Shown one piece after another: positions 1-64,000 of a DNA stretch of 64,000 nucleotides; positions within the stretch are counted from its first letter, which is position 1; every line of letters starts with the position of its first letter. The notes under the pieces are model-generated. The model was given only the letters and a program-made list of their open reading frames with translations, was not told the DNA's origin and did no database searches. This stretch comes from an uncultured Bradyrhizobium sp. (GTDB taxonomy: Bacteria; Pseudomonadota; Alphaproteobacteria; Rhizobiales; Xanthobacteraceae): contig NZ_CANSMR010000001.1 of NCBI RefSeq assembly GCF_947648125.1, positions 186,001 through 250,000 on the forward strand, written 5' to 3'. The translations under genes and the position numbers were made by a program.

Positions 1-58
1 TCCCGGCAGACACGTCCGTTACTTCGAAGCCCAAGTATCCGAGACGCTGAACGCTCAC
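1..58 (-). CDS. Extradiol ring-cleavage dioxygenase, N-terminal fragment (runs off left edge)
   Basis: On the minus strand a GTG start at 56-58 is preceded by a strong ribosome-binding site (AAGGAGGAA, about 62-70). It opens a frame reading VSVQRLGYLGFEVTDVSAG to the window edge. This matches the usual start of type I (vicinal oxygen chelate) extradiol dioxygenases, the BphC/catechol 2,3-dioxygenase group, in which the first beta strand reads roughly LGYLGFEVxD. Such enzymes open catechol-type rings between or beside the hydroxyls using Fe(II). The gene lies just downstream of, and in the same direction as, the ring-fission-product hydrolase at 112-939, which fits a meta-cleavage operon. Only 19 codons are visible, so substrate and completeness are unknown. 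Confidence 0.6.
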   Translation of the reverse strand, partial: MSVQRLGYLGFEVTDVSAG

Positions 59-111
59 TCTTTCCTCCTTACTATTCGAAATGTCGGACCGCCTATCCAG
101 AGGCGGGCACA

Positions 112-939
112 TCAGGACTCGGCGAGAAAATCCTCAACGAGTCGAATGAAACGTGCCGCCTGCTCGATTTGTACCCAATGCCCGCATCGGCCGAAGACAT
201 GCAGCTGAGAGGCCACAATGAGCTGATTCAGCCGAAGGGAGGTCTCCAGTGGCACGACATTGTCATCGCGGCCGTGCAAGATAAGCGCTTCTTGGGAAAT
301 GGCGCGAATATCGTCCTCGTTGCTGGCGAGTGCGCTGACCCAACGCTGCCTCGGCGCAGGAAACATTGCGGAGAACGATTCCTGAAAGCCCGGCCCGATG
401 CTCGCCTTGTATCGTAATTCCGCGAGTTCATCGCTCACGAGGCTTCGGTCGTAGGCGAAATAGTCCATTACCTTGCGCATATTCTGCACGGATGGCTCAT
501 ATCCCCACACGGCGTTGAGACCCTCGGTGAGATCGAAATTGACTCCCGCCGAACCCATGAGAACGAGGCGCCGAACTCGCTTCGGAAATTTTATAGTGAA
601 GGCCAGCGACAGCGCGCCACCGAATGAATTCCCGACGAGGTCGACAACCTCGAGATTCAGAGCATCCAAAATACCCGTGAGGTGCTTGATCCAAAGATCG
701 AGATTGTATTCAGCGGCGTGTGGCCGCTCGGTAAAGCCGAAGCCAACCATGTCGGGTGCGATGACGCGCCTATCTCGAGACAACGCGGGGATCACCGCTC
801 TCCAGTTCGCCCAAGCCGTGACGCCCGGTCCCGAGCCATGAATAAGCACGACAGGCGCACCCGATCCGACGTCATGAAGGTTCGTCGCGATCCCGTTTGC
901 GTCGATTGTTCGGGCAATGTCCGGATAGGCTTCCTGCAC
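112..939 (-). CDS. dmpD: Meta-cleavage product hydrolase (2-hydroxymuconic semialdehyde hydrolase type), alpha/beta hydrolase
   Basis: A 275-residue alpha/beta hydrolase closely resembling DmpD/XylF/TodF. These cleave the C-C bond of 2-hydroxymuconic semialdehyde and related ring-fission products in the cytoplasm, giving 2-hydroxypenta-2,4-dienoate and a carboxylic acid. Visible features are the oxyanion motif HGSGPG (34-39), the nucleophile elbow GNSFGG with Ser105, the acid Asp226 in HGRDD and the base His254 in GHW. The family signatures PAPRQRW and AVWGY are also present, and the length is normal. The start is GTG at 937-939 with GGGAGGG upstream. It is followed by an extradiol dioxygenase start and faces a GntR regulator, so it is probably the first gene of a meta-cleavage operon. 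The exact ring substrate cannot be read from the sequence. Confidence 0.85.
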   Translation of the reverse strand: MQEAYPDIARTIDANGIATNLHDVGSGAPVVLIHGSGPGVTAWANWRAVIPALSRDRRVIAPDMVGFGFTERPHAAEYNLDLWIKHLTGILDALNLEVVDLVGNSFGGALSLAFTIKFPKRVRRLVLMGSAGVNFDLTEGLNAVWGYEPSVQNMRKVMDYFAYDRSLVSDELAELRYKASIGPGFQESFSAMFPAPRQRWVSALASNEDDIRAISQEALILHGRDDNVVPLETSLRLNQLIVASQLHVFGRCGHWVQIEQAARFIRLVEDFLAES

Positions 940-1285
940 GATATCCCTCCCAGGGTCTTGGGACGTTCCTCACAACTGCTTTCCGCGGGTTCCACCGCGG
1001 AATGGCGGGCGCACGAACCAAGGGATCGAGACGTTAGGGCAGGCGCAAGGCCCTCCACCAACGGTCGCTCTTCTCAATCCGAGCGCTCTGCATCCCCTCA
1101 TATATCGACTTTTAGTAATAAAAACGATATTATTATTGTTCGTCAAGTGATTTTATGGCGTGAAACCGGTGGGCAGGCTATATCATCGCTTTCGAGACCG
1201 GATCGCGTCGTCGCGGACGGTCCTCCAGTCCAGTAGGGTCATGCGCCAACGTTGGTCGGGCAGATTTGGAGCTAAGGAGAGATGG
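940..1285. promoter_or_regulatory. Divergent intergenic region between dmpD and the GntR gene
   Basis: No gene is supported here. About 1097-1150 is strikingly AT-rich, with interrupted repeats of AATAAT/ATTATT type around a short centre. This is a plausible location for the divergent promoters and for the GntR operator. I could not define a perfect palindrome. Confidence 0.35.
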
Positions 1286-1999
1286 TTGACCGCGGAACCA
1301 TTAAGAACGGGTCTCGGTGGCGCGAGGTTTACAGAGAAGAAACCAACGGCCATTGAGTTTACGTATGCAGTAGTTAGAAGCCGGATCATTGAAGGAGTGT
1401 ATCCACCAGGTTCCAAGCTTCATCTCGAAACGCTAAAGTCGTCGTTCGGTATTAGCGGTAGCACCCTCCGCGAAGCGTTGACGCGATTGATGGCGGATCG
1501 GCTTGTAATCACCGAAGGCCAAAAAGGGTTTCGCGTGACGCCGATGTCGCTATCGGACCTTGAGGATCTGACAGATGCGCGTATAAAGTTGGAGACAAGC
1601 GCGTTAGCTGAGAGCATCAAGCTGGGCGATGACGCTTGGGAAGATAACCTCGTCACTTGCTTTCACCGTCTTGCTCGGGCGCAGGAAAGACTCGAGGTTG
1701 ATCCCGCCATTGCCTTCGATGCGTGGGAAGTTCGGAACAAGGAGTTTCACGAGGCGCTTGCGGCGGCGTCGCCTTCAGCTTGGCTTGCTCGGTTTAGACA
1801 GGTTTTGTTTCAAAGTTCCGAACGCTACCGTCGACTTTCTGGCACGAGGGGACCGGTTCCTTTTGAAGTGCACAATGAGCATGAGGAAATATTCAAAGCT
1901 ACGATGGCGCGGGACACGGATAAGGCGGTATCCGCACTCGCTGCGCATATTCGACGATCCGTGAACGTTATACGTGCAAAAGCATTGCTCCCTGACTGA
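1286..1999 (+). CDS. GntR-family (FCD domain) transcriptional regulator
   Basis: The protein has an N-terminal winged helix, recognisable from LKSSFGISGSTLREALTRL followed by the wing VITEGQKGFRV. An all-helical FCD effector domain with metal or acid-binding His residues (NKEFHEAL, HNEHEEI, AHIRRSV) follows. The open frame extends upstream to 1160, but the likely start is TTG at 1286. It has AAGGAGA at 1274-1280 with five-base spacing, giving 237 residues, a normal FadR/VanR-subfamily length. It is divergent from the meta-cleavage genes and is probably their local repressor, released by a pathway acid. That role is inferred from position. Confidence 0.8.
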   Translation: MTAEPLRTGLGGARFTEKKPTAIEFTYAVVRSRIIEGVYPPGSKLHLETLKSSFGISGSTLREALTRLMADRLVITEGQKGFRVTPMSLSDLEDLTDARIKLETSALAESIKLGDDAWEDNLVTCFHRLARAQERLEVDPAIAFDAWEVRNKEFHEALAAASPSAWLARFRQVLFQSSERYRRLSGTRGPVPFEVHNEHEEIFKATMARDTDKAVSALAAHIRRSVNVIRAKALLPD

Positions 2000-2018
2000 G
2001 TGAGAATGAAAGTGGAGG

Positions 2019-2416
2019 ATGTCTCGCCCCATGTTGAAATGCGCGCGGTTCATGGAGCGTTCCGGCATCGCCGCCGAGAACCTCGAAAGTCGATTGGGTA
2101 TCGCGCCGCGCACCATCGGCAGCACGGAGCATGGGTGGGGACAGAGCCGCGACATGTTCGCCACTCGTGATGTTCTTGTGATCGACGAGGAGGGCGTGGT
2201 CAGCACGCGGTAACTGGAGTGCGTGGTGCTCCGTGCCGCAGCGTCCAGTGCGAAGGCTGCGCTGGTCGCTGATCCGCAACAGTTCAGTTGCAATCCATTG
2301 AGGCGGGCGCGGCGTTCCGCTCGATCCACGAACACCACGGTCGGGCGGAGGTCCGAGAGGTGCGCTGCCAGCAGGAGGGCTGGCAGCGCTATAGCGCCAC
2401 AATCTGGCTGGGAAGC
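2019..2416 (+). pseudogene. traA: Fragment of Ti/Sym-plasmid-type conjugal relaxase-helicase TraA
   Basis: The frame from 2019 reads RTIGSTEHGWGQSRD and VLVIDEEGVV, then LVADPQQ. These correspond to the Walker B (motif II) and VGDPQQ regions of the RecD-like helicase part of TraA. A TAA at 2211-2213 sits where Gln is expected. After about 2280 the match continues in another frame (SIEAGAAFRSIHEHHG, then GWQR). The fragment stops where the left end of the ISL3 element begins. Relaxase domain and C-terminus are absent. It is a relic of a conjugative plasmid or integrative element, not a functional gene. Confidence 0.65.
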
Positions 2417-2454
2417 GCGCGACAATCAGGGGTTCTTCCGCATATTTGGTGCAG
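2417..2454 (+). repeat. ISL3 left terminal inverted repeat
   Basis: It begins GCGCGACAATCAGGGGTTCT and is near-identical in inverted orientation to 4141-4177. Confidence 0.75.
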
Positions 2455-2523
2455 GGTGCGGGATTCACGGACGGCGCGAATAAGGGCATAAGGTTGGAAT
2501 CGCAGTCGACGCCGTGATTCGCC

Positions 2524-4117
2524 TTGCTCCAAGCCTTCCGCTCGCTGATTTCCCCCGAGCTTTTGATTGTCCAGATACTTCCCCAAACTGACAGGGTGGT
2601 GCTTGTGGCTCGACCGAAGGCAGCGGTCTCGCTCTGTCCCTGTTGCAGCTACCAAACTCGTCGGGTCCACAGCCATTACACGCGACGGTTAGCCGATCTG
2701 CCATGGCAGGGTCAGGTGGTCGAAATCCGGCTTCAGGCGCGACGGTTTCGATGCGCGAATCCCAGATGCCTGCGCCGAATATTTACCGAGCGGCTACCAA
2801 CGACAGTACGGCCGAGAGCGAGACGAACAATCCGTCTCGGCGAGAGCCAATTGGCGATCGGCTTTGCTGTAGGCGGAGAGCCCGGCTCGTGCCTATCGCA
2901 CAAACTCGCCATGCCGGTTAGCGGCGACACCTTGCTCCGGATGGTTCACTCGGCGCCCTTACCGGATTTTGCTGCTCCGACTGTCGTCGGCATCGACGAT
3001 TGGGCCTGGCGTCGTGGCCAGCGATATGGAACGATCATCTGCGATCTGGAGCGCAATTGCGTGCTTGACCTGCTTCCGGATCGTAACGCCGACAGTGTTG
3101 CTCGCTGGCTGAAGAGCTGGCCGGGGATCAAGATTGTGGCCCGTGATCGTGCGGGTCTTTATGCTGACGGCGCCCGCTGTGGTGCGCCCGACGCAGTGCA
3201 GGTCGCGGACCGATGGCACTTACTTAACAGCTTAGGGGATGCCTTGCGTCATGCGGTCGGTCGCCATCGTCGCAACCTAGCCGCAGCGGTGCAGATCATG
3301 GCAGCCGCAAAGACTCCGATCACCGGCGTTTCCGCGCCAGCGCCGGGCCTTGCACAATTGCGAGCGGATAGACGAGCTGCGCGACGCGAACGTTGGGATG
3401 AAATTTGTCGCCTCCGCGCGCAAGGTTGTCCGACATCCGGCATCGGCAAACTACTCGGTGTCGACAGGCGCACTGTCCAGCGCTGGCTCGCCGCCGGCGG
3501 CGAGCCAGACCATTCGCGTCCTCTAGACCCTCGCACCTTCTCGCGCCCTTCGAGGCATGGCTTGAAGCGCGCTGGGCCTCAGGCAGCCGGGTCGGTCAGC
3601 AGCTTTGGCGGGAGCTTCAGCAGCAGGGTTATACCGGAAGCCGGGTGACGATAGCACGATGGGCTGCGAACAGGCGTAAACGAGAAGCCCCGGAAGGAGC
3701 AGCACAACCGCCTCCGACCTGGAAAGCTCCTACGCGTCGTCGCTGTGCTTGGTATTTGAGCCAGAATCTGGATCAGATCGATGCCGAAACCAAGCTGTTT
3801 CTCGGGCACCTGTTTGCCCAAGCGCCGGAACTCGCCACGGCAGCCGAGCTGGCGAAGCGGTTTGTGTCCCTTCTCCCCCCGGCGGCGGCGACATCGCCGA
3901 GCTCGACGAGTGGATCGCACAAGCAGCCAACAGCGAGCTCAAGAGCTTCGCCAGCGGCATCGCGCGCGACGTCGACGCCGTCCGCGCAGCAATAACTACC
4001 TCTTGGACAACCAGTCCTGTCGAAGGCCAGATCAGCAGGATCAAAGCCATCAAACGACAGATGTATGGCCGCGCAAGCTACCCGCTACTGCGTCGACGCG
4101 TGCTTCTGGCCGCCTGA
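2524..4117 (+). pseudogene. ISL3-family transposase, two frameshifts
   Basis: The frame from TTG 2524 carries the ISL3 zinc-finger region (CPCCSYQTRRVHSHYTRRL ... CANPRCLRRIF). The catalytic core start VVGIDDWAWRRGQRYGTI and a helix-turn-helix region GCPTSGIGKLLGVDRRTVQRW follow. Near 3520-3545 the homology moves to the frame containing FEAWLEARWASG and WYLSQ. Near 3880-3890 it moves again to the frame with LDEWIAQAANSELKSFA and SPVEGQISRIKAIKRQMYGRA, ending at 4117. A functional transposase would need all three segments in one frame, so this copy is dead unless the shifts are sequence errors. Confidence 0.8.
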
Positions 4118-4140
4118 AATCGACCTTCCGTTGCTCTCGA

Positions 4141-4177
4141 TGCACCAAATATGCGGAAGAACCCCAGATTGTCGCGC
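4141..4177 (-). repeat. ISL3 right terminal inverted repeat
   Basis: It starts TGCACCAAATATGCGGAAGA and is the inverted copy of the left end at 2417-2454, with one difference near the outer third. Confidence 0.75.
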
Positions 4178-4200
4178 TATACTCGAGGCGGGAGCTCATA

Positions 4201-4785
4201 TCATTGGTGCGGTGATGGTGCGTGAATGGCCCGATCCAGAGCCCCGATCTGCAATTCCAGAGCGGCGAGCTGATCGACAATAGCCTGCAGCGCCTGTTTC
4301 ATCGCGGACGGAAGAGCTTCGCGATTGCTCTCGTCCGTGATGATCGCGGCAAGCTGCGCGAGACCTTCGCGTCCAGTCTCCGCAATAAGGCCGAACTCGG
4401 CAAGGTGAGCCCGGAGCTATTGATCAGCTGCGTGCGCTGACGGATCAAAAGATCCCGTGTTCGGTGCAACATCAGCGCGGCTTGCTGATCGGCCGACTTG
4501 ATCGGCACGAACCGCATCGATGGGCGTGTCACGGAGGCGCACGGTATGACCAAGCTTGGAGACTTCTCGCGCCCAATGATGAGCGGTTCCGCAGGCTTCC
4601 ATACCGACCAGGCAAGGAGGAATCTTCCTAAAGAAGTCGATGACCTGCTTGCGCCGTAACTGACGGCTGATGACGACCTTGCCTGCGCTATCCACGCCGT
4701 GCACTTGGAATACGTTCTTGGCGAGATCAACGCCGATGGTGTTAACCTGCATTTGGACGACCCCTTCCGGTGATTCGTTGTTCAA
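4201..4785 (-). pseudogene. IS110-family transposase remnant
   Basis: The N-terminus (start about 4752 or 4785) reads MQVNTIGVDLAKNVFQVHGV, the RuvC-like DEDD start of IS110 transposases, and continues to CGTAHHWAREV. An internal stretch with the next catalytic acids is missing, and the homology resumes in a second frame (RFVPIKSADQQAALMLHRTRDLL). It then moves to a third frame covering the coiled-coil part, ending in a stop about 4201. The C-terminal serine domain is absent, and the ISL3 right end lies immediately beyond. Multiple lesions make this a clear pseudogene. Confidence 0.75.
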
Positions 4786-5215
4786 CGATCACCCTTTGGC
4801 ACATTCGATGCCGGGAGCGGGCGTCGTCCACCACATCAATCGCGTGCGCGTACGAGGTGCCAAAAAGGCAAGGTGCGTCAAGTAGCGGAGCCGTGCCAAT
4901 GACGATCGCAAGCGTAATGTTTACGTTGATCCCGAGCAACAGGCGGAAGGTCGGGTACGCGTTGTGCGGGATGTTGCACAAGTTTGGGGCGTCGCTGGTC
5001 GACGTTTGAACCTTTGCAGTCGAGCCTCCTTTCGTTGCGGAGGGTATCATTCTCCAAGAAACGGATGAAGTCGGCGCATGCGGAGAAAGAAGCAATGATT
5101 TCGCAGTGCGGTCCGATTTCCGAAAGGACGAGCCGAGTGGCGCTGCAGCGCGGAGAAGCTGTTCTGCTGAGATTTGTAACGTCGTTATGGCTCGACTTTG
5201 AGGCATAGGCCAATG
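4786..5215. other. Non-coding stretch between IS110 remnant and oxidoreductase/patatin gene
   Basis: Open frames here overlap on both strands and resemble no family I recognise. The part next to the IS110 gene start could hold the element's non-coding end, where intact IS110 elements encode their bridge RNA, but I see no way to confirm this by eye. Confidence 0.3.
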
Positions 5216-7584
5216 CTATGGATCGGCCCAGATCGGCGTGAGCCGGCGAAGCGTGGTTGAGACCGCAGTGTCATCTCGCGATGGCCGATCGTGACGCGAC
5301 AACAGCGAACGCGACTCGGCAAGGAGATTTCTAGCCGTCAAGTATCCCTGCTGCTTGTGGCGGGCGATCGTCGGCGTCGAGAAGTCGTATTCCGCGGCCG
5401 GAGGCTCGCGCTCAGAGGTTGCGCGAACGATCCGGGTGATCGACGTCTTGCCACCTCCGCCCATCAGGTGAACGTAACGCGGCCTTTCCTTCAGCCTGGC
5501 CGCAGTGTCGGAATCGACCGCCAGCATCACCTCCGAGACAAGCGCCTGAAACTCTTGAACCAACTCACGGAGCTGGGCATCGTTGCGGATCCGCTCGCCA
5601 TAGGTGATCTCGTCGCGACGAGCGAGCACTTCGGCGAGATTGTTTGGGAGTGGCCGTCTTCCGGGAAAGAGATCGACGATGATGATGCGCTTGTTGTCCG
5701 CGCCGCATCGCATCAAGACGTGCTCAAGCGGCGAGTTGCTGATGATCCCGCCATCCCAATAGCGTCGTCCGGCAATCGTGGTCGAGGGGAACATCGGAGG
5801 AAGGCTTCCGCTCGCCAGGATATGTTCTGCCTTCAATTCATCGGTGTGGCTATCGAACAAGACGAGTTCGCCGAGCTCGACGTCGATGGCGCCGACGATG
5901 AGCCGCACCGGGCTCGTTCTGAGCCGCGAGAAATCTACATATTTGCGCAGCAGGTCCTTGATCGGGCTCGCATCGTAGAAGCTGGTCCACTGATAAGGCC
6001 ACCATTCGCCATCCTTTCCGGGCGCAAGCCAGCGCGGATGGAAGAAGCCCGGAATGCCCCAGAGCATGGCACTTGCCATGGCGAAGGCATTGCTGGCATG
6101 GGGTGGCGCGAGTTCGGGCGTCGCGATGCTGATGTCGTTCCAGAATTGGTCCAGCGCTCTGTCCGAATCGTGAGGGTTGCTTGCGATGATGGCTCCGTTG
6201 ATCGCGCCGATCGAAACGCCGCCTACGATATCCGGGATGATCCCCCTTTCGTTCATGGCGCGCAGCACGCCACATTCAAAGGCGCCGAGCGCTCCACCGC
6301 CCTGCAGGATCAATACGGTCTGCCGCGCGAGGTCGCCAAGGTCGGCATCAGGATCGGTCAGCTGCGCGAGTGCCGCTCGCACATCGACACGGTCGCGGAT
6401 CAGGGTGTCGATCGTGCGCGTCTCCTCCGGGGGCCGCCCGGTTGAGAAGAGCCCGGTGATCGCCCCGGATCGAATGTAGAACTCGGCGAATGACTTGTCT
6501 TCGAGGCTACCTCTGCCGATGCGAAGCTCGGCTCCTTCGCTCGTCCCGAGAAACGTGAAGCCGAAACCGAGAAATTCGCAGAAGTAGTGGGGTACGTCGC
6601 GGTAGGGGACGCGCTGCCCGAGCATATTCTTGGCGGCAATGTGCCCCTGCTGGTGCGCATTATCCCAATGCTCGTTCGTTGCCACACCCCGATCGGATCC
6701 GGATAGGTCGCGACATCGCCGGCGGCGAAAATGTCCGGGAAACTGGCTTGCAGAAACTCGTCGACGACCACGCCGTCCTCGACGCGAAGGCCCGATCCTT
6801 CGAGAAAGGCGGTCTGCGGCACGGCACCAACGGCGAGGATGACGCTTCCACATGCGATGTGCTGGCCGGAGAGCGTTTCGACCTCGGCCACGCGCCCGGT
6901 TCCGTGAAAGGCCCGGACCCGGTCCTCGAGTAACACGTCGATCCCGTAGCGCTTGCAGCGATCGAGAAAATAGGCGGAGAGCCGCGGCGATTGAACCTTT
7001 GGAAAAACCGTGGCGGCTTGGTCGATCATTGTGACCCTGATGCCGATGCGGACGAGCGACGTTGCGATTTCCATCCCGATAAAGCTCGTGCCAATGACCA
7101 CCGCGCGGGCACCGGGAGCCGCCGAAACCCACTTGCGAAGCGCGAGCGCATCAGCGAGCGTACGGAATTTGAATATTCCGTCGAGCCCAGCGCCCGGCAC
7201 ATCGAGCTCCCGCGGCCGCGCCCCGGTCGCGATCAGCAACTTGCGATATTGATAAACAACACCGGTATGATCCGTAACACGATGATCGGAGGGGTGCACA
7301 TTGCGTGCGGCGGTCCCCAGGCGCAGGGCAATCTCATCTGCAGCATAGCGCTCCGGGGGCAGCAACGGGATCTGATCCGGTCGGAGCTCGCCCGTGACGA
7401 TGTTCTTGGTGAGCAGCGGGCAATTGTAAGGAGGGACTGGCTCCGCTCCGAGCAAAATGATACCGCCCTTTGCGCCTTCATTGCGCAGCGTTTGCGCTGC
7501 CGTCACTGCGGCGATTCCGCCTCCAATTAGAAGAAAATCCGTCTCAATGATCGAGGTAGCCGCGTCGGCTGCATTCATGCTCAT
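5216..7584 (-). pseudogene. FAD-dependent NAD(P)H oxidoreductase fused to patatin-like phospholipase (DUF3734), single frameshift
   Basis: Read from 7584, the first half is a two-dinucleotide-fold FAD oxidoreductase. It has FLLIGGGIAAVTAA for FAD, VVIGTSFIGMEIA for NAD(P), and the FAAGDVA motif near residue 290. At about 6671-6678 one base is missing and the homology continues in the -1 frame (NEHWDNAHQQGHIAA). That frame runs through the C-terminal oxidoreductase domain into a patatin domain: oxyanion motif GGGALGAFE, nucleophile motif GVSIGAING, DGG of the Ser-Asp dyad, and a DUF3734-type tail (HLMGGGGKTSITRIVR). The intact product would be about 788 residues. Fusions of this kind occur in Bradyrhizobium-type genomes, in my recollection, and may link lipid or PHB handling to redox. 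The lone indel could be a sequencing error. As written, two separate frames overlap. Confidence 0.7.
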
Positions 7585-8082
7585 AACCGACTATTTCGGG
7601 AGAATTCAGTAAGCTTCGCACGCGCTTTGAGGACGGCGTCTTGCTCGGTAATTCATGGCAGGGACCTTTCGGTTCTCATAGCCCAGATATATCCTTGTAT
7701 ACCGTGAGGCTGGCCGCAATCGACAGTACGCCTGGCGCGCAAATTCGTTAGCCGTTTCGTCGATAAAACCTGCACACATAAGGGCCGATTTGCCAACGGT
7801 GGGTTTGATCGAGATCAACACGCCATCCCTCCATGATGGCCCAAGAAGTTCAGGTTAGGTGAGATGATGGAAAAGTTGTCTCGCCGGTCGTTGCGCATCC
7901 ATTTGAAGGCGCTTCGATGCGAAGCTGTCCGATCCGTGGGCTTGGATCGTCTGCTGTACGTGTCAGTTGACCATGCGTGATGTTTCACAGGCTCTCAGCG
8001 TCGGTGCAACCGACAGCAGGAACGCGCCTCACGCTCCAGCGGCACTGCCGCACACGACGCAGCCCGTTTCAGAGATGGGCAT
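7585..8082. other. Intergenic stretch, no supported gene
   Basis: Short open frames on both strands show no recognisable domain. It holds the upstream region of the minus-strand oxidoreductase gene and, at its right end, whatever precedes the phaZ-like relic. Confidence 0.3.
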
Positions 8083-8568
8083 CGAAAAGGTTCAGTCATC
8101 GGCGGGAAATCAGTGCCGGTGCAGGAACAGATTTTGATTGAACGGCCTTTCAGCCGTCTGCTTCGTTTCCAGATGGGTCGTACCAGCGAGAGGCCCCGCG
8201 TCCTTCTCGTAGCGCCGATCTCCGGCATGCGGTCGATGATCCTTCGCGACATGATTCTGGCGATGCTGCCCGGTCATGAGGTTCATTGCTTAATCTGGCG
8301 GAATGCGGCCGAAGTTCCGGTCGAATGTGGCCCGTTCGGACTCGATGACAATATCGCTGATGTCGTCGAAACGCTGGGTTGTCTGGGAGAGGGAAACCAC
8401 GTCATCGGGCTTTGCCAGTCCGCGCTGCCCGTGCTTGTGGCGGCAGCCATTCTCGCCGGCACACCGACCCAACCAATCTTCAGCGACACCCCGCGCAAGA
8501 TCTCGAGGTCGCCGCGCCTGCGTGCGCCGTTCCGACAATCGGGGAAAGAGGTCAAGGACGAATTCTAG
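8083..8568 (+). pseudogene. phaZ: Relic of intracellular polyhydroxyalkanoate depolymerase (PhaZ type)
   Basis: The frame with GTG at 8113 reads RPRVLLVAPISGMRSMILRD, then ECGPFGLDDNIADVVETL and HVIGLCQSALPVLVAAAIL. This is the central alpha/beta-hydrolase region of intracellular PHB depolymerases, including the lipase-box-like GLCQSA. The family is usually about 400 residues. Here the N-terminal 100 or so and everything after LAGTPTQP are missing or out of frame. No start with a ribosome-binding site is evident. I read it as a fragment left after rearrangement. Confidence 0.5.
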
Positions 8569-9137
8569 TTTACGTGAACGTTCGGGGCGCGCTTTGCGAG
8601 CGCATCGCGGGGACCGAGCGCGGGAAGCACTTGGCCGCCCGCGTAGAGCATTCCGGTTGACTCCGAAGAACGATACGGTATTGTTTTCATAGAGATTTTG
8701 GCTTGCGCATTCCGCTACGGATTTCGGAGGTGCCTTAAGACGCCAGCATGCTTGATGCAGCTTCCGCCGCGTAAGGGTTCGCCTCAGATCGTTAGGCGAC
8801 CGTTCAATAGCCTCACGGGGCCCGACATTCGCCTAAGCGGTCTGCAGGGATTCCGGCCTGTGAGAACTCTACGAGGCGCTGATCCCGCACGACCAAACAA
8901 GCTTACTGGACTCAAATGAACAGATCGATATTACTTACCCGCGGTCTTTGCCGTCTCTGCGGTTCTCTTGGCGTGTAGTCCGGCATTAGGTTGGGCGGAG
9001 ATAGCGTCTATGACCGATCTGATCTGTCCTGCCGGACGCGCTTTCCAAAGCACCGAGAAGGCAAGCCCTCAAAAAAACATGCCCGAAGCCGAACACACGA
9101 TGTTTGATCACTCGTGACCGAGCTCTGAGATCTCAAA
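8569..9137. other. Intergenic stretch with a possible broken exported-protein relic
   Basis: Around 8935-9115 one frame reads LPAVFAVSAVLLACSPALGWAE, like a lipoprotein or secretion signal, and continues about 40 codons to TGA. There is no in-frame start codon; the nearby ATG at 8916 is in another frame. No other gene is supported. The thioesterase gene starts at its right end without a clear ribosome-binding site. Confidence 0.25.
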
Positions 9138-10052
9138 ATGGCGAAAACATTGAGATTCAATGCGCCCTTGCCGTTCGCGGAATTGGTGCGGGCTGTCAAA
9201 AAGCATCGCTCGACCTACGGACAAATCTGTGGCCTTCATCTCAATCGCGCTGCTCCGGGTGAAGTCTGGTCGAGCTTGCCATACCACGCCGTATTCGTCG
9301 GAGACACAGGGACGGGTGTTCTTCACGGTGGGGTTGTGACTGCCATGCTCGATGAGAGCTGCGGCATGGCCGTTCAGCTTGCTCTCGATGGTACTCGCGC
9401 CATCGCCACGCTCGACCTCCGCATTGATTATCAAAAGCCGGCGACGCCGGGCTTCGACATTAAGGCGCATTCATTTTGCTACCGAGTAACCCAGTCGATC
9501 GCCTTTGTACGGGCGACGGCCTACCAGGAATCACAGGAAGATCCCATCGCTACTGCAACGGCCTGTTTCATGATTGGAGCAAACCGTCCCAATTTGTACA
9601 AGGATAGGCCGTCAGTCGATCACCCGTCGCGGATACTTGAGGAGCCGGAGGATCAGACCGGCCCATTCGCGAACAGCCCGTTCGCGCGCTTTCTCGGAAT
9701 TTGCGTCAGTGAAGAGGGCACGCTGATGATGCCTTTCTCACCACAGATCATTGGCAACCCGATGCTTCCTGCCATCCACGGCGGCATAACTGGCGCCTTA
9801 CTCGAGACAACGGCCATCGTTCGCGCGACACGCGACCTCGGCCTTCTGGCTTCTCCCAAACCAATTGGTCTGACGTTCAATTATCTCCGCCCAGGTCGCG
9901 CCCTCGACTGCTACGCAACCGCTTCGATTGTCAAACAGGGGCTGCGTATCGTCGCTTTCGAAGCGCAGGCCTGGCAGGGCGACCGTGCCAAACCCATCGC
10001 TTCGGCATTCGGGTATTTTATGCTGCGACGGAACAAACCTGAAATAGGATGA
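9138..10052 (+). CDS. PaaI-like thioesterase with two hotdog domains
   Basis: The 304-residue protein contains two 4HBT hotdog modules in tandem. The first has GVLHGGVVTAMLDESCGMA near residues 55-73, the HGG-x-DE signature in which the acidic residue activates water. The second has AIHGGITGALLETTA near 213-227. Such double-hotdog proteins hydrolyse acyl-CoA thioesters in the cytoplasm, and one module may be non-catalytic. No neighbour indicates a pathway, because it is flanked by a relic region and an IS5 element. The start ATG 9138 lacks a good Shine-Dalgarno, so a slightly different start is possible. Confidence 0.75.
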   Translation: MAKTLRFNAPLPFAELVRAVKKHRSTYGQICGLHLNRAAPGEVWSSLPYHAVFVGDTGTGVLHGGVVTAMLDESCGMAVQLALDGTRAIATLDLRIDYQKPATPGFDIKAHSFCYRVTQSIAFVRATAYQESQEDPIATATACFMIGANRPNLYKDRPSVDHPSRILEEPEDQTGPFANSPFARFLGICVSEEGTLMMPFSPQIIGNPMLPAIHGGITGALLETTAIVRATRDLGLLASPKPIGLTFNYLRPGRALDCYATASIVKQGLRIVAFEAQAWQGDRAKPIASAFGYFMLRRNKPEIG

Positions 10053-10274
10053 AATAGGAATTGACTGGTTGGGGCAATTGTTCCTGCGTCAACCTGATCT
10101 GGTTGTTTCCGGATGTCGAGCGCTGGCTATACGAATAGCAGTTCCGGTTGGTTGCCTATGCCTGAAAGAATTAGAATGCCAGACAAGAAAGGTTAAGCGG
10201 CGTCAGATGGTACTCGCGACTGAGGCGAACGAGAATATCGCGATCAAACACAACTCCGACGAGGGTTTGCTCTA

Positions 10275-11109
10275 AGGCCTGTTTACAATTAGCGGCTTGC
10301 GAGGAAGCTGGCGACGAGATTGAGAAGGCCGGCAAAGCTGGCATCGGTCTTTTCGTAGCGAGTTGCGATGCGCCGGAATGCCTTGAGGGAACAGAAGAAG
10401 TTCTCGACCAGATGGCGCCATTTGTACATTTCGGCGTCATGGGGGATGCGCCCGGCGCGGTCGGCCTTGGATGGAATGACTGCTGCAGCGCCGCGTTCAT
10501 GGAGGTTGGCGCGCAGCCAGTTGTTGTCGAAAGCCTTGTCGCCGATCAGCGCCGCAAAATCGAGACCGGTGATCAAAGGCTCAACGCCGATGCTGTCGTG
10601 ACGCTGGCCGGGCAAGAGCACGAAGCGAATGAGATTGCCGAGGGCGTCGACCAAGGCCATGATTTTGGTGGTCAGGCCGCCACGCGAGCGGCCTATGGCC
10701 TGATTTTGAGTCCCCCTTTTCGCCGGTGCCATGCTGGTGGACCCGGACGAGCGTGCCATCGATGAGGACATATTCGAAATCAGGATCCTCGCAGAGCGCC
10801 TTGAAAACCCGCTCCCAGACTCCCTTCTGCGCCCAGCGCCAGAAGCGCGTATAGACGGTGAACCACTTGCCGAACGCTTCCGGCAGATCGCGCCACGGCG
10901 AGCCCGTGCGCGCAATCCAAAGAACCGCTTCGATAAAGAGCCGGTTGTCGCGCCCGCTGCTGCCAGGGTCACCGGCTTTGCCCGACAGTTCCGGCGCGAT
11001 CCGCTCCCACTGGGCGTCGCTCAACTTCAATCGAATCAAGGCTGTTCTCCTTTTTCAGCCTTGAATCAATTTTCTGCCGGTTTGAGAATCCCTGACTGTA
11101 AACAGGCCT
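10275..11109. mobile_element. IS5-family (IS427-type) insertion sequence, structurally complete
   Basis: The ends are perfect inverted repeats, left AGGCCTGTTTACA at 10275 and right TGTAAACAGGCCT ending at 11109, flanked on both sides by TA as a 2-bp target duplication. Length is 835 bp, normal for the IS427 group. It encloses two overlapping transposase frames on the minus strand. It abuts the truncated IS21 istA gene on its right. Confidence 0.85.
10289..11039 (-). CDS. IS5-family transposase, two overlapping frames (frameshift product)
   Basis: The first frame (11039-10581) begins MIRLKLSDAQWERIAPELSG and carries the DUF4096-like N-terminal domain plus the first catalytic Asp region (VLIDGTLVRVHQH). 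The second frame (10972-10289) carries the rest of the DDE domain: GGLTTKIMALVD, LIGDKAFDNNWL with the second Asp, and the terminal WRHLVENFFCSLKAFRRIATRYEK with Glu. IS427-group elements are known to make their transposase by frameshifting between two such frames, so the split is probably natural. Both catalytic acids in the second frame are intact, so the element may still be mobile. Confidence 0.8.
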
Positions 11110-11111
11110 TA

Positions 11112-11522
11112 GTCGCCCAGATGGATTTGGCGCATCGAAGGATGGACCCGCCTCTTCCAAGCCTCGTAGGTAGTGCAAAACCATTTATAGCCAAAGCCAT
11201 CGAGATGGGCGTTGCGGTACTCATCCCAAAAGAAAAGCCGGGTCACATTGCGCCGGCGCAGTTCCTTCTCGACATAGAACCAATCGGAAACAGGTCGCTG
11301 AGGGCTCTGCGAGGCCGCCCGCGGCGCGGGGAAAAGCAAGAGTTCAAAATCTTCATTAGTCAGGCTATCTGCCAGCGGCCAACTGAGGCCGACAGCGCCG
11401 GCACGGCGCAGATAACCATGCACGACGCCGTTGCTGATGTCGATGGTGCGGGCAATCGCCCGTTCCAGTAGGCCTTGAACATGCTTGAGACCAAAGACTT
11501 CTCTGATCCGGCGCATCGACAA
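11112..11522 (-). pseudogene. istA: IS21-family transposase istA, N-terminal fragment
   Basis: It reads MSMRRIREVFGLKHVQGLLE, the IstA helix-turn-helix start, and continues through YVEKELRRRNVTRLFFWDEY and WFCTTYEAWKRRVHPSMRQ. It is cut at about residue 137, where the DDE core should begin, exactly at the IS5 right end. The missing part of istA and the partner istB are not on the other side of IS5, so a deletion accompanied or followed the insertion. Confidence 0.75.
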
Positions 11523-11618
11523 TCTCTGGGTAGGCGTTGGGCTTCCTCGTTAAATGACGAGGCTGTCCTAAGCCGCTTGAGATGTCGGCCGAAGCGGGCG
11601 CGCGGGGCTGCGAAAAGC

Positions 11619-11716
11619 TGCTCACGATCCCGCGAAATCGTTGCTCACGATCGTCTGAAATCTATACTCATGATGCGCTGAAATCCTGAAATCCATGCTC
11701 ACGATCCCGCGAAACG
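11619..11716 (+). repeat. IS21 terminal multiple repeats (four imperfect copies)
   Basis: Four related units of about 20 bp start at 11619, 11642, 11665 and 11696. The consensus is TGCTCACGAT-N5-TGAAATC, with variants CGCGAAAT and GCGCTGAAAT. Several spaced repeats inside the ends are typical of IS21-family elements, where they bind IstA. Here they mark the outer boundary of the truncated IS21 and lie directly against the IS630 remnant. Confidence 0.6.
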
Positions 11717-12280
11717 CGCACCAGGCTTGGCGCGAACTCGCGCCGCAGCTCAATCCCGACAAGTTGGTCTTATCGACGAGACCGGCGCCTCGACCAAAAT
11801 GGCACGGCTTTACGGCCGTTCAAAACGCGGCCAACGTTGCCGCGCCGCGGTTCCGCATGGTCATTGGCTGACCACGACCTTCACCGCCGCTTTGCGCTGC
11901 ACCGCCCTAACTGCGCCGATGACGCTCGACGGACCTCTGAACGCCGTCGCTTTCCTCACCTATGTCGAACAGTTATTGGCGCCCACCCTCAATCCCGGCA
12001 ACATCGTCGTGATGCACAATCTGCCGGCACAAAAAAGTGCCGCCGTCCGCACGGCAATCGAGGCCGGCGGCGGCAGCCTTCTGCTGCTGCCCTATTCGCC
12101 AGGCTTCAACGCGATCGAGAACGCCTTTGCCAAATTCAAATCGAACCTGCGCAAAGCCGCCGCCAGGACCGTCGATGCCCTCGAAGCCGCAATCGCCGAC
12201 GCCTATCCGGCATTCACCCCTAACGAATGCGCCAATTGTTTCCTTGCCGCAGGATATCGCGCAACATCATGGAACGCCTG
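11717..12280 (+). pseudogene. IS630-family transposase, C-terminal fragment with lost catalytic Asp
   Basis: The region reads FIDETG-like (first Asp; one base missing just before it, near 11768), then KMARLYGRSKRGQRC and HGHWLTTTFTAALR. NPGNIVVMHNLPAQK follows, where the family has VVMDNLPAHK, so the second catalytic Asp is His here. LPYSPGFNAIENAFAKFK with the final Glu closes the domain. The N-terminal third is missing, replaced by the IS21 end. It is inactive by truncation, frameshift and active-site change. Confidence 0.7.
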
Positions 12281-12337
12281 CCGAAAGAGCATCATGCGAC
12301 CATTCGTTCGATGCTGCGCCAGACACAGCCTGTGTTG

Positions 12338-12365
12338 TTGACCAAAATCAAACATATGTTAGAAA
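12338..12365 (+). promoter_or_regulatory. Predicted promoter with TetR(AtuR-like) operator box 1
   Basis: A -35-like TTGACC (12338-12343) and -10-like TAGAAA (12360-12365) are 16 bp apart. The operator box TCAAACATATGTTAGA (12348-12363) fills the spacer and overlaps the -10. It matches the consensus TCTAAC-N4-GTTAGA in 11 of 12 arm positions. It would control the AtuA/carboxylase/thiolase operon from 12514. Confidence 0.6.
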
Positions 12366-12513
12366 ACTTCCAAGGCATCGGAGCTGCGTGTGTCGGCTTC
12401 GACCCATGCTCGGCGTCTGCAACGCCAGCAGTCGCCTCGAAATCTGGAACGCCCCGGGGGGCGATCTTGGGATCGGTCTGAGCCCAAATGGGTGGGGCAA
12501 TTGGGAGGTTGCG

Positions 12514-14310
12514 ATGACGGAGCGAACCGTGCGTATCGGATGCGCCTCGGGGTTCTGGGGCGACACGCCAGAGGCGATTGGACAGCTGGTGACGAAGGGC
12601 GACATCGACTATCTGGTCTTCGACTATCTTGCCGAGATCACGATGTCGCTGGTTGCGCGGGCGCGGGCGAAGTCGCCCGAGGCCGGCTATGCCCCCGACT
12701 TTGTCCAGGCGTTAGCGCCCTTCCTGCCCGAAATCAGGCGCAAGGGCATCAAGGTCGTCGCCAATGCGGGCGGCGTGAACCCGCGCGGTTGCCGCGAGGC
12801 GTTGGCCAGAGCTGCGGAGGCGGCCGGCGTGAGGATCAGCATCGGCGCGGTGCTCGGCGACGACCTCATGGACCAAGCCGAGAAGATGCGGGCAGCCGGC
12901 ATCACCGAGATGTTCTCGGGCGCGCCGTTTCCCGACAGGCTGATGAGCACGAACGCCTATCTGGGCGCGCGCCCGATCGCGGCCGCCCTCGCTGCGGGTG
13001 CGGATATTGTGGTGACCGGGCGCTGCGTCGACAGTGCGGTGGCGCTTGGGCCGCTGATGCATGAATTTGGCTGGGGCGATGACGACTGGGACCGGCTCTC
13101 CCAGGGTTCGCTTGCCGGCCACCTGATCGAATGTGGGCCGCAGGGGACCGGCGGCAATTTCACCGACTGGCGAGAGGTGCCAGGCTGGGACGACATGGGC
13201 ATGCCGATCGTCGAGGTGGCGCAAGACGGCCGCTTCATCATGACGAAGACGCCCGATACCGGGGGGCTGGTGGTGCCGGCCTCGGTGGGCGAGCAGATGC
13301 TCTATGAGATCGGCGATCCGCAGCGCTATATCCTGCCCGACGTGATCTGCGACTGGTCGCAGGTGACGCTGGATCAGGTGGGGCCGGACCGGGTGCTGGT
13401 GCGGGGCGCGCGTGGGCTGGGACGGACCGACAGCTACAAGGTGTCGGCCACCCATGCCGACGGCTGGCGCGCGATCACCACGCTGACCTTGGCCGCGATC
13501 GAGGCCCCGGCCAAGGCCGAACGTGTGGCAGAGGCGATCCTGACCCGCTGCCGCCGCATCTTCCGCGGGCGCAATCTGGCCGATTTCCGGCAGGTCAGCG
13601 TGGAGGTGCTGGGCGCCGAGGCGGCTTATGGGGCGAATGCCCGCGCCCGCACGCGCGAGGTGGTGTTGAAGATCGGCGTGACCCATGACGACCGCGACGC
13701 GCTAAACATTTTCGCCGGTGAGATCGCGCCGATGGCGGTCTCCTCCGCGCAAGGCTTAACCGGCTTCTTCGCGGGCCGGCCAAAGGTACAGCCGGTCGTG
13801 CGGCTTTTCTCCTTCCTGCATCCGAAGTCCGGCACGCCCGTCACGGTGGAGGTGGATGGAACGACGGTCCCGGTACAGATATCGACGGATGCGGCGACGC
13901 TTCCTGCGCTCGAGCCGTATCGCGGCGAAGCGGGCGATCCGGGCGCAGATGCGGTGACGGTGCCGCTCGTGACTTTGGCCTGGGCGCGCTCGGGCGACAA
14001 GGGCAACATCGCCAATATTGGCGTGATCGCGCGAAAACCCGGATACCTGCCCTACATCCGCGCCGCGCTCACCGAAGAGCGAGTGAGGAAGCATTTCGCG
14101 CATGTCTGCGAGGGACCGGTTGAGCGCTTCGAACTGCCCGGCATTCATGCGCTGAACTTCATGCTGCACGACTCCCTCGGCGGCGGCGGCATCGCCTCCG
14201 TCCGCATCGACCCCCAGGGCAAAGGCTATGGTCAGATCCTGCTGGATATCCATATCCCCGTGCCAGCCGAGCTTGCCTGGCGCGGCTTGTCGGCCCAACA
14301 GGCTGCATGA
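12514..14310 (+). CDS. AtuA-like (DUF1446) acyclic terpene utilisation family protein
   Basis: A 598-residue protein starting MTERTVRIGCASGFWGDTPE. It has the DUF1446 domain (about 5-450) with VVANAGGVNPRGCREAL, IVVTGRCVDSAVALGP and the glycine-rich ECGPQGTGGNFTDW. A smaller AtuA-like ferredoxin-fold C-terminal domain follows from about 490 (WARSGDKGNIANIGVIAR). The start ATG 12514 has GGGAGG six bases upstream; the longer frame to 12037 overlaps the IS630 relic and is not used. AtuA is required for growth on citronellol/geraniol in Pseudomonas but its reaction is unknown. The gene overlaps the next by 4 bp and heads an operon with a carboxylase, so a role tied to carboxylated isoprenoid-like acyl-CoA is likely. 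Confidence 0.85.
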   Translation: MTERTVRIGCASGFWGDTPEAIGQLVTKGDIDYLVFDYLAEITMSLVARARAKSPEAGYAPDFVQALAPFLPEIRRKGIKVVANAGGVNPRGCREALARAAEAAGVRISIGAVLGDDLMDQAEKMRAAGITEMFSGAPFPDRLMSTNAYLGARPIAAALAAGADIVVTGRCVDSAVALGPLMHEFGWGDDDWDRLSQGSLAGHLIECGPQGTGGNFTDWREVPGWDDMGMPIVEVAQDGRFIMTKTPDTGGLVVPASVGEQMLYEIGDPQRYILPDVICDWSQVTLDQVGPDRVLVRGARGLGRTDSYKVSATHADGWRAITTLTLAAIEAPAKAERVAEAILTRCRRIFRGRNLADFRQVSVEVLGAEAAYGANARARTREVVLKIGVTHDDRDALNIFAGEIAPMAVSSAQGLTGFFAGRPKVQPVVRLFSFLHPKSGTPVTVEVDGTTVPVQISTDAATLPALEPYRGEAGDPGADAVTVPLVTLAWARSGDKGNIANIGVIARKPGYLPYIRAALTEERVRKHFAHVCEGPVERFELPGIHALNFMLHDSLGGGGIASVRIDPQGKGYGQILLDIHIPVPAELAWRGLSAQQAA

Positions 14311-15794
14311 GGGGCGAGCCAGGCATGCAAATCCAAAAGCTTCTCGTCGCAAATCGCGGGGAAATCGCCGCACGCATCCTGCGCACGGCGCGGACGCAGG
14401 GCATTGCAACTTCCGTCCTGCGGCATGTGAATGAACAGCCCGGCCCCGCGCACCTGATCGCGGACGAGATCGTCGAGATCGACGGCGCGACGCCGGTCGC
14501 AGCCTATCTGGACATCGCACAGATCGTGGCCGCCGCCCAAAGGATCGGCGTCGATGCGGTACATCCCGGCTATGGCTTTCTGGCCGAAAATGCAGCCTTC
14601 GTCCGGGCGCTGGACACCGCCGGGATAGGCTTTGTCGGTCCGACCGGAGAGGTAATCGCTCTGATGGGCGACAAGGTGCGCGCCCGCGCTTTCGTCGAAC
14701 AGCGCGGCTTTCCCATAGCGCCCTCGGCCATCGAGGACGACGACCCGGCCACCTTCGTCGAACGCGCCCGCGCAGTGGGCTATCCGCTGCTCATCAAGCC
14801 TTCCGCCGGCGGTGGCGGCAAGGGAATGCGCGTCGTGCACGAGGATGCCGCACTCGAGGCGGAGATCGAGACCGCACGCCGCGAGGGCGAACGTTATTTT
14901 GGCGACGGACGTTTGTTCGTAGAGCGCTATATCGAGCGGCCGCGTCATATCGAAGTGCAGGTGATGGGCGACGGGCGGGGGCAGGTCGTGCATTACTGGG
15001 AACGCGAATGCTCGATTCAGCGTCGGTTCCAGAAGATTATCGAGGAAACGCCCTCGCCGGCACTAAGCTCTGAGCAGCGGGCCGAGATTTGCGAGACCGC
15101 CGTCGGGATCGCGCGCGCGGTGAACTATCGCGGCGCAGGTACGGTGGAGTTCATCTATGCGCCCGATGGCGCATTCTATTTTCTTGAGATGAATACCCGC
15201 CTTCAGGTCGAACATCCGGTGACGGAAATGGTGACTGGGATCGACCTCGTGGCCGAGCAGCTACACATCGCCGCCGGTAGGGGACTCAACCACGCCCAGG
15301 CGGAAATTCGCCAGACCGGACACGCCATCGAGTTGCGCATCTGTGCGGAGGATGCCGCCGCCGATTTCCGTCCGGCTATCGGCGAGGTGCTCCTGGTGGA
15401 AGAGCCGCAGGGCGCGGGCGTTCGGGTGGATAGCGGCATTCTGGAAGGCTGCAAGGTGACGACCGATTTCGACCCGATGCTTGCAAAGCTCATCGCCCAT
15501 GGCCCTGACCGTACCGCCGCCATCGCGCGCATGCGCGCCGCCGTTCGGGATTACGTGATCCTAGGCGTGACCACCAATACCGGCTATCTCGATGCGATTC
15601 TGGCGCATCCTCGCTTTCTCGCAGGCGACGTCTCGACAGGGTTTCTCGCCGAAGAGGCAGCAGTGCTGACTGCGCCAGGTGAGGACGTCACCGATATCCT
15701 TGTGGCCGCGACGGCTCTGTCGGACAGGCGACTTGTCCGAACGGTCGATGAGATACCCGAGATGTACCGGCTGATGGGGGCCTGGAGAAACTGA
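14307..15794 (+). CDS. Acyl-CoA carboxylase biotin carboxylase subunit
   Basis: The protein is 495 residues from ATG 14307 (ATGA overlap with the AtuA gene) or 489 from ATG 14325. It has the biotin carboxylase N-domain (KLLVANRGEIAARI) and an ATP-grasp glycine loop (KPSAGGGGKGM). The core motifs EVQVMGD, RECSIQRRFQKIIEETPSP and FLEMNTRLQVEHPVTE contain the metal- and bicarbonate-binding Glu/Asn/Arg. It carboxylates biotin on the separate carrier encoded next. As a free BC subunit it differs from the fused alpha subunit at 23234. Confidence 0.9.
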   Translation: MRGEPGMQIQKLLVANRGEIAARILRTARTQGIATSVLRHVNEQPGPAHLIADEIVEIDGATPVAAYLDIAQIVAAAQRIGVDAVHPGYGFLAENAAFVRALDTAGIGFVGPTGEVIALMGDKVRARAFVEQRGFPIAPSAIEDDDPATFVERARAVGYPLLIKPSAGGGGKGMRVVHEDAALEAEIETARREGERYFGDGRLFVERYIERPRHIEVQVMGDGRGQVVHYWERECSIQRRFQKIIEETPSPALSSEQRAEICETAVGIARAVNYRGAGTVEFIYAPDGAFYFLEMNTRLQVEHPVTEMVTGIDLVAEQLHIAAGRGLNHAQAEIRQTGHAIELRICAEDAAADFRPAIGEVLLVEEPQGAGVRVDSGILEGCKVTTDFDPMLAKLIAHGPDRTAAIARMRAAVRDYVILGVTTNTGYLDAILAHPRFLAGDVSTGFLAEEAAVLTAPGEDVTDILVAATALSDRRLVRTVDEIPEMYRLMGAWRN

Positions 15795-16297
15795 TGCGGC
15801 GGATACTCGAGATCGGCAACGGGGAAATTCCGATCTGGCTGGCCCACACCGGCAAGGGATATGTCGTTCATGTACGGGATCGGGCCGTGCCCTGCGCCCT
15901 AACTCCCTCTCAGGGCAGGGGCGCTTACGTGCTGGAGCTTGAGGGGCGAAGCATCCCGCTGCGTATGGCTGTAAGCGAGACGGCGACATTCATCCATCTG
16001 TACGGCCGCGCCTACGAGGTCGGGCGCATCGATCCGGCAGACTGGCTGGTTGAGGACGGCGCAGGTGCAGGGAACGACAGTATCGTGGCGCCGATGCCGG
16101 GGGTCGTTGTCTCGGTCGCGGTTGGAGCCGGCGACCGCGTCGAAAAGGGCCAGATGCTCCTGGTGATCGAGAGCATGAAGCTCGAGACCTCACTGAGCGC
16201 GCCCCGGGGTGGCGTGGTGGCCGAACTCCCATTTGCTCCTGGCCAAGGCTTCGGTCTCAAGAGCGTTCTGGTGCGGCTTGCACCCAAGGAGGAATAG
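15794..16297 (+). CDS. Biotin carboxyl carrier protein of acyl-CoA carboxylase
   Basis: A 167-residue stand-alone biotinyl domain protein. The C-terminal half has VAPMPGVVVSVAVGAGDRVEKG and the biotinylation motif ESMKLET with Lys129, a variant of the usual EAMKM. The N-terminal 80 residues resemble the linker/BT-like region found before BCCP in acyl-CoA carboxylases. The start overlaps the stop of the biotin carboxylase gene by one base. It carries CO2 as carboxybiotin from that subunit to the carboxyltransferase encoded immediately downstream. Confidence 0.85.
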   Translation: MRRILEIGNGEIPIWLAHTGKGYVVHVRDRAVPCALTPSQGRGAYVLELEGRSIPLRMAVSETATFIHLYGRAYEVGRIDPADWLVEDGAGAGNDSIVAPMPGVVVSVAVGAGDRVEKGQMLLVIESMKLETSLSAPRGGVVAELPFAPGQGFGLKSVLVRLAPKEE

Positions 16298-17905
16298 ATG
16301 CGCCGGATCCAGAGCCGGATCGATATCAACGCCGTTGACTACAGGGAAAACTACGCCGCCATGACCGGGCGGCTGCAAGAGTTTCATGCGCGCCAGAACG
16401 CCGCCCGTTACGAACGCCCGCAGCGCGATCTCGATCGCCTGGCGCGCCAGAACAAGCTGACGGTTCGCGAGCGCCTCGACTTGCTTCTCGACCCCGGAAC
16501 GCCGTTTCTGGAGTTTTCCACGCTCGCCGCCTGCCGCGCATATGACGGCACGGTGCCTGGCGCGGGTGTCGTGACGGGCATCGGCATCCTGCAGGGACGT
16601 GAGGTGGCGATCCACGCCAATGACGCAAGCGTCAAGGGCGGTGCTTGGTATCCGCTGACCGTGAAGAAGATCGTCCGGCTTCTCGACGTCGCGGTCGAGA
16701 ACTGCCTGCCAGTTGTGCATATCTGTGACAGCGCGGGCGGTTTTTTGCCTCTGCAGCATGGCGTCTTTCCCGACCGCCATCTCGGCGGCCGTGTGTTCCG
16801 CAACCAGACGATACTGAGCCGGATGAACGTGCCTCAGCTGGCGATCGTCGGTGGGCATTGCACCGCGGGCGGTGCCTATGTCCCGGCACTGAGCGACTAT
16901 AACATCATCATTGAAGGCACCGGCGCGATCTTTCTCGGCGGTCCGCCTCTCGTGAAGGCAGCGACCGGAGAGGACGTTGGCGTCCAGGAACTGGGTGGCG
17001 CGATCATGCACACCAGCGTGTCGGGCACCGGCGATTACCGGGCCGCCAGCGAGGCGCATGCCTTCGCGCTAGCTCGCGAAATCGTGAGTCAGTGGAAGCG
17101 GCCCCAGAAAGCGGTGATCGAGACCGCGCCGATCGAAGAGCCCTTCTACGACCCGCGGGAGCTCTATGGCATCATTCCGAAGGACCGCAAAATCCAGTTC
17201 GACATGCGCGAAGTGATCGCGCGCATCGTTGACGGATCGCGATTCCACGAATACCAGCCCCATTACGGCACGACCCTGGTCTGCGGCTTCGCCCATGTCT
17301 GGGGCTTCAAGGTGGGGATTTTGGCTAATAATGGCGTGTTGTTCAACGACAGCTCGCTCAAGGCTGCGCATTTCATCCAGCTCTGCAATCAAAACCACAC
17401 GCCGCTGGTCTTCTTCCAGAACATCACGGGCTTCATGGTCGGCCGCGAATACGAGGAACGCGGAATCACCAAGGACGGAGCAAAGATGCTGATGGCGCAA
17501 GGTGGCTCGGTGGTGCCGAAGTTCACGGTGATCGCCAATGCCTCGTACGGTGCCGGCAATTACGGCATGTGCGGTCGGGCCTGGGACGCGCGCACGCTGT
17601 TCATGTGGCCGCAGGCCGAGATCGGCGTGATGGGCGCCGAACAGGCGGCCAATACCTTGGCCGACGTGAAGATTCGTCAGCTGCAGCGGGAGGGAAAAGA
17701 ACTGACCGACGAGGAGATCGCCGAGATCCGAGAACCGGTGCTGGAGCGCTACAAGCGCGACGTGGAGGCCTATACCTCGACCTCTGAGATTTGGGACGAC
17801 GGCATTCTCGATCCGGTCGATACGCGCAATGCGCTGGGACTGTCGATCTCTGCGGCCCTCAACGCACCCATCGGCGATCCTCATTACGGTGTCTTCAGGA
17901 TGTGA
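16298..17905 (+). CDS. Acyl-CoA carboxylase carboxyltransferase (beta) subunit, MCC/GCC type
   Basis: The 535-residue protein has both crotonase-fold carboxyltransferase halves. The N-half includes VPGAGVVTGIGIL and GGHCTAGGAYVPALSD, whose backbone forms the acyl-CoA oxyanion hole. The C-half includes GILANNGVLFNDSSLKAAHFI, FFQNITGFMVGREYE and NASYGAGNYGMCGRAW. These are hallmarks of 3-methylcrotonyl-/geranyl-CoA carboxylase beta chains. The gene starts directly after the BCCP stop with AAGGAGGAA upstream. With the BC and BCCP it forms a three-polypeptide carboxylase for a branched, unsaturated acyl-CoA; the exact substrate cannot be decided by eye. Confidence 0.9.
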   Translation: MRRIQSRIDINAVDYRENYAAMTGRLQEFHARQNAARYERPQRDLDRLARQNKLTVRERLDLLLDPGTPFLEFSTLAACRAYDGTVPGAGVVTGIGILQGREVAIHANDASVKGGAWYPLTVKKIVRLLDVAVENCLPVVHICDSAGGFLPLQHGVFPDRHLGGRVFRNQTILSRMNVPQLAIVGGHCTAGGAYVPALSDYNIIIEGTGAIFLGGPPLVKAATGEDVGVQELGGAIMHTSVSGTGDYRAASEAHAFALAREIVSQWKRPQKAVIETAPIEEPFYDPRELYGIIPKDRKIQFDMREVIARIVDGSRFHEYQPHYGTTLVCGFAHVWGFKVGILANNGVLFNDSSLKAAHFIQLCNQNHTPLVFFQNITGFMVGREYEERGITKDGAKMLMAQGGSVVPKFTVIANASYGAGNYGMCGRAWDARTLFMWPQAEIGVMGAEQAANTLADVKIRQLQREGKELTDEEIAEIREPVLERYKRDVEAYTSTSEIWDDGILDPVDTRNALGLSISAALNAPIGDPHYGVFRM

Positions 17906-18022
17906 CGGTATGTGACGGTGTGGCCGGGCAGATGGCCCAGAGCGCCGAAGGAAGCTGCCACTCGCTTCAGTTGTTGGAAATCGCTGCTCGGCCGGACGGC
18001 CATGTGATGGGAGAAAATCAAA

Positions 18023-19207
18023 ATGAGTGACAAAGCCTGTATCGTAGGTGTAGGGGTGGTGCCGTTTCAGAAACCTGGCAAGTCTGAGAGCTACGACGTG
18101 ATGGCCGCGAAGGCCACGCGCGCGGCGCTGGAAAACGCTAGCCTCGACTACGACAAGGTGCAGCAGGCCTATGCAGGCTACGTCTACGGCGACAGCACCT
18201 GCGGCCAGCGCGCGCTATACCACGTGGGGATGACGGGCATCCCGGTAGTCAACGTCAACAACAACTGCTCCACGGGCTCTACGGCGTTGTTTCTTGCGCG
18301 GCAAGCGGTGGAGAGCGGCGCGGTGGATTGCGCTCTTGCACTCGGGTTCGAACAGATGCCGCCCGGCGCCATCGGCGCCATGTTCCACGACCGGGTCAGC
18401 CCCTTCCAGGCTTTCGACGAGGAAACCGACGAACTTGTCGGTCATCCCGAGATCCCGTTGGCGCTGCGCTACTTCGGCGGGGCAGGCAAGGCGTATATGG
18501 ACGAATTCGGCACCACGCTGGAAACCTTCGCCAAGATCCGCTCCAAGGCCAGCCGGCACGCGGCGAGGAATCCCGTCGCGCTGTTCCGCCAGGAGGTCAC
18601 GCCGGAGGAGGTGCTGGCTGCGCAGGTCGTGTGGCCCGGCGTGATGACCAAACTCATGGCCTGCCCGCCCACCTGCGGCGCTGCGGCCGCGATCGTCTGT
18701 TCGAAGACATTCGCTGACAAGCACGGGCTCGACAGCTCGGTGCGCATCGCCGCGCAGGCGATGACGACCGACGGCCCGGAAACGTTCAAGGCACACGACA
18801 TGCGCGAGGTCGTGGGTGCGTCGATGGCCAAGCGGGCGGCCGACCAGGTTTACGAGGCGGCGGGCATCGGGCCCGAAGACCTGGACGTGGTGGAACTGCA
18901 CGACTGCTTTGCCCACAACGAGCTCATCACCTACGAGGCCCTCGGCCTCTGCGGGCACGGCGAGGCCGGGAAGTTCGTCGATGATGGCGACAATACCTAT
19001 GGCGGAAAGTACGTCACCAATCCCTCGGGGGGCCTTCTCTCGAAGGGGCACCCGCTGGGCGCCACGGGTCTCGCGCAGTGCACCGAACTGGTCCAGCAGT
19101 TGCGCGGCCAAGCCGACGCGCGCCAGGTCGAGGGCGCCCGGCTTGCGCTTCAGCACAATCTGGGACTGGGCGGCGCCTGTGTGGTGACGCTGTACGAGAA
19201 GGCCTGA
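18023..19207 (+). CDS. SCP-x/lipid-transfer-type thiolase
   Basis: A 394-residue thiolase-fold protein of the SCP2-thiolase group. The nucleophile Cys82 lies in VNNNCSTGSTALFLA. The base His343 is in SKGHPLGATG, Cys386 in LGLGGACVV, and ELHDCFAHNEL is the family signature. It has therefore kept the residues for thiolytic cleavage of 3-ketoacyl-CoA, unlike the paralogue at 39988. The start ATG has GGGAG upstream. It follows the first carboxylase by 117 bp and probably completes that operon's beta-oxidation round. Confidence 0.85.
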   Translation: MSDKACIVGVGVVPFQKPGKSESYDVMAAKATRAALENASLDYDKVQQAYAGYVYGDSTCGQRALYHVGMTGIPVVNVNNNCSTGSTALFLARQAVESGAVDCALALGFEQMPPGAIGAMFHDRVSPFQAFDEETDELVGHPEIPLALRYFGGAGKAYMDEFGTTLETFAKIRSKASRHAARNPVALFRQEVTPEEVLAAQVVWPGVMTKLMACPPTCGAAAAIVCSKTFADKHGLDSSVRIAAQAMTTDGPETFKAHDMREVVGASMAKRAADQVYEAAGIGPEDLDVVELHDCFAHNELITYEALGLCGHGEAGKFVDDGDNTYGGKYVTNPSGGLLSKGHPLGATGLAQCTELVQQLRGQADARQVEGARLALQHNLGLGGACVVTLYEKA

Positions 19208-19231
19208 GGCAGGCCAACGGGAGGAAACGAC

Positions 19232-20065
19232 ATGACCGGGAAACTCGAAGGCCGCGTGGCCCTGGTTTCGGGCTCGGGCCGCGGAATCGGGCGCGAGATT
19301 GCGCTGAAGCTCGCATCGGAAGGCGCAAGGGTCGTGGTGAACGACCTTGACGCCGATCCGGCCAACGACACCGCCGAGGCGATCCGCGCCGCCGGCGGCG
19401 AGGTTGCAGTCTGCGCCGGCAGCGTGACGTAGGACGGCCTTGCCGAACGCTTCGTCGAGACGGGCGTCGACAGTTTCGGCGGGCTCGACATCATTGTGAA
19501 CAACGCCGGTTACACCTGGGACAGCGTGGTCCAGAAGATGACCGACGAGCAGTGGCGCGCGATCATCGACGTGCATCTGATCGCGCCTTCAGGATTCCTG
19601 CGCGCCGCCCAGCCGGAGATCGCCGCCAAGGCCAAGGAGGAGGCGGCCGCCGGCAATGAGGTGTTTCGGAAGGTCGTGAACATCTCGTCGATCGCCGCCA
19701 CCGGCGGCAATGCCGGCCGGCCAGATCAACTATTCCGCCGCCAAGGCCGGTATCCTGGGCGTCACCCGGACGATGGCGAAGGAATGGGGGCGCTACAAGG
19801 TGAACGTGAATGCGGTGGCCTTTGGACCGATCCGCACCTGCCTGACCGAGGGCAGCGTCGACGGCGACAGCAAGATTTTGGTAGAGAACAAGGAGATCAA
19901 GGTCGGCGTGAATCCCGCCCTGCTAGCCAGATGGAGCGGATGATCCCGCTGGGCCGGGTTGGCACGCCACAGGAGGCGGCCGGCGCCGTTTATCTGTTCT
20001 GTTCGCCGGAGTCGGACTTCATCTCGGGCCAGTACGTGATCTGCGGCGGCGGCTTCACCATCTGA
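19232..20065 (+). pseudogene. Short-chain dehydrogenase/reductase (FabG/HSD17B4-like), three lesions
   Basis: It opens MTGKLEGRVALVSGSGRGIG (NAD(P) TGxxxGxG motif) and continues with VVNDLDAD and IVNNAGYTWD. The catalytic segment is VVNISSIAATGG ... INYSAAKAG, and the end is GRVGTPQEAAGAVYLF and DFISGQYVICGGG. A TAG (19430-19432) interrupts the frame at about residue 67. A 4-bp duplication (GGCC GGCC, near 19718) and a 1-bp loss (near 19928) shift and then restore the frame. The three lesions argue for a pseudogene, or for a badly read stretch. Intact, it would be a 3-hydroxyacyl-CoA dehydrogenase next to the thiolase. Confidence 0.75.
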
Positions 20066-20137
20066 TGCCGTTCCGCCGGTTTTCCCGGCGACGCAAGCCT
20101 CTCACGCATCTCTGTGGTGGCGGCCTGATTGAGGCGC

Positions 20138-20174
20138 TTGACACGGCTGGAGAGCAAAGCTAACAAACGTTAGT
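20138..20174 (+). promoter_or_regulatory. tetR promoter with operator box 2 over the -10
   Basis: A perfect -35 TTGACA (20138-20143) is followed after 17 bp by TAACAA (20161-20166). The operator GCTAACAAACGTTAGT (20159-20174, arms CTAAC/GTTAG) covers the -10. The ATG at 20176 lies where transcription should begin, so the transcript may be leaderless. Confidence 0.7.
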
Positions 20175-20175
20175 T

Positions 20176-20844
20176 ATGCTCGTAGAAGAGCTGCGTGCCC
20201 CCTTGACCGCATCCGTCTTGAAAGCTGCCGAAGAGAGTTCCCGCGCGCCGGTTGGCCGCGACGGTATCCTGAATGTCGCCGCGCGGCTTTTTCGCGAGCA
20301 GGGCTATGGCGCGGTCTCCCTGCGAAGGATCGCCGAGGCCGCCGGTATCAAGGCCGGCAGCATCTACTATCACTTCGGATCGAAGGACGAGATCGTGGTA
20401 GCCATCCTCGACGAAGGCATATGGGCGGTTCACGACAGGATGCGCCGCGCGATATCCGACGTATCGGGGGGAGATGCGGCAACCGTCCTGCGCGCCGCGA
20501 TCCGGGCGCATCTGCGCGCTTTGCTGGACGTCAGCGACTATTCCTCCGCCAACGTCCGCATCTTCGGCCAAGTGCCTCAGTCGGTCCGCGATGCCAACCT
20601 TCCGGCGCGACGGGCCTATGAGGCCGAGTGGGACGGCTTGTTGAGCCGCCTCAAGGCCGACGGTGCCCTGCGCGAGGTGGTCGATGTCCGGCGGCTCCGT
20701 CTGATGTTGATCGGCGCGCTAAACGCCACGCTGGAATGGTTCGATCCGGAGCGGGGCAGCGCCGAGGCGCTCGCCTCCGCCTATGCGGACGTGTTTCTGA
20801 ACGGTGTTCTTACGAAGCGTAGCGATCCGGCATGGCCCAGCTGA
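20176..20844 (+). CDS. TetR-family regulator, probable AtuR-like repressor of the cluster
   Basis: A 222-residue protein. The TetR helix-turn-helix lies at about 28-74: RDGILNVAARLFREQGY, then VSLRRIAEAAGIKAGSIYYHFGSKDEI. A helical C-terminal ligand domain of the TetR_C type follows. The gene overlaps the start of the carboxyltransferase gene by 13 bp, so it is cotranscribed with the pathway. Pseudomonas AtuR is a TetR repressor of the atu cluster binding inverted repeats. Here a palindrome CTAAC-N4-GTTAG sits in its own promoter and at four other promoters in the window, so autoregulation and control of the whole cluster, with an acyl-CoA as inducer, are inferred. No ribosome-binding site precedes the ATG. 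Confidence 0.85.
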   Translation: MLVEELRAPLTASVLKAAEESSRAPVGRDGILNVAARLFREQGYGAVSLRRIAEAAGIKAGSIYYHFGSKDEIVVAILDEGIWAVHDRMRRAISDVSGGDAATVLRAAIRAHLRALLDVSDYSSANVRIFGQVPQSVRDANLPARRAYEAEWDGLLSRLKADGALREVVDVRRLRLMLIGALNATLEWFDPERGSAEALASAYADVFLNGVLTKRSDPAWPS

Positions 20845-22430
20845 CCACACGGCTTTCCCCCGTCTCCGAAGTCCTCGCTCGCAACCGCGAGGCGCAGACG
20901 ACCCGCGTCGACACCCTTCGCGCCCGGATGGCGGAAGCCACCGGCGGCGGGCGCCCCGAGATGGTGGATCGTCACCGCAAGCGCGGCAAGCTTCTAGTGC
21001 GCGAGCGGATCGACTTACTGGTGGATCCCGGAACGGCATTCCTCGAGCTTTCCAGCCTGGCTGCCTGGGGCCAGTATGGTGGCGAGGTGCCGGGGGCAGG
21101 CATCGTCACCGGCATCGGCATCGTCCACGGCCTGCCGTGCATCATGATCGCCAACGACGCAACGGTGAAGGGCGGCTCCTTCTATCACGAGACCGTCAAG
21201 AAGCACATCCGCGCACAGGAGATCGCGGCCGAGAATCGGCTTCCTTGCCTCTACCTCGTCGATTGCGGCGGCGCCTACCTGCCCGAGCAGGATCGCGTCT
21301 TTCCCGACGCGCGCCATTTCGGCAACTCCTTCTTCCGCCAAACCAATATGTCGGCCAGCGGCCTGCCGCAGATCTCGGCCGTCTTCGGCGGCTGCACGGC
21401 GGGCGGGGCCTACATCCCGGCGCTGTCCGACGAGGTGATCATGGTGCGCGGCAACGCTCGCATCCACCTGGGCGGGCCGTCGATCGTGAAGGTCGCGATC
21501 AACGAGGTGGTCGATGGCGAAACCCTGGGGGGGGCCGAGATGCACTCGCGCGTTTCGGGCGTATCCGACCATCTGGCCGAAGACGAGTTCCACGCTCTGG
21601 CGCTGATGCGCGACATTGTTGGCAATCTGGGCCTGAAACGATCGATGGCTCCGGATGCACGCGCTGCCGCACCTCTGCACGATCCCGCGGAACTCCTCGG
21701 CGTCATCAGCGCCGACCGCAAAGAACCCTACGACATGCGTGAGGTGCTCCTCCGGGTGATCGACGCCGGCGCATTCCGCGAGTTCAAGCCCGGCTGGGGC
21801 GAAACGCTGGTCTGCGGCACCGCCCGGATCCACGGCTACCGCGTCGGCATTCTCGCCAACAACGGGGCGCTCTTGTCCGACAGCTCGCTCAAGGGCGCGC
21901 AGTTCGTCTCCATGTGCGATCAGCGCAACATACCGCTTCTGTTTCTGCACAACATCTCGGGTTTCATGGTTGGCACCGAGGCGGAGCGCGGCGGCATCGC
22001 CAAGGACAGCGCCAAGCTGGTCTACGCCACGTCGGTGGTCAAGGTGCCCCGCCTTTCGGTCCTGCTCGGCGGTTCCTACGGGGCGGGGAACTACGGCATG
22101 TGCGGCCGGGGGTTCGCGCCGCGCTTTCTCTTCGCCTGGCCCACAGCGGAATTGGCCACCATGTCGGCCGACATCGCCTCGAATGTGATGATGGAATTGC
22201 GCCGCGAGAAGGGCGGAGACCCCGCGAAAATGCAGGCCGATCTGGAACGGATCGAGGCCAAGGTGCGCGCGCAATATGCCAAACAGTCCGACCCGTACTA
22301 CGCCACGTCGCGGCTCTGGGATGACGGACTGATCGAGCCTGGCCAGACCCGCGACATCCTGGGCCTGTGTCTGGCCATAACGACCTCGGTTCCAGATGCG
22401 CGACGTCACACGCCTGTCTTCAGAATGTAG
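20832..22430 (+). CDS. Acyl-CoA carboxylase beta subunit (geranyl-/3-methylcrotonyl-CoA carboxylase type), second copy
   Basis: A 532-residue carboxyltransferase with VPGAGIVTGIGIVHG, FGGCTAGGAYIPALSDEV, GILANNGALLSDSSLKGAQF, LHNISGFMVGTEAE and GGSYGAGNYGMCGRGF. It is more like canonical MccB/AtuC than the copy at 16298. The partner is the fused alpha subunit at 23234, two genes downstream, giving the usual MCC/GCC alpha6-beta6 arrangement. The order tetR, CT, enoyl-CoA hydratase, alpha subunit, acyl-CoA dehydrogenase matches leucine/isovalerate (Liu) and Atu operons in content. Substrate choice between methylcrotonyl-CoA and a longer isoprenoid CoA is open. Confidence 0.9.
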   Translation: MAQLTTRLSPVSEVLARNREAQTTRVDTLRARMAEATGGGRPEMVDRHRKRGKLLVRERIDLLVDPGTAFLELSSLAAWGQYGGEVPGAGIVTGIGIVHGLPCIMIANDATVKGGSFYHETVKKHIRAQEIAAENRLPCLYLVDCGGAYLPEQDRVFPDARHFGNSFFRQTNMSASGLPQISAVFGGCTAGGAYIPALSDEVIMVRGNARIHLGGPSIVKVAINEVVDGETLGGAEMHSRVSGVSDHLAEDEFHALALMRDIVGNLGLKRSMAPDARAAAPLHDPAELLGVISADRKEPYDMREVLLRVIDAGAFREFKPGWGETLVCGTARIHGYRVGILANNGALLSDSSLKGAQFVSMCDQRNIPLLFLHNISGFMVGTEAERGGIAKDSAKLVYATSVVKVPRLSVLLGGSYGAGNYGMCGRGFAPRFLFAWPTAELATMSADIASNVMMELRREKGGDPAKMQADLERIEAKVRAQYAKQSDPYYATSRLWDDGLIEPGQTRDILGLCLAITTSVPDARRHTPVFRM

Positions 22431-22439
22431 GGAAAGACA

Positions 22440-23233
22440 ATGGTTTACGACCGCTATGAAACGCTGCGGATCGACGTGGACGCTCGCGGCGTCGCCACTG
22501 TGATCCTCAACCGCCCCGACAAGCACAATTCGATCAACGCAGCGCTGATCTCGGATCTCACCGATGCGACGACGGCCCTAGCCGAGGACAGGGCGGTGCG
22601 CGTCGTGGTGTTGACTGGGGCGGGCAAGAGCTTCTGTGCGGGGGGCGACTTCAACTGGTTCGCTTCGAACGTGCAAAAGAGTCGCACGGAACGGGTGGAG
22701 CAGAGCGCTTCGCTCGCTCGACTCCTGCGCCGCCTGGATACGCTGCCCAAACCGCTGATCGGGCGCATCAATGGCCCGGCCTATGGCGGAGGCGTTGGCC
22801 TGATGTCGGTGTGCGACTACACGCTCGGCGCCGAGGGCGCGAGGTTCGGCCTAACCGAGGTGCGGCTCGGTCTCTTGCCCGCCAACATCTCTCCCTACGT
22901 GGTGGCGCGCATCGGCGCGGCAGCCTCGCGCGAAACGATGCTCTCGGGGGCATTCTTCGATACCGCGCGGGCCGAGCGGATCGGGCTTCTGACCGAGGTG
23001 GTGGCCCCCGGGGCGCTGGATGAGGCGGTCGAGCGCATTGTTGATGCTCATCTGCAGGCCGCGCCCGGGGCAGTGGCCGACACCAAGCGGCTGATCGCCT
23101 ATGTCGCGGGACACGATCTCGACGACAGCATGATCTATACCGCCGACCGTCTTGCCGATGCCTGGGAAACCGAGGAAGGCATTGAGGGGATCGACAGCTT
23201 CCTTAGCAAGAGCGCGCCCTCATGGCGTGTGAA

Positions 23234-23237
<4 letters not shown>
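22440..23237 (+). CDS. Enoyl-CoA hydratase/isomerase (LiuC/AtuE-like)
   Basis: A 265-residue crotonase-fold protein. It has TGAGKSFCAGGDFNWF for the oxyanion loop and INGPAYGGGVGLMSVCDYTLG for the second active-site turn. FGLTEVRLGLLPANIS keeps the second catalytic Glu. The first catalytic position (Glu in GGGxE of rat hydratase) is Gly here, as in a number of glutaconyl-CoA hydratase-like enzymes. It lies 9 bp after the carboxyltransferase gene and overlaps the alpha-subunit gene. The likely step is hydration of the glutaconyl-type product of the carboxylase. Confidence 0.85.
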
Positions 23238-25230
<1,993 letters not shown>

Positions 25231-25234
<4 letters not shown>

Positions 25235-26517
25235 CACGACACGAAACCATCGACGCGCCCACCGGCCCGTTCGGCGAAGATCTCGAAATCATCCGCGCTC
25301 AACTCCGTCGCTTTATTGAGACCGAGGTGAAACCCAGGGGCGAGTCCTGGGAAGCGCAAGGCATGGTCCCGCGCGAGGTGCTGTGCCAGATGGGCGCGCT
25401 TGGCGTTCTCGGCATGCGCTATGACGAACAGTATGGTGGCGCCGGGCTCGACGTGATGTCGAGCGTGATGCTGGCCGAGGAGGTCGGCCGGTCCACGTTC
25501 GGTGGCTTCTCGGCCACGGTGCTGGTGCATACCGACATGGCCTCGCCGCATTTGGAGAACGCCGGCACGCCCGGGCAGAAGGCGCGCTGGATGCCCGGCA
25601 TCACCGCGGGCAAGACGATCACCGCCGTCGCCATAACCGAACCCGGCGCAGGCTCGGACGTGGCCGGCATGCGCACCCGTGCGGTACAGGACGGGTCCGA
25701 TTGGGTACTGAACGGCACCAAGATGTTCATTACCAACGGCGTTCATGCAGATCTGTACTTCGTCGGCGCAAAAACCGACCCCAACGCCAGGGGCTCGCGC
25801 GGAATCACCATGTTCGCAGTCGAAAAGGGCACCAAGGGGTTTTCCGTGGGCCGTGCGCTGAACAAGACCGGCTGGCTCTGCTCCGACACGGCCGAGCTGA
25901 TTTTTGACGACGTGCGGGTGCCGGCCGAGAACGTGTTGGGCGAAGTCAACAGAGGCTTCTACTCGGTCATGAAGAACTTCCAAAACGAACGCATCGTTCT
26001 GGGCGCGATGGCCTGCGCCGAGGCGCAGACGGCGCTCGACATGACCGTGGCCTATCTCAAGCAGCGCAGGGCCTTCGGCGGCGTGCTGTGGGACAAACAG
26101 GCGGTTCGTCAGCGATTAGCCAGTTGCCAAACCCGGATCGAGGCGGGTCGGCAGCTCATCTATCACGCAGCGCGGCTCGACCGAGCTGGCGTTGAATGCG
26201 TACGTGAGGTTTCGATGGTGAAGGCTTATTGCGGCGAGCTGGTCAACAGTGTGCTCTATGATTGCGTGCAGTTCCACGGCGGCATGGGCTACATGCGCGA
26301 AACCCCGGTCGAGCGCATGTCGCGCGACGCTCGTGTGCAGGCGATCGGCGGGGGGGGCGACCGAGGTGATGCTCGAAGAGGTCGCCAAGCGCATGTGACT
26401 CGTGAGTTGAGACCCGAACAAGAGTGCCGCCATGCTGAACGCTTCCAGGACGCCTCGCGGCGGCTGCACCGGTGCCGATGGCATCCTGGAGAGCATGTGC
26501 GCGCGTCGCTGTCTTGA
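25231..26517 (+). CDS. Acyl-CoA dehydrogenase, C-terminus shifted by one base in a G8 run
   Basis: FAD-dependent acyl-CoA dehydrogenase starting MTRHETIDAPTGPFGED at ATG 25231 (ATGA overlap). Family motifs are ITEPGAGSDVAGMRT (FAD/substrate loop), NGTKMFITNG, and FQNERIVLG with the helix-G Glu used by isovaleryl-type enzymes. LYDCVQFHGGMGYMRETPVERM-type C-terminal motifs follow. At 26350-26357 there are eight G where seven would give AIGGGATEVMLEEVAKRM and a stop at 26396-26398. As written the frame runs on with about 40 unrelated residues to 26517. This is probably a homopolymer error or slippage-prone site. Inferred role: first oxidation step of the branched acyl-CoA, electrons going to ETF. 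Confidence 0.8.
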
Positions 26518-26622
26518 TCGCCCAGATGCCGATGTCCTTCACCGCTGAGAAAGCGCAAGGCCTCCCCAAATCGTATTGAAATCGCGCAGCGTTCAGCGGG
26601 CAAGCCATTCGACCGCAGCGGC

Positions 26623-26651
26623 TTGCATGTCATTCTAACATACGTTAGATT
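26623..26651 (+). promoter_or_regulatory. Predicted promoter with operator box 3
   Basis: TTGCAT (26623-26628), a 17-bp spacer and TAGATT (26646-26651). The operator TCTAACATACGTTAGA (26634-26649) has perfect 6-bp arms and overlaps spacer and -10. It would control the SDR/ABC-transporter operon. Confidence 0.65.
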
Positions 26652-26699
26652 TTGGGTGGATCAAGGACAACAGTCCGATCCGCGCTTGGGAGGGAATCC

Positions 26700-27554
26700 A
26701 TGTCAGACGCAGGTTACGGGTTTGCTCGCGCCAAATTGCGCGACCAGCCAACGGTCTTTGCGAACCGGCTCTTCTCGGGAAAGGGAGTCGTCGTCACCGG
26801 TGCCGGAGGCGGACTGGGCCTCGCGATCGCGACACTCTTCGCACGACTTGGCGCTGATCTGGCCATCAACGGCCGAAACCCCGAGAAACTTGAAGATGCC
26901 GCGGGATTTCTGCGTAGCTTTGGTGGCCGGGTGTTGGCGCATCCCATGACGATCCGCGATCCCGCACAGGTGGAGGATTTTGTCGATGCGGTGGAAGATA
27001 AGTTCGGTGGGTTCGACATTGTGGTGAACAACGCCGGCGGTCAGTTTCCGCAGCCGGCTCTCAACTATACGCCGAAGGGCTGGAACGCTGTCATTGACAC
27101 CAACCTGAACGGTACCTGGTGGATGATGCAGGCCGCGGCCCGCAACTGGGTCAAGACCGGACGTCCCGGCGCCATCGTGAGCATTGTCGCGGATATTTGG
27201 CGCGGGATGCCGGGAATCGCGCACAGCTGCGCTGCGCGCGCCGGAGTCATCTACTTGTCGAAATCGCTGGCCGTGGAATGGGCGCCGCATGGGATTCGCG
27301 TCAACTGCGTAGCGCCAGGGTGCTGCGAAAGCACTGGGTTTGCGAGATACCCGAAGGAGGGGGCAGCGACCTTTCAGGAGGCGAACCCGATGCGCCACGC
27401 GGGGGACGAATGGGATGTCGCCGAGGCAGTCGTCTATCTGGCCGCGTCTTCCGGCAAGTTCATTACGGGCGAAGTGTTGACGGTGGACGGCGGCCAGCAG
27501 CTGTGGGGCGATCCTTGGCCGACCGGGCGGCCAGACTACTTCCGTATCGCGTGA
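26700..27554 (+). CDS. SDR-family enoyl-CoA reductase-like protein (PECR/AtuG type)
   Basis: A 284-residue SDR from ATG 26700 with GGGAGGGA upstream; the frame extends to 26652 without a better start. The cofactor motif is VVVTGAGGGLGLAIA and the family motif IVVNNAGGQ. The usual Tyr-x3-Lys site reads GIAHSCAARAGVIYLSK. The Tyr is absent and the AAxAG pattern matches peroxisomal trans-2-enoyl-CoA reductase (PECR) and 2,4-dienoyl-CoA reductase-like SDRs, plus AtuG. Reduction of an enoyl- or dienoyl-CoA, rather than alcohol oxidation, is therefore the better guess. It is first in the operon behind box 3. Confidence 0.75.
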   Translation: MSDAGYGFARAKLRDQPTVFANRLFSGKGVVVTGAGGGLGLAIATLFARLGADLAINGRNPEKLEDAAGFLRSFGGRVLAHPMTIRDPAQVEDFVDAVEDKFGGFDIVVNNAGGQFPQPALNYTPKGWNAVIDTNLNGTWWMMQAAARNWVKTGRPGAIVSIVADIWRGMPGIAHSCAARAGVIYLSKSLAVEWAPHGIRVNCVAPGCCESTGFARYPKEGAATFQEANPMRHAGDEWDVAEAVVYLAASSGKFITGEVLTVDGGQQLWGDPWPTGRPDYFRIA

Positions 27555-27590
27555 CCATTGAGAACGAGGCGTTGAAGCGATGGGAATGAC

Positions 27591-28400
27591 ATGACAAGCA
27601 GTCACTCTCTGCAAAATCTGCATCCCGCAGCTGGCCCCGTGCTGGAGTGCCGGGGGATCGAGCGCCGGTTCGGCGGCATCGTCGCCGTTACGGGTGTGGA
27701 TTTCAGCATTTCCAGAGGGGAGATCTTCGGACTTGTTGGTCCGAATGGGAGCGGGAAAACGACCGTAACCAACGCAATTACGGGCTTCTATCCGCCGAAC
27801 AAAGGTTCGATCCATCTCGATGGCAAGGACATTACCGGCACCTCGCCGCACCGGGTCGCCAAGCTCGGGGTCGCCCGCACCTTCCAGAACTTGGCGCTCT
27901 TCAACGGCATGAGCGTGCTCGAAAACATCCTGCTTGGACGGCACATCTACATGAAGCCCGGAGTTCTGCCCACCGCGCTCTACTGGTGGATCGCGCAGCC
28001 TGAGGAAATCCGAAACCGCGAAATCGTTGAGGAAGTGATCGAGTTTCTCCAACTCGAGAGCATCCGCAACGAACTCGTGGACGGCATCCCGATCGGTCTC
28101 AAGAAGCGGGTAGAACTAGCGCGGGCGCTGGTCGCCGAGCCTCGCCTTCTCATCCTGGACGAGCCGATGGCCGGCATGAATCAGGAGGAGAAGGGCTACA
28201 TGGCCCGCTTCATCTTGGATGCGAGGGCAGAGCGGGGCGTGAGCGTCCTGCTGATCGAACACCACATGGACGTCATCACCGGCATCTGCGATCGGATGCT
28301 GGCGCTGAACTACGGCGAGATGATTGCCAGCGGCGTCCCGAAGGAGGTCGTCAAGGATCCCCGCGTCGTCGAGGCTTACATCGGGGGGGCACATGGCTGA
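27591..28400 (+). CDS. livG: Branched-chain-type ABC transporter ATP-binding protein (LivG-like)
   Basis: A 269-residue ABC ATPase with Walker A GPNGSGKTT and Q-loop in FQNLALFNGMSVLEN. The signature is PIGLKKRVELARAL instead of LSGGQ, which is common in LivG-type subunits. Walker B is LLILDEPMAGMN and the switch His is in EHHMDVI. It would sit on the cytoplasmic face and power the importer made of the permeases at 30313 and 31205 and the second ATPase at 32286. The stop overlaps the start of the CoA-ligase gene. Confidence 0.85.
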   Translation: MTSSHSLQNLHPAAGPVLECRGIERRFGGIVAVTGVDFSISRGEIFGLVGPNGSGKTTVTNAITGFYPPNKGSIHLDGKDITGTSPHRVAKLGVARTFQNLALFNGMSVLENILLGRHIYMKPGVLPTALYWWIAQPEEIRNREIVEEVIEFLQLESIRNELVDGIPIGLKKRVELARALVAEPRLLILDEPMAGMNQEEKGYMARFILDARAERGVSVLLIEHHMDVITGICDRMLALNYGEMIASGVPKEVVKDPRVVEAYIGGAHG

Positions 28401-30312
28401 GTGCAGACACAGCCTGACGATAACCGGAGAAACCGTCGCGTCGATCCTGATGCGGAACGCATCCCAGCACGGCGCAGATGTCGCCATGCGTGAAAAGGAG
28501 CGCGGGATCTGGAAGGCTACGACATGGGCTGAATATGCGGAACAGGTGCTGGCCTGCGCTGCTGGGCTCAACGGACTCGGCGTGAAAAAGGGTGACGCCG
28601 TGCTGATCCTTGGCGACAACCGCGTGCGCCTCTATTGCGGGATGGTGGCGCTGGCCACACTCGGTGTCTACGCAATGCCCGCCTACCCAGGCACGACGCT
28701 CGAAGAGCTCCAGCATTTTGTGGACGAAGCGAAGATCGTGGCCGCGCTCGCCGAGGACCAGGAGCAAGTGGACAAGATTCTGGAACTGCGTGGCGCCGGA
28801 GCTGCGCAGTTGAAGTACATCGTCTATGACGATGGCCGGGGCCTCGGCTTCTACGAAGCGCCGGGGCTGATGTCATGGGAGCATCTCATCGAGATCGGCA
28901 GCCACTGTCTCAATGATGCGCCGGGGTTGCGCGACGACCTGCTCGGCCGTGCCAAGCCTGACGATCCGGCGGTGTTCCTGCATTCGTCAGGCACGACAGG
29001 CAAACCCAAGGGTGTCGTTCTTAGCCAGAAGAATGTGCTCGCGGCAGCCCGGAACGGTCACGCCGCGGGGGCCTTCGATTTTGGAGAGGAGGTGCTGGCC
29101 TATCTGCCGATGGCCTGGGTGGGCGATTATGCAATCACCGTGGCCGCCGCGCTTCTGCTGCGCTTCACCGTCAACGTGCCCGAACGACAGGAAACCGTGC
29201 TGCGCGATATGCGCGAGATCGCGCCGACCTTCTATCTGGCCGCCCCGCGCAGCTGGGACAACGTGTTGACCGCTATCCAGGTCAGCATCGAGAATTCGAC
29301 GCCGCTAAAGAAGCATCTCTATCACTTCTTCATGGACCGGGCCATCGCCGCCGAGCGGCGCAAGCTCGACGGCATGAGCGGTGGCGCGCTGGAGTCTCTT
29401 GGCCGTTTTATCGGCGAGATGCTGATTTTCGGCCCGATCAAGGACCAGTTCGGCATGAGCCGTGTGAAGAACGGCTTTACCGGCGGTGAGGCGATCGGAG
29501 AGGATACGTTCGTCTTCTATCGGGCGCTCGGTATCAAGCTTCGACAACTCTACGGGCAGACCGAGAACAGTGCTATCAATGCGATCCAGGCAAACGACGA
29601 AATCCGTCTCCACACCGTCGGTAAAGCCGCCCCCGGGGTCGAGGTGACAATTGCCGACAACGGCGAAATCCTGCTTCGGGCGGACAGCGTCTTTGCCGGA
29701 TACTACGACGACCCCAACGCTTCGGCCAAAGCCCTCGCGGGCGGTTGGCTGCATACGGGCGATGCCGGCTATCTCGAGAACGACGGCCATCTTGTCGTGC
29801 TGGGTCGCGTCTCGGAAGTAATGCACACCAAAAGCGGGGAACGATATGTGCCCAATTATATCGAGAACCGCCTGAAGTTCAGCCCCTACATAAAGGACGC
29901 GGCCGTGATCGGCGCCGGCCGCGACGAACTGACGGCCATGGTGTGCATTGATTTCGATGCCGTGGGGCACTGGGCCGAAAGGAATGGCGTGCCCTATGTT
30001 TCCTATGCGGACCTGTCGCAGCGCGAAGAGGTGGCCGTGCTGCTGCGCCAGGCATTTCTGCGCGTGAACAACTCCCTTTCCGAGCCCCTTCAGCTCAAAC
30101 GGTTCGTCAGTCTGCACAAGGAATTCGATCCTGACGACGGTGAGATCACGCGCACCCGCAAATTGCGCCGAACGGTCGTTGAGGAGAGATATCAGAAGGT
30201 GATCGCGGCCCTCTATGACGGATCCAGGAAGGTCCACGTCAGCGCTATTGTGACCTATGAGACAGGCGACAGGGGAACGGTCGACCGCACCCTTCCTATC
30301 AGGGAGGTTTAG
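28393..30312 (+). CDS. AMP-dependent long-chain/aryl acyl-CoA synthetase embedded in the ABC operon
   Basis: The 639-residue adenylate-forming enzyme starts at ATG 28393, overlapping the LivG-like stop. The P-loop is HSSGTTGKPKGVVLS (about residues 197-211). The AMP motif is LYGQTENSA and the hinge is WLHTGDAGYLENDGHLVVLGR. A lysine-bearing C-terminal part (ITRTRKLRR) replaces the usual PKT. Ligases of this kind lie between livG and livH in many Rhizobiales and Rhodopseudomonas operons and trap the imported acid as its CoA ester. It probably activates the cluster's substrate. Confidence 0.85.
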   Translation: MAECRHSLTITGETVASILMRNASQHGADVAMREKERGIWKATTWAEYAEQVLACAAGLNGLGVKKGDAVLILGDNRVRLYCGMVALATLGVYAMPAYPGTTLEELQHFVDEAKIVAALAEDQEQVDKILELRGAGAAQLKYIVYDDGRGLGFYEAPGLMSWEHLIEIGSHCLNDAPGLRDDLLGRAKPDDPAVFLHSSGTTGKPKGVVLSQKNVLAAARNGHAAGAFDFGEEVLAYLPMAWVGDYAITVAAALLLRFTVNVPERQETVLRDMREIAPTFYLAAPRSWDNVLTAIQVSIENSTPLKKHLYHFFMDRAIAAERRKLDGMSGGALESLGRFIGEMLIFGPIKDQFGMSRVKNGFTGGEAIGEDTFVFYRALGIKLRQLYGQTENSAINAIQANDEIRLHTVGKAAPGVEVTIADNGEILLRADSVFAGYYDDPNASAKALAGGWLHTGDAGYLENDGHLVVLGRVSEVMHTKSGERYVPNYIENRLKFSPYIKDAAVIGAGRDELTAMVCIDFDAVGHWAERNGVPYVSYADLSQREEVAVLLRQAFLRVNNSLSEPLQLKRFVSLHKEFDPDDGEITRTRKLRRTVVEERYQKVIAALYDGSRKVHVSAIVTYETGDRGTVDRTLPIREV

Positions 30313-31200
30313 ATGGAACTGGCTTTCCTGGCCGAGCTCACGGCAAATGGAGCTCTCACCGGACTGCTCTACTCGCTGTTCGCGATCGGTCTCGTGCTGA
30401 TCTACAAAGCCTCGTCCGTGCCGAACCTTGCGCAGGGCGCGCTCACCATGGTGGGAGCCTATCTCGTGTTGGCACTCGCTCGCGATGCCGGGCTCCCGCT
30501 CTGGGCGGCGATTCCGCTGGCTGCCGTCGCGATGTTTGGTCTCGGTATGGGGATCGAGCGGGTCGCGTTGCGCCGGCTTGCGGGGCGGCCGATCGTGATG
30601 ATTCTCATGATGACCTTGGGGATCGATATCTTCCTGCGCGGCACGACGCTCGCGATCTGGGGTGGCACCTCTCGCTCCTTCGATCTGGGCGTCAGTTCCG
30701 ACCCTCTCTTCCTCGGCGACATCCTGATCAGCCGCATCAACCTGGTCGGCGCTGCCGCGGCGGTCTTGTTGTTCGTGGTCTTCGTCATGTTCTTCCGGAC
30801 ACGCCTGGGTACCCGCTTGCGCGCGATAGCGGACGATTACATGGCCTCTTGGTCCGTCGGCATTTCGGTCGAGCGCGGCGTGGGCCTGTCCTGGGGGCTC
30901 GCTTCCATCGTCGCGGTAGCGGCGGGCATCATATGGGGCGAGATTCAGGGCGTCGATCAGTCCCTGTCGCTCCTGCTGCTCAAGGGGCTCACCGTAGCTG
31001 TTCTGGGTGGTCTGGACAGCATATTCGGCGCGATGCTCGCCGGGCTCATTCTGGGCATCGTCGAGAATGTGGGATCTACCTATCTGGATCCGCTCGTCGG
31101 AGGAGGCAGCCGTGACCTGATCGTGGCCGCAGTGCTCATCCTGACTGTCATGGTTCGACCCCACGGTCTGTTTGGCCGTCATGATATCGAAAGGGTTTGA
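30313..31200 (+). CDS. livH: Branched-chain-type ABC transporter permease (LivH-like)
   Basis: A 295-residue inner-membrane protein with about eight hydrophobic segments. The early motif is NLAQGALTMVGAYL and the conserved coupling motif ADDYMASWSVGISV lies near residues 174-187. The late part is LLLKGLTVAVLGGLDSIFGAMLAG. Length and motif order match LivH. It begins directly after the ligase stop and overlaps the region just before LivM, so one transcript is expected. Confidence 0.85.
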   Translation: MELAFLAELTANGALTGLLYSLFAIGLVLIYKASSVPNLAQGALTMVGAYLVLALARDAGLPLWAAIPLAAVAMFGLGMGIERVALRRLAGRPIVMILMMTLGIDIFLRGTTLAIWGGTSRSFDLGVSSDPLFLGDILISRINLVGAAAAVLLFVVFVMFFRTRLGTRLRAIADDYMASWSVGISVERGVGLSWGLASIVAVAAGIIWGEIQGVDQSLSLLLLKGLTVAVLGGLDSIFGAMLAGLILGIVENVGSTYLDPLVGGGSRDLIVAAVLILTVMVRPHGLFGRHDIERV

Positions 31201-31204
31201 CGCG

Positions 31205-32278
31205 ATGTTTTACCGGTTATCTGGTGTACATCACGCCAGCTACATGTCCGACAGTCGGCTCTACAAGATTCCGGCCGACAGGAATCTTGCATTATTCTTC
31301 TTGGCGCTCGGCCTGGCAGCGCCGTTCCTTTTCGGATCGCTGTACCTCAACAGCTATGTATTGCCGTGGCTTGTTTGGACCGCGGCGGCGCTCGGGCTCA
31401 ACATGGTGACAGGTTGGGCTGGCCAACTGCATCTCGGCTATGCGGCGGTGATGGCCGTGGGCGCGTATTCGGCTGTCCACGCGGCCAAGTTCGGAGTGCC
31501 CTGGGAATTCGCGCTCTTGATCGGTGGAATCTCCGCCTCGGTCATTGGCAGCCTGTTCGCATTCGCGGCCCTGCGGGTGAAGGGCCTCTATCTGGCTTTG
31601 ACCACGCTCGCGATGCAGTTCGTGATGGATTGGGTTCTAACCCATTCGCCAACGATCTCGGGTGGTTCGCATGCGTCGCTGCAGGCACCCACATTCGCTC
31701 TTCTGGGTCAGAAGATTACGTCGGATACCGGCCTGTACTATGTCGCTTTCGGTTGGTGCCTCCTCGTCACAATCTTCATGCTGAATCTGCGCCGGACCGG
31801 TCTAGGCCGCGCGCTTGTGGCCGTCCGGGAGAAGGACTATGCGGCGGCCGTTCTCGGCGTGAACAGCTTCTACTACAAGTTCGTAGCCTTCGCGACCTCC
31901 TCCTTCATCGGCGGTGTCAGCGGCGCGATCCTTGTTGCCACATTCTTTTTCCTCGCCGCGCCCGAGCAGTTTTCGGTCGCTGTGTCGATCCAAGCTCTGG
32001 CCATGATCATTGTCGGCGGCCTGGGCAGCATCATAGGCACCTATTTTGGCGTTGCGCTCATCTTGTTGATGCCCAGCATCGTCAACGGGATCGTAGCAGG
32101 AGGAGCGTCGACGCTCGGGCTGAAACTGAACGTCGAATCGCTGGCCCATATTCCGAACGCGGTCTACGGCGCCCTCATCATCATTATCCTGATGATCGAG
32201 CCGCTTGGGCTGGGCAAGCTTTATGGCAACATTCGAGATTACCTGATCTTGTGGCCCTTTGACCAACTTAAGAAGTAG
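31205..32278 (+). CDS. livM: Branched-chain-type ABC transporter permease (LivM-like)
   Basis: A permease of 357 residues from ATG 31205 (MFYRLSGVHHASYMSD). An in-frame ATG at 31172 would add 11 residues inside livH. I prefer 31205 because homologues in similar operons start with MFYR. The motifs LGLNMVTGWAGQLHLGYAAVMAVGAY and VREKDYAAAVLGVNSFYYK (EAA-like coupling loop) identify LivM. About nine membrane spans are visible. It forms the translocation pore with LivH. Confidence 0.85.
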   Translation: MFYRLSGVHHASYMSDSRLYKIPADRNLALFFLALGLAAPFLFGSLYLNSYVLPWLVWTAAALGLNMVTGWAGQLHLGYAAVMAVGAYSAVHAAKFGVPWEFALLIGGISASVIGSLFAFAALRVKGLYLALTTLAMQFVMDWVLTHSPTISGGSHASLQAPTFALLGQKITSDTGLYYVAFGWCLLVTIFMLNLRRTGLGRALVAVREKDYAAAVLGVNSFYYKFVAFATSSFIGGVSGAILVATFFFLAAPEQFSVAVSIQALAMIIVGGLGSIIGTYFGVALILLMPSIVNGIVAGGASTLGLKLNVESLAHIPNAVYGALIIIILMIEPLGLGKLYGNIRDYLILWPFDQLKK

Positions 32279-32285
32279 GCAGCAG

Positions 32286-33104
32286 ATGACCCCGGCTCCC
32301 GACAAAGAAGCGGCCAAGATCCTGTCGACGAACAGTATTGAGGTCCTCTACGACAACGTCATGTTAGCGATCAAAGGAGTTTCCATCCAAGTTCCGAAAG
32401 GTGGGATGGTGGCGTTGCTCGGGTCCAATGGAGCCGGAAAGAGCACGACGTTGAAGGCAATCAGCGGCCTTCTCAAGGCCGAGCGTGGACGTGTTAGCCG
32501 GGGCGAGATTAGTTTCGAAGGCACGCTGATCACCGATCTTCCCGCGCAACAGCGTGTGGAGATGGGGATTTGCCATGTGATCGAAGGCCGTCGTGTTTTC
32601 GAGCACTTGACGCCCGACGAAAATCTCGACGCGGCTGCGCCGATGTCGATGACACGGGCGACCCTGAATGCGGAGAAGCAGAAGATCTATGAATATTTCC
32701 CGCGCCTGGCCGAACGGAAGAACTCCCAAGCGGGATATCTCTCAGGCGGCGAGCAGCAAATGCTGGCGATCGGCCGCGCGTTGATGACCCAGCCGCGGTT
32801 GCTGATGCTCGATGAACCTAGTCTGGGCCTGGCACCTTTCTTGGTAGCCGAAATCTTCAACATCATCAAGAAGATCAACAAGGTTCACGGGCTATCGGTT
32901 TTGCTGGTCGAGCAGAACGCATTGGCCGCCCTAGAGATCGTGTCCGACGGTTATCTTATCGAGAACGGTCGCGTCGTCATGCATGACACCGCGCAAGCCC
33001 TGAAATCGAATTCCGACATTCAGGAATTCTATCTTGGCGGAGGTTCAGCCACAAACTTCCATGACATCAAACACTACAGTCGGCGCAAACGTTGGCTGAG
33101 TTGA
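32286..33104 (+). CDS. livF: Branched-chain-type ABC transporter ATP-binding protein (LivF-like)
   Basis: A 272-residue ATPase from ATG 32286; the frame extends upstream to 32259 inside livM. Walker A is GSNGAGKST, the signature YLSGGEQQML, Walker B LLMLDEPSLGLAP and the switch region LLVEQNALAAL. The signature and length are those of LivF. A basic tail (HYSRRKRWLS) extends past the usual end. It is the second nucleotide-binding subunit of the importer. Confidence 0.85.
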   Translation: MTPAPDKEAAKILSTNSIEVLYDNVMLAIKGVSIQVPKGGMVALLGSNGAGKSTTLKAISGLLKAERGRVSRGEISFEGTLITDLPAQQRVEMGICHVIEGRRVFEHLTPDENLDAAAPMSMTRATLNAEKQKIYEYFPRLAERKNSQAGYLSGGEQQMLAIGRALMTQPRLLMLDEPSLGLAPFLVAEIFNIIKKINKVHGLSVLLVEQNALAALEIVSDGYLIENGRVVMHDTAQALKSNSDIQEFYLGGGSATNFHDIKHYSRRKRWLS

Positions 33105-33138
33105 CGCGGCTAAATTCAAGACAGACTGGGAGAATGAA

Positions 33139-34386
33139 ATGCAATCAATCGGAAGACCACTGTTTTTGGCCTTACTAGCCGCCGGACTTATGTCGGTGCC
33201 CGCCGAGGCGGCCGATCCCGAACCGTTCAGAATCGGTGTTTGCTACGATCTGAGCAAGGCCTACACCTTCGCTACGCCGCAGGTCTCGCAGGCAGCCCTC
33301 GATCTCGCCGATCTCGTCAACCTGAAAGGCGGGATCGATGGGGCGCCGGTGAAGGTGATCGTGCGCGACCATGGCAACGAGCCGCAGCGAGGGGTGGAAT
33401 GCTATGAACAGCTCAAGCGCGAGGGCGTCTTCGTCTTCGACACCCTTTCCACCCCGGTTTCGATGGCGATCTTGCCGCGTGCGATGAAGGATCAGCGCAT
33501 CCTGATGCAATCGCTCGTCGGCCGGGGCGACGCCGTTGACGGTACGGTGTTCAAATGGGTTTACCCCGTTGGCCCGACGTATTGGGGGCAGGCGGCCAAC
33601 GACATCGCCTACATCAAGCAGCTGCACGACGGAAATCTTTCGGGCGTGAAGGTCGGCTTCGTCTACTTCGACTATCCCTTCGGTCAGGAGCCGATCGAGA
33701 TTCTCAAGACGCTGTCCGAAAAGGAAGGATTCGAGTTGATCCTTTATCCGGTTCCGTTGCCCGGGAACGATCAGGCAGGCGTGTGGTCGAAGGTGCGCCG
33801 GGACAAGCCCGATCACATTATCAGTTGGATGCTCGCGGGGGCGCATGTAGTTGCAGCAAAGGAAATGAAGCGCAACGGCATCCCTATAGAGAAATACATC
33901 TCGGTCAATTGGTTGAACGAGGTCGATATTGCGAACATTGGCGCGGAGGCAGCGAAGGGAATTAAGCGCGGCACGAATGTTGTCGGCGGTCAGAATGTCG
34001 CGCTCTATAAAGAGATCATGGCCGAAATTTACGACAAAGGGAAAGGCAATGGGCCAGTCGAGAAAACCCGGGACGTCCTCTATAATACGGGCCTTGCGAT
34101 GTATTCGATCGTGTTCGAAGCCGCGCGTAAGGCGGTCGCTATCCACGGCCACCCGATCACCGCCGAATCCTACAAGGCCGGGCTAGAGAAGATCGAGAAT
34201 TATGACGCTAGTGGCCTGATGGCGCCCATCACCGTGACGGCGGATGATCACGGGGGTGGCGGGCGTACGCGCATCGAGATGTGGGACGGCAAGACCTGGG
34301 TTCCGCAGACCGATTGGCTTGCCAGCTACCAGAACATCGTCTGGCAGGTCGTGAAGGCCAGCTCTTCCAGGTTCAAGGGCAATTGA
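33139..34386 (+). CDS. Periplasmic substrate-binding protein of the ABC importer (copy 1)
   Basis: A 415-residue Leu/Ile/Val-type (Peripla_BP_6) binding protein. An N-terminal signal peptide, about 24 residues (LALLAAGLMSVPAEAA|DPEPF), exports it to the periplasm. Mature features include RIGVCYDLSKAYTF, IVRDHGNEPQRGVECYEQLKREGV and VGRGDAVDG in the cleft. It is followed by a close paralogue. In this operon type, binding proteins collect aromatic or aliphatic acids rather than amino acids; the ligand here is unknown. Confidence 0.85.
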   Translation: MQSIGRPLFLALLAAGLMSVPAEAADPEPFRIGVCYDLSKAYTFATPQVSQAALDLADLVNLKGGIDGAPVKVIVRDHGNEPQRGVECYEQLKREGVFVFDTLSTPVSMAILPRAMKDQRILMQSLVGRGDAVDGTVFKWVYPVGPTYWGQAANDIAYIKQLHDGNLSGVKVGFVYFDYPFGQEPIEILKTLSEKEGFELILYPVPLPGNDQAGVWSKVRRDKPDHIISWMLAGAHVVAAKEMKRNGIPIEKYISVNWLNEVDIANIGAEAAKGIKRGTNVVGGQNVALYKEIMAEIYDKGKGNGPVEKTRDVLYNTGLAMYSIVFEAARKAVAIHGHPITAESYKAGLEKIENYDASGLMAPITVTADDHGGGGRTRIEMWDGKTWVPQTDWLASYQNIVWQVVKASSSRFKGN

Positions 34387-34470
34387 CGTGGCAAGCGCAT
34401 CAGCCGCGCCAACAACAACTGATCGACGGGCTAATAGAGCAGGCAAACAATAGGAAACTGGAGGTTCAAC

Positions 34471-35715
34471 GTGACTATTCATCGCACGATAAAGGCCCTG
34501 ACTGTCGCAACCCTTCTCGGGATGGCAGGTCAGACCGCCTCGGCCCAGGAAGCTATCCGTATCGGTGCATGCCTCGATCTCAGCAAAGCATACACCTTCG
34601 TCTCGCCGCAGGTGGCTCAGGCAGCTCAGGATCTCGCCAAGTATGTGAACCAGAGCGGAGGCATTGGCGGTCATCCGGTCGAAATCATCGTCCGGGACCA
34701 CGGTAACGAGCCGCAGCGCGGTGTGGAATGTTACGAACAGCTCAAGCGTGAGGGCGTGTTCATCTTTAACTTCCTCTCGACTCCCGTGACCAACGCAGTG
34801 CTGCCGCGTGCGATGAAGGATGGCAACATCGTGATGCAATCCTTCGTCGGCCGTGGGGATGCCGTGGACGGGGAAGTTTTCAAGTGGATATTCCCCGTGG
34901 GCCCCACCTATTGGCAGCAAGCAGCCAACGATGTCGCCTTTATCAAAGGCCGGTTGGGTGGCAAGCTGACCGGCGCCAAGATCGGTTTCATTTATCTCGA
35001 CTATCCCTTCGGTCAAGAGCCGATCGAAGTTCTAAAAACCCTTTCCAAGGCCGAGGGTTTTGATCTGAAGCTCTATCCAGTGCCTCTCCCAGGCAGTGAC
35101 CAAGCGAGCGCTTGGACGCAAATGCGCCGCGACAAGCCCGACTACGTGATCAGCTGGATTCTTGCCGGCGGACACGTCGTGGCTTTCAAGGAGATGAAAC
35201 GTAACGGCTTCCCGATCGACAAATACCTGTCGGTGAACTGGCTGAATGAGGTCGACATCAGGAATATCGGTGACGAAGCGGCCAAGGGAATCCTTCGAGG
35301 CACCAACGTTGCGGGCGGCCAGGAAGTACCACTCGTCAAGACCTTGCTCGAGAACCTGTATTCCAAAGGCCAGGGTAGCGGACCGGAAACGTCGGTGCGC
35401 GATGTCTACTACAACACAGGCTTGGCTATCTACGCCCCAGCCTTCGAGGCTGCTCGAATTGCAATAAAGAAATACGGCTGGCCGCTGAACGCTGAAAAGA
35501 TGAAAGATGGATATGAATCCATTAAAAACTTTGACGGCAGCGGCGTGATGTCGCCGATCACGGTGACCGCAAAGGATCACGGTGGCGGTGGCAAGACGCG
35601 AGTTGAGCAGTGGGACGGAAAAAGCTGGGTTCCGCTCAGCGACTGGAGCGCGGATTACACCGATGTGGTCTGGAAATTGATCAAGGAGAATTCGTCAAAA
35701 TTCAAGGTTGAGTGA
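34471..35715 (+). CDS. Periplasmic substrate-binding protein of the ABC importer (copy 2)
   Basis: A 414-residue paralogue of the preceding gene. It starts at GTG 34471 with CTGGAGG upstream and has a signal peptide ending near MAGQTASAQ. Long shared stretches such as RDHGNEPQRGVECYEQLKRE and KEMKRNG show a tandem duplication, with clearly more than half of positions identical by eye. Divergence lies partly in cleft-lining segments, so the two may have different ligands. A strong hairpin follows at 35724. Confidence 0.85.
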   Translation: MTIHRTIKALTVATLLGMAGQTASAQEAIRIGACLDLSKAYTFVSPQVAQAAQDLAKYVNQSGGIGGHPVEIIVRDHGNEPQRGVECYEQLKREGVFIFNFLSTPVTNAVLPRAMKDGNIVMQSFVGRGDAVDGEVFKWIFPVGPTYWQQAANDVAFIKGRLGGKLTGAKIGFIYLDYPFGQEPIEVLKTLSKAEGFDLKLYPVPLPGSDQASAWTQMRRDKPDYVISWILAGGHVVAFKEMKRNGFPIDKYLSVNWLNEVDIRNIGDEAAKGILRGTNVAGGQEVPLVKTLLENLYSKGQGSGPETSVRDVYYNTGLAIYAPAFEAARIAIKKYGWPLNAEKMKDGYESIKNFDGSGVMSPITVTAKDHGGGGKTRVEQWDGKSWVPLSDWSADYTDVVWKLIKENSSKFKVE

Positions 35716-35723
35716 CTGGGAGC

Positions 35724-35752
35724 GGCCTGCGCGCATCTCGAGTGCGCAGGCC
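35724..35752 (+). terminator. Intercistronic hairpin after the binding-protein genes
   Basis: A perfect 9-bp stem GGCCTGCGC / GCGCAGGCC with an 11-nt loop starts 8 bp after the stop. No T-run follows, so it is more likely an mRNA-stabilising or partial attenuating hairpin than a full terminator. Confidence 0.5.
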
Positions 35753-35802
35753 CTGCCAGCGCTCAATGCTCGTCTCAAGACCAATACTTCAAGGATCAAG
35801 TA

Positions 35803-36585
35803 ATGGAACCCAACCCGATCCAAGTGTCCGTAGACGGAGGTATCGCCACCGTCTGCATCAACCGGCCCCAGCGCAAGAACGCGCTGTCGATCGCTGCGGC
35901 GAACGGGTTGACTGATTCATGGGAGCGGATCGAGGCCGACGATACGGTTAGAGTTGCGATCCTGACTTCGGCAGACTGCGGCGTGTTCAGCGCAGGTCTC
36001 GATCTGAAGGAAGCAGCCGAGATAGCGCGCCAGGAGGGCGTCGACATTCTCAGCAAGATGCGCGACCCGTTTCACGAAACGATGCGCGCCTGCCGCAAGC
36101 CGATCATTGCTGCAATGACTGGCTCTCTGATGGCCGGCGGGATGATGCTGACGCTGAACTGCGATTTGCGGGTCGGGCTCAAGGGAACCAAGGTCGGGAT
36201 CACCGAAGTCAAGATCGGCCGTGGCTCGCCTTGGGCTGCGCCGGCGCTATCGATGCTTCCTCAGCCGATCCTGATGGAGATTGTCCTGACGGGCGATCTG
36301 ATGCCGATCGAGCGCCTGCACGACTACGGCTTCACCAACTACCTCGAAGACACGCCTGACGCGGTGCGCGCCCGTGCCCGCGATCTCGCAACCCGCATCG
36401 CCAGAGGCGCGCCGCTGTCGGTGATCGCGGCCAAGGCCAGTGTGCGGGCGACGATGGATCTGGGGTGTGCCGGTGGGCTGGAAGAGGGCAAGCGTCTTCA
36501 CGAGATCGTCTATGCCAGCCAGGACGCCGTCGAGGGGCCCCGCGCCTTTGCCGAAAGACGCGCGCCGGTCTGGCAGGGCAGATAG
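35803..36585 (+). CDS. Enoyl-CoA hydratase/isomerase family protein
   Basis: A 260-residue crotonase-fold protein from ATG 35803. ICINRPQRKNALS and FSAGLDLKEAAEI give the first oxyanion loop; GSLMAGGMMLTLNCDLRVG gives the second. At the two usual Glu positions it has Gly-Met context and GITEVKIGRG with one Glu kept, so isomerase or hydratase activity is possible. It lies downstream of the binding proteins after a hairpin and ahead of a second, broken crotonase. Confidence 0.8.
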   Translation: MEPNPIQVSVDGGIATVCINRPQRKNALSIAAANGLTDSWERIEADDTVRVAILTSADCGVFSAGLDLKEAAEIARQEGVDILSKMRDPFHETMRACRKPIIAAMTGSLMAGGMMLTLNCDLRVGLKGTKVGITEVKIGRGSPWAAPALSMLPQPILMEIVLTGDLMPIERLHDYGFTNYLEDTPDAVRARARDLATRIARGAPLSVIAAKASVRATMDLGCAGGLEEGKRLHEIVYASQDAVEGPRAFAERRAPVWQGR

Positions 36586-36595
36586 AGAACCTGCG

Positions 36596-37364
36596 ATGAC
36601 CGACCTGATGCGCATGGTCCGCGAAGGGCCCATCGGCATTTTGCGATTTGTCTGCCCCGCAATCCCCACAGTCTCGATCGTCGATGCGCTGATCCGTAAG
36701 CTCGATGAGGCGGAGCTGGATAGCACGATACGTGCGGTGGTCATGACAGGCGACGAGCATTTCTCAAGCGGCGGAGATCTGGTCGGCTTCCGCACCGAGA
36801 CCGCCAAGGGCGGCCGCGCCACGCACGAACTGGTGGATCGCGTTCACAGAGGCGGGCGCGGGGCCAACAGGTTCCGCAAGCCACTCGTCGCGGCCGTCGA
36901 CGGTGTTGCTTTTCAACGCCAGCATGAGTCTTGCCTTGTCTGCCGATGTCGTAGTCGCGGCCGAAGATGCGCGAGCCTGCGAGGTCTTTGCGCGGGTCGG
37001 CGGATGCCCCGACACTGGATCGAACTGGCTGCTGCAACAGCGCGCCGGGGCCGGGGTGGCGCGCCTGCTGGCGATGACAGGACGGGAGATTTCCGGCAAG
37101 ACCGCGCGCGAGCTGGGCGTCGTCGAGGAACACGTGCCGGCCGAGAGGACCGAGGAAACGGCCATCGCCATTGCCCGCGAGATGGCCGCGCATTTGATGT
37201 ATGGCAAAGAGATGGTCAAGCGCGTGATGCGCAGCACTGCCGTGTGTTCCTATACGAAGCGCTCGAAATCGAGCGTGACGCGCAGACTGCTCTGGCCCCA
37301 CGATTTCTGCGAAGCGATGGAGACCTTCGAGCAAAAGCGTCCACCGCGTCTCCGCGATTGCTGA
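36596..37364 (+). pseudogene. Enoyl-CoA hydratase family gene with several frameshifts
   Basis: It begins MTDLMRMVREGPIGILRFVC at ATG 36596 and reaches VMTGDEHFSSGGDLVGF and FRKPLVAAVDGVAF. One extra T in the TTTT near 36910 moves the homology to the frame NASMSLALSADVVVAAEDARA. Near 37230 it returns ([17 protein letters not shown]) and near 37300 it shifts again ([14 protein letters not shown]). At least three indels point to decay, or to low sequence quality here. Intact it would be a paralogue of the preceding crotonase. Confidence 0.7.
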
Positions 37365-37407
37365 CAGCATCCCGGAACATGTCAACTTGCCCAAGGAGAA
37401 ACGCACG

Positions 37408-38157
37408 ATGAAGGTGCTCGTGGCCGTCAAACGCGTGGTCGATTACAACGTCAAGGTCCGCGTCAAGGGCGATGGATCGGGCGTTGAACTCGCCAACGTC
37501 AAGATGTCGATGAACCCGTTCGACGAAATCGCGGTCGAGGAAGCGCTGCGCCTGAAGGAAGGCGGCAAGGCCACCGAGGTCGTTGTGGTGTCCATTGGTC
37601 CGGCGCAGGCGTCGGAAACGATCCGCACCGGTCTCGCCATGGGCGCCGACCGCGGCATCCTGGTGAAGGCCGACGGCAATGTCGAGCCGCTGGCGGTTGC
37701 CAAGATCCTGAAGAAGGTCGCCGACGAAGAGCAGCCGGGCCTGATCATTCTCGGCAAGCAGGCGATCGACGACGACTCGAACCAGACCGGCCAGATGCTG
37801 GCCGCGCTGCTCGGCTGGTCGCAGGCGACGTTCGCCTCCAAGCTCGAGGTCGAAGGGGCCGACTTCAAGGTCACGCGCGAGGTCGATGGCGGCCTGCAGA
37901 CCGTGAAGCTGAAGGGACCGGCAATCGTCACCACCGATCTCCGCCTCAACGAGCCGCGCTATGCCTCGCTGCCGAACATCATGAAGGCGAAGAAGAAGCC
38001 GATCGCGGACAAGACCGTCGCCGATTACGGCGTCGACGTCGCCGCGCGTCTTGAAGTTCTCAAGACGACGGAGCCACCGGGCCGCAAGGCGGGCGTCAAG
38101 GTCAAGGACGTCGCCGAGCTGGTGTCGAAACTCAAGAACGAAGCCGGGGTGCTCTGA
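37408..38157 (+). CDS. etfB: Electron transfer flavoprotein beta subunit
   Basis: A 249-residue ETF-beta from ATG 37408 with AAGGAG upstream. It starts [20 protein letters not shown]. The AMP-binding region has [20 protein letters not shown] and the recognition loop [18 protein letters not shown] contacts dehydrogenases. With EtfA it accepts electrons from the acyl-CoA dehydrogenases encoded nearby and passes them to ETF-ubiquinone oxidoreductase. The sequence looks like the housekeeping alphaproteobacterial form. The start and stop overlap with etfA indicates coupling. Confidence 0.95.
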
Positions 38158-39086
38158 TGACGACGCTTCTGATTGCCGAACATGAAGCTGGCGCCCTCAA
38201 GGACGCCACCAACAAGGCGCTGACCGCGGCTACAGCCCTCGGCGCCGACGTCCACGTGCTGGTGGCCGGCCAGAACGCCAAGGCTGCGGCCGACGCCGCC
38301 GCCAAACTGAACGGCGTGAAGAAGGTTCTGCTCGCCGAAGGCGAGCCTTACGCGCACGACCTCGCCGAGCCGCTGGCCGCGCTGATCGTCTCGCTCGCGC
38401 CCGCCTATGATGCTTTCGTCGCGCCCGCGACCTCGCGCTTCAAGAACGTGATGCCGCGCGTCGCGGCACTCCTCGACGTGATGCAGGTCTCGGAGATCAT
38501 CAAGGTCGTCGCGCCCGACACGTTCGAGCGGCCGATCTACGCCGGCAACGCCATCCAGACGGTGAAGTCCAAGGACGCCAAGAAGGTCATCACCGTGCGC
38601 ACCTCCACCTTTGCCGCAACCGGCGATGGCGGCAGTGCACCGGTGGACGCAGCTGGCCCGGCCGCCGATCCCGGCCTGTCCAGCTTTGTCGGCGAAGAGG
38701 TCGCCAAGAGCGATCGGCCTGAGCTCACCTCGGCCAAGATCATCGTCTCCGGCGGCCGCGCCATGCAGAGCCGGGAAAACTTTGCCAAGTATATCGAGCC
38801 GCTCGCCGACAAGCTGGGCGCCGGCGTCGGCGCCTCGCGCGCCGCGGTCGATGCCGGCTATGCGCCGAACGACTGGCAGGTCGGTCAGACCGGCAAGGTG
38901 GTGGCGCCCGAGCTTTATGTCGCGGTCGGCATTTCCGGCGCGATCCAGCATCTGGCCGGCATGAAGGACTCCAAGGTGATCGTCGCAATCAACAAGGATG
39001 AGGACGCGCCGATCTTCCAGGTCGCCGATTACGGCTTGGTGGCAGACCTCTTCCAAGCCATGCCCGAGCTGATCGAAAAGCTCTGA
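38157..39086 (+). CDS. etfA: Electron transfer flavoprotein alpha subunit
   Basis: A 309-residue ETF-alpha with the C-terminal FAD domain signature [21 protein letters not shown], then [45 protein letters not shown]. It overlaps etfB as ATGA. It holds the FAD that shuttles electrons from acyl-CoA dehydrogenases. Etf genes inside the cluster suggest that the pathway runs at high flux and needs its own ETF supply. Confidence 0.95.
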
Positions 39087-39520
39087 GCCGCCACCGGCGC
39101 GAACCGCTCTTTACCCCGTTCGAGCGGCTCGCCTGGATTGCCGACCTTGCATGAATGGCGAGACATCAACGGATCCGAGCACTCGCCGGACCACGCCTGC
39201 ATCTCTTGCCCCGACCTGAAGCTCCTCGTATCGGGAGACAAGGTGCTTCCGAAAATCTCCCCGAACGTCCCGTGGTTTCGATCGAGCCTGATGCGGACCC
39301 AATCGAAAAGATCAAGCGGCAAGTCCCTGAAGATGTGCTCGTATTGCCCGCACACAGCGAGCCGTCCTGATCACGTCACGCGCGCGTGCCCGCATCCCGC
39401 ATCGGCCAGGCGCGACGAAAAAGTGCGGCGACCGCCTGTTCCAGCGCAACCACAAGCAACCCCTGCAGCGGGCCTTCTTTGCTGATGTTCATGTGCACCT
39501 CGAACTCTCGAAATTTGGAG
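39087..39520. other. Intergenic stretch after etfA
   Basis: No gene is supported. Overlapping open frames at 39138-39485 show no domain. A short inverted repeat CCGCTC / GAGCGG at 39104-39127 without a T-run may help end the etf transcript. Confidence 0.35.
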
Positions 39521-39548
39521 TTGCCAGAAATCTAACATCTGTTAGAAA
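39521..39548 (+). promoter_or_regulatory. Predicted promoter with operator box 4
   Basis: TTGCCA (39521-39526), a 16-bp spacer and TAGAAA (39543-39548). The operator TCTAACATCTGTTAGA (39531-39546) has perfect 6-bp arms. It would control the DUF35/thiolase/MaoC operon. Confidence 0.65.
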
Positions 39549-39605
39549 TAGAGGCGGAACCGCCGGGAAGTGCAATGCCGGGTTCTGCGGTGAGGGAGCA
39601 ACAGT

Positions 39606-39983
39606 TTGAGAGTTCAGGAAGGGCCAGACACGGTCTTCCGATGCGAGCTAGCAGCGGGCAAAGTCGTTCTTCCCAAGTGCAACGCGTGCGGCCGTTTTCA
39701 TTTTTTTCCGCGGGTGGTCTGTCCGCATTGTTACGGGACCTCGTTCGCATGGCGCGAGGCATCGAGCAGAGGCGAGATTCATACCACAACAATCATCCGG
39801 CGCCCGCCCGATCAGGGCGGCGATTACAACGTGTGTATCGTCGAACTGGAGGAAGGGGTCCGGATGATGAGCCGGGTTGAGGGGGTCGCGCCTTCCGACG
39901 TGAGGATCGGCATGGCGGTGACTGCCTACGCCGGAAAAATTGACGGCACACCCGCCGTGCTGTGCAGGCCTGAAGAGGGCTGA
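39606..39983 (+). CDS. DUF35 OB-fold/zinc-ribbon acyl-CoA-binding protein
   Basis: A 125-residue protein from TTG 39606 with GAGGGAG upstream. A rubredoxin-like zinc ribbon (CNACGRFHFFPRVVCPHC) is followed by an OB-fold (TTTIIRRPP, YNVCIVELEEGVRMMSRVEG). DUF35 proteins pair with SCP2-type thiolases; in steroid degradation the DUF35 domain of ChsH2 is needed for Ltp2 aldolase activity. The thiolase-like gene starts 5 bp downstream. A stable complex with that protein is the likely role. Confidence 0.85.
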   Translation: MRVQEGPDTVFRCELAAGKVVLPKCNACGRFHFFPRVVCPHCYGTSFAWREASSRGEIHTTTIIRRPPDQGGDYNVCIVELEEGVRMMSRVEGVAPSDVRIGMAVTAYAGKIDGTPAVLCRPEEG

Positions 39984-39987
39984 AGAG

Positions 39988-41139
39988 ATGGAAAACAAGC
40001 TGCGCGGTAAATCTGCAATCGTCGGCACCGGACATGCCGGCTTTGGCGAGGCGCCGGGCCTGACGGCCTGCGACATCATGGCGGAAGCAGGTCTGGCGGC
40101 ACTGGGAGATGCGGGGTTGAGACTGCCCGATGTCGACGGGCTCTTCTGCACGATGATGGAAGACAGCATGCCGGCGCTGATGGCGGCGGAATATCTTGGC
40201 ATCCGCCCGCGTTTTGTCGAGGGCACGATGACCGGCGGCTCTTCCTTCGTGAACTACATCACCGCAGCCACGATGGCGCTCGAGGCGGGGCTGTGCGATG
40301 TGGCGCTGATCGTCTACGGCTCGAACCAGCGCAGTTCGTCGGGCAAGCTGGTCACGGCCTCGCGGCCGCCGCCCTACGAGCAGATGTATCGCCCGCGCTA
40401 TCCGATCTCCGCCTATGCTCTTGCGGCGGCGCGGCACATGCATGAATTTGGCACCACGCGCGAACAGCTGGCCGATGTGGCAGTCGCCGCGCGGGCTTGG
40501 GCCAAGCACAATCCCGAAGCCTTCGCCCGCGGCGATCTGACACGCGAGGATGTGCTCGCTTCGCGCATGGTCAGCGATCCGCTGACCGTGCGGGATTGCT
40601 GCCTCGTCACCGATGGGGGCGGTGCGGTGGTGATGGTGCGGTCGGAGCGGGCGAGGGATTTCCCCAAACCGCCGGTTTACGTCCTTGCGAGCGCCGCCGA
40701 GAGCACGCATCGGCAGATTTCGCAGATGCCGGATTTCACCGTCACGGCAGCCAGGGAGTCGGGCGCGCGCGCTTTCGCCGCAGCCAGGGTGGCTCCGTCC
40801 GACATCGACGTGGTCGAACTTTACGACGCCTTCACCATCAACACGATCCTCTTTCTCGAGGACTTGGGCTTTTGCAAGAAAGGCGAAGGCGGCGCGTTTG
40901 TCGCTGACGGGCGGATTGCACCGGGCGGTGCGCTGCCGGTCAACACCAATGGCGGGGGGCTCTCCTGCGTGCATCCGGGTATGTACGGTATCTTCACCGT
41001 AATCGAGGCGACCCGGCAGATCCGAGGCGATGCGCCGGGACTTCAGATCGGCAATGTCGATCTGGCGCTCGCTCACGGCAATGGCGGCACGCTGTCGAGC
41101 CAGGTGACAGCGATTCTGGGTTCAGGGAACACCTTGTGA
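39988..41139 (+). CDS. SCP2-thiolase-like protein lacking the nucleophilic Cys (Ltp2-like aldolase candidate)
   Basis: A 383-residue thiolase-fold protein from ATG 39988. Where thiolases have NNNCSTG it reads GTMTGGSSFVNYI, with Ser85/Ser86 and no Cys. The ELYDAFTINTILFLEDLGF and NTNGGGLSCVHPGMYG segments keep a Tyr and a His like Ltp2-type aldolases. Ltp2 splits a branched 3-hydroxyacyl-CoA by retro-aldol reaction, with a DUF35 partner, releasing propionyl-CoA in the steroid case. The gene directly follows a DUF35 gene. A similar C-C cleavage is inferred here. Confidence 0.8.
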   Translation: MENKLRGKSAIVGTGHAGFGEAPGLTACDIMAEAGLAALGDAGLRLPDVDGLFCTMMEDSMPALMAAEYLGIRPRFVEGTMTGGSSFVNYITAATMALEAGLCDVALIVYGSNQRSSSGKLVTASRPPPYEQMYRPRYPISAYALAAARHMHEFGTTREQLADVAVAARAWAKHNPEAFARGDLTREDVLASRMVSDPLTVRDCCLVTDGGGAVVMVRSERARDFPKPPVYVLASAAESTHRQISQMPDFTVTAARESGARAFAAARVAPSDIDVVELYDAFTINTILFLEDLGFCKKGEGGAFVADGRIAPGGALPVNTNGGGLSCVHPGMYGIFTVIEATRQIRGDAPGLQIGNVDLALAHGNGGTLSSQVTAILGSGNTL

Positions 41140-41160
41140 AACGACCGGAGAGGCAAGGCG

Positions 41161-42018
41161 ATGCCACTCGATTATAAGGCTCTGTCGAACTGGGAATTCG
41201 AAGACATCACCCAGACCCTCACCGAACGCGACACCATGCTCTACGCGCTCGGTCTGGGCTTTGGTGAGGACCCGACCGATGAAAAAGAACTGGCCTATGT
41301 CTATGAGGAAGGGCTATTGGCCGTGCCGTCAATGGCCGTGACGCTCGGCTATCCTGGTTTCTGGCTGCGTGATCCGCGGACCGGGGTCGATTGGAAGAAG
41401 GTCCTGCATGGCGAGCAGTGGCTGGACGTCTACAAATCGCTGCCGGTCAAAGGTGAGCTGATCGGCCGCACCAGGATCGATCAGATCTCCGACAAGGGCG
41501 AAGGCCGCGGCGCGGTGATCTATCTGAGCCGTGACATCATCGACGCCGCCAACGGCGAGACGCTGGCCAAAGTCTCGATGTCGACCTTCTGCCGCGGCGA
41601 TGGCGGATTCGGCGGCGAAAACAAGCCGGGACCGACGCCTGCGGCTATTCCCGAACGCGAGCCCGACCATGTCTGCGATCTTGCGACGCTGCCGCGCCAA
41701 GCGTTGGTCTATCGCCTGTCGGGCGATTACAACCCGCTGCACGCTGATCCCAAGGTCGCTCGTGCGGCAGGATTCGAGCGCCCGATCCTGCATGGCCTGG
41801 CCACTTACGGGCTGGCGGCCCGCGCGATCCTGAAGACGCTGCTGGACTACAATGCCAGCCGCCTGACCGGGCTCGATGTGCGCTTCTCCGCCCCGGTCTA
41901 TCCGGGCGAGACGGTGCGGTTCAATATCTGGCGCGAAGGCGACGGCGCGCGGTTCAGAGCTTCGGTCGCCGAGCGTCAGGTCGTCGTGCTGGACAACGGC
42001 ACAGCCCGCTTCGCCTGA
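41161..42018 (+). CDS. MaoC-type enoyl-CoA hydratase 2 (MFE-2 hydratase-like, double hotdog)
   Basis: A 285-residue protein. The N-terminal hotdog-like half has YALGLGFGEDP and AVTLGYPGFWL. The C-terminal half carries the hydratase 2 motif YRLSGDYNPLHADPKVARAAGFERPILHG, with the Asp/His pair of (R)-specific hydratases. Architecture and length match eukaryotic MFE-2 hydratase and steroid-side-chain hydratases. It would hydrate the branched enoyl-CoA before aldolase or thiolase cleavage. Downstream of its stop the sequence is degraded before the next promoter. Confidence 0.85.
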   Translation: MPLDYKALSNWEFEDITQTLTERDTMLYALGLGFGEDPTDEKELAYVYEEGLLAVPSMAVTLGYPGFWLRDPRTGVDWKKVLHGEQWLDVYKSLPVKGELIGRTRIDQISDKGEGRGAVIYLSRDIIDAANGETLAKVSMSTFCRGDGGFGGENKPGPTPAAIPEREPDHVCDLATLPRQALVYRLSGDYNPLHADPKVARAAGFERPILHGLATYGLAARAILKTLLDYNASRLTGLDVRFSAPVYPGETVRFNIWREGDGARFRASVAERQVVVLDNGTARFA

Positions 42019-42029
42019 GGTTAGCTACC

Positions 42030-42325
42030 ATGGCTCAGCCGCTCACCAACATCCTCGCGCTGGATTTCAGCGCCGCTACCGGCCGAGGCCGATTGCTGCT
42101 GCACGGTGGTCAAGTCCTCGACCGAGGCGGCATCCGACGACCATTTCGCCAAGCGGGGCGTATACGGCTGGCAGGTGCAAATTGGGACAGGTGCGTGCCC
42201 GCCCTGCCGCTACCGATCGTGCGGGCCTTTCGCGTGCCGCCTCCCGGGACGAGGCTGCGTCCGGTCTGGGCTGCCACAACCGCGATTTCGGACCGGCCGC
42301 CCCATGAGAGATGCCGCCAAGAACA
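42030..42325 (+). other. Degraded stretch, possible CoA-transferase (CaiB-type) start
   Basis: An ATG at 42030, right after the MaoC gene, opens MAQPLTNILALDFSAATGRG, which faintly resembles the first strand of class III CoA-transferases. No further homology follows in that frame. A second frame has short plausible runs only. I treat it as non-functional spacer or relic. Confidence 0.2.
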
Positions 42326-42368
42326 TTGACGCTGCCAAGGCGGCTCACTATTCTAACAATTGTTAGAA
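42326..42368 (+). promoter_or_regulatory. Predicted promoter with operator box 5
   Basis: TTGACG (42326-42331), a 17-bp spacer and TATTCT (42349-42354). The operator TTCTAACAATTGTTAGAA (42351-42368) is a perfect 18-bp palindrome, the best of the five boxes, overlapping the -10. It drives the transglutaminase-like/acyl-CoA dehydrogenase operon. Confidence 0.7.
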
Positions 42369-42393
42369 TTGTCCCTTCCAGAAGGTGATTGTG

Positions 42394-43116
42394 ATGACGG
42401 ACTCCCAAAAAGAACTTCCGGAAGAGGCCGCAAGATACGTCGCGCCCACGCATTACGTCGACAGCGACAGCCCCGAAGTCCAGCAGTTCGTCGCCCGGGC
42501 CTTGCGCGATCTACCCGACGATGCATCCCAGACCGAAAAGGCGATCCGCCTGTTCGAAGCGGTGCGGGACGGTATCCGCTATGATCCCTACACCTTCGCC
42601 TTGGATGTCGATGCCTACCGCGCCAGCAGCATCGCCAAGGCGGACGCCGCATTTTGCGTGCCCAAGGCGATCCTGCTGGCGGCCTGCCTGCGCGCGGCCG
42701 GCATTCCCGCAGCGCTGGGATTCGCTGATGTGCGCAACCACCTGAACACACCGAAGCTGCAGGAGCTGATGGGCACCGACCTGTTCATCTATCACGGCTA
42801 CGTGCAGCTCTGGCTCGACGGCAAGGCTTACAAGATCACGCCCGCATTCAATATGGAGCTGTGCGAGCGGTTCGGCGTCAAGCCGCTTGTCTTCGACGGC
42901 AAGAGTGACGCGCTGTTTCATGAGTTCAACGCCAACGATCAGCGGCACATGGAATATGTGAACGATCACGGGCTTTACGTTGACGCGCCGATGGAGGAAT
43001 TCCTGCGCGTGTTCAAGAAGGTCTATCCCAAGCTCGAACGATTCAATCGCGAGCGCATCTCGCGCAGCGCCGAAGGGGTGGATGGCGGGTTTGCGGCAGC
43101 GGGCAAGGCCTCATGA
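42394..43116 (+). CDS. Transglutaminase-fold (cysteine protease-like) protein in the acyl-CoA operon
   Basis: A 240-residue protein from ATG 42394 with GAAGG upstream. The transglutaminase core shows FEAVRDGIRYDPYTFALD, then the Cys helix AAFCVPKAILLAACLRAAGIPA. The His strand HGYVQLWLDGKAYKITPAFN follows, where the third catalytic position is Asn rather than Asp. There is no signal peptide, so it is cytoplasmic. Bacterial members can be peptidases, amidases or thiol acyltransferases. It is first in an operon of acyl-CoA enzymes and overlaps a MaoC gene, so it probably acts on a pathway thioester or on a pathway protein; function unknown. Confidence 0.75.
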   Translation: MTDSQKELPEEAARYVAPTHYVDSDSPEVQQFVARALRDLPDDASQTEKAIRLFEAVRDGIRYDPYTFALDVDAYRASSIAKADAAFCVPKAILLAACLRAAGIPAALGFADVRNHLNTPKLQELMGTDLFIYHGYVQLWLDGKAYKITPAFNMELCERFGVKPLVFDGKSDALFHEFNANDQRHMEYVNDHGLYVDAPMEEFLRVFKKVYPKLERFNRERISRSAEGVDGGFAAAGKAS

Positions 43117-43562
43117 AGTATCCCGAAGATTTCCAGCCGGGCCAGATCTACAGATTCCGCGCCCCGCAGCTGAGCAAGGAGGAGATCATTGCCTTTGCCC
43201 AGAAATGGGACCCGCAGCGGCTGCATACCGACGAGGCCTACGCAACTGGCATTCACGGCAGCCTGATCGCCTCGGGCTTTCAGACGATGCTGCAGGCGTT
43301 CAAACCGGTCGTACACGAAATGATGCCCGGGCTAGCCAATATCGGCGGGTTGGTTTTCAATTCGCCGAGATGGTCCCTGCCCAAGCCGCCCGGCGAGGCG
43401 CTGGACATCGAGCTGGAAGTCACTTCAGTTGTGCCCTCGAAGAGCAAGCCGGACAGGGGCGTGCTGACCTATACGCTCAGAGCCAAGAATCCCGCGAGAC
43501 AGGTCGTGTTCACTGCCGATAGTCCGGTGATGATCAAGCGCCAGCCATCGGAGGAAAAATGA
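43113..43562 (+). CDS. MaoC-family hydratase (single hotdog)
   Basis: A 149-residue MaoC-like protein. The hydratase motif appears as FAQKWDPQRLHTDEAYATGIHGSLIASG, with Asp and His in the usual order. It overlaps neighbours on both sides by 4 bp. Small MaoC subunits often form heteromers. With the acyl-CoA dehydrogenases downstream, it resembles ChsH1-like components of steroid-side-chain operons. It probably hydrates the enoyl-CoA produced by those dehydrogenases. Confidence 0.8.
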   Translation: MKYPEDFQPGQIYRFRAPQLSKEEIIAFAQKWDPQRLHTDEAYATGIHGSLIASGFQTMLQAFKPVVHEMMPGLANIGGLVFNSPRWSLPKPPGEALDIELEVTSVVPSKSKPDRGVLTYTLRAKNPARQVVFTADSPVMIKRQPSEEK

Positions 43563-44677
43563 GCGACGCTTCACATCAGGATCAGGACGATCTCCGTCTA
43601 TTGCGCGAAAGCGTCCGCACGCTGTTCGAGCGTGCGGGCGGCGTGGCCCGGGCGCGCAAGATCAGGGACGAAGCCGGCGGCTGGGACGCGGCCGTGATGA
43701 CGGAACTGGCCGAGGCCGGCTTGTTCGGCCCCGCGGTGCCTGAAGAGGCTGGCGGCCTCGGCATGGGACTTGCCGCCGCCGGCATCATCGCCGAAGAAGC
43801 GGGCCGGGTGCTCGCGCCAGAACCTGTCGTTGCCTTGGTCGGGCTCGCAATTGGCCTCTTGCGCCGGCTCTGCCCCGATCATGCGTTTCTGCCCGCGGCG
43901 CTGACCGGCAGGATGGTCCTGGCAACGGCATGGCAGGAGCGCAACACCAAGAACCTCTCCGACGCCCTGTCCTGCCGGTTCACGAACCGAACTCTGACCG
44001 GAGCGAAATCCTGGGTCGCGGGGACGGCTGGTGCAAGCGGCATCCTCGTCGTGGCGGAGGCCGGCGGAGGACCGGTTCTCACTTTGGTCGATCTCGCCGC
44101 CAAGGGGGTTTCCATCGACAAACGCCGTCAGTCCGACGGCAGCATACTGGCCGAGCTACACCTGTCGGGCGCGCCTGCCGAGTTGCTCGCCGAAGGCCCG
44201 GCAGTCGCAAAGGCTCTCGCAGCCGCCGTCAGCGAGACAACGGCGCTTGCAGCCGCCGAGCTTGTCGGCGTCAGCGCCAGGGCGCTGGAGATAACGCTCG
44301 ACTACATCAAGACGCGCGAGCAGTTCGACAAACCGATCGGATCGTTCCAAGCCATCCAGCATCGCGCGGTGGACATGCATGTCATGCAGGAGGTAGCCGA
44401 AGCGGGCGTGCGTGACGCGCTCGCCCTGATGGACGCCACCGAAGACCCGCACCTGCGCGCGCACCAGGCGAGCCGCGCCAAGGCCCGCGCCTGCACCGCG
44501 GCCAAGAAGATTACCCGCGAAGCGATCCAGCTGCATGGCGCCGTCGGCTACACCGACGAATTCGACATCGGGCTGTTTCTGAACCGGGCGCTAGTGCTGT
44601 CCGCCTGGCTGGGCGATGCGCCATATCATCGTCGGCGCTGGCTGGAGTCCCGCAAATTCGAGGAGGCCGCGCAATGA
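43559..44677 (+). CDS. Acyl-CoA dehydrogenase family protein, probable non-catalytic partner subunit
   Basis: A 372-residue protein with the acyl-CoA dehydrogenase fold. LLRESVRTLFERAGG begins the N-terminal domain. TREQFDKPIGSFQAIQHRAVDM and TREAIQLHGAVGYTDEFDIGLFLNRALVLSAWLGDAPYH lie in the C-terminal domain. The usual helix-G and C-terminal catalytic Glu positions are not evident, while FAD-contact residues (QLHGAxGYT) are kept. It overlaps the next dehydrogenase gene. Paired genes like this make alpha2beta2 heterotetramers in steroid degradation (FadE28/FadE29 type). A heteromer with the 44674 product is inferred. Confidence 0.8.
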   Translation: MSDASHQDQDDLRLLRESVRTLFERAGGVARARKIRDEAGGWDAAVMTELAEAGLFGPAVPEEAGGLGMGLAAAGIIAEEAGRVLAPEPVVALVGLAIGLLRRLCPDHAFLPAALTGRMVLATAWQERNTKNLSDALSCRFTNRTLTGAKSWVAGTAGASGILVVAEAGGGPVLTLVDLAAKGVSIDKRRQSDGSILAELHLSGAPAELLAEGPAVAKALAAAVSETTALAAAELVGVSARALEITLDYIKTREQFDKPIGSFQAIQHRAVDMHVMQEVAEAGVRDALALMDATEDPHLRAHQASRAKARACTAAKKITREAIQLHGAVGYTDEFDIGLFLNRALVLSAWLGDAPYHRRRWLESRKFEEAAQ

Positions 44678-45825
44678 CCGACTGGAACGCGATGAGCGAT
44701 GCCGATTTCCGCCGCGAGATGCGCCAGTTCTTCGAAGCGGAATATCCCGAAGAGCTGCGCCACCTGCCACATCGGCCCAGATTTGCCGAGATCGAGCACT
44801 GGCACCGCAAGCTGCACGCAAACGGTTGGGTTGCGCCGGCCTGGCCCACTGAATATGGCGGCATGGGATTGAGCGCGTCCAAGCTGCTTATCTTCTACGA
44901 GGAACAGCAGCGTTGGGGTGTCAACCGAGGCCGCGACATGGGCGTGCAAATGGTCGGTCCGCTCATCATCAAGTTCGGTACCGAAGCTCAGAAGGCCTAC
45001 TGGCTGCCCCGCATCCTGAGCTGCAAAGACATTTGGTGCCAGGGCTATTCCGAGCCGGGCGCCGGGTCCGATCTGGCGAACCTGCGCACGAGCGCCGTGA
45101 TCAATGGCGACGAATTCGTCATCAACGGTCAGAAGATCTGGACCACGATGGCGCATGACGCCACCCATATCTTCATGCTGGTGCGCACCGATCCGAAGGC
45201 GCCCAAGAAGCAGCAGGGGATCAGTTTCATTCTCGTGCCGATGGACCAGCCGGGTATCGAGGTCCGCACGATCACTACCCTGGCGGGCGAGACTGAGTTC
45301 TGCGAGGTCTTCTTCGATGATGCGCGCACCCCGTTCGAAAACCTGGTGGGCGAGCTGAACAAGGGCTGGACCATGGCCAAGTCCCTGCTCAGTTTCGAGC
45401 GGGTGTTCATTGGCGCACCGAATCTGGCCCAAAACGCGCTTGGTCAGCTTGAAGTCTTCGCCCGGAGTTACGGCCGATTCGACGATCCGGTCTTTTGTGA
45501 CCGGTTCGCTGAGGTCGCCCTCGATGTCGAGGATCACGCAGCGCTTTACGCGCGCTTCGCCGATCAGCTCAAGCGGGGCGAGACGCTGGGCGCGGATGTC
45601 TCGATGCTCAAGATCTGGGTGACCGAGACGTTTCAGAAGATCACCGAACTCATGATCGAGGCGGCGGGATCCGATGGGGCCACGTTGGGGCCGCTACAGG
45701 TCGGCAATGTCGGCGTCGATGTTCTGGCGAGCTTCTACAAGGCCCGACCGGCCACGATTTACGGTGGGTCGAACGAGATCCAGCGCAACATTCTATCGAA
45801 AGCAGTCCTAGGACTGCCTGGCTGA
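44674..45825 (+). CDS. Acyl-CoA dehydrogenase, probable catalytic subunit of heteromer
   Basis: A 383-residue acyl-CoA dehydrogenase. It has AWPTEYGGMGLSASK, CQGYSEPGAGSDLANLRT (FAD/substrate loop) and VINGQKIWTTMAH. SLLSFERVFIG carries the Glu at the isovaleryl-type (helix G) position, and ATIYGGSNEIQRNILSK ends the protein, where Gly replaces the MCAD-type Glu. This pattern matches FadE29-like subunits that oxidise branched or ring-bearing side chains. The gene is translationally coupled to the preceding dehydrogenase. Confidence 0.85.
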   Translation: MTDWNAMSDADFRREMRQFFEAEYPEELRHLPHRPRFAEIEHWHRKLHANGWVAPAWPTEYGGMGLSASKLLIFYEEQQRWGVNRGRDMGVQMVGPLIIKFGTEAQKAYWLPRILSCKDIWCQGYSEPGAGSDLANLRTSAVINGDEFVINGQKIWTTMAHDATHIFMLVRTDPKAPKKQQGISFILVPMDQPGIEVRTITTLAGETEFCEVFFDDARTPFENLVGELNKGWTMAKSLLSFERVFIGAPNLAQNALGQLEVFARSYGRFDDPVFCDRFAEVALDVEDHAALYARFADQLKRGETLGADVSMLKIWVTETFQKITELMIEAAGSDGATLGPLQVGNVGVDVLASFYKARPATIYGGSNEIQRNILSKAVLGLPG

Positions 45826-45845
45826 CAATGAGGGAGGATTTTATC

Positions 45846-46655
45846 ATGTCTGATCGTTACTCCAAATATGACAAGCTGAAGTTCGACTACCCGGCCGAGC
45901 GTGTGCTGCGCATCACCTTCGACCGGCCTGAGACGTTCAACTCGGTCGATGCCAAGACCCACACGCAGATGACCGACATGTGGGTCGACATCGACCGCGA
46001 TCCCGACATCAACGCGGTGATTGTGACCGGTGCGGGCAAGGCGTTTTCGGCGGGCGGAGATTTCAGCCTGATCGAGAGCATGATCGGCAATTCGCACGGG
46101 ATCATGAAGACGTGGAAGGAGGCCAAGGACCTTGTTTACAACATTATCAACTGCAACAAGCCGATCATCTCAGCGATCAATGGTCCAGCCGCTGGTGCCG
46201 GCTTGGTCGTCGGTATCCTGGCCGACGTGTCGATCGCCGGCAAAAAAGCCAAGATCGTTGACGGCCATCCGCGTCTCGGCGTTGCCGCCGGTGACGTCGC
46301 CGCGATCATCTGGCCGCTTCTGTGCGGCATGGCCAAGTCCAAATACTACCTGTTGACCTGCCGGCCGGTCTCGGGCGAGGAGGCTGACCGGATCGGTCTG
46401 GTGTCGATGTGCGTCGAGGATGACATTCTTCAGCAGACCGCGCTCGACATCGCCACCGAGCTTGCAAATGGCTCGCAGAGTGCGATCCGCTGGACAAAAT
46501 ACTCGCTCAACAACTGGCTCCGCCAGGCCGGGCCGATCTTTGACGCATCCACAGCCCTCGAAATGTTGGGTTTCATGAGTGAGGACGTAAAGGAGGGCGT
46601 CCTGTCACACCGCGAGAAGCGGGCTCCGAATTTCCGTAAGGATTGCCCGATCTGA
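45846..46655 (+). CDS. Enoyl-CoA hydratase/isomerase family protein
   Basis: A 269-residue crotonase from ATG 45846 with GGGAGGA upstream. The active-site loops are [16 protein letters not shown] and [19 protein letters not shown]. The second Glu region reads [12 protein letters not shown], so Asp/His replace the usual catalytic Glu residues. The exact reaction (hydration, isomerisation or ring/thioester hydrolysis) is therefore uncertain. It is the fifth gene of the box 5 operon. Confidence 0.8.
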
Positions 46656-46684
46656 ATCGGGCGTACCAGGGGACACCGGAAGCA

Positions 46685-47881
46685 ATGTCCATTGACATCT
46701 ATCACGACATCGCCACCGCCTACAGCGCGGCAGCAATGAAGGCACCGGGACTGAAGGCGCGCTTCGATGCAGCTGGGTTCGACCCCGCCAAGGTTTCATC
46801 GCTGGCAGATCTCTCCCGTCTGCCGGTGATGAAGAAAGAAGAGTTGTTGAAGCTGCAAAGAGCGAACCCGCCTTTCGGCGGATTCCTCGCCGCCGATCTG
46901 AAGGACATAGCGCGCATTTATGTGTCGCCCGGCCCGATCTTTGAACCGGCGCTGCCAAGCGGCGGTGGTCATGGGCTGGACCTGCTGTTCCGGGCAGCGG
47001 GCGTAGGCGCGGGCGATGTGATCCTGAACACCTGGATGTACCATCTAGTGCCCGCGGGGCTGCTCTTTGATGAGGCCGCGCAGGCCGCGGGTGCCACCGT
47101 GATCCCCGGCGGGGTCGGCAATCGGGAATTGCAGGCCCAGATCATCGCGGAGACCGGCGTCACCTCGATCTGCGCTTCGACCGCGTTTTTTCTGACGCTG
47201 GCCGACACCGTCATCAAGACCTACGGCCGCGATGCCTGGAAAGTGAAAACCGCATTCCTGGGCGGAGAGATGGGCGACTGGATGGCCAAGCGCCGCCGGA
47301 TCGAAGCCGATTATGGCGTCTCTACCTGGGCCGCCTACGCCACAGCTGACTTGGGGCTCGTCGCCTATGAGGACAGGGGCGAAGGCTATGTCGTGCATCC
47401 CGATCGGATCGTGCAGATCTGCGATCCTGTCAGCGGCGACCCCACGGCCCATGGCCAGCCGGGCGAGGTGGTGGTGACCGCGCGTCAAGCCGACTGGCCG
47501 ATGATTCGCTTCGGCACCGGCGACAGTGCCCTTGCGCTGGAAAGCAATGATGACGGCAGCGTGCGACGGATCTCTGCCCTTCAGGGGCGGGTCGGCGCCG
47601 CAGTGAAGGTGCGCGAGATCTTCGTTTATCCACGCGCTGTCGAGGAAGTGGTGATCGCCACGCCCGGGGCAAAGGCGGCGCAGGCGGTAGCCACCCGAGA
47701 GAACGACCGCGACATGATTCGGTTGTCACTTGTTCTGGAAGATGGTGCCGACAGCGAGAAGGCCCAGGTCGCGGCACTGGAGGCTTTCAGGTTGCATGCC
47801 CGGATTCGCGCGGACGGGGTCACGATCGTCGATGCCCTGCCGGAAAACGCCGAGTTGATCATCAATAAAAAGGACGCCTGA
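46685..47881 (+). CDS. PaaK-like adenylate-forming family protein without a recognisable P-loop
   Basis: A 398-residue protein from ATG 46685 resembling phenylacetate-CoA ligases. Segments include LSRLPVMKKEELLKLQ, WMYHLVPAGLLFDEAAQAAGATVIPGG, TAFLGGEMGDWM and VREIFVYPRAVEEV. Where PaaK has SSGTTGKP it reads YVSPGPIFEPALPSGG, so the phosphate-binding loop is missing. It may bind CoA esters or catalyse only part of the ligase cycle. It closes the box 5 operon. A truncated, decayed second copy lies at 55759-56256. Confidence 0.75.
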   Translation: MSIDIYHDIATAYSAAAMKAPGLKARFDAAGFDPAKVSSLADLSRLPVMKKEELLKLQRANPPFGGFLAADLKDIARIYVSPGPIFEPALPSGGGHGLDLLFRAAGVGAGDVILNTWMYHLVPAGLLFDEAAQAAGATVIPGGVGNRELQAQIIAETGVTSICASTAFFLTLADTVIKTYGRDAWKVKTAFLGGEMGDWMAKRRRIEADYGVSTWAAYATADLGLVAYEDRGEGYVVHPDRIVQICDPVSGDPTAHGQPGEVVVTARQADWPMIRFGTGDSALALESNDDGSVRRISALQGRVGAAVKVREIFVYPRAVEEVVIATPGAKAAQAVATRENDRDMIRLSLVLEDGADSEKAQVAALEAFRLHARIRADGVTIVDALPENAELIINKKDA

Positions 47882-47884
47882 ACT

Positions 47885-47940
47885 TTCCAGACACACTGTT
47901 CCTTGCCCGAACCCCAACGCATGTCTGGAATTCTACTGTG
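47885..47940. repeat. Inverted repeat after the PaaK-like gene
   Basis: Nine-base perfect arms TTCCAGACA / TGTCTGGAA are separated by 38 bp between two convergent operons. No T-run follows, so it is at best a weak terminator structure. The rest of 47941-48136 shows no gene. Confidence 0.35.
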
Positions 47941-48136
47941 ATGTTTCGCGGTTCGATCTTTCCTTCAAGTCCGTACGCGGCCCTGTGCAGCAACATGGCG
48001 CCCGTCGGTTCAGAACCGCTGAGCCCGGTCAGGTTGCGACCGATGAGGGGATCAGCGTAGCGAGCGGTGTCTAGGTCTAGGGCAATTCTTTGGCAACGGC
48101 AGCGACGACCGCAGATCTGCTGGGCCGTTCTGGCAA

Positions 48137-48577
48137 CTACGCCGGCATGTCGTCGGCGATCGTCCGCGAGTGGCCCCTGAACTCTGCCACGACTTTTCCG
48201 TCTTGCGCGTTTGTCACGGTACAATCATAGATTGCCGTACGGCTGGTGCGGCAGCGTTCGAGCGCGCACGCGATCAAGCGGTCACCCGGCCGCACAGGCC
48301 GCACGAAGGTGATGCTGCATTGCTGAGCCACCGATTGCCGACCATGGCTGTTGCACGCGATCGAGAGCGCCGTATCAGCAAAGGTAAAAAGCACGCCGCC
48401 ATGGCAGGTCCCGAAGACATTCAGGCCATTTTGCGAAACTGTCATCTCGAGTTCGGCTTCACCTGGCGCGGCGCGGCGCAGCGAGAAGCCGAAAGCCTTC
48501 GCTGGCGCGTCGCCGGAAAGCATGAAGGTCGCGCAGCAATGCGCTACCTTGATCGGATCTTCAGGTAACGGGTTCAT
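48137..48577 (-). CDS. PaaI-family thioesterase
   Basis: A 146-residue single-hotdog thioesterase. GTCHGGVLFTFADTALSIA gives the HGG-x-AD catalytic signature, and the N-terminus is [15 protein letters not shown]. It overlaps the end of the MeaB gene by 17 bp and is last in the tetR-mutase operon. PaaI-type enzymes clear dead-end acyl-CoAs. Here it may free CoA from unproductive mutase or ligase products. Confidence 0.8.
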   Translation of the reverse strand: MNPLPEDPIKVAHCCATFMLSGDAPAKAFGFSLRRAAPGEAELEMTVSQNGLNVFGTCHGGVLFTFADTALSIACNSHGRQSVAQQCSITFVRPVRPGDRLIACALERCRTSRTAIYDCTVTNAQDGKVVAEFRGHSRTIADDMPA

Positions 48578-49568
48578 TTTGCTTGCTAACGGTCGTTTGC
48601 TGAGACGATTCAGGGGCAGGTTCCTGGTCGTGCGCGGCTAGCGCGTGTGCTGCCGCCTCAACGGACAGCTCACCTGCCTCGACGCGCGCGAGGGTCACGA
48701 AGAAGGCCTCGTCGCTTCGCCCCATGATACGGCGCCGCATTTGGGCAGCGGCCGCTTCCGCCACCAGACGATGGACGCGGGCGCGGCGCCGGGCCTGACG
48801 TTCCCAGGGCGCCCGCGGCGCCAGGTTCAGAACGGCCTCGAGGAGATCGGCGACGCCCTTTGCGGAATTGGCTACGGTCTCGATCACCGGCACGTTCCTA
48901 TCGTTTTCGCGGCGGAGGGCCAGCATGCTCCGCAGTTGCCGGACGGTGCGGGCGGCTAGCGGCAGATCGGCCTTGTTGACGACGAGGATGCTCGCGATTT
49001 CCAAGATTCCAGCCTTGATCGCCTGGACATCATCGCCGAGGCCAGGGGCGTTCACGACGACCCTTACATCGGCAACCTCGACGATCTCGACCTCCGATTG
49101 CCCCGCGCCGACAGTCTCGATCACGATCACGTCCCGGCCGGCGACATCCAGCACATCGATGATAGGCTGGATGCTTTCGTTCAGGCCGCCGAGGTGGCCG
49201 CGCGATGCAATCGAACGGATGAAGACACCGGGATCTTCGGTGTGCCGTCCCATCCTGATCCTGTCGCCAAGCACGGCACCGCCGGAGAGGGGGCTGGATG
49301 GATCGACGGCAGCGACGGCGACGGTGCGTCCGCTCTTGCGCAGCTCGGCGACGAAGGCATCGATCAGCGTCGACTTCCCCGCACCGGGCGGCCCAGTGAA
49401 CCCCACCGTCAGGGCGGCCCCCGTTGACGGCAGCAGCGCGCGGTGCAGATTGGCGGCGGCAGACCCACCCGCTTCCATGACTGTGATAGCCCTTGCGACC
49501 GCTTTCGGATCGCCTGCGCGCAGCCGCTTGTGGAAAGTTTCCATGGCGCGCGTCATCCCGTCAGGCAA
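48561..49568 (-). CDS. meaB: MeaB/ArgK-type GTPase, chaperone of B12 acyl-CoA mutase
   Basis: A 335-residue P-loop GTPase with Walker [10 protein letters not shown] (59-67). Other family motifs are [49 protein letters not shown] and VVNKADLP. MeaB loads and protects adenosylcobalamin in acyl-CoA mutases. It overlaps the mutase large-subunit gene by 8 bp and sits in the same operon as both mutase subunits, which supports a dedicated chaperone. It may start at the internal ATG four codons in. Confidence 0.9.
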
Positions 49569-51240
49569 CGATCAGAGGATGTCCGAACCCGAGCTCGCGT
49601 CGCAAGCAGCCAATCACTTCGCCGTGCGTGACGCCGACGTCAACGGCCTCCACCACCTTCTCGAAGGTGTTCTGGTCCGTGCTGTTGGCTGCGCGGGCCA
49701 GCGCATCCAGGGCGCGGGCGACCTGTCCCTGGCTGCGTTCGCGCTTGAACGCCTTGAAATGTTCGACGTGCCGATGCATGGCATCCGCATCGGGCCGGTC
49801 CGCCGGCGGAACGGTCGGATCTTCGTCGATCTGGTAGCAATTGATGCCGACGATCTTGCGCTCGCCGGAGTCGACCCGCTCCTGAAAAGCGAGCGCGGAG
49901 TCGCCAATCATGGTTTGAACCAGGCCGGCTTCGGCCGCCTTGTACATGCCGCCAGCCGCATCGATCTTGGCGATTACACGTTCGATCTCGGTCTCCATCT
50001 GGTCGGTCAATCGCTCGACATAGTATGAGCCGCCGAGGGGATCGATGACGTCGCAGAGCCGGGCTTCCTCGCGCAGGATATTCTGCGTCGCCACTGCGAC
50101 ACGCGCCGTCTCCTCGCTCGGACAGGCGATCGCCTCGTCATAGGCATCGGTGTGCAGAGATTGCAGGCCGCTCAGAATACCCGCCATTGCCTGGATCGAG
50201 ACGCGGGCGATGTTGTTGAGGGGTTGCTGCTGCGTCAGGTCGACGCCTGACGTCTGGCCATGGAACTTGAACCGCCAGCATGCCGGATCCTTAGCACCTA
50301 GGCGATCGCGCGCGATCCTGGCCCAGATGCGGCGGCCGGCGCGGAATTTCGCAATCTCCTCGAACAGCGAGATCGAGATGTCGAAGAAGAAGGTGAAGCG
50401 GCGCAACACATCGTCAACGTCCATGCCCCGTGCGATGCAATCCTCGGCATATTGGATCGCCGTGGAAAGCGTGAAACCCATCGTCTCGGCCGGGGTCGCA
50501 CCCGCCTGCTGCATGTGCTGGCCGACAACCGACACCGGATTCCAGTTCGGCACATGGCGCCGGCAAAATTCGATGTGATCGAGCAGGACCCGACGCGATC
50601 CCGGCAGCGACAGGCGGTAGAACTGGTGGTTGGCGATGAAATGCGAAATATAGTCGCTCTGGTTGGAGGTGCCCGTCACGGAGCGCCAGTCGATACCGCG
50701 TCGCCGCGCCACGCCAAGCGTAAAGGCAAGCAGCGTGAATGGTGACGGGTCGTTCATGGCGGTTGAGATTTCGCCGATTGGAACGCCGTCGAGCGCCCGG
50801 TCCATGTGGTCCGTGGTGTTGATCACGGTGCCGCAGGTGCCGAGCAGCACCGGATCGACCTCGTCGCAATCGATGCCGCGAAACCCGGAGCAGCATGGCA
50901 GGAGGCTGATCGCCGTGGCGCCGGCGTCGATGATGCGCCGGACGCGCTTGTTGTAGTCCTCGGGCGTGCCGAGGCCGATCAACTGCCGCTGGGTCCAGGT
51001 CCGACCGCGGTGCATCGACGGGTAGATCCCGCGCGTGAACGGGAACTGGCCGGGAAATCCGAGGTCATCGAGATAGCGCTCGCCGGACCAGTCGCGCGGC
51101 GAATAGAGCGGCTGTATCTCGATGCCCGACCGATTGCGAATCGGCTTTTCCTCACGCATCTGCCGCGAATATTGCGAGCGCCACTCACCCTGCGCCTGCT
51201 CGAAGCCGGGAAGCGGAAGTTGGATCGCGGTCTGGGTCAT
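49561..51240 (-). CDS. Divergent acyl-CoA mutase large subunit (B12-dependent), unknown substrate
   Basis: A 559-residue large subunit of the methylmalonyl-CoA mutase superfamily (TIM-barrel domain only; the B12 domain is a separate gene). Kept motifs are [44 protein letters not shown] and [10 protein letters not shown]. At the residue that sets substrate choice (Tyr in MCM, Phe in ICM, Ile in 2-hydroxyisobutyryl-CoA mutase) it has Leu87. The next loop is [11 protein letters not shown], not the VAFDLxT seen in MCM/ICM, and TIQND is replaced by TSNQSD. It is therefore outside the classes I know. It is cotranscribed with the small subunit and MeaB. Confidence 0.85.
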
Positions 51241-51683
51241 GAATTCACCTCCGAGAATTCATCGATTCGGTCCGAACGCGACTGCCGGCCGAGCGCGGCG
51301 ACGAAGTCGACGATTTCGTCACGCGCAGCGCCAGGACCGAAGATCCGGCTGACACCGGCCGCGAGCAGCGCGCCTTTTTCCTCGTCGGGCACGATTCCAC
51401 CGACGACGACGCGCACATGGTCGAGGCCCGCTTCGCGGAGCGCAGTCATCATTTTCGGCACGATCAGGTGATCGGTCGCAAGCGAGCTGACGCCGATGAT
51501 GTCGACGTCTTCTTCCGTCGCGAGCTTGACGACGCCCGAGATAGTCTGCCACGGCGGCGTGTAAATCACCTCCATGCCGGCATCGCGAAGATAGGCCGCG
51601 ACGATGCGGCTGCCGCGGTCGTGCCCGTCGAGGCCGATCTTGGTCACGAGGACACGAAGTGGCCGTACGTCGACGTTCGTCAT
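51237..51683 (-). CDS. Acyl-CoA mutase small subunit (cobalamin-binding)
   Basis: A 148-residue B12-binding protein. The base-off/His-on motif is [12 protein letters not shown] (DxHxxG: Asp19, His21, Gly24), with SSLATDH and [11 protein letters not shown] downstream, as in MCM/ICM/HCM small subunits. It overlaps the large-subunit start and the tetR stop by 4 bp each. It holds the lower axial His ligand of adenosylcobalamin for the large subunit at 49561. Confidence 0.9.
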
Positions 51684-52291
51684 CGCCTGGATCTCCGTCG
51701 GGCGGCGGTGCCGCGCCGGGATGGACTGACGCCGAAGATGGCGACGAATTCGTCGACGATGGCGTCAAGTCCGCCTTTCGACGGACGGTACCAGACCGGC
51801 GTCGAGTTGAGCGCGCCGAGCAACAACATCCGAAGCAGCGTCGAGGAACGGCCCTCAGGCAAGTCCAGGGCCGTGATGAGGGCACGAAACCGCATCTCGT
51901 AGCGGTCGCGGTGACCGCGGAGTTCGGCCGCGGCCTCCGGCACGTCGTCGGGCAGGACGCGGACGATCACGCGCGCGAACGCGCTGGCATCGAGAATGGA
52001 TTCCAGATGCGCCTTGATGGCCCGTCGAAACCGCAACGACGGATCCGTCGCGTAACTGATCGAGGCTTCCAGGTGACCAATGATGCGGTCGACGCCCTCG
52101 GCATAAACGGCGACGAGCAGGGCTTGCTTGGTCGGAACATGGAAATAGACCGCGCCGGGCGTGACGCCGGCGGCCTCGGCCACGTCGCGCATGGTCGTCG
52201 CATGATAGCCGCGGTCGGCGAAATGCATGGCCGCCGCGTCCAGAAGGGCAGGCCAGCGGTTCGCCTGTTGCTTTGCGGCAGTGGCAGCCAC
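51680..52291 (-). CDS. TetR-family regulator of the mutase/CoA-ligase module
   Basis: A 203-residue TetR protein from GTG 52289-52291 with GAGGT upstream; the frame extends past the operator and is not used. The HTH segment reads LLDAAAMHFADRGYHATTMRDVAEAAGVTPGAVYFHVPTKQAL. It lies first in the operon with the mutase genes, and a perfect 16-bp palindrome covers its own promoter. The same palindrome, slightly varied, lies in the divergent CoA-ligase promoter. It probably represses both, released by a CoA ester of the substrate. Confidence 0.85.
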   Translation of the reverse strand: MAATAAKQQANRWPALLDAAAMHFADRGYHATTMRDVAEAAGVTPGAVYFHVPTKQALLVAVYAEGVDRIIGHLEASISYATDPSLRFRRAIKAHLESILDASAFARVIVRVLPDDVPEAAAELRGHRDRYEMRFRALITALDLPEGRSSTLLRMLLLGALNSTPVWYRPSKGGLDAIVDEFVAIFGVSPSRRGTAARRRSRR

Positions 52292-52311
52292 GTTAATACC
52301 TCTATCGCTAA

Positions 52312-52349
52312 CTAAACGGCCGTTTAGCGCTTTGTCGGCGACTTGGCAA
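52312..52349 (-). promoter_or_regulatory. Promoter of the tetR-mutase operon with operator
   Basis: Reading leftward: -35 TTGCCA (52349-52344), a 17-bp spacer and -10 TAAACG (52326-52321). The palindrome CTAAACGGCCGTTTAG (52312-52327, perfect 16 bp) covers the -10. Confidence 0.7.
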
Positions 52350-52504
52350 GTTTTTCGCGCTCGATGGCAAAGGGTAGGGCGCTGCACGTCCGAGGTTACG
52401 TCAGAAAGCTACTGATTTATTGGTACTTTATTGCCGTCCGCCGGCTTCGTCTCTGGCGTCTGGCGGGTTGGGGGTGCCCTGCGCAAGCCCGTGAGCCGAT
52501 CTTC

Positions 52505-52542
52505 TTGACGTCAAGACATCAAAGAGCTAAACAATCGTTTAA
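52505..52542 (+). promoter_or_regulatory. Promoter of the CoA-ligase gene with operator
   Basis: TTGACG (52505-52510), a 17-bp spacer and TAAACA (52528-52533). The operator CTAAACAATCGTTTAA (52527-52542) matches the divergent site in 11 of 12 arm bases. The two operators are about 200 bp apart. Confidence 0.7.
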
Positions 52543-52587
52543 TTAGCATCGGCTCAACAGCGATGCGGCGGGAGGGGATGGTGACGC

Positions 52588-53946
52588 ATGGCAGGACAGC
52601 GGGAGTTTTGGAATTCTGGCAAGGAAACTCGTACGCGCGAAGAGCGTGAGGCGGAGGTTCTGAGCTTGATGCAGCGGCAGTTGTGCTATGCGTATGAGAA
52701 GCTGCCGTTCTATCGCAGGCACTACGACCGGGCGGGCTTTCATCCCGACAGGGTCACCTCGATCGCGAGCTTTACCGAGCACGTGCCGATTATCACCAAG
52801 CAGATGCTTCGCGATGATCAGGCGGAGCATCCGCCGTTCGGTAGCTATCTTGGGTCGCTGGACGTCGATATCTGCCGCATCCACGGCTCATCCGGAACGA
52901 GCGGCAAACCGACACTCTATGCGATCTCGCGCGGCGATTGGGACTATATCGCCGATGTCATGGCGCAGGCGTTTTTCACCTGCGGCGTTCGGCCGGGCGA
53001 CGTCGTGCAGCTTGCCACGGTTTTCAGCCTGTTCATGGGAGGGTGGGGGTCGCTGCTGGGTATCGAACGCCTGGGCGCGACGGCCTTCCCGGTCGGCGCG
53101 GGCGAGACCGAACGGCAGATCGAGTTGATGTGGCGGGTCAAATCGACCGTGCTAGTGACAACGCCAAGCTATGCATTGCACATGCTCGAGGTTGCGCGCT
53201 CGATGGGACTCGATCCGTCCAAATCGCCGCTGCGTCTTGGAATATTCATTGGCGAGCCGGGCTCGTCGATTCCGGGAACACGTCAGGCGCTAGAAGCGGG
53301 ATGGGGCATCGTCGTGCGCGACATGGCGACAACGTCCGAAATGACCCCGTGGGGCACCAATGCCGAATGCGAGATGGGCCATGGCGTGCATGTCATGCAG
53401 GATGAGGTCTGGACCGAAGTCGTCGCGAAGGATGATGCCAACCGCGCGCTTCCCGACGGGGAGAGCGGAGCGCTGGTGTATACACATCTGCGAAGACAGT
53501 CGCAGCCGATGATCCGCTTTTATTCCGGCGACGAATCTCACATGACCTACGAGCCTTGCGGTTGCGGACGGACCTACCCGCGGCTTCCGATGGGCGTCTA
53601 TGGCCGCTTGGACGACATGCTGCTGATCCGCGGCGCCAATGTCTATCCGAGCCAGGTTCAGCGCTCCCTCCTGTCGGTGCCGGGGACGGGCATCGAATTC
53701 AAGATCGTGCTTGAACGGAACGGCGCGCTGGACACGGCGACGGTGCGGGTCGAGCGGGATCCGGCGGTGTGCGCCGAGAATTTGGCGGAGTTCGACAGCG
53801 AATTGATCATGCTCATCAAGCGCAGGCTGAAGAACGACACCAACATCAATTTCGAGGTCGACGTGCTTGCGCCAAATTCGCTGGAACGCGCGATATCCAA
53901 GGCGAAGCGGGTCGACGATCGGCGTCCCCGATTCAGGCCAGGTTGA
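52588..53946 (+). CDS. PaaK-family (phenylacetate-CoA ligase-like) acyl-CoA ligase
   Basis: A 452-residue adenylate-forming ligase from ATG 52588 with GGGAGG upstream. The P-loop is HGSSGTSGKPTLYA (about 99-112). Other motifs are DMATTSEMTPWG for adenylate binding, YGRLDDMLLIRGANVYPSQV for the hinge and SLERAISKAKRV for the C-terminal domain. PaaK enzymes make aryl- or alkyl-acyl-CoA from the acid, ATP and CoA. Divergence from, and co-regulation with, the mutase operon suggest it forms the mutase substrate. Confidence 0.85.
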   Translation: MAGQREFWNSGKETRTREEREAEVLSLMQRQLCYAYEKLPFYRRHYDRAGFHPDRVTSIASFTEHVPIITKQMLRDDQAEHPPFGSYLGSLDVDICRIHGSSGTSGKPTLYAISRGDWDYIADVMAQAFFTCGVRPGDVVQLATVFSLFMGGWGSLLGIERLGATAFPVGAGETERQIELMWRVKSTVLVTTPSYALHMLEVARSMGLDPSKSPLRLGIFIGEPGSSIPGTRQALEAGWGIVVRDMATTSEMTPWGTNAECEMGHGVHVMQDEVWTEVVAKDDANRALPDGESGALVYTHLRRQSQPMIRFYSGDESHMTYEPCGCGRTYPRLPMGVYGRLDDMLLIRGANVYPSQVQRSLLSVPGTGIEFKIVLERNGALDTATVRVERDPAVCAENLAEFDSELIMLIKRRLKNDTNINFEVDVLAPNSLERAISKAKRVDDRRPRFRPG

Positions 53947-54236
53947 GCTGTGAGGCGGCGCGTCCATCGTGCTCTGGCAAGCTGATTGTGGATGCAAAGA
54001 TGTTTTCCGGTTTTTCGGAGGTGTGGGCCCTTTTGGGCAGATCGAGCTGTAATGCGCGGATTGTCAAAGCGAAGCTGACTGAACTCTGATTTCTTCTTTG
54101 CTTCAGCTCCGAGCTAGAGGAATATTCAAGGCTCTTCTATGTTCGAGCCGAATGTAGACTGAGCCGAAGCAGTCGGCACACCGCCAAGTAAGCTTATGCC
54201 CGACAATTTCGCATTCCGCGGCGAGTTCTGGACCTA
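53947..54236. other. Spacer between CoA ligase and IS630 element
   Basis: No gene, operator or clear terminator is visible in this stretch. Confidence 0.3.
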
Positions 54237-54240
54237 CTAG

Positions 54241-55357
54241 TACCCGGAATCAGACCTGAGTGATACGGCGGCCTTTGAACCGGCGTTGACGGACCTTTTT
54301 CTTGGTCCAGACGAGGGGCTCGGCTTTGTCGTTGTACGCGTTGACGTAGGCATCGATGTGGTCCTGAAGCTGCTTGAGGCTTGTGAAGGAGGTGCCGCTG
54401 AGCGACTGCCCCTGCAAGATTGAGAACCATACCTCGACCTGGTTGAGCCAGGATGCACTTGTCGGCGTGAAATGGAATTGCACGTTGGGATGGGCCTTGA
54501 GCCAATCCTCGTTCTTCTTGTGGGTGTTGAGGTTGTCGAGGATAACGTGAAGCTTTCGGTCTGGAAAGGCTGCGGTGAGGCTGTTCATGAAATCGAGAAA
54601 CTCGACACGGCGACGTCGTTTTGAATGCATAGCGATGATCTTTCCGGTGGCGACTTCGAGCGCCGCAAACAATGTTGTGGTGCCATGCCGCTTGTAATCG
54701 TGGCTCTGGCCGGTCAAGGCGCGGCCATTAGGCAACTTCAGATAGCCCTGCGCTCGCTCCAAAGCCTGGATCGAGGGCTTCTCGTCCACGCATAGCACAA
54801 TAGCCTTCGCCGGCGGGGCGACGTAGAGGCCGACAACATCCGCGGCTTTGGCCGTAAAGTTCGGGTCGTTGCTCTCGCACCAAGACTTGCGAGCCGCGAG
54901 GTCGATCTTGTGGCTGCGCAGGAACCGCCAGACATATTGAACGTCAACATCGCCTAGCGCCTCGGCCAGCAGAGGGCCGGTCCAGCGCGCAAACCCTTGC
55001 GGGGGGCGGCCTATCCAGCAGCTTCAGAATCCGCTTGTCGGTCGTCTTCGTATAGATCGGCTGCTTGCCGGGCCGCGGCTTGTCTTGCAGCCCTTCAAGG
55101 CCTTGGTGGGCATAGCGATGCCGCCAAAGGCTGACAATCCGCGGCTGGACCCCAACTTCCTTGGCGATCGACCGGGTGCTGCGCCCATCCGCCGCCAATA
55201 AGACTATCCGCGCTCGCTTCAAATCGCGCTGCAATGTCATCGGTGCGCGACAACACGCCTCAAGCACCTTGCGATCTTTCCTCGAAAGGTGGACTTCTCT
55301 TGCCTCGGGTATCATCCCCGCCTTGAATCACGACTCACGTTCCAAGAAAAGTGGGTA
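54241..55357. mobile_element. IS630-family insertion sequence
   Basis: A region of about 1.1 kb with outer ends TACCC / GGGTA, flanked on both sides by CTAG, which includes the TA target typical of IS630. It encloses a minus-strand transposase with one frameshift. Confidence 0.65.
54250..55315 (-). pseudogene. IS630-family transposase with one frameshift
   Basis: The N-terminal frame (55315 leftward) has helix-turn-helix segments RSTRSIAKEVGVQPRIVSLW and RYAHQGLEGLQDKPRPG. In a C6 run near 55003-55008 the homology moves to the frame reading QGFARWTGPLLAEALG. The DDE domain follows: VDEKPSIQALE, VILDNLNTHKK and SWLNQVEVWFS, with all three acids intact. Joined, it is about 343 residues. The single homopolymer indel could be natural slippage or a sequence error. 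Confidence 0.8.
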
Positions 55358-55497
55358 CTAGAACGGGGTCGGATTGAATCTCGAGGGATTGAACGAAGCC
55401 GCTGGCGCGGCATTTGAGGAGAGGTGGTAACGGCCGCCTCCTGTCAGAGAGGATTGAAGGTTTTCAGAGCCCAACCCTTCAGACAGGAGGTTTTCCG

Positions 55498-55724
55498 ATG
55501 GTCCAGCTGAGCCCTCTCCGCCGACGCAAGATCGACAATATGACTGTCCGCAATCTGTCGCCTGCGACGCAACGATCATATCTCAACGCGGTATCGAAGC
55601 TTAGCCGAATTTTGGCCGATCGCTCGATCATCTGGGCTTGGAGGATGTTCATGCGTTCCAGGTTCATCTGGTGGCGACGGGCATATCATGGCCTGCACTC
55701 AATCAGATCGTCATAGACTGCTCA
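55498..55724 (+). pseudogene. Tyrosine-recombinase/IS91-associated integrase, N-terminal fragment
   Basis: It reads MVQLSPLRRRKIDNMTVRNL and PATQRSYLNAVSKLSR, the SAM-like N-terminal domain of integrases that accompany IS91-type elements. A frameshift follows near 55615, and then matching residues continue to about 55724 (VHLVATGISWPALNQIV). The catalytic domain is absent. Confidence 0.6.
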
Positions 55725-55758
55725 ATCTGAAGCGGGCAGGGAGGAAGGTAGGGGAGCA

Positions 55759-56256
55759 ATGTTCATTGACATCTATTGAGACATCGCGATGTCCTACAGC
55801 AAGGCAGCAGCGAAGGCGCCGGGCCTCAAGGCGCGCTTTGACACGGCCCGGGTTCGACCCTGCCAAGGTTGCATCGCTGGCGGATATTTCTCGTCTGCCA
55901 GTGATGAAAACAGAAGAGTTGTTGGAGCGCCAAAAAAGCGAATCCACCTTTCGGTGGATTCCTTGTTGCCGATTTGAAAGACGTAGCGCGCATCTATGTG
56001 TCGCCCGGTCCGATCTTTGAACCGGCGCTGCCGGGAGGCGGGGTCACGATCTGGATCGACTTTTCCAGGCCGCGGGCATAGGAGCAGGCAACGTGATTCT
56101 GAGCACTTGGATGCACCATTTGGTGCCCGCGGGACTGCTTTTTGATGAAGCCGCGCGGGCTGCGGGCGCGACCGTTATACCCCGCGGGGTTGGGAATCGG
56201 GAATTGCAGGCTCAGATCATCGCAGGAACCCACGTTACTTCGATCTGCGCTTCGAA
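55759..56256 (+). pseudogene. Truncated, decayed copy of the PaaK-like gene at 46685
   Basis: From ATG 55759 it reads MFIDIY then a TGA, and continues DIAMSYSKAAAKAPGLKARFDTA, closely matching the first residues of the 46685 product. Further frames match LPVMKTEELLE, SPGPIFEPALPG and TWMHHLVPAGLLFDEAARAAGATVIP. Homology stops at about the position of residue 170 (VTSICAS). A stop codon and at least three frame changes show it is not functional. Confidence 0.75.
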
Positions 56257-56335
56257 TGCTCGTGTCAAGCTCAAGCATCTCTACCCTTCAGTCTGAATGA
56301 ATCGGGCGACTAGACTGCAAATGCGCAGTGAGTAC

Positions 56336-56381
56336 TTGACGTCATTTGGATCTTGAAATTAGATAGGTAGCTTGCTATCTA
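56336..56381 (+). promoter_or_regulatory. marR promoter with palindromic operator
   Basis: TTGACG (56336-56341), an 18-bp spacer and TAGATA (56360-56365). A 22-bp palindrome with arms TAGATAG / CTATCTA (56360-56381) covers the -10 and ends 7 bp before the MarR start. Autoregulation is likely. Confidence 0.6.
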
Positions 56382-56387
56382 GTCTAG

Positions 56388-56855
56388 ATGGCCGACCCGA
56401 TCGATCTACATAGCTTTGGCTTTCGCGTGGCATACATTGCAAGACGTCTGCGGCAAGCAGTGGACGGCGAACTCCGGGCATTTGGCTTGACGGAGGCGAC
56501 GTGGCGGCCATTGGCTTATGTCGGACATCTGGGCGAAGGCGTGCGGCAAAAGGAGCTTGCTGAGGCGCTCGGGATTCAGGGGCCGTCTCTAGTACGTCTT
56601 CTCGATGCGTTGGAGAGCCGTGGCTTGATCGAGCGCCGCGAACAGGAAATCGATCGACGGGCCCGCGGCATTTATTTGACGCAAGCTGGCCGCCGGCTAC
56701 AGCAGCGCATAGCACGGATCAGCGGCAACATTCAGGAGCGCGTACTAGGAAGGGCTCGCGCGGACGATCTTGAAGCCTGTACACGTCTATTCGATGAAAT
56801 CGAGCGCGCCCTTGATCAGCCTCCGCTTTCGCTAAGAAGGAAGGACGCGATCTGA
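56388..56855 (+). CDS. MarR-family transcriptional regulator
   Basis: A 155-residue winged-helix protein with GFRVAYIARRLRQAVDGEL, the recognition part KELAEALGIQGPSLVRLLDALESRGLI and the wing RREQEIDRRARGIYLT. It is followed after one base by an alpha/beta hydrolase gene and then a universal stress protein gene, which it probably controls through the palindrome in its own promoter. Such regulators often respond to phenolic acids. Confidence 0.85.
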   Translation: MADPIDLHSFGFRVAYIARRLRQAVDGELRAFGLTEATWRPLAYVGHLGEGVRQKELAEALGIQGPSLVRLLDALESRGLIERREQEIDRRARGIYLTQAGRRLQQRIARISGNIQERVLGRARADDLEACTRLFDEIERALDQPPLSLRRKDAI

Positions 56856-56856
56856 T

Positions 56857-57738
56857 ATGCACGTTTATTCTGATCCAATCGGATCGGCTCCCATTCGGCA
56901 ACGCTTTTGTATGGCGGATGGTGTCGAGCTCGTAGGCGATGTCTGGGGCACCGCGGATCGTCCTCCTGCACTGCTTCTGCACGGCGGTGGACAGACGCGG
57001 CATGCATGGAAACGCACTGCAGCCGTCCTCGCGCGTTGTGGCTATTGCGCCATCGCAGTGGACCAGCGCGGCCATGGCGACAGCGGCTGGTCATCCGACG
57101 GCAAGTATGAGATCGATCACTTTGCAAATGATGTGCGTCAGCTCGCTACCAGCCTTTCTCGCAAACCCGTATTGATTGGAGCTTCGCTCGGAGGAATGGC
57201 TAGTTTGATCGCAGCAGGGGAAGCCGATGCCTGCCTTGCCGAAGCTTTGGTTCTGGTCGACATCACGCCACGCATAGACCCCGTCGGCGTCGAGCGCGTC
57301 CGAAAGTTCATGGCCGCGCACATCAACGATGGTTTCGCTTCCCTTGAGGAGGCCGCTGATGCAATCGCGGCCTATCTTCCCCACCGGCCTCGGCCCAAAA
57401 GCCTCGATGGTTTGCGGAGAAATCTCAGGCGTGGAAAGGACGGCCGCTATCGCTGGCACTATGATCCGGCCTTCGTGCACGGAATGTCTGCACGCGCTGA
57501 CCGTGATCGCGAAGCGCGGCTTGCTGCCGCCGCACGGCGGCTACAAATCCCTATACTGCTGGTACGAGGCGGCTCCAGCGAACTAGTATCAGAGGACATT
57601 GCCCGCGAATTCGTCGACCAGTTACCAAACGCCCGCTACGTCGATGTGCACGGCGCCTCGCATATGGTAGCTGGCGATGTCAATGACCCATTCACTGCGC
57701 AGGTGGTCGCCTTCCTCGATACCCGCCCTACGCAGTGA
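56857..57738 (+). CDS. Alpha/beta hydrolase
   Basis: A 293-residue alpha/beta hydrolase. It has LLLHGGGQTRHAWKRT for the oxyanion turn, DQRGHGDSGW and GASLGGMASLIAAG for the nucleophile Ser elbow, then ILLVRGGSSELVS and HGASHMVAGD with the catalytic His. A lid region sits in the middle. Activity (ester, lactone or C-C hydrolysis) is not clear. It starts 2 bp after the MarR gene, so one operon is expected. Confidence 0.8.
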   Translation: MHVYSDPIGSAPIRQRFCMADGVELVGDVWGTADRPPALLLHGGGQTRHAWKRTAAVLARCGYCAIAVDQRGHGDSGWSSDGKYEIDHFANDVRQLATSLSRKPVLIGASLGGMASLIAAGEADACLAEALVLVDITPRIDPVGVERVRKFMAAHINDGFASLEEAADAIAAYLPHRPRPKSLDGLRRNLRRGKDGRYRWHYDPAFVHGMSARADRDREARLAAAARRLQIPILLVRGGSSELVSEDIAREFVDQLPNARYVDVHGASHMVAGDVNDPFTAQVVAFLDTRPTQ

Positions 57739-57776
57739 AACTTTCACCGCGGGCATCAGATTAGCGTAGAAGTTCT

Positions 57777-58610
57777 GTGTCTCTTAAGAATATCGCAGTC
57801 TTCCTCGATGAACCGCCGGCCGGCTCCGTTTGCGCTGGCTACGCCGTAAGGCTCGCCCTTCGCTATCGCGCTCATCTAGTCGGCATCTTCGTCACGCCCT
57901 CCGAATGGCCTCATGCATCCTATGTCCGCGGGCACGACGCGATCGCCCAGATGATCGAGGAGCAAAGAGCCAAGGAAGCGCGGTCCGTGGCGAGCGCCAG
58001 TGAACGATTCGAATGTGTGGCCGAACACGAAGGCATCAGCTTCGAGTTTCGGACGATCCGTCCGAGCGATAGTGCCGATGATGCGCTCTTTCACTCCCTG
58101 CATGCCGATCTCGTGCTGGTCGGGCATCGAAAGCCTGGCGGGCTTCCTGAATATCGGTCGGCCGAGTCGATGCTGCTGGCCACGGGGGTTCCCGTTCTGA
58201 TCGTGCCGGATCGCTGGAACTCCGGAACAATTGCCGAGAATATCCTTGTGGCTTGGAATGCGACTCGTGAGGCGCGACGCGCGATTGCGGACGCAATGCC
58301 GTTGCTGCAGAACGCGCGCATGGTCTCGGTCATCGTCGTGGACGCACACACGAACGCCAGGCATGGTCAAGAGCCTGGCGCCGACATCGCGGTTTATCTC
58401 AGCCGACACGGAGTCAACGTCAACGTCGAACGGGTGAGTTCGGATGGCAGACCGGTTGCCCAGGTAATCACGGATCATGCCTTGCTGGCCCGTAGCGATC
58501 TCCTTGTGCTCGGAGCCTACAGCCACGCTCGGTCGCGTGAAGTCTTATTTGGCGGGGTGACGCGGGCACTGCTGAAGAGCGCCGCAATTCCCCTGTTCAT
58601 CGCGCATTAA
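57777..58610 (+). CDS. Universal stress protein with two UspA domains
   Basis: A 277-residue protein from GTG 57777. Two UspA-like domains lie in tandem. The first (1-150) begins NIAVFLDEP. The second (150-277) has ENILVAWNATREARRAIADAMPLL and ends with the nucleotide-binding-type motif LLVLGAYSHARSREVLFGGVTRALL. Tandem Usp proteins assist in stress survival in many rhizobia. No direct link with catabolism is visible. Confidence 0.8.
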   Translation: MSLKNIAVFLDEPPAGSVCAGYAVRLALRYRAHLVGIFVTPSEWPHASYVRGHDAIAQMIEEQRAKEARSVASASERFECVAEHEGISFEFRTIRPSDSADDALFHSLHADLVLVGHRKPGGLPEYRSAESMLLATGVPVLIVPDRWNSGTIAENILVAWNATREARRAIADAMPLLQNARMVSVIVVDAHTNARHGQEPGADIAVYLSRHGVNVNVERVSSDGRPVAQVITDHALLARSDLLVLGAYSHARSREVLFGGVTRALLKSAAIPLFIAH

Positions 58611-59123
58611 GCTCGATACGAGTCTATCTAGGCTATAGATTGTTAGTCGCGTGAATCTAACCATGTCGCTCAAGTTTAAGTGACCATGAATCTCGCTGGT
58701 GAAAATCGCGGCCGAACAACGTAATACTTGCTGCGTCGCTACAGCCGATGTCAGTGCGTATTTCTTACTGCTTGCGCGGCACAATGTGCGTCCTCCTCTG
58801 ATAAATACAGCCACTCTTTTGGGATATCGCTCGAATCGACGCAAGTCGCGGATGGAGTGTCAATCGCGTCCCGAATTGCGTGAGCCCTCCGTCCAGGTTC
58901 ACTTGAGAGCTTGGCTGCATGGACTTTAGCGCATCGTCGCGCGGCCTGGGGAAGTAGCACAATTTGGCTTGCATAGATGTCAATACGGCAAGTAACTAGC
59001 AGCGTGGCCGCGCTGCTTCCGACAAATAACTGTCCGGCCAGTGCGAAGTGCTGGACGACGCATAGCAAGCATCTGTCGGGCCACTATTGCCTGCGTGAAA
59101 TGGAGGGAGATTGCGTTCTCCGC
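58611..59123. other. Intergenic stretch, no supported gene
   Basis: Open frames here are short and overlapping, without recognisable domains. Half-sites GTTAG (58642-58646) and CTAAC (58657-58661) are in the opposite order to the operator boxes and are not counted. Confidence 0.35.
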
Positions 59124-59897
59124 CTACAGTGAAATCACATATCCGCCGTTGACAGAGAGATGTTGGCCAGTGATGTATGAAGCCGCGTCCGAGAGGAGAA
59201 AGCAGACCGGCCTGGCGCTCTCGACTGGATCAGCCCAGCGCCCGAGGGGTACCTGTGCCAAGTAGCTTTCCCGAAACTTTTCACCGCGGATGGTCTCGGT
59301 CATTGGCGTCTCCACCACCCCGAACGCCACGGTATTGACGCGGATGTTCCATTTCGCCCATTCGCGGGCCGCGCACATTGTCAAACCAAACAGTCCGGCC
59401 TTGGCGACGCCATAGTTGATCTGCCCGATCGTGCCTTTGCGGCCGGCATCCGAGGAGATGTTCACAATAGCGCAGGGCGCGTTTGCGCCTTCTTTCGCGC
59501 GTTGGATGGCCGCGCGACCTACCGCCTGCAGGAAATGAAACGAACCAGTGAGATGAACATCAATAACCGCCGCCCAAGCCTCGACTGTCATCTTCTCGAT
59601 CATTGCGGGCTTGACGATCCCGGCATTGTTTACCAGCCCATGTATGTCCCCGAAGTGCAGATGGCATGCTTCGACGGCCTTCCCGGCTGTTTCAGGGACA
59701 GCCACGTTGCCTATGACTGCCTGGAAACGATCAGCCCCGAGCTCATTTTGAACTGCATCGATGGTAGCTGCATTGAGGTCCACGCCCACGACCTTGGCGC
59801 CAAGTTCGACGGCAGTCTTGGATATCGCCTTTCCGATGCCTTGGCCCGCTCCTGTAACGATAACGTTGCGGCCTTCGAGAGAGAATTGATCGTTCAT
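59124..59897 (-). CDS. Short-chain dehydrogenase/reductase (FabG-like)
   Basis: A 257-residue classical SDR with NAD(P) motif VIVTGAGQGIGKAI and NNAG in HGLVNNAGIV. The catalytic Ser is in IVNISSDAG and the Tyr-x3-Lys in INYGVAKAG, with the terminal ITGQHLSVNGGYV. Unlike the SDR at 26700 it has the full Ser-Tyr-Lys site. It is a single gene without operon partners, and the oxidised alcohol or hydroxyacyl substrate is unknown. Confidence 0.85.
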   Translation of the reverse strand: MNDQFSLEGRNVIVTGAGQGIGKAISKTAVELGAKVVGVDLNAATIDAVQNELGADRFQAVIGNVAVPETAGKAVEACHLHFGDIHGLVNNAGIVKPAMIEKMTVEAWAAVIDVHLTGSFHFLQAVGRAAIQRAKEGANAPCAIVNISSDAGRKGTIGQINYGVAKAGLFGLTMCAAREWAKWNIRVNTVAFGVVETPMTETIRGEKFRESYLAQVPLGRWADPVESARPVCFLLSDAASYITGQHLSVNGGYVISL

Positions 59898-60032
59898 CTT
59901 TGCGGTCCTTTTGTTCGAAAGAGTGCCGGGCAGGTGACATTCGGCGCGATAGCGTCATCGCAAACATCCGTCTCTTTGCGCGCCGCCGTATAGCCCGGAT
60001 GTAACTGTTGCGCTATGGATTCCTTTGCAGCG

Positions 60033-60533
60033 TTAACGTCTGTACAATCCCATCAACGTTGCCTTGGCGAGCGTGCTGAAATGCAAGTCGAATCCCACGA
60101 CCGCGGCCGATGAATCCGCCGTGACCGGAAGGCTCTCTTGCGAAACCGCAAATACCGTAAAGACATAGCGGTGGGGATGATCGTTCGGGGGCGGGCAGGG
60201 CCCACCATAGCCAGGCTTGCCAAAGTCCGTCCGCGTCTGCAGCGCGCCATTTGGAAGCTTGCCGGCGTTCGGGGTGCCCGCATCGAGAGGCAGTTCTGTT
60301 ACCGACGCAGGAATGTTGACAACCAGCCAGTGCCAAAATCCGCTACCGGTTGGTGCGTCAGGGTCGTAGCAGGTGACGGCGAAGCTCTTCGTTTCGCTCG
60401 GAGCACCTGACCATGAAAGGTGCGGCGACTGATTGCCTCCCGCGCATCCAAAGCCGAAATCCTTCGACAGGATATGAGTCTCGGGGAGGTAGTCGCCATC
60501 ACGAAAGCTTTCGCTCACGAGTTTGAAGGTCAT
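60033..60533 (-). CDS. YbhB/YbcL-family (PEBP, Raf-kinase-inhibitor-like) protein
   Basis: A 166-residue PEBP-fold protein. It has the anion-pocket motif YDPDAPTGSGFWHWLVVNIPA and the later GPCPPPNDHPHRYVFTVFAV with the conserved PP-xx-PHRY signature. No signal peptide is present. Bacterial members are cytosolic ligand binders of unclear role. It stands alone between an SDR and a broken MFS gene. Confidence 0.85.
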   Translation of the reverse strand: MTFKLVSESFRDGDYLPETHILSKDFGFGCAGGNQSPHLSWSGAPSETKSFAVTCYDPDAPTGSGFWHWLVVNIPASVTELPLDAGTPNAGKLPNGALQTRTDFGKPGYGGPCPPPNDHPHRYVFTVFAVSQESLPVTADSSAAVVGFDLHFSTLAKATLMGLYRR

Positions 60534-60622
60534 TGCGTGGCTTCCTCATTGATGTTGGAGTTCCGAGATAGCTGATGTCTGCACGCGATGCAAAGTGTGG
60601 GGCTGAGGCACCGGCGATCTAG

Positions 60623-61335
60623 CTAGTCATGTCGATCCGTCCGCCGCGCAGTCGTCATGAGAAGGTCTGTCGCCAGGACGGCCGCGGCCATCGCGAAATA
60701 GGCGCCGTGATAGCCGATCTGCGCAGCGAATATCCCGAAGAGCGGCGGACCGAAGATGATGCCAAGATAGGCGAACATGAGGCTGCCGGCGGTCGCGAGC
60801 CCGGCTTTTCGACCGACTTCACTTCGCTCATGATCTCGGCGAGGTAGACGCCATTCCATCCGCTTGCGGTGCCGCCGCGGACGATGACGAATGCAGCGAG
60901 ACAGGCGATGGGCCAGGCTGGAGAGAATAGACCTATCAGCGCAGTTGCGATCGCCATCAGCACCGCAATGGCCACAAGAACCCCATGTGGCGAACGCACG
61001 CGGTCCGCGACGAAGCCCCAGCCCAGATGTCCGGCCACGCTGGCCAACTGACTGGTGCTGAGCAGTGCGCCTGCCGGTACGAGATCGGTTTCAGTTGCGC
61101 TGGTTAAACAGACCATCTTCGGTGAAAGACCGAGCGCCGTCGTGATCTCGTTGGCCATCACCGGCGGAACCATGCTGATCATCGCCGTTACCGTCTGCGG
61201 CAGCATGGTGACGACCAGGATCAGCGCTTTTCCGGGCCTCTTTTTCTCGTTGCCCGTACGCTCGCTGTCCTTCGCTTCGAGCAACTCCGCTTTGGCCTCC
61301 ATTCCGTGCTCCAAACGTCCTCTTGACTCGTCCAT
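60623..61335 (-). pseudogene. MFS transporter with internal deletion and frameshift
   Basis: It begins at 61335 (MDESRGRLEHGMEAKAELLE) and has a first membrane span. Then near ALGLSPKMVCLT it jumps to a second-half segment, LGWGFVADRVRSPHGVLVAIAVLMAIA and GGTASGWNGVYLAEI, so about 150 residues of the usual 400 are missing. A frameshift near 60830 moves the rest (AGLATAGSLMFAYLGIIFGPPLFG) to another frame. It is divergent from the IclR gene, and was presumably the uptake system for that operon's substrate before decay. Confidence 0.7.
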
Positions 61336-61345
61336 AACTTCAGTG

Positions 61346-61359
61346 TGAAATTTATTTCA
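61346..61359 (+). promoter_or_regulatory. Palindrome at the IclR gene start
   Basis: TGAAATTTATTTCA, a perfect 14-bp palindrome, overlaps the first base of the IclR ATG, and a further half-site TGTGAAATC follows. It lies between the divergent MFS and IclR genes and is a plausible IclR operator. Confidence 0.5.
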
Positions 61360-62093
61360 TGGATGTGAAATCAGCAAGCCGTACCGTTGATCTTTTCGAG
61401 CTTTTTGCCCGCGAGCAGCAGCCGCTGTCGCTGTCCGAACTGGCGGCGGCGCTGGATGCGCCGTTATCGAGCTGCTTCAACCTGGTGCGTGCCCTGAAGG
61501 CGCGCGGCTTTCTGTTCGGCGTTGGCGGGCGGAAGGGGATCTATCCGACCCGAAAAATGTACGATATCGCTTCCGCCGTCGCGGCCGGCGAACCCTGGCT
61601 CAAGCGCATGATGCCGCGCCTGGAACGACTGCGCGATTTGACCAACGAGACGGCCATTCTTGGCAAGGAGCAAGGCGGCTCCGTGATCTACCTTGCGGTG
61701 CTCGAAGGAAGGCAAAACATCCGTTACACCGCGCGGCCCGGCGACCTGAAGCCGCTGCACTCCAGCTCGATCGGCAAGGCCTTGCTCGCTGCAAAGCCTC
61801 CAAAAGCGCGTGTCGAGGCGATCGCAAAACTGCGGCTCGATGCAATGACGGAGAACACCATCACCGATCGTGCGAAGCTCGCCGAAGAGATCGATCTCGC
61901 CGCATCTCGCGGCTATTCGATCACACGCGGTGAGAACGTGGCCGACGTCATGGCCGTCGCAACGACGGTGAAGTTCGGCGGCGACATCTACGGGATTGCC
62001 GTTGCGGGACCCATGCATCGCATGGCTGAAGAGGTCGGATCGCAGCAGCAGCGCTTGATGGAGATCTGCCGCGAGATCGAGAGGGACTCGTGA
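61359..62093 (+). CDS. IclR-family transcriptional regulator
   Basis: A 244-residue protein. The N-terminal winged helix (SASRTVDLFELFAREQQPLSLSELAAAL, SSCFNLVRALKARGFL) precedes the IclR effector domain, with YTARPGDLKPLHSSSIGKALLA and VMAVATTVKFGGDIYGIAVAGP. It overlaps the enoyl-CoA hydratase gene by 4 bp, which indicates an operon with the mutase-like gene. It is probably a local regulator of that operon and of the divergent, now broken, MFS gene. Confidence 0.85.
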   Translation: MDVKSASRTVDLFELFAREQQPLSLSELAAALDAPLSSCFNLVRALKARGFLFGVGGRKGIYPTRKMYDIASAVAAGEPWLKRMMPRLERLRDLTNETAILGKEQGGSVIYLAVLEGRQNIRYTARPGDLKPLHSSSIGKALLAAKPPKARVEAIAKLRLDAMTENTITDRAKLAEEIDLAASRGYSITRGENVADVMAVATTVKFGGDIYGIAVAGPMHRMAEEVGSQQQRLMEICREIERDS

Positions 62094-62857
62094 GCGATCT
62101 GGTCGCAACCAGCTTCTCTGACGGCGTCCTGCACGTGACGTTGACGCGTCCCGAAAAACGCAATGCGCTGAGTGATGCTTTGATTGGGACGATTGGGGCG
62201 ACGTTTGCGGAGTGGTCGGCGCGCGAGGATGTGTCGCTTGCGGTATTGACCGGCTCGGGCGACAAGGCATTTGCTTCCGGCGGAGACCTCAAGGAGCTCG
62301 AGGCGCTGCGCGGCGAGGCGGAGGCCCGCGCATTTGCCGCGCGCACCCGCACAGCGTTTGACTGCGTTCGTCGTTTTCCGGTGCCGGTGATTGCGGTTCT
62401 CAACGGCGACGCGCTCGGCGGCGGCGCCGAACTTGCCATGGCTTGCGATCATCGTGTGGCGCTTGCGCATGCGCGCATTGGCTTCCTGCAGGCGAAGCTC
62501 AACATCGCAACCGCTTGGGGCGGCGGCACCGACCTGTTTACGCTGGTCGGGCCGAGTCGCGCCGTGCGCATTCTTGCCACCGCTCAAATCTTTGCCGCCG
62601 CAGACGCGCAGCGGCTGGGTCTTGTCGACGCGGTTGCGCCGGCGGGCGACCAGGCCAACGGGTTCTTGCAGAGCTATGTCGACGAGATGAAGCAACGTCC
62701 GCAAGTCATGCGCGCGATCAAGTCGCTTGCGATCATGCACCGGTTCGGCGGATCGACGGAAGAACGCGCCAGCCGTGAAAGCGCGTGCTTTGCTGCCGCC
62801 TGGGTCCACGACGATCATTGGTCGGCCGTCGCGAAGATGGCCATTGGGAGACGCTGA
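62090..62857 (+). CDS. Enoyl-CoA hydratase family protein, possible malonyl-type acyl-CoA decarboxylase
   Basis: A 255-residue crotonase with LTGSGDKAFASGGDLKEL and the second loop ALGGGAELAMACDHRVALAHARIGF. NIATAWGGGTDLFTLVG follows. The GGGAE ... ACDxR ... I-F ... WGGG pattern resembles ethylmalonyl-CoA decarboxylase (ECHDC1), a metabolite-repair enzyme. First Glu kept; second replaced by Gln. It is immediately followed by an acyl-CoA mutase gene, which fits handling of alkylmalonyl-CoA. Simple hydratase activity remains possible. Confidence 0.75.
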   Translation: MSDLVATSFSDGVLHVTLTRPEKRNALSDALIGTIGATFAEWSAREDVSLAVLTGSGDKAFASGGDLKELEALRGEAEARAFAARTRTAFDCVRRFPVPVIAVLNGDALGGGAELAMACDHRVALAHARIGFLQAKLNIATAWGGGTDLFTLVGPSRAVRILATAQIFAAADAQRLGLVDAVAPAGDQANGFLQSYVDEMKQRPQVMRAIKSLAIMHRFGGSTEERASRESACFAAAWVHDDHWSAVAKMAIGRR

Positions 62858-62869
62858 CAGGAGGATTTA

Positions 62870-64000
62870 TTGACCGCATTGTTCAAGCAGGCCGCTCCTC
62901 CGGCAGATCTGGCGCGCACGCCGTCGGGTATCGAGCTTCCGCTCGTTGCCACGGCGAAGGACCATGGCGCCGACGACGGCTTTCCCGGCGAGTATCCTTT
63001 CACCCGGGGAATATTTCCGGACGGTTTCCGCGGGCGGCTCTGGACGATGCGGCAATATGCCGGTTTCGGCAGCGCAGAGGATTCCAACGAGCGATACAAG
63101 TTTCTGCTCAAGCAGGGACAGACCGGTCTCTCGGTCGCGCTCGATCTGCCAACGCAATGCGGCTATGATCCGGATGACGCCATTGCGGGGCCCGAAGTCG
63201 GCAAGGTCGGAGTTTCCTTGTCGAACCTCTCCGAGATGGAAGTCCTGTTCGACGGCATCGATCTGTCGAAGATCTCGACGTCCTTTACGATCAACGGAAC
63301 CGCCGCGATCATCTACGCCATGTATGTGGCGTGTGCGGACAAGAAGGGCGTTCCGCGCGCAAAGCTCACGGGCACGATCCAGAACGATATCCTGAAGGAA
63401 TATGTCGCGCGCGGAACCTGGATTTTCCCGGTCCGCCCGTCGATGCGGCTGATTGCGGATTCCATCCTCTATGCCAATGATGTCACGCCGCGCTTCAACC
63501 CGATTTCGATCGCAGGCGCGCATGTGCGCGACGCCGGCTCGACGGCCGTCGAGGAGATGGCCTATACGCTCGCAAACGGACTTGCCTATGTGGACGAGTT
63601 GATTTCGCGCGGCGGCGATGTCGCCAAATTCGCCAAGCGCCTGAGCTTCTTCTTCTACGTCCACATGGATTTTTTCGAGGAAGTTTGCAAATTCCGCGCA
63701 GGCCGCAGGCTCTGGGCCAGGCTCTTGAAGGAGCGATGCGGCGTCACCGACGACAAGGCTTTGATGTTCCGCTTCGGCGTGGTCTGCGGCGGGTCGTCAC
63801 TGACGGCAGCACAACCCTTCAACAACGTCATGCGGGTTGCGATCGAGACCATGGCGGCCGTTCTCGGTGGCGCGCAATCGATCTTTACAGCGGCTTACGA
63901 CGAAGCTTTCCAGATTCCGACCGAATTTGCGGCCGAGCTTGCGCTGCGCACGCAGCAGGTCGTGGCCTATGAAAGCGGCATCGCCAATTCGGTCGATCCG
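62870..64000 (+). CDS. Acyl-CoA mutase (MCM-superfamily) large subunit, C-terminus beyond window
   Basis: The frame starts at TTG 62870 with AGGAGG upstream and is open to the edge (377 codons). It has YPFTRGIFPDGFRGRLWTMRQYAGFGSAEDSN with the MCM-like Tyr, then GLSVALDLPTQCGYDPDD, KLTGTIQNDILKEY and ISIAGAHVRDAGST with the His. Where MCM/ICM have RxHxQTxG it reads RFGVVCGGSSLT, and SLHTN is SIFTA, so two usually conserved residues of the active site are changed. It belongs to the IclR/crotonase operon. The B12 domain, if fused, lies outside the window. Confidence 0.8.
   Translation, partial: MTALFKQAAPPADLARTPSGIELPLVATAKDHGADDGFPGEYPFTRGIFPDGFRGRLWTMRQYAGFGSAEDSNERYKFLLKQGQTGLSVALDLPTQCGYDPDDAIAGPEVGKVGVSLSNLSEMEVLFDGIDLSKISTSFTINGTAAIIYAMYVACADKKGVPRAKLTGTIQNDILKEYVARGTWIFPVRPSMRLIADSILYANDVTPRFNPISIAGAHVRDAGSTAVEEMAYTLANGLAYVDELISRGGDVAKFAKRLSFFFYVHMDFFEEVCKFRAGRRLWARLLKERCGVTDDKALMFRFGVVCGGSSLTAAQPFNNVMRVAIETMAAVLGGAQSIFTAAYDEAFQIPTEFAAELALRTQQVVAYESGIANSVDP

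Follow-up and report, generated by a model that had tools for sequence, protein, structure and literature searches.

Boxes and genes of the window

Five promoters in one stretch of the genome of an uncultured Bradyrhizobium sp. share the palindrome TCTAAC-N4-GTTAGA, which raises the question of which regulator reads this box and how far its control extends. The stretch, referred to here as the window, comprises 64 kb (C1:186001-250000, C1 being contig 1) of an 8.57-Mb genome. A sequence-only reading had assigned the boxes to a single AtuR-like TetR repressor. All five are present on the plus strand with 0 to 2 mismatches, including the one at the tetR gene. They are TCAAACATATGTTAGA at the AtuA promoter (12348..12363, 1 mismatch, TTGACC-N16-TAGAAA), GCTAACAAACGTTAGT at the tetR/carboxylase operon (20159..20174, 2 mismatches, TTGACA-N17-TAACAA), and three perfect copies, namely, TCTAACATACGTTAGA at the SDR/ABC operon (26634..26649, TTGCAT-N17-TAGATT), TCTAACATCTGTTAGA (39531..39546, TTGCCA-N16-TAGAAA) and TCTAACAATTGTTAGA (42352..42367), the 18-bp form of which, TTCTAACAATTGTTAGAA, spans 42351-42368. 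At up to two mismatches, five boxes were seen in the window versus 0.45 expected, and at up to one mismatch four versus 0.05, numbers reached by none of 100 shuffles in either case; at up to three mismatches the excess was weaker (13 versus 6.6, with 12 in the largest shuffle).

The -35 and -10 elements proposed in that reading exist for all five boxes, with a spacing of 16-17 bp, in a best-of scan that had no shuffled control. The same type of scan, applied to 30 promoter orientations from this genome, N. thuwali and Roseibium, placed the -10 element on the right arm of the box (TAGANN or similar, at the same offset) in 17 cases, 11 of which had a -35 element starting with TTG. At the box at 42352, the overlap is confined to the left edge, which is met by the -10 element TATTCT. 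As in classical TetR operators, an inverted repeat overlaps the promoter and also occurs at the regulator's own gene; its position over the -10 element fits steric repression, without proving it.

The genes downstream, all on the plus strand, code for a pathway of acyl-CoA metabolism. The AtuA family protein (12514..14310, start placed by homologues; Pfam PF07287, 2.8e-144), which has no second match elsewhere in the genome, is followed by the biotin carboxylase, BCCP and carboxyltransferase CT1 of an acyl-CoA carboxylase of the MCC/GCC lineage (14325..17905) and by a lipid-transfer protein/thiolase (18023..19207). The TetR regulator (20176..20844, TetR_N plus TetR_C_24, start codon uncertain) precedes a second carboxyltransferase, CT2, an enoyl-CoA hydratase, a biotin carboxylase-BCCP and an acyl-CoA dehydrogenase (20832..26517). 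The next operon encodes an SDR, a branched-chain-type ABC importer (two ATPases, two permeases and two binding proteins) and an acyl-CoA ligase (26700..35715), and probably continues into the enoyl-CoA hydratase(s) and ETF beta/alpha genes at 35803..39086, an order kept in N. thuwali and Roseibium. The last two boxes head a ChsH2-type (DUF35) OB-fold protein, a thiolase and a MaoC hydratase (39606..42018), and a transglutaminase-like protein, a MaoC protein, two acyl-CoA dehydrogenase-like proteins, an enoyl-CoA hydratase and a weak PaaK-like ligase (42394..47881).

The regulon as a whole includes three acyl-CoA carboxylases, AtuA, HMG-CoA lyase and citryl-CoA lyase homologues, paired acyl-CoA dehydrogenases, the ChsH2-type protein, thiolases, MaoC hydratases, ABC importers, ligases and ETF. 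The best PDB matches of CT1 include MCC beta, and CT1 and CT2 score 571-611 bits against MCC beta versus 426-436 bits against GCC beta. PMC4673880 gives Gly162/Phe191 as the test position for the carboxylase substrate, the Gly162 type being geranyl-CoA carboxylase. Our best inference for the substrate is a methyl-branched, isoprenoid-type acid that would be imported and then activated to its CoA ester. Judging from related TetRs, among them AibR (isovaleryl-CoA), the inducer is probably an acyl-CoA of the pathway. These data support the view that one operator unites a regulon of branched acyl-CoA/isoprenoid-type genes under TetR-family control.

Spread and conservation of the box

The scan of the whole genome retrieved 4 exact and 7 one-mismatch sites, of which 8 cluster in C1:35157-228367; the N5-spacer control gave 1 site at up to one mismatch. 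At up to two mismatches there were 41 sites, fewer than the 359 obtained with the reversed pattern, so that two-mismatch matches away from the cluster are no evidence. Across 310 kb of contig 1, 8 sites with up to one mismatch had the N4 spacer and none had spacers of 0-3 or 5-10; all of them are intergenic with respect to the called genes, which cover 85% of this stretch. If the two-mismatch box at tetR is counted as well, contig 1 has nine sites across 193 kb, for which the 35 kb previously proposed for the regulon is too small. Outside the window, boxes lie at C1:35157, between a dienoyl-CoA reductase and the acyl-CoA dehydrogenase that heads the operon of the third carboxylase; at C1:48472, with an uncertain target, as the next called gene is an SDR at 49149; at C1:104870, an exact copy at the gene of a double TetR discussed below; and at C1:111071, at an acyl-CoA dehydrogenase operon.

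Two sites with two mismatches, of which C1:129459 falls outside the called genes and N. thuwali 62612 is intragenic, were treated as chance matches. The one-mismatch site C62:9354 is probably that of another TetR, given that the adjoining regulator has TetR_N and no TetR_C_24 match. Further one-mismatch sites were found at C23:28967, within a called gene, and at C11:156044, between called genes.

Of 168 confirmed loci with a TetR relative, the best 80 were kept (52-83% identity, 1.42 Mb in all). A box with up to two mismatches was present between 140 bp before and 10 bp after the inferred tetR start in 74 of them; it was slightly further down in three (L111, L112 and L114), and none was found in the start region of three others (L058, L087 and L096). 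At up to one mismatch, the 80 loci contained 142 sites with the N4 spacer and none with N2, N3, N5 or N6; these counts are not independent due to near-copies among the loci, and 56 different box sequences remain. Boxes with up to one mismatch were located between listed genes in 12 of 12 cases on the N. thuwali plasmid (two in a duplicated stretch) and in 8 of 8 in a 139.7-kb part of Roseibium, the gene tables of both being incomplete. The box type depends on the promoter. At the AtuA promoter, the form TCAAAC...GTTAGA occurs in N. thuwali and Roseibium as well as in many related loci. The tetR box is mostly CCTAAC...GTTAGT; in 71 of the 74 loci counted, both of its outer letters depart from the consensus.

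A tandem TetR and the co-occurrence of repressors and boxes

When the protein sequence of the window TetR was searched against its own genome, the next matches after the TetR itself were an adjacent pair at C1:104980-106215 that shares a single open frame, 443 codons long. This double TetR (C1:104932-106239, 435 aa) contains two TetR_N and two TetR_C_24 stretches, and its halves fold as one pseudo-dimer. Its two recognition helices are nearly identical, and that of the window TetR is almost the same. Its own promoter carries a palindromic box with 0-1 mismatches; the copy in this genome is exact, and the best-of scan found no good -35 element for it. A counterpart adjoins a box in N. thuwali and Roseibium, and likewise in five more plasmid records. 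A tblastn search with the double TetR matched 43 plasmid records, the named organisms being mostly roseobacters. Of the 40 records listed, many were obtained from diatoms or dinoflagellates. At least one of the matches, in Polaromonas, is a single TetR hit twice. The two halves of the double TetR, d1 and d2, are grouped as sisters with a support of only 88/69.

Which of the two proteins tracks the boxes was assessed in several sets of genomes. Of 385 genomes drawn across the class, 9 had a TetR relative (E<=1e-45), 18 an exact box and 5 both, and the exact box was present in 13 of the 376 genomes without a TetR relative. In G041, G194 and G287, a box lies 27-44 bp ahead of the matched part of tetR. 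Scoring at most four candidates in each genome revealed a full-length double TetR in three of the 385 (G000, G265 and G342). Among the 80 loci, 50 genomes were tested and 44 had a double TetR, one of them cut by a contig end; their loci contain 2 to 6 boxes each at up to two mismatches, whereas the six genomes without it (L110-L115) have a single box, at tetR, in the fetched locus.

The plasmid records W01 and W02 carry a double TetR and, within a search of the plasmid records, no close relative of the window TetR; each has 10 boxes at up to one mismatch (reversed-pattern controls 0 and 2). W03 has a double TetR, no window TetR and 4 boxes (control 1), while another plasmid of the same strain carries both genes. 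Both are also present in W04-W07, with 8 to 12 boxes (controls 0). In G265 (100% complete), relatives of the window TetR do not exceed 40% identity, its two distant single TetRs reaching 40% and 39%. This genome contains 6 exact boxes versus 1 in the control, with boxes preceding AtuA, the double TetR, a dienoyl-CoA reductase, a transglutaminase and an SDR; a CT2 homologue that lacks tetR is also preceded by a perfect box. At up to one mismatch its 9 boxes fall below the control of 21, so that only the exact count and the positions are informative. Counter to this trend, G342 has two double TetRs and only 2 boxes at up to one mismatch (control 14). Taken together, the co-occurrence cases favour the double TetR on balance; in the genome studied here both repressors are present, so co-occurrence cannot separate them.

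We consider it fairly probable that the tandem TetR is the regulon-wide repressor and that the window TetR acts mainly on its own carboxylase operon. Of the claim that the five promoters are under one repressor, the shared operator stands, but the single repressor is doubtful, as the double TetR tracks multi-promoter boxes better than the window TetR. That the latter alone runs all boxes appears improbable: it neighbours the regulon and its own promoter has a box in 74 of 80 relatives, plus the three just further down, but boxes persist in its absence, and the six tested genomes with a TetR relative and no double TetR have only the local box. A rather unlikely arrangement is that both repressors bind all boxes comparably, the homodimer and the covalent dimer answering different intermediates in an AND-type gate. 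The near-identity of the recognition helices, the box at each regulator's own promoter and the presence of the double TetR in all 44 genomes that were tested and have a TetR of at least 62% identity agree with it; the altered outer letters of the tetR box, which hint at a separate affinity class, and the persistence of boxes in two plasmid records and one genome that lack the window TetR speak against it.

Some other DNA-binding protein, such as a third TetR, is a very improbable reader. An extra TetR gene stands beside the double TetR in several loci, and the window has another TetR_C_24 gene (51680-52387), but the latter has a different recognition segment (TPGAVYFHV) and no box nearby at up to two mismatches. 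It is hardly credible that the boxes are promoter or repeat elements rather than operators. They do overlap -10 elements, and one promoter copy was duplicated together with its box, but the strict N4 dyad symmetry is kept across families and at unrelated promoters.

Proposed regulation and relation to known systems

According to the proposal that the tandem TetR is the main repressor, TCTAAC-N4-GTTAGA would be the operator of one TetR subfamily (TetR_N plus TetR_C_24). The double TetR, as a covalent pseudo-dimer, most likely reads the palindrome through its two near-identical recognition helices, and a repressor lying across the spacer and -10 element of each promoter would block RNA polymerase until an inducer, probably a pathway acyl-CoA, frees the promoter. 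The paralogous window TetR (20176-20844) would act via the variant box with both outer letters changed and may share other boxes; with a box at their own promoters, both repressors are probably autoregulated. The boxes, their strict spacing, positions and conservation, the co-occurrence and the domain duplication are the sequence-based part of this proposal, from which binding, repression, inducer and division of labour are predicted.

The system resembles AtuR and the atu cluster of Pseudomonas, as described in PMC9973270, in its TetR repressor, inverted-repeat operator and atuA- and carboxylase-type genes. It differs in having several promoters and in that the two carboxyltransferases tested score nearer MCC than GCC. 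The label AtuR-like was not borne out for the operator or for the gene order: the AtuR site (AGCAAGCGCTTGG/CCAAGCGCTTGCT) differs from the boxes and was rejected as the operator, and tetR, instead of diverging from atuA, has the same orientation as AtuA, lies about 6 kb downstream of it and heads the CT2 operon. The ChsH2-type, paired dehydrogenase and thiolase genes recall the KstR/KstR2 cholesterol regulons of actinobacteria, and KstR2 is among the PDB matches of both TetRs. The KstR motif contains AAC-N2-GTT; its spacing was rejected for the present boxes, which have N4, as TCTAAC-N2-GTTAGA had no site in the 80 loci.

Mce3R of Mycobacterium tuberculosis (PDB 9b7y), the only solved double TFR, reads asymmetric 25-bp sites with non-identical HTHs according to PMC11667970, which also cites 204 double TFRs predicted in Actinomycetes. 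In contrast, the box studied here is palindromic and spans 16 bp, and the two recognition helices of the double TetR are nearly identical; this protein has 16% identity to Mce3R in a structural alignment. By its architecture, we class it as a double TFR and not as an Mce3R orthologue. Among the literature matches listed, Mce3R was the only natural double TetR, and none dealt with this gene set. Double TFRs are known but rare, and the present one appears to be a new form of them: its box is palindromic, it occurs in proteobacteria, and a single paralogue would use the same operator.

We suggest tentatively that one palindrome may be read by both a TetR homodimer and a fused double-TetR paralogue that arose by one duplication-fusion in an alphaproteobacterial subfamily, independently of Mce3R. 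Fusion could let the two ligand pockets and half-sites diverge, which would allow conserved asymmetric boxes such as TCAAAC...GTTAGA at AtuA, and drive an expansion, starting from a single autoregulated operon, into a catabolic regulon of roughly 10 promoters on conjugative plasmids. The family has many relatives with a defined palindromic box, a single-chain homologue at these promoters and cases in which that homologue was naturally lost, and would make covalent and non-covalent repressor dimers directly comparable. The same set marks out a catabolic regulon of isoprenoid type, carried largely on plasmids and frequent in marine and algae-associated bacteria.

Further TetR regulators and paired boxes

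In addition to tetR (20176-20844, plus strand), the window encodes a TetR_C_24 regulator (51680-52387, minus strand), which is the first gene in a row comprising B12-binding, methylmalonyl-CoA mutase and MeaB genes. The window scan revealed no box (the candidate operator TCTAAC-N4-GTTAGA) at this gene with up to 2 mismatches. In several relatives, a third TetR gene lies directly downstream of the gene for the double TetR, a protein with two TetR units, as at L103 (about 5748-6254) and L099 (about 4103-4702). At another related locus, L036, two boxes 82 bp apart (7650 and 7732) share one region upstream of tetR. This pair recurs in many related loci, with conserved arm changes (ACAAAC..., ...GGTAGA).

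Possibly broken genes and conjugation genes

Only partial matches were obtained for the SDR preceding tetR (19207-20065) and for the second enoyl-CoA hydratase (36586-37408); either gene may be broken. Conjugation-type genes (T2SSE ATPase, TrbE-like, TrbL and TrbI) are located ahead of the cluster at L017 (contig 1, 21663-30774), and tra/trb genes are also present on the cluster-bearing plasmids of N. thuwali and Roseibium.

Duplicated AtuA promoter

A stretch containing the AtuA promoter, its box and the start of the gene is present in two copies (window 12317-12544 and contig 1, 111048-111277; 88% over 230 bp). The end of a DDE_3 transposase fragment adjoins the window copy. N. thuwali harbors a single box between the divergent AtuA and acyl-CoA dehydrogenase operon. 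On the Bradyrhizobium contig, AtuA and the acyl-CoA dehydrogenase operon have each retained one promoter copy, 87 kb apart.
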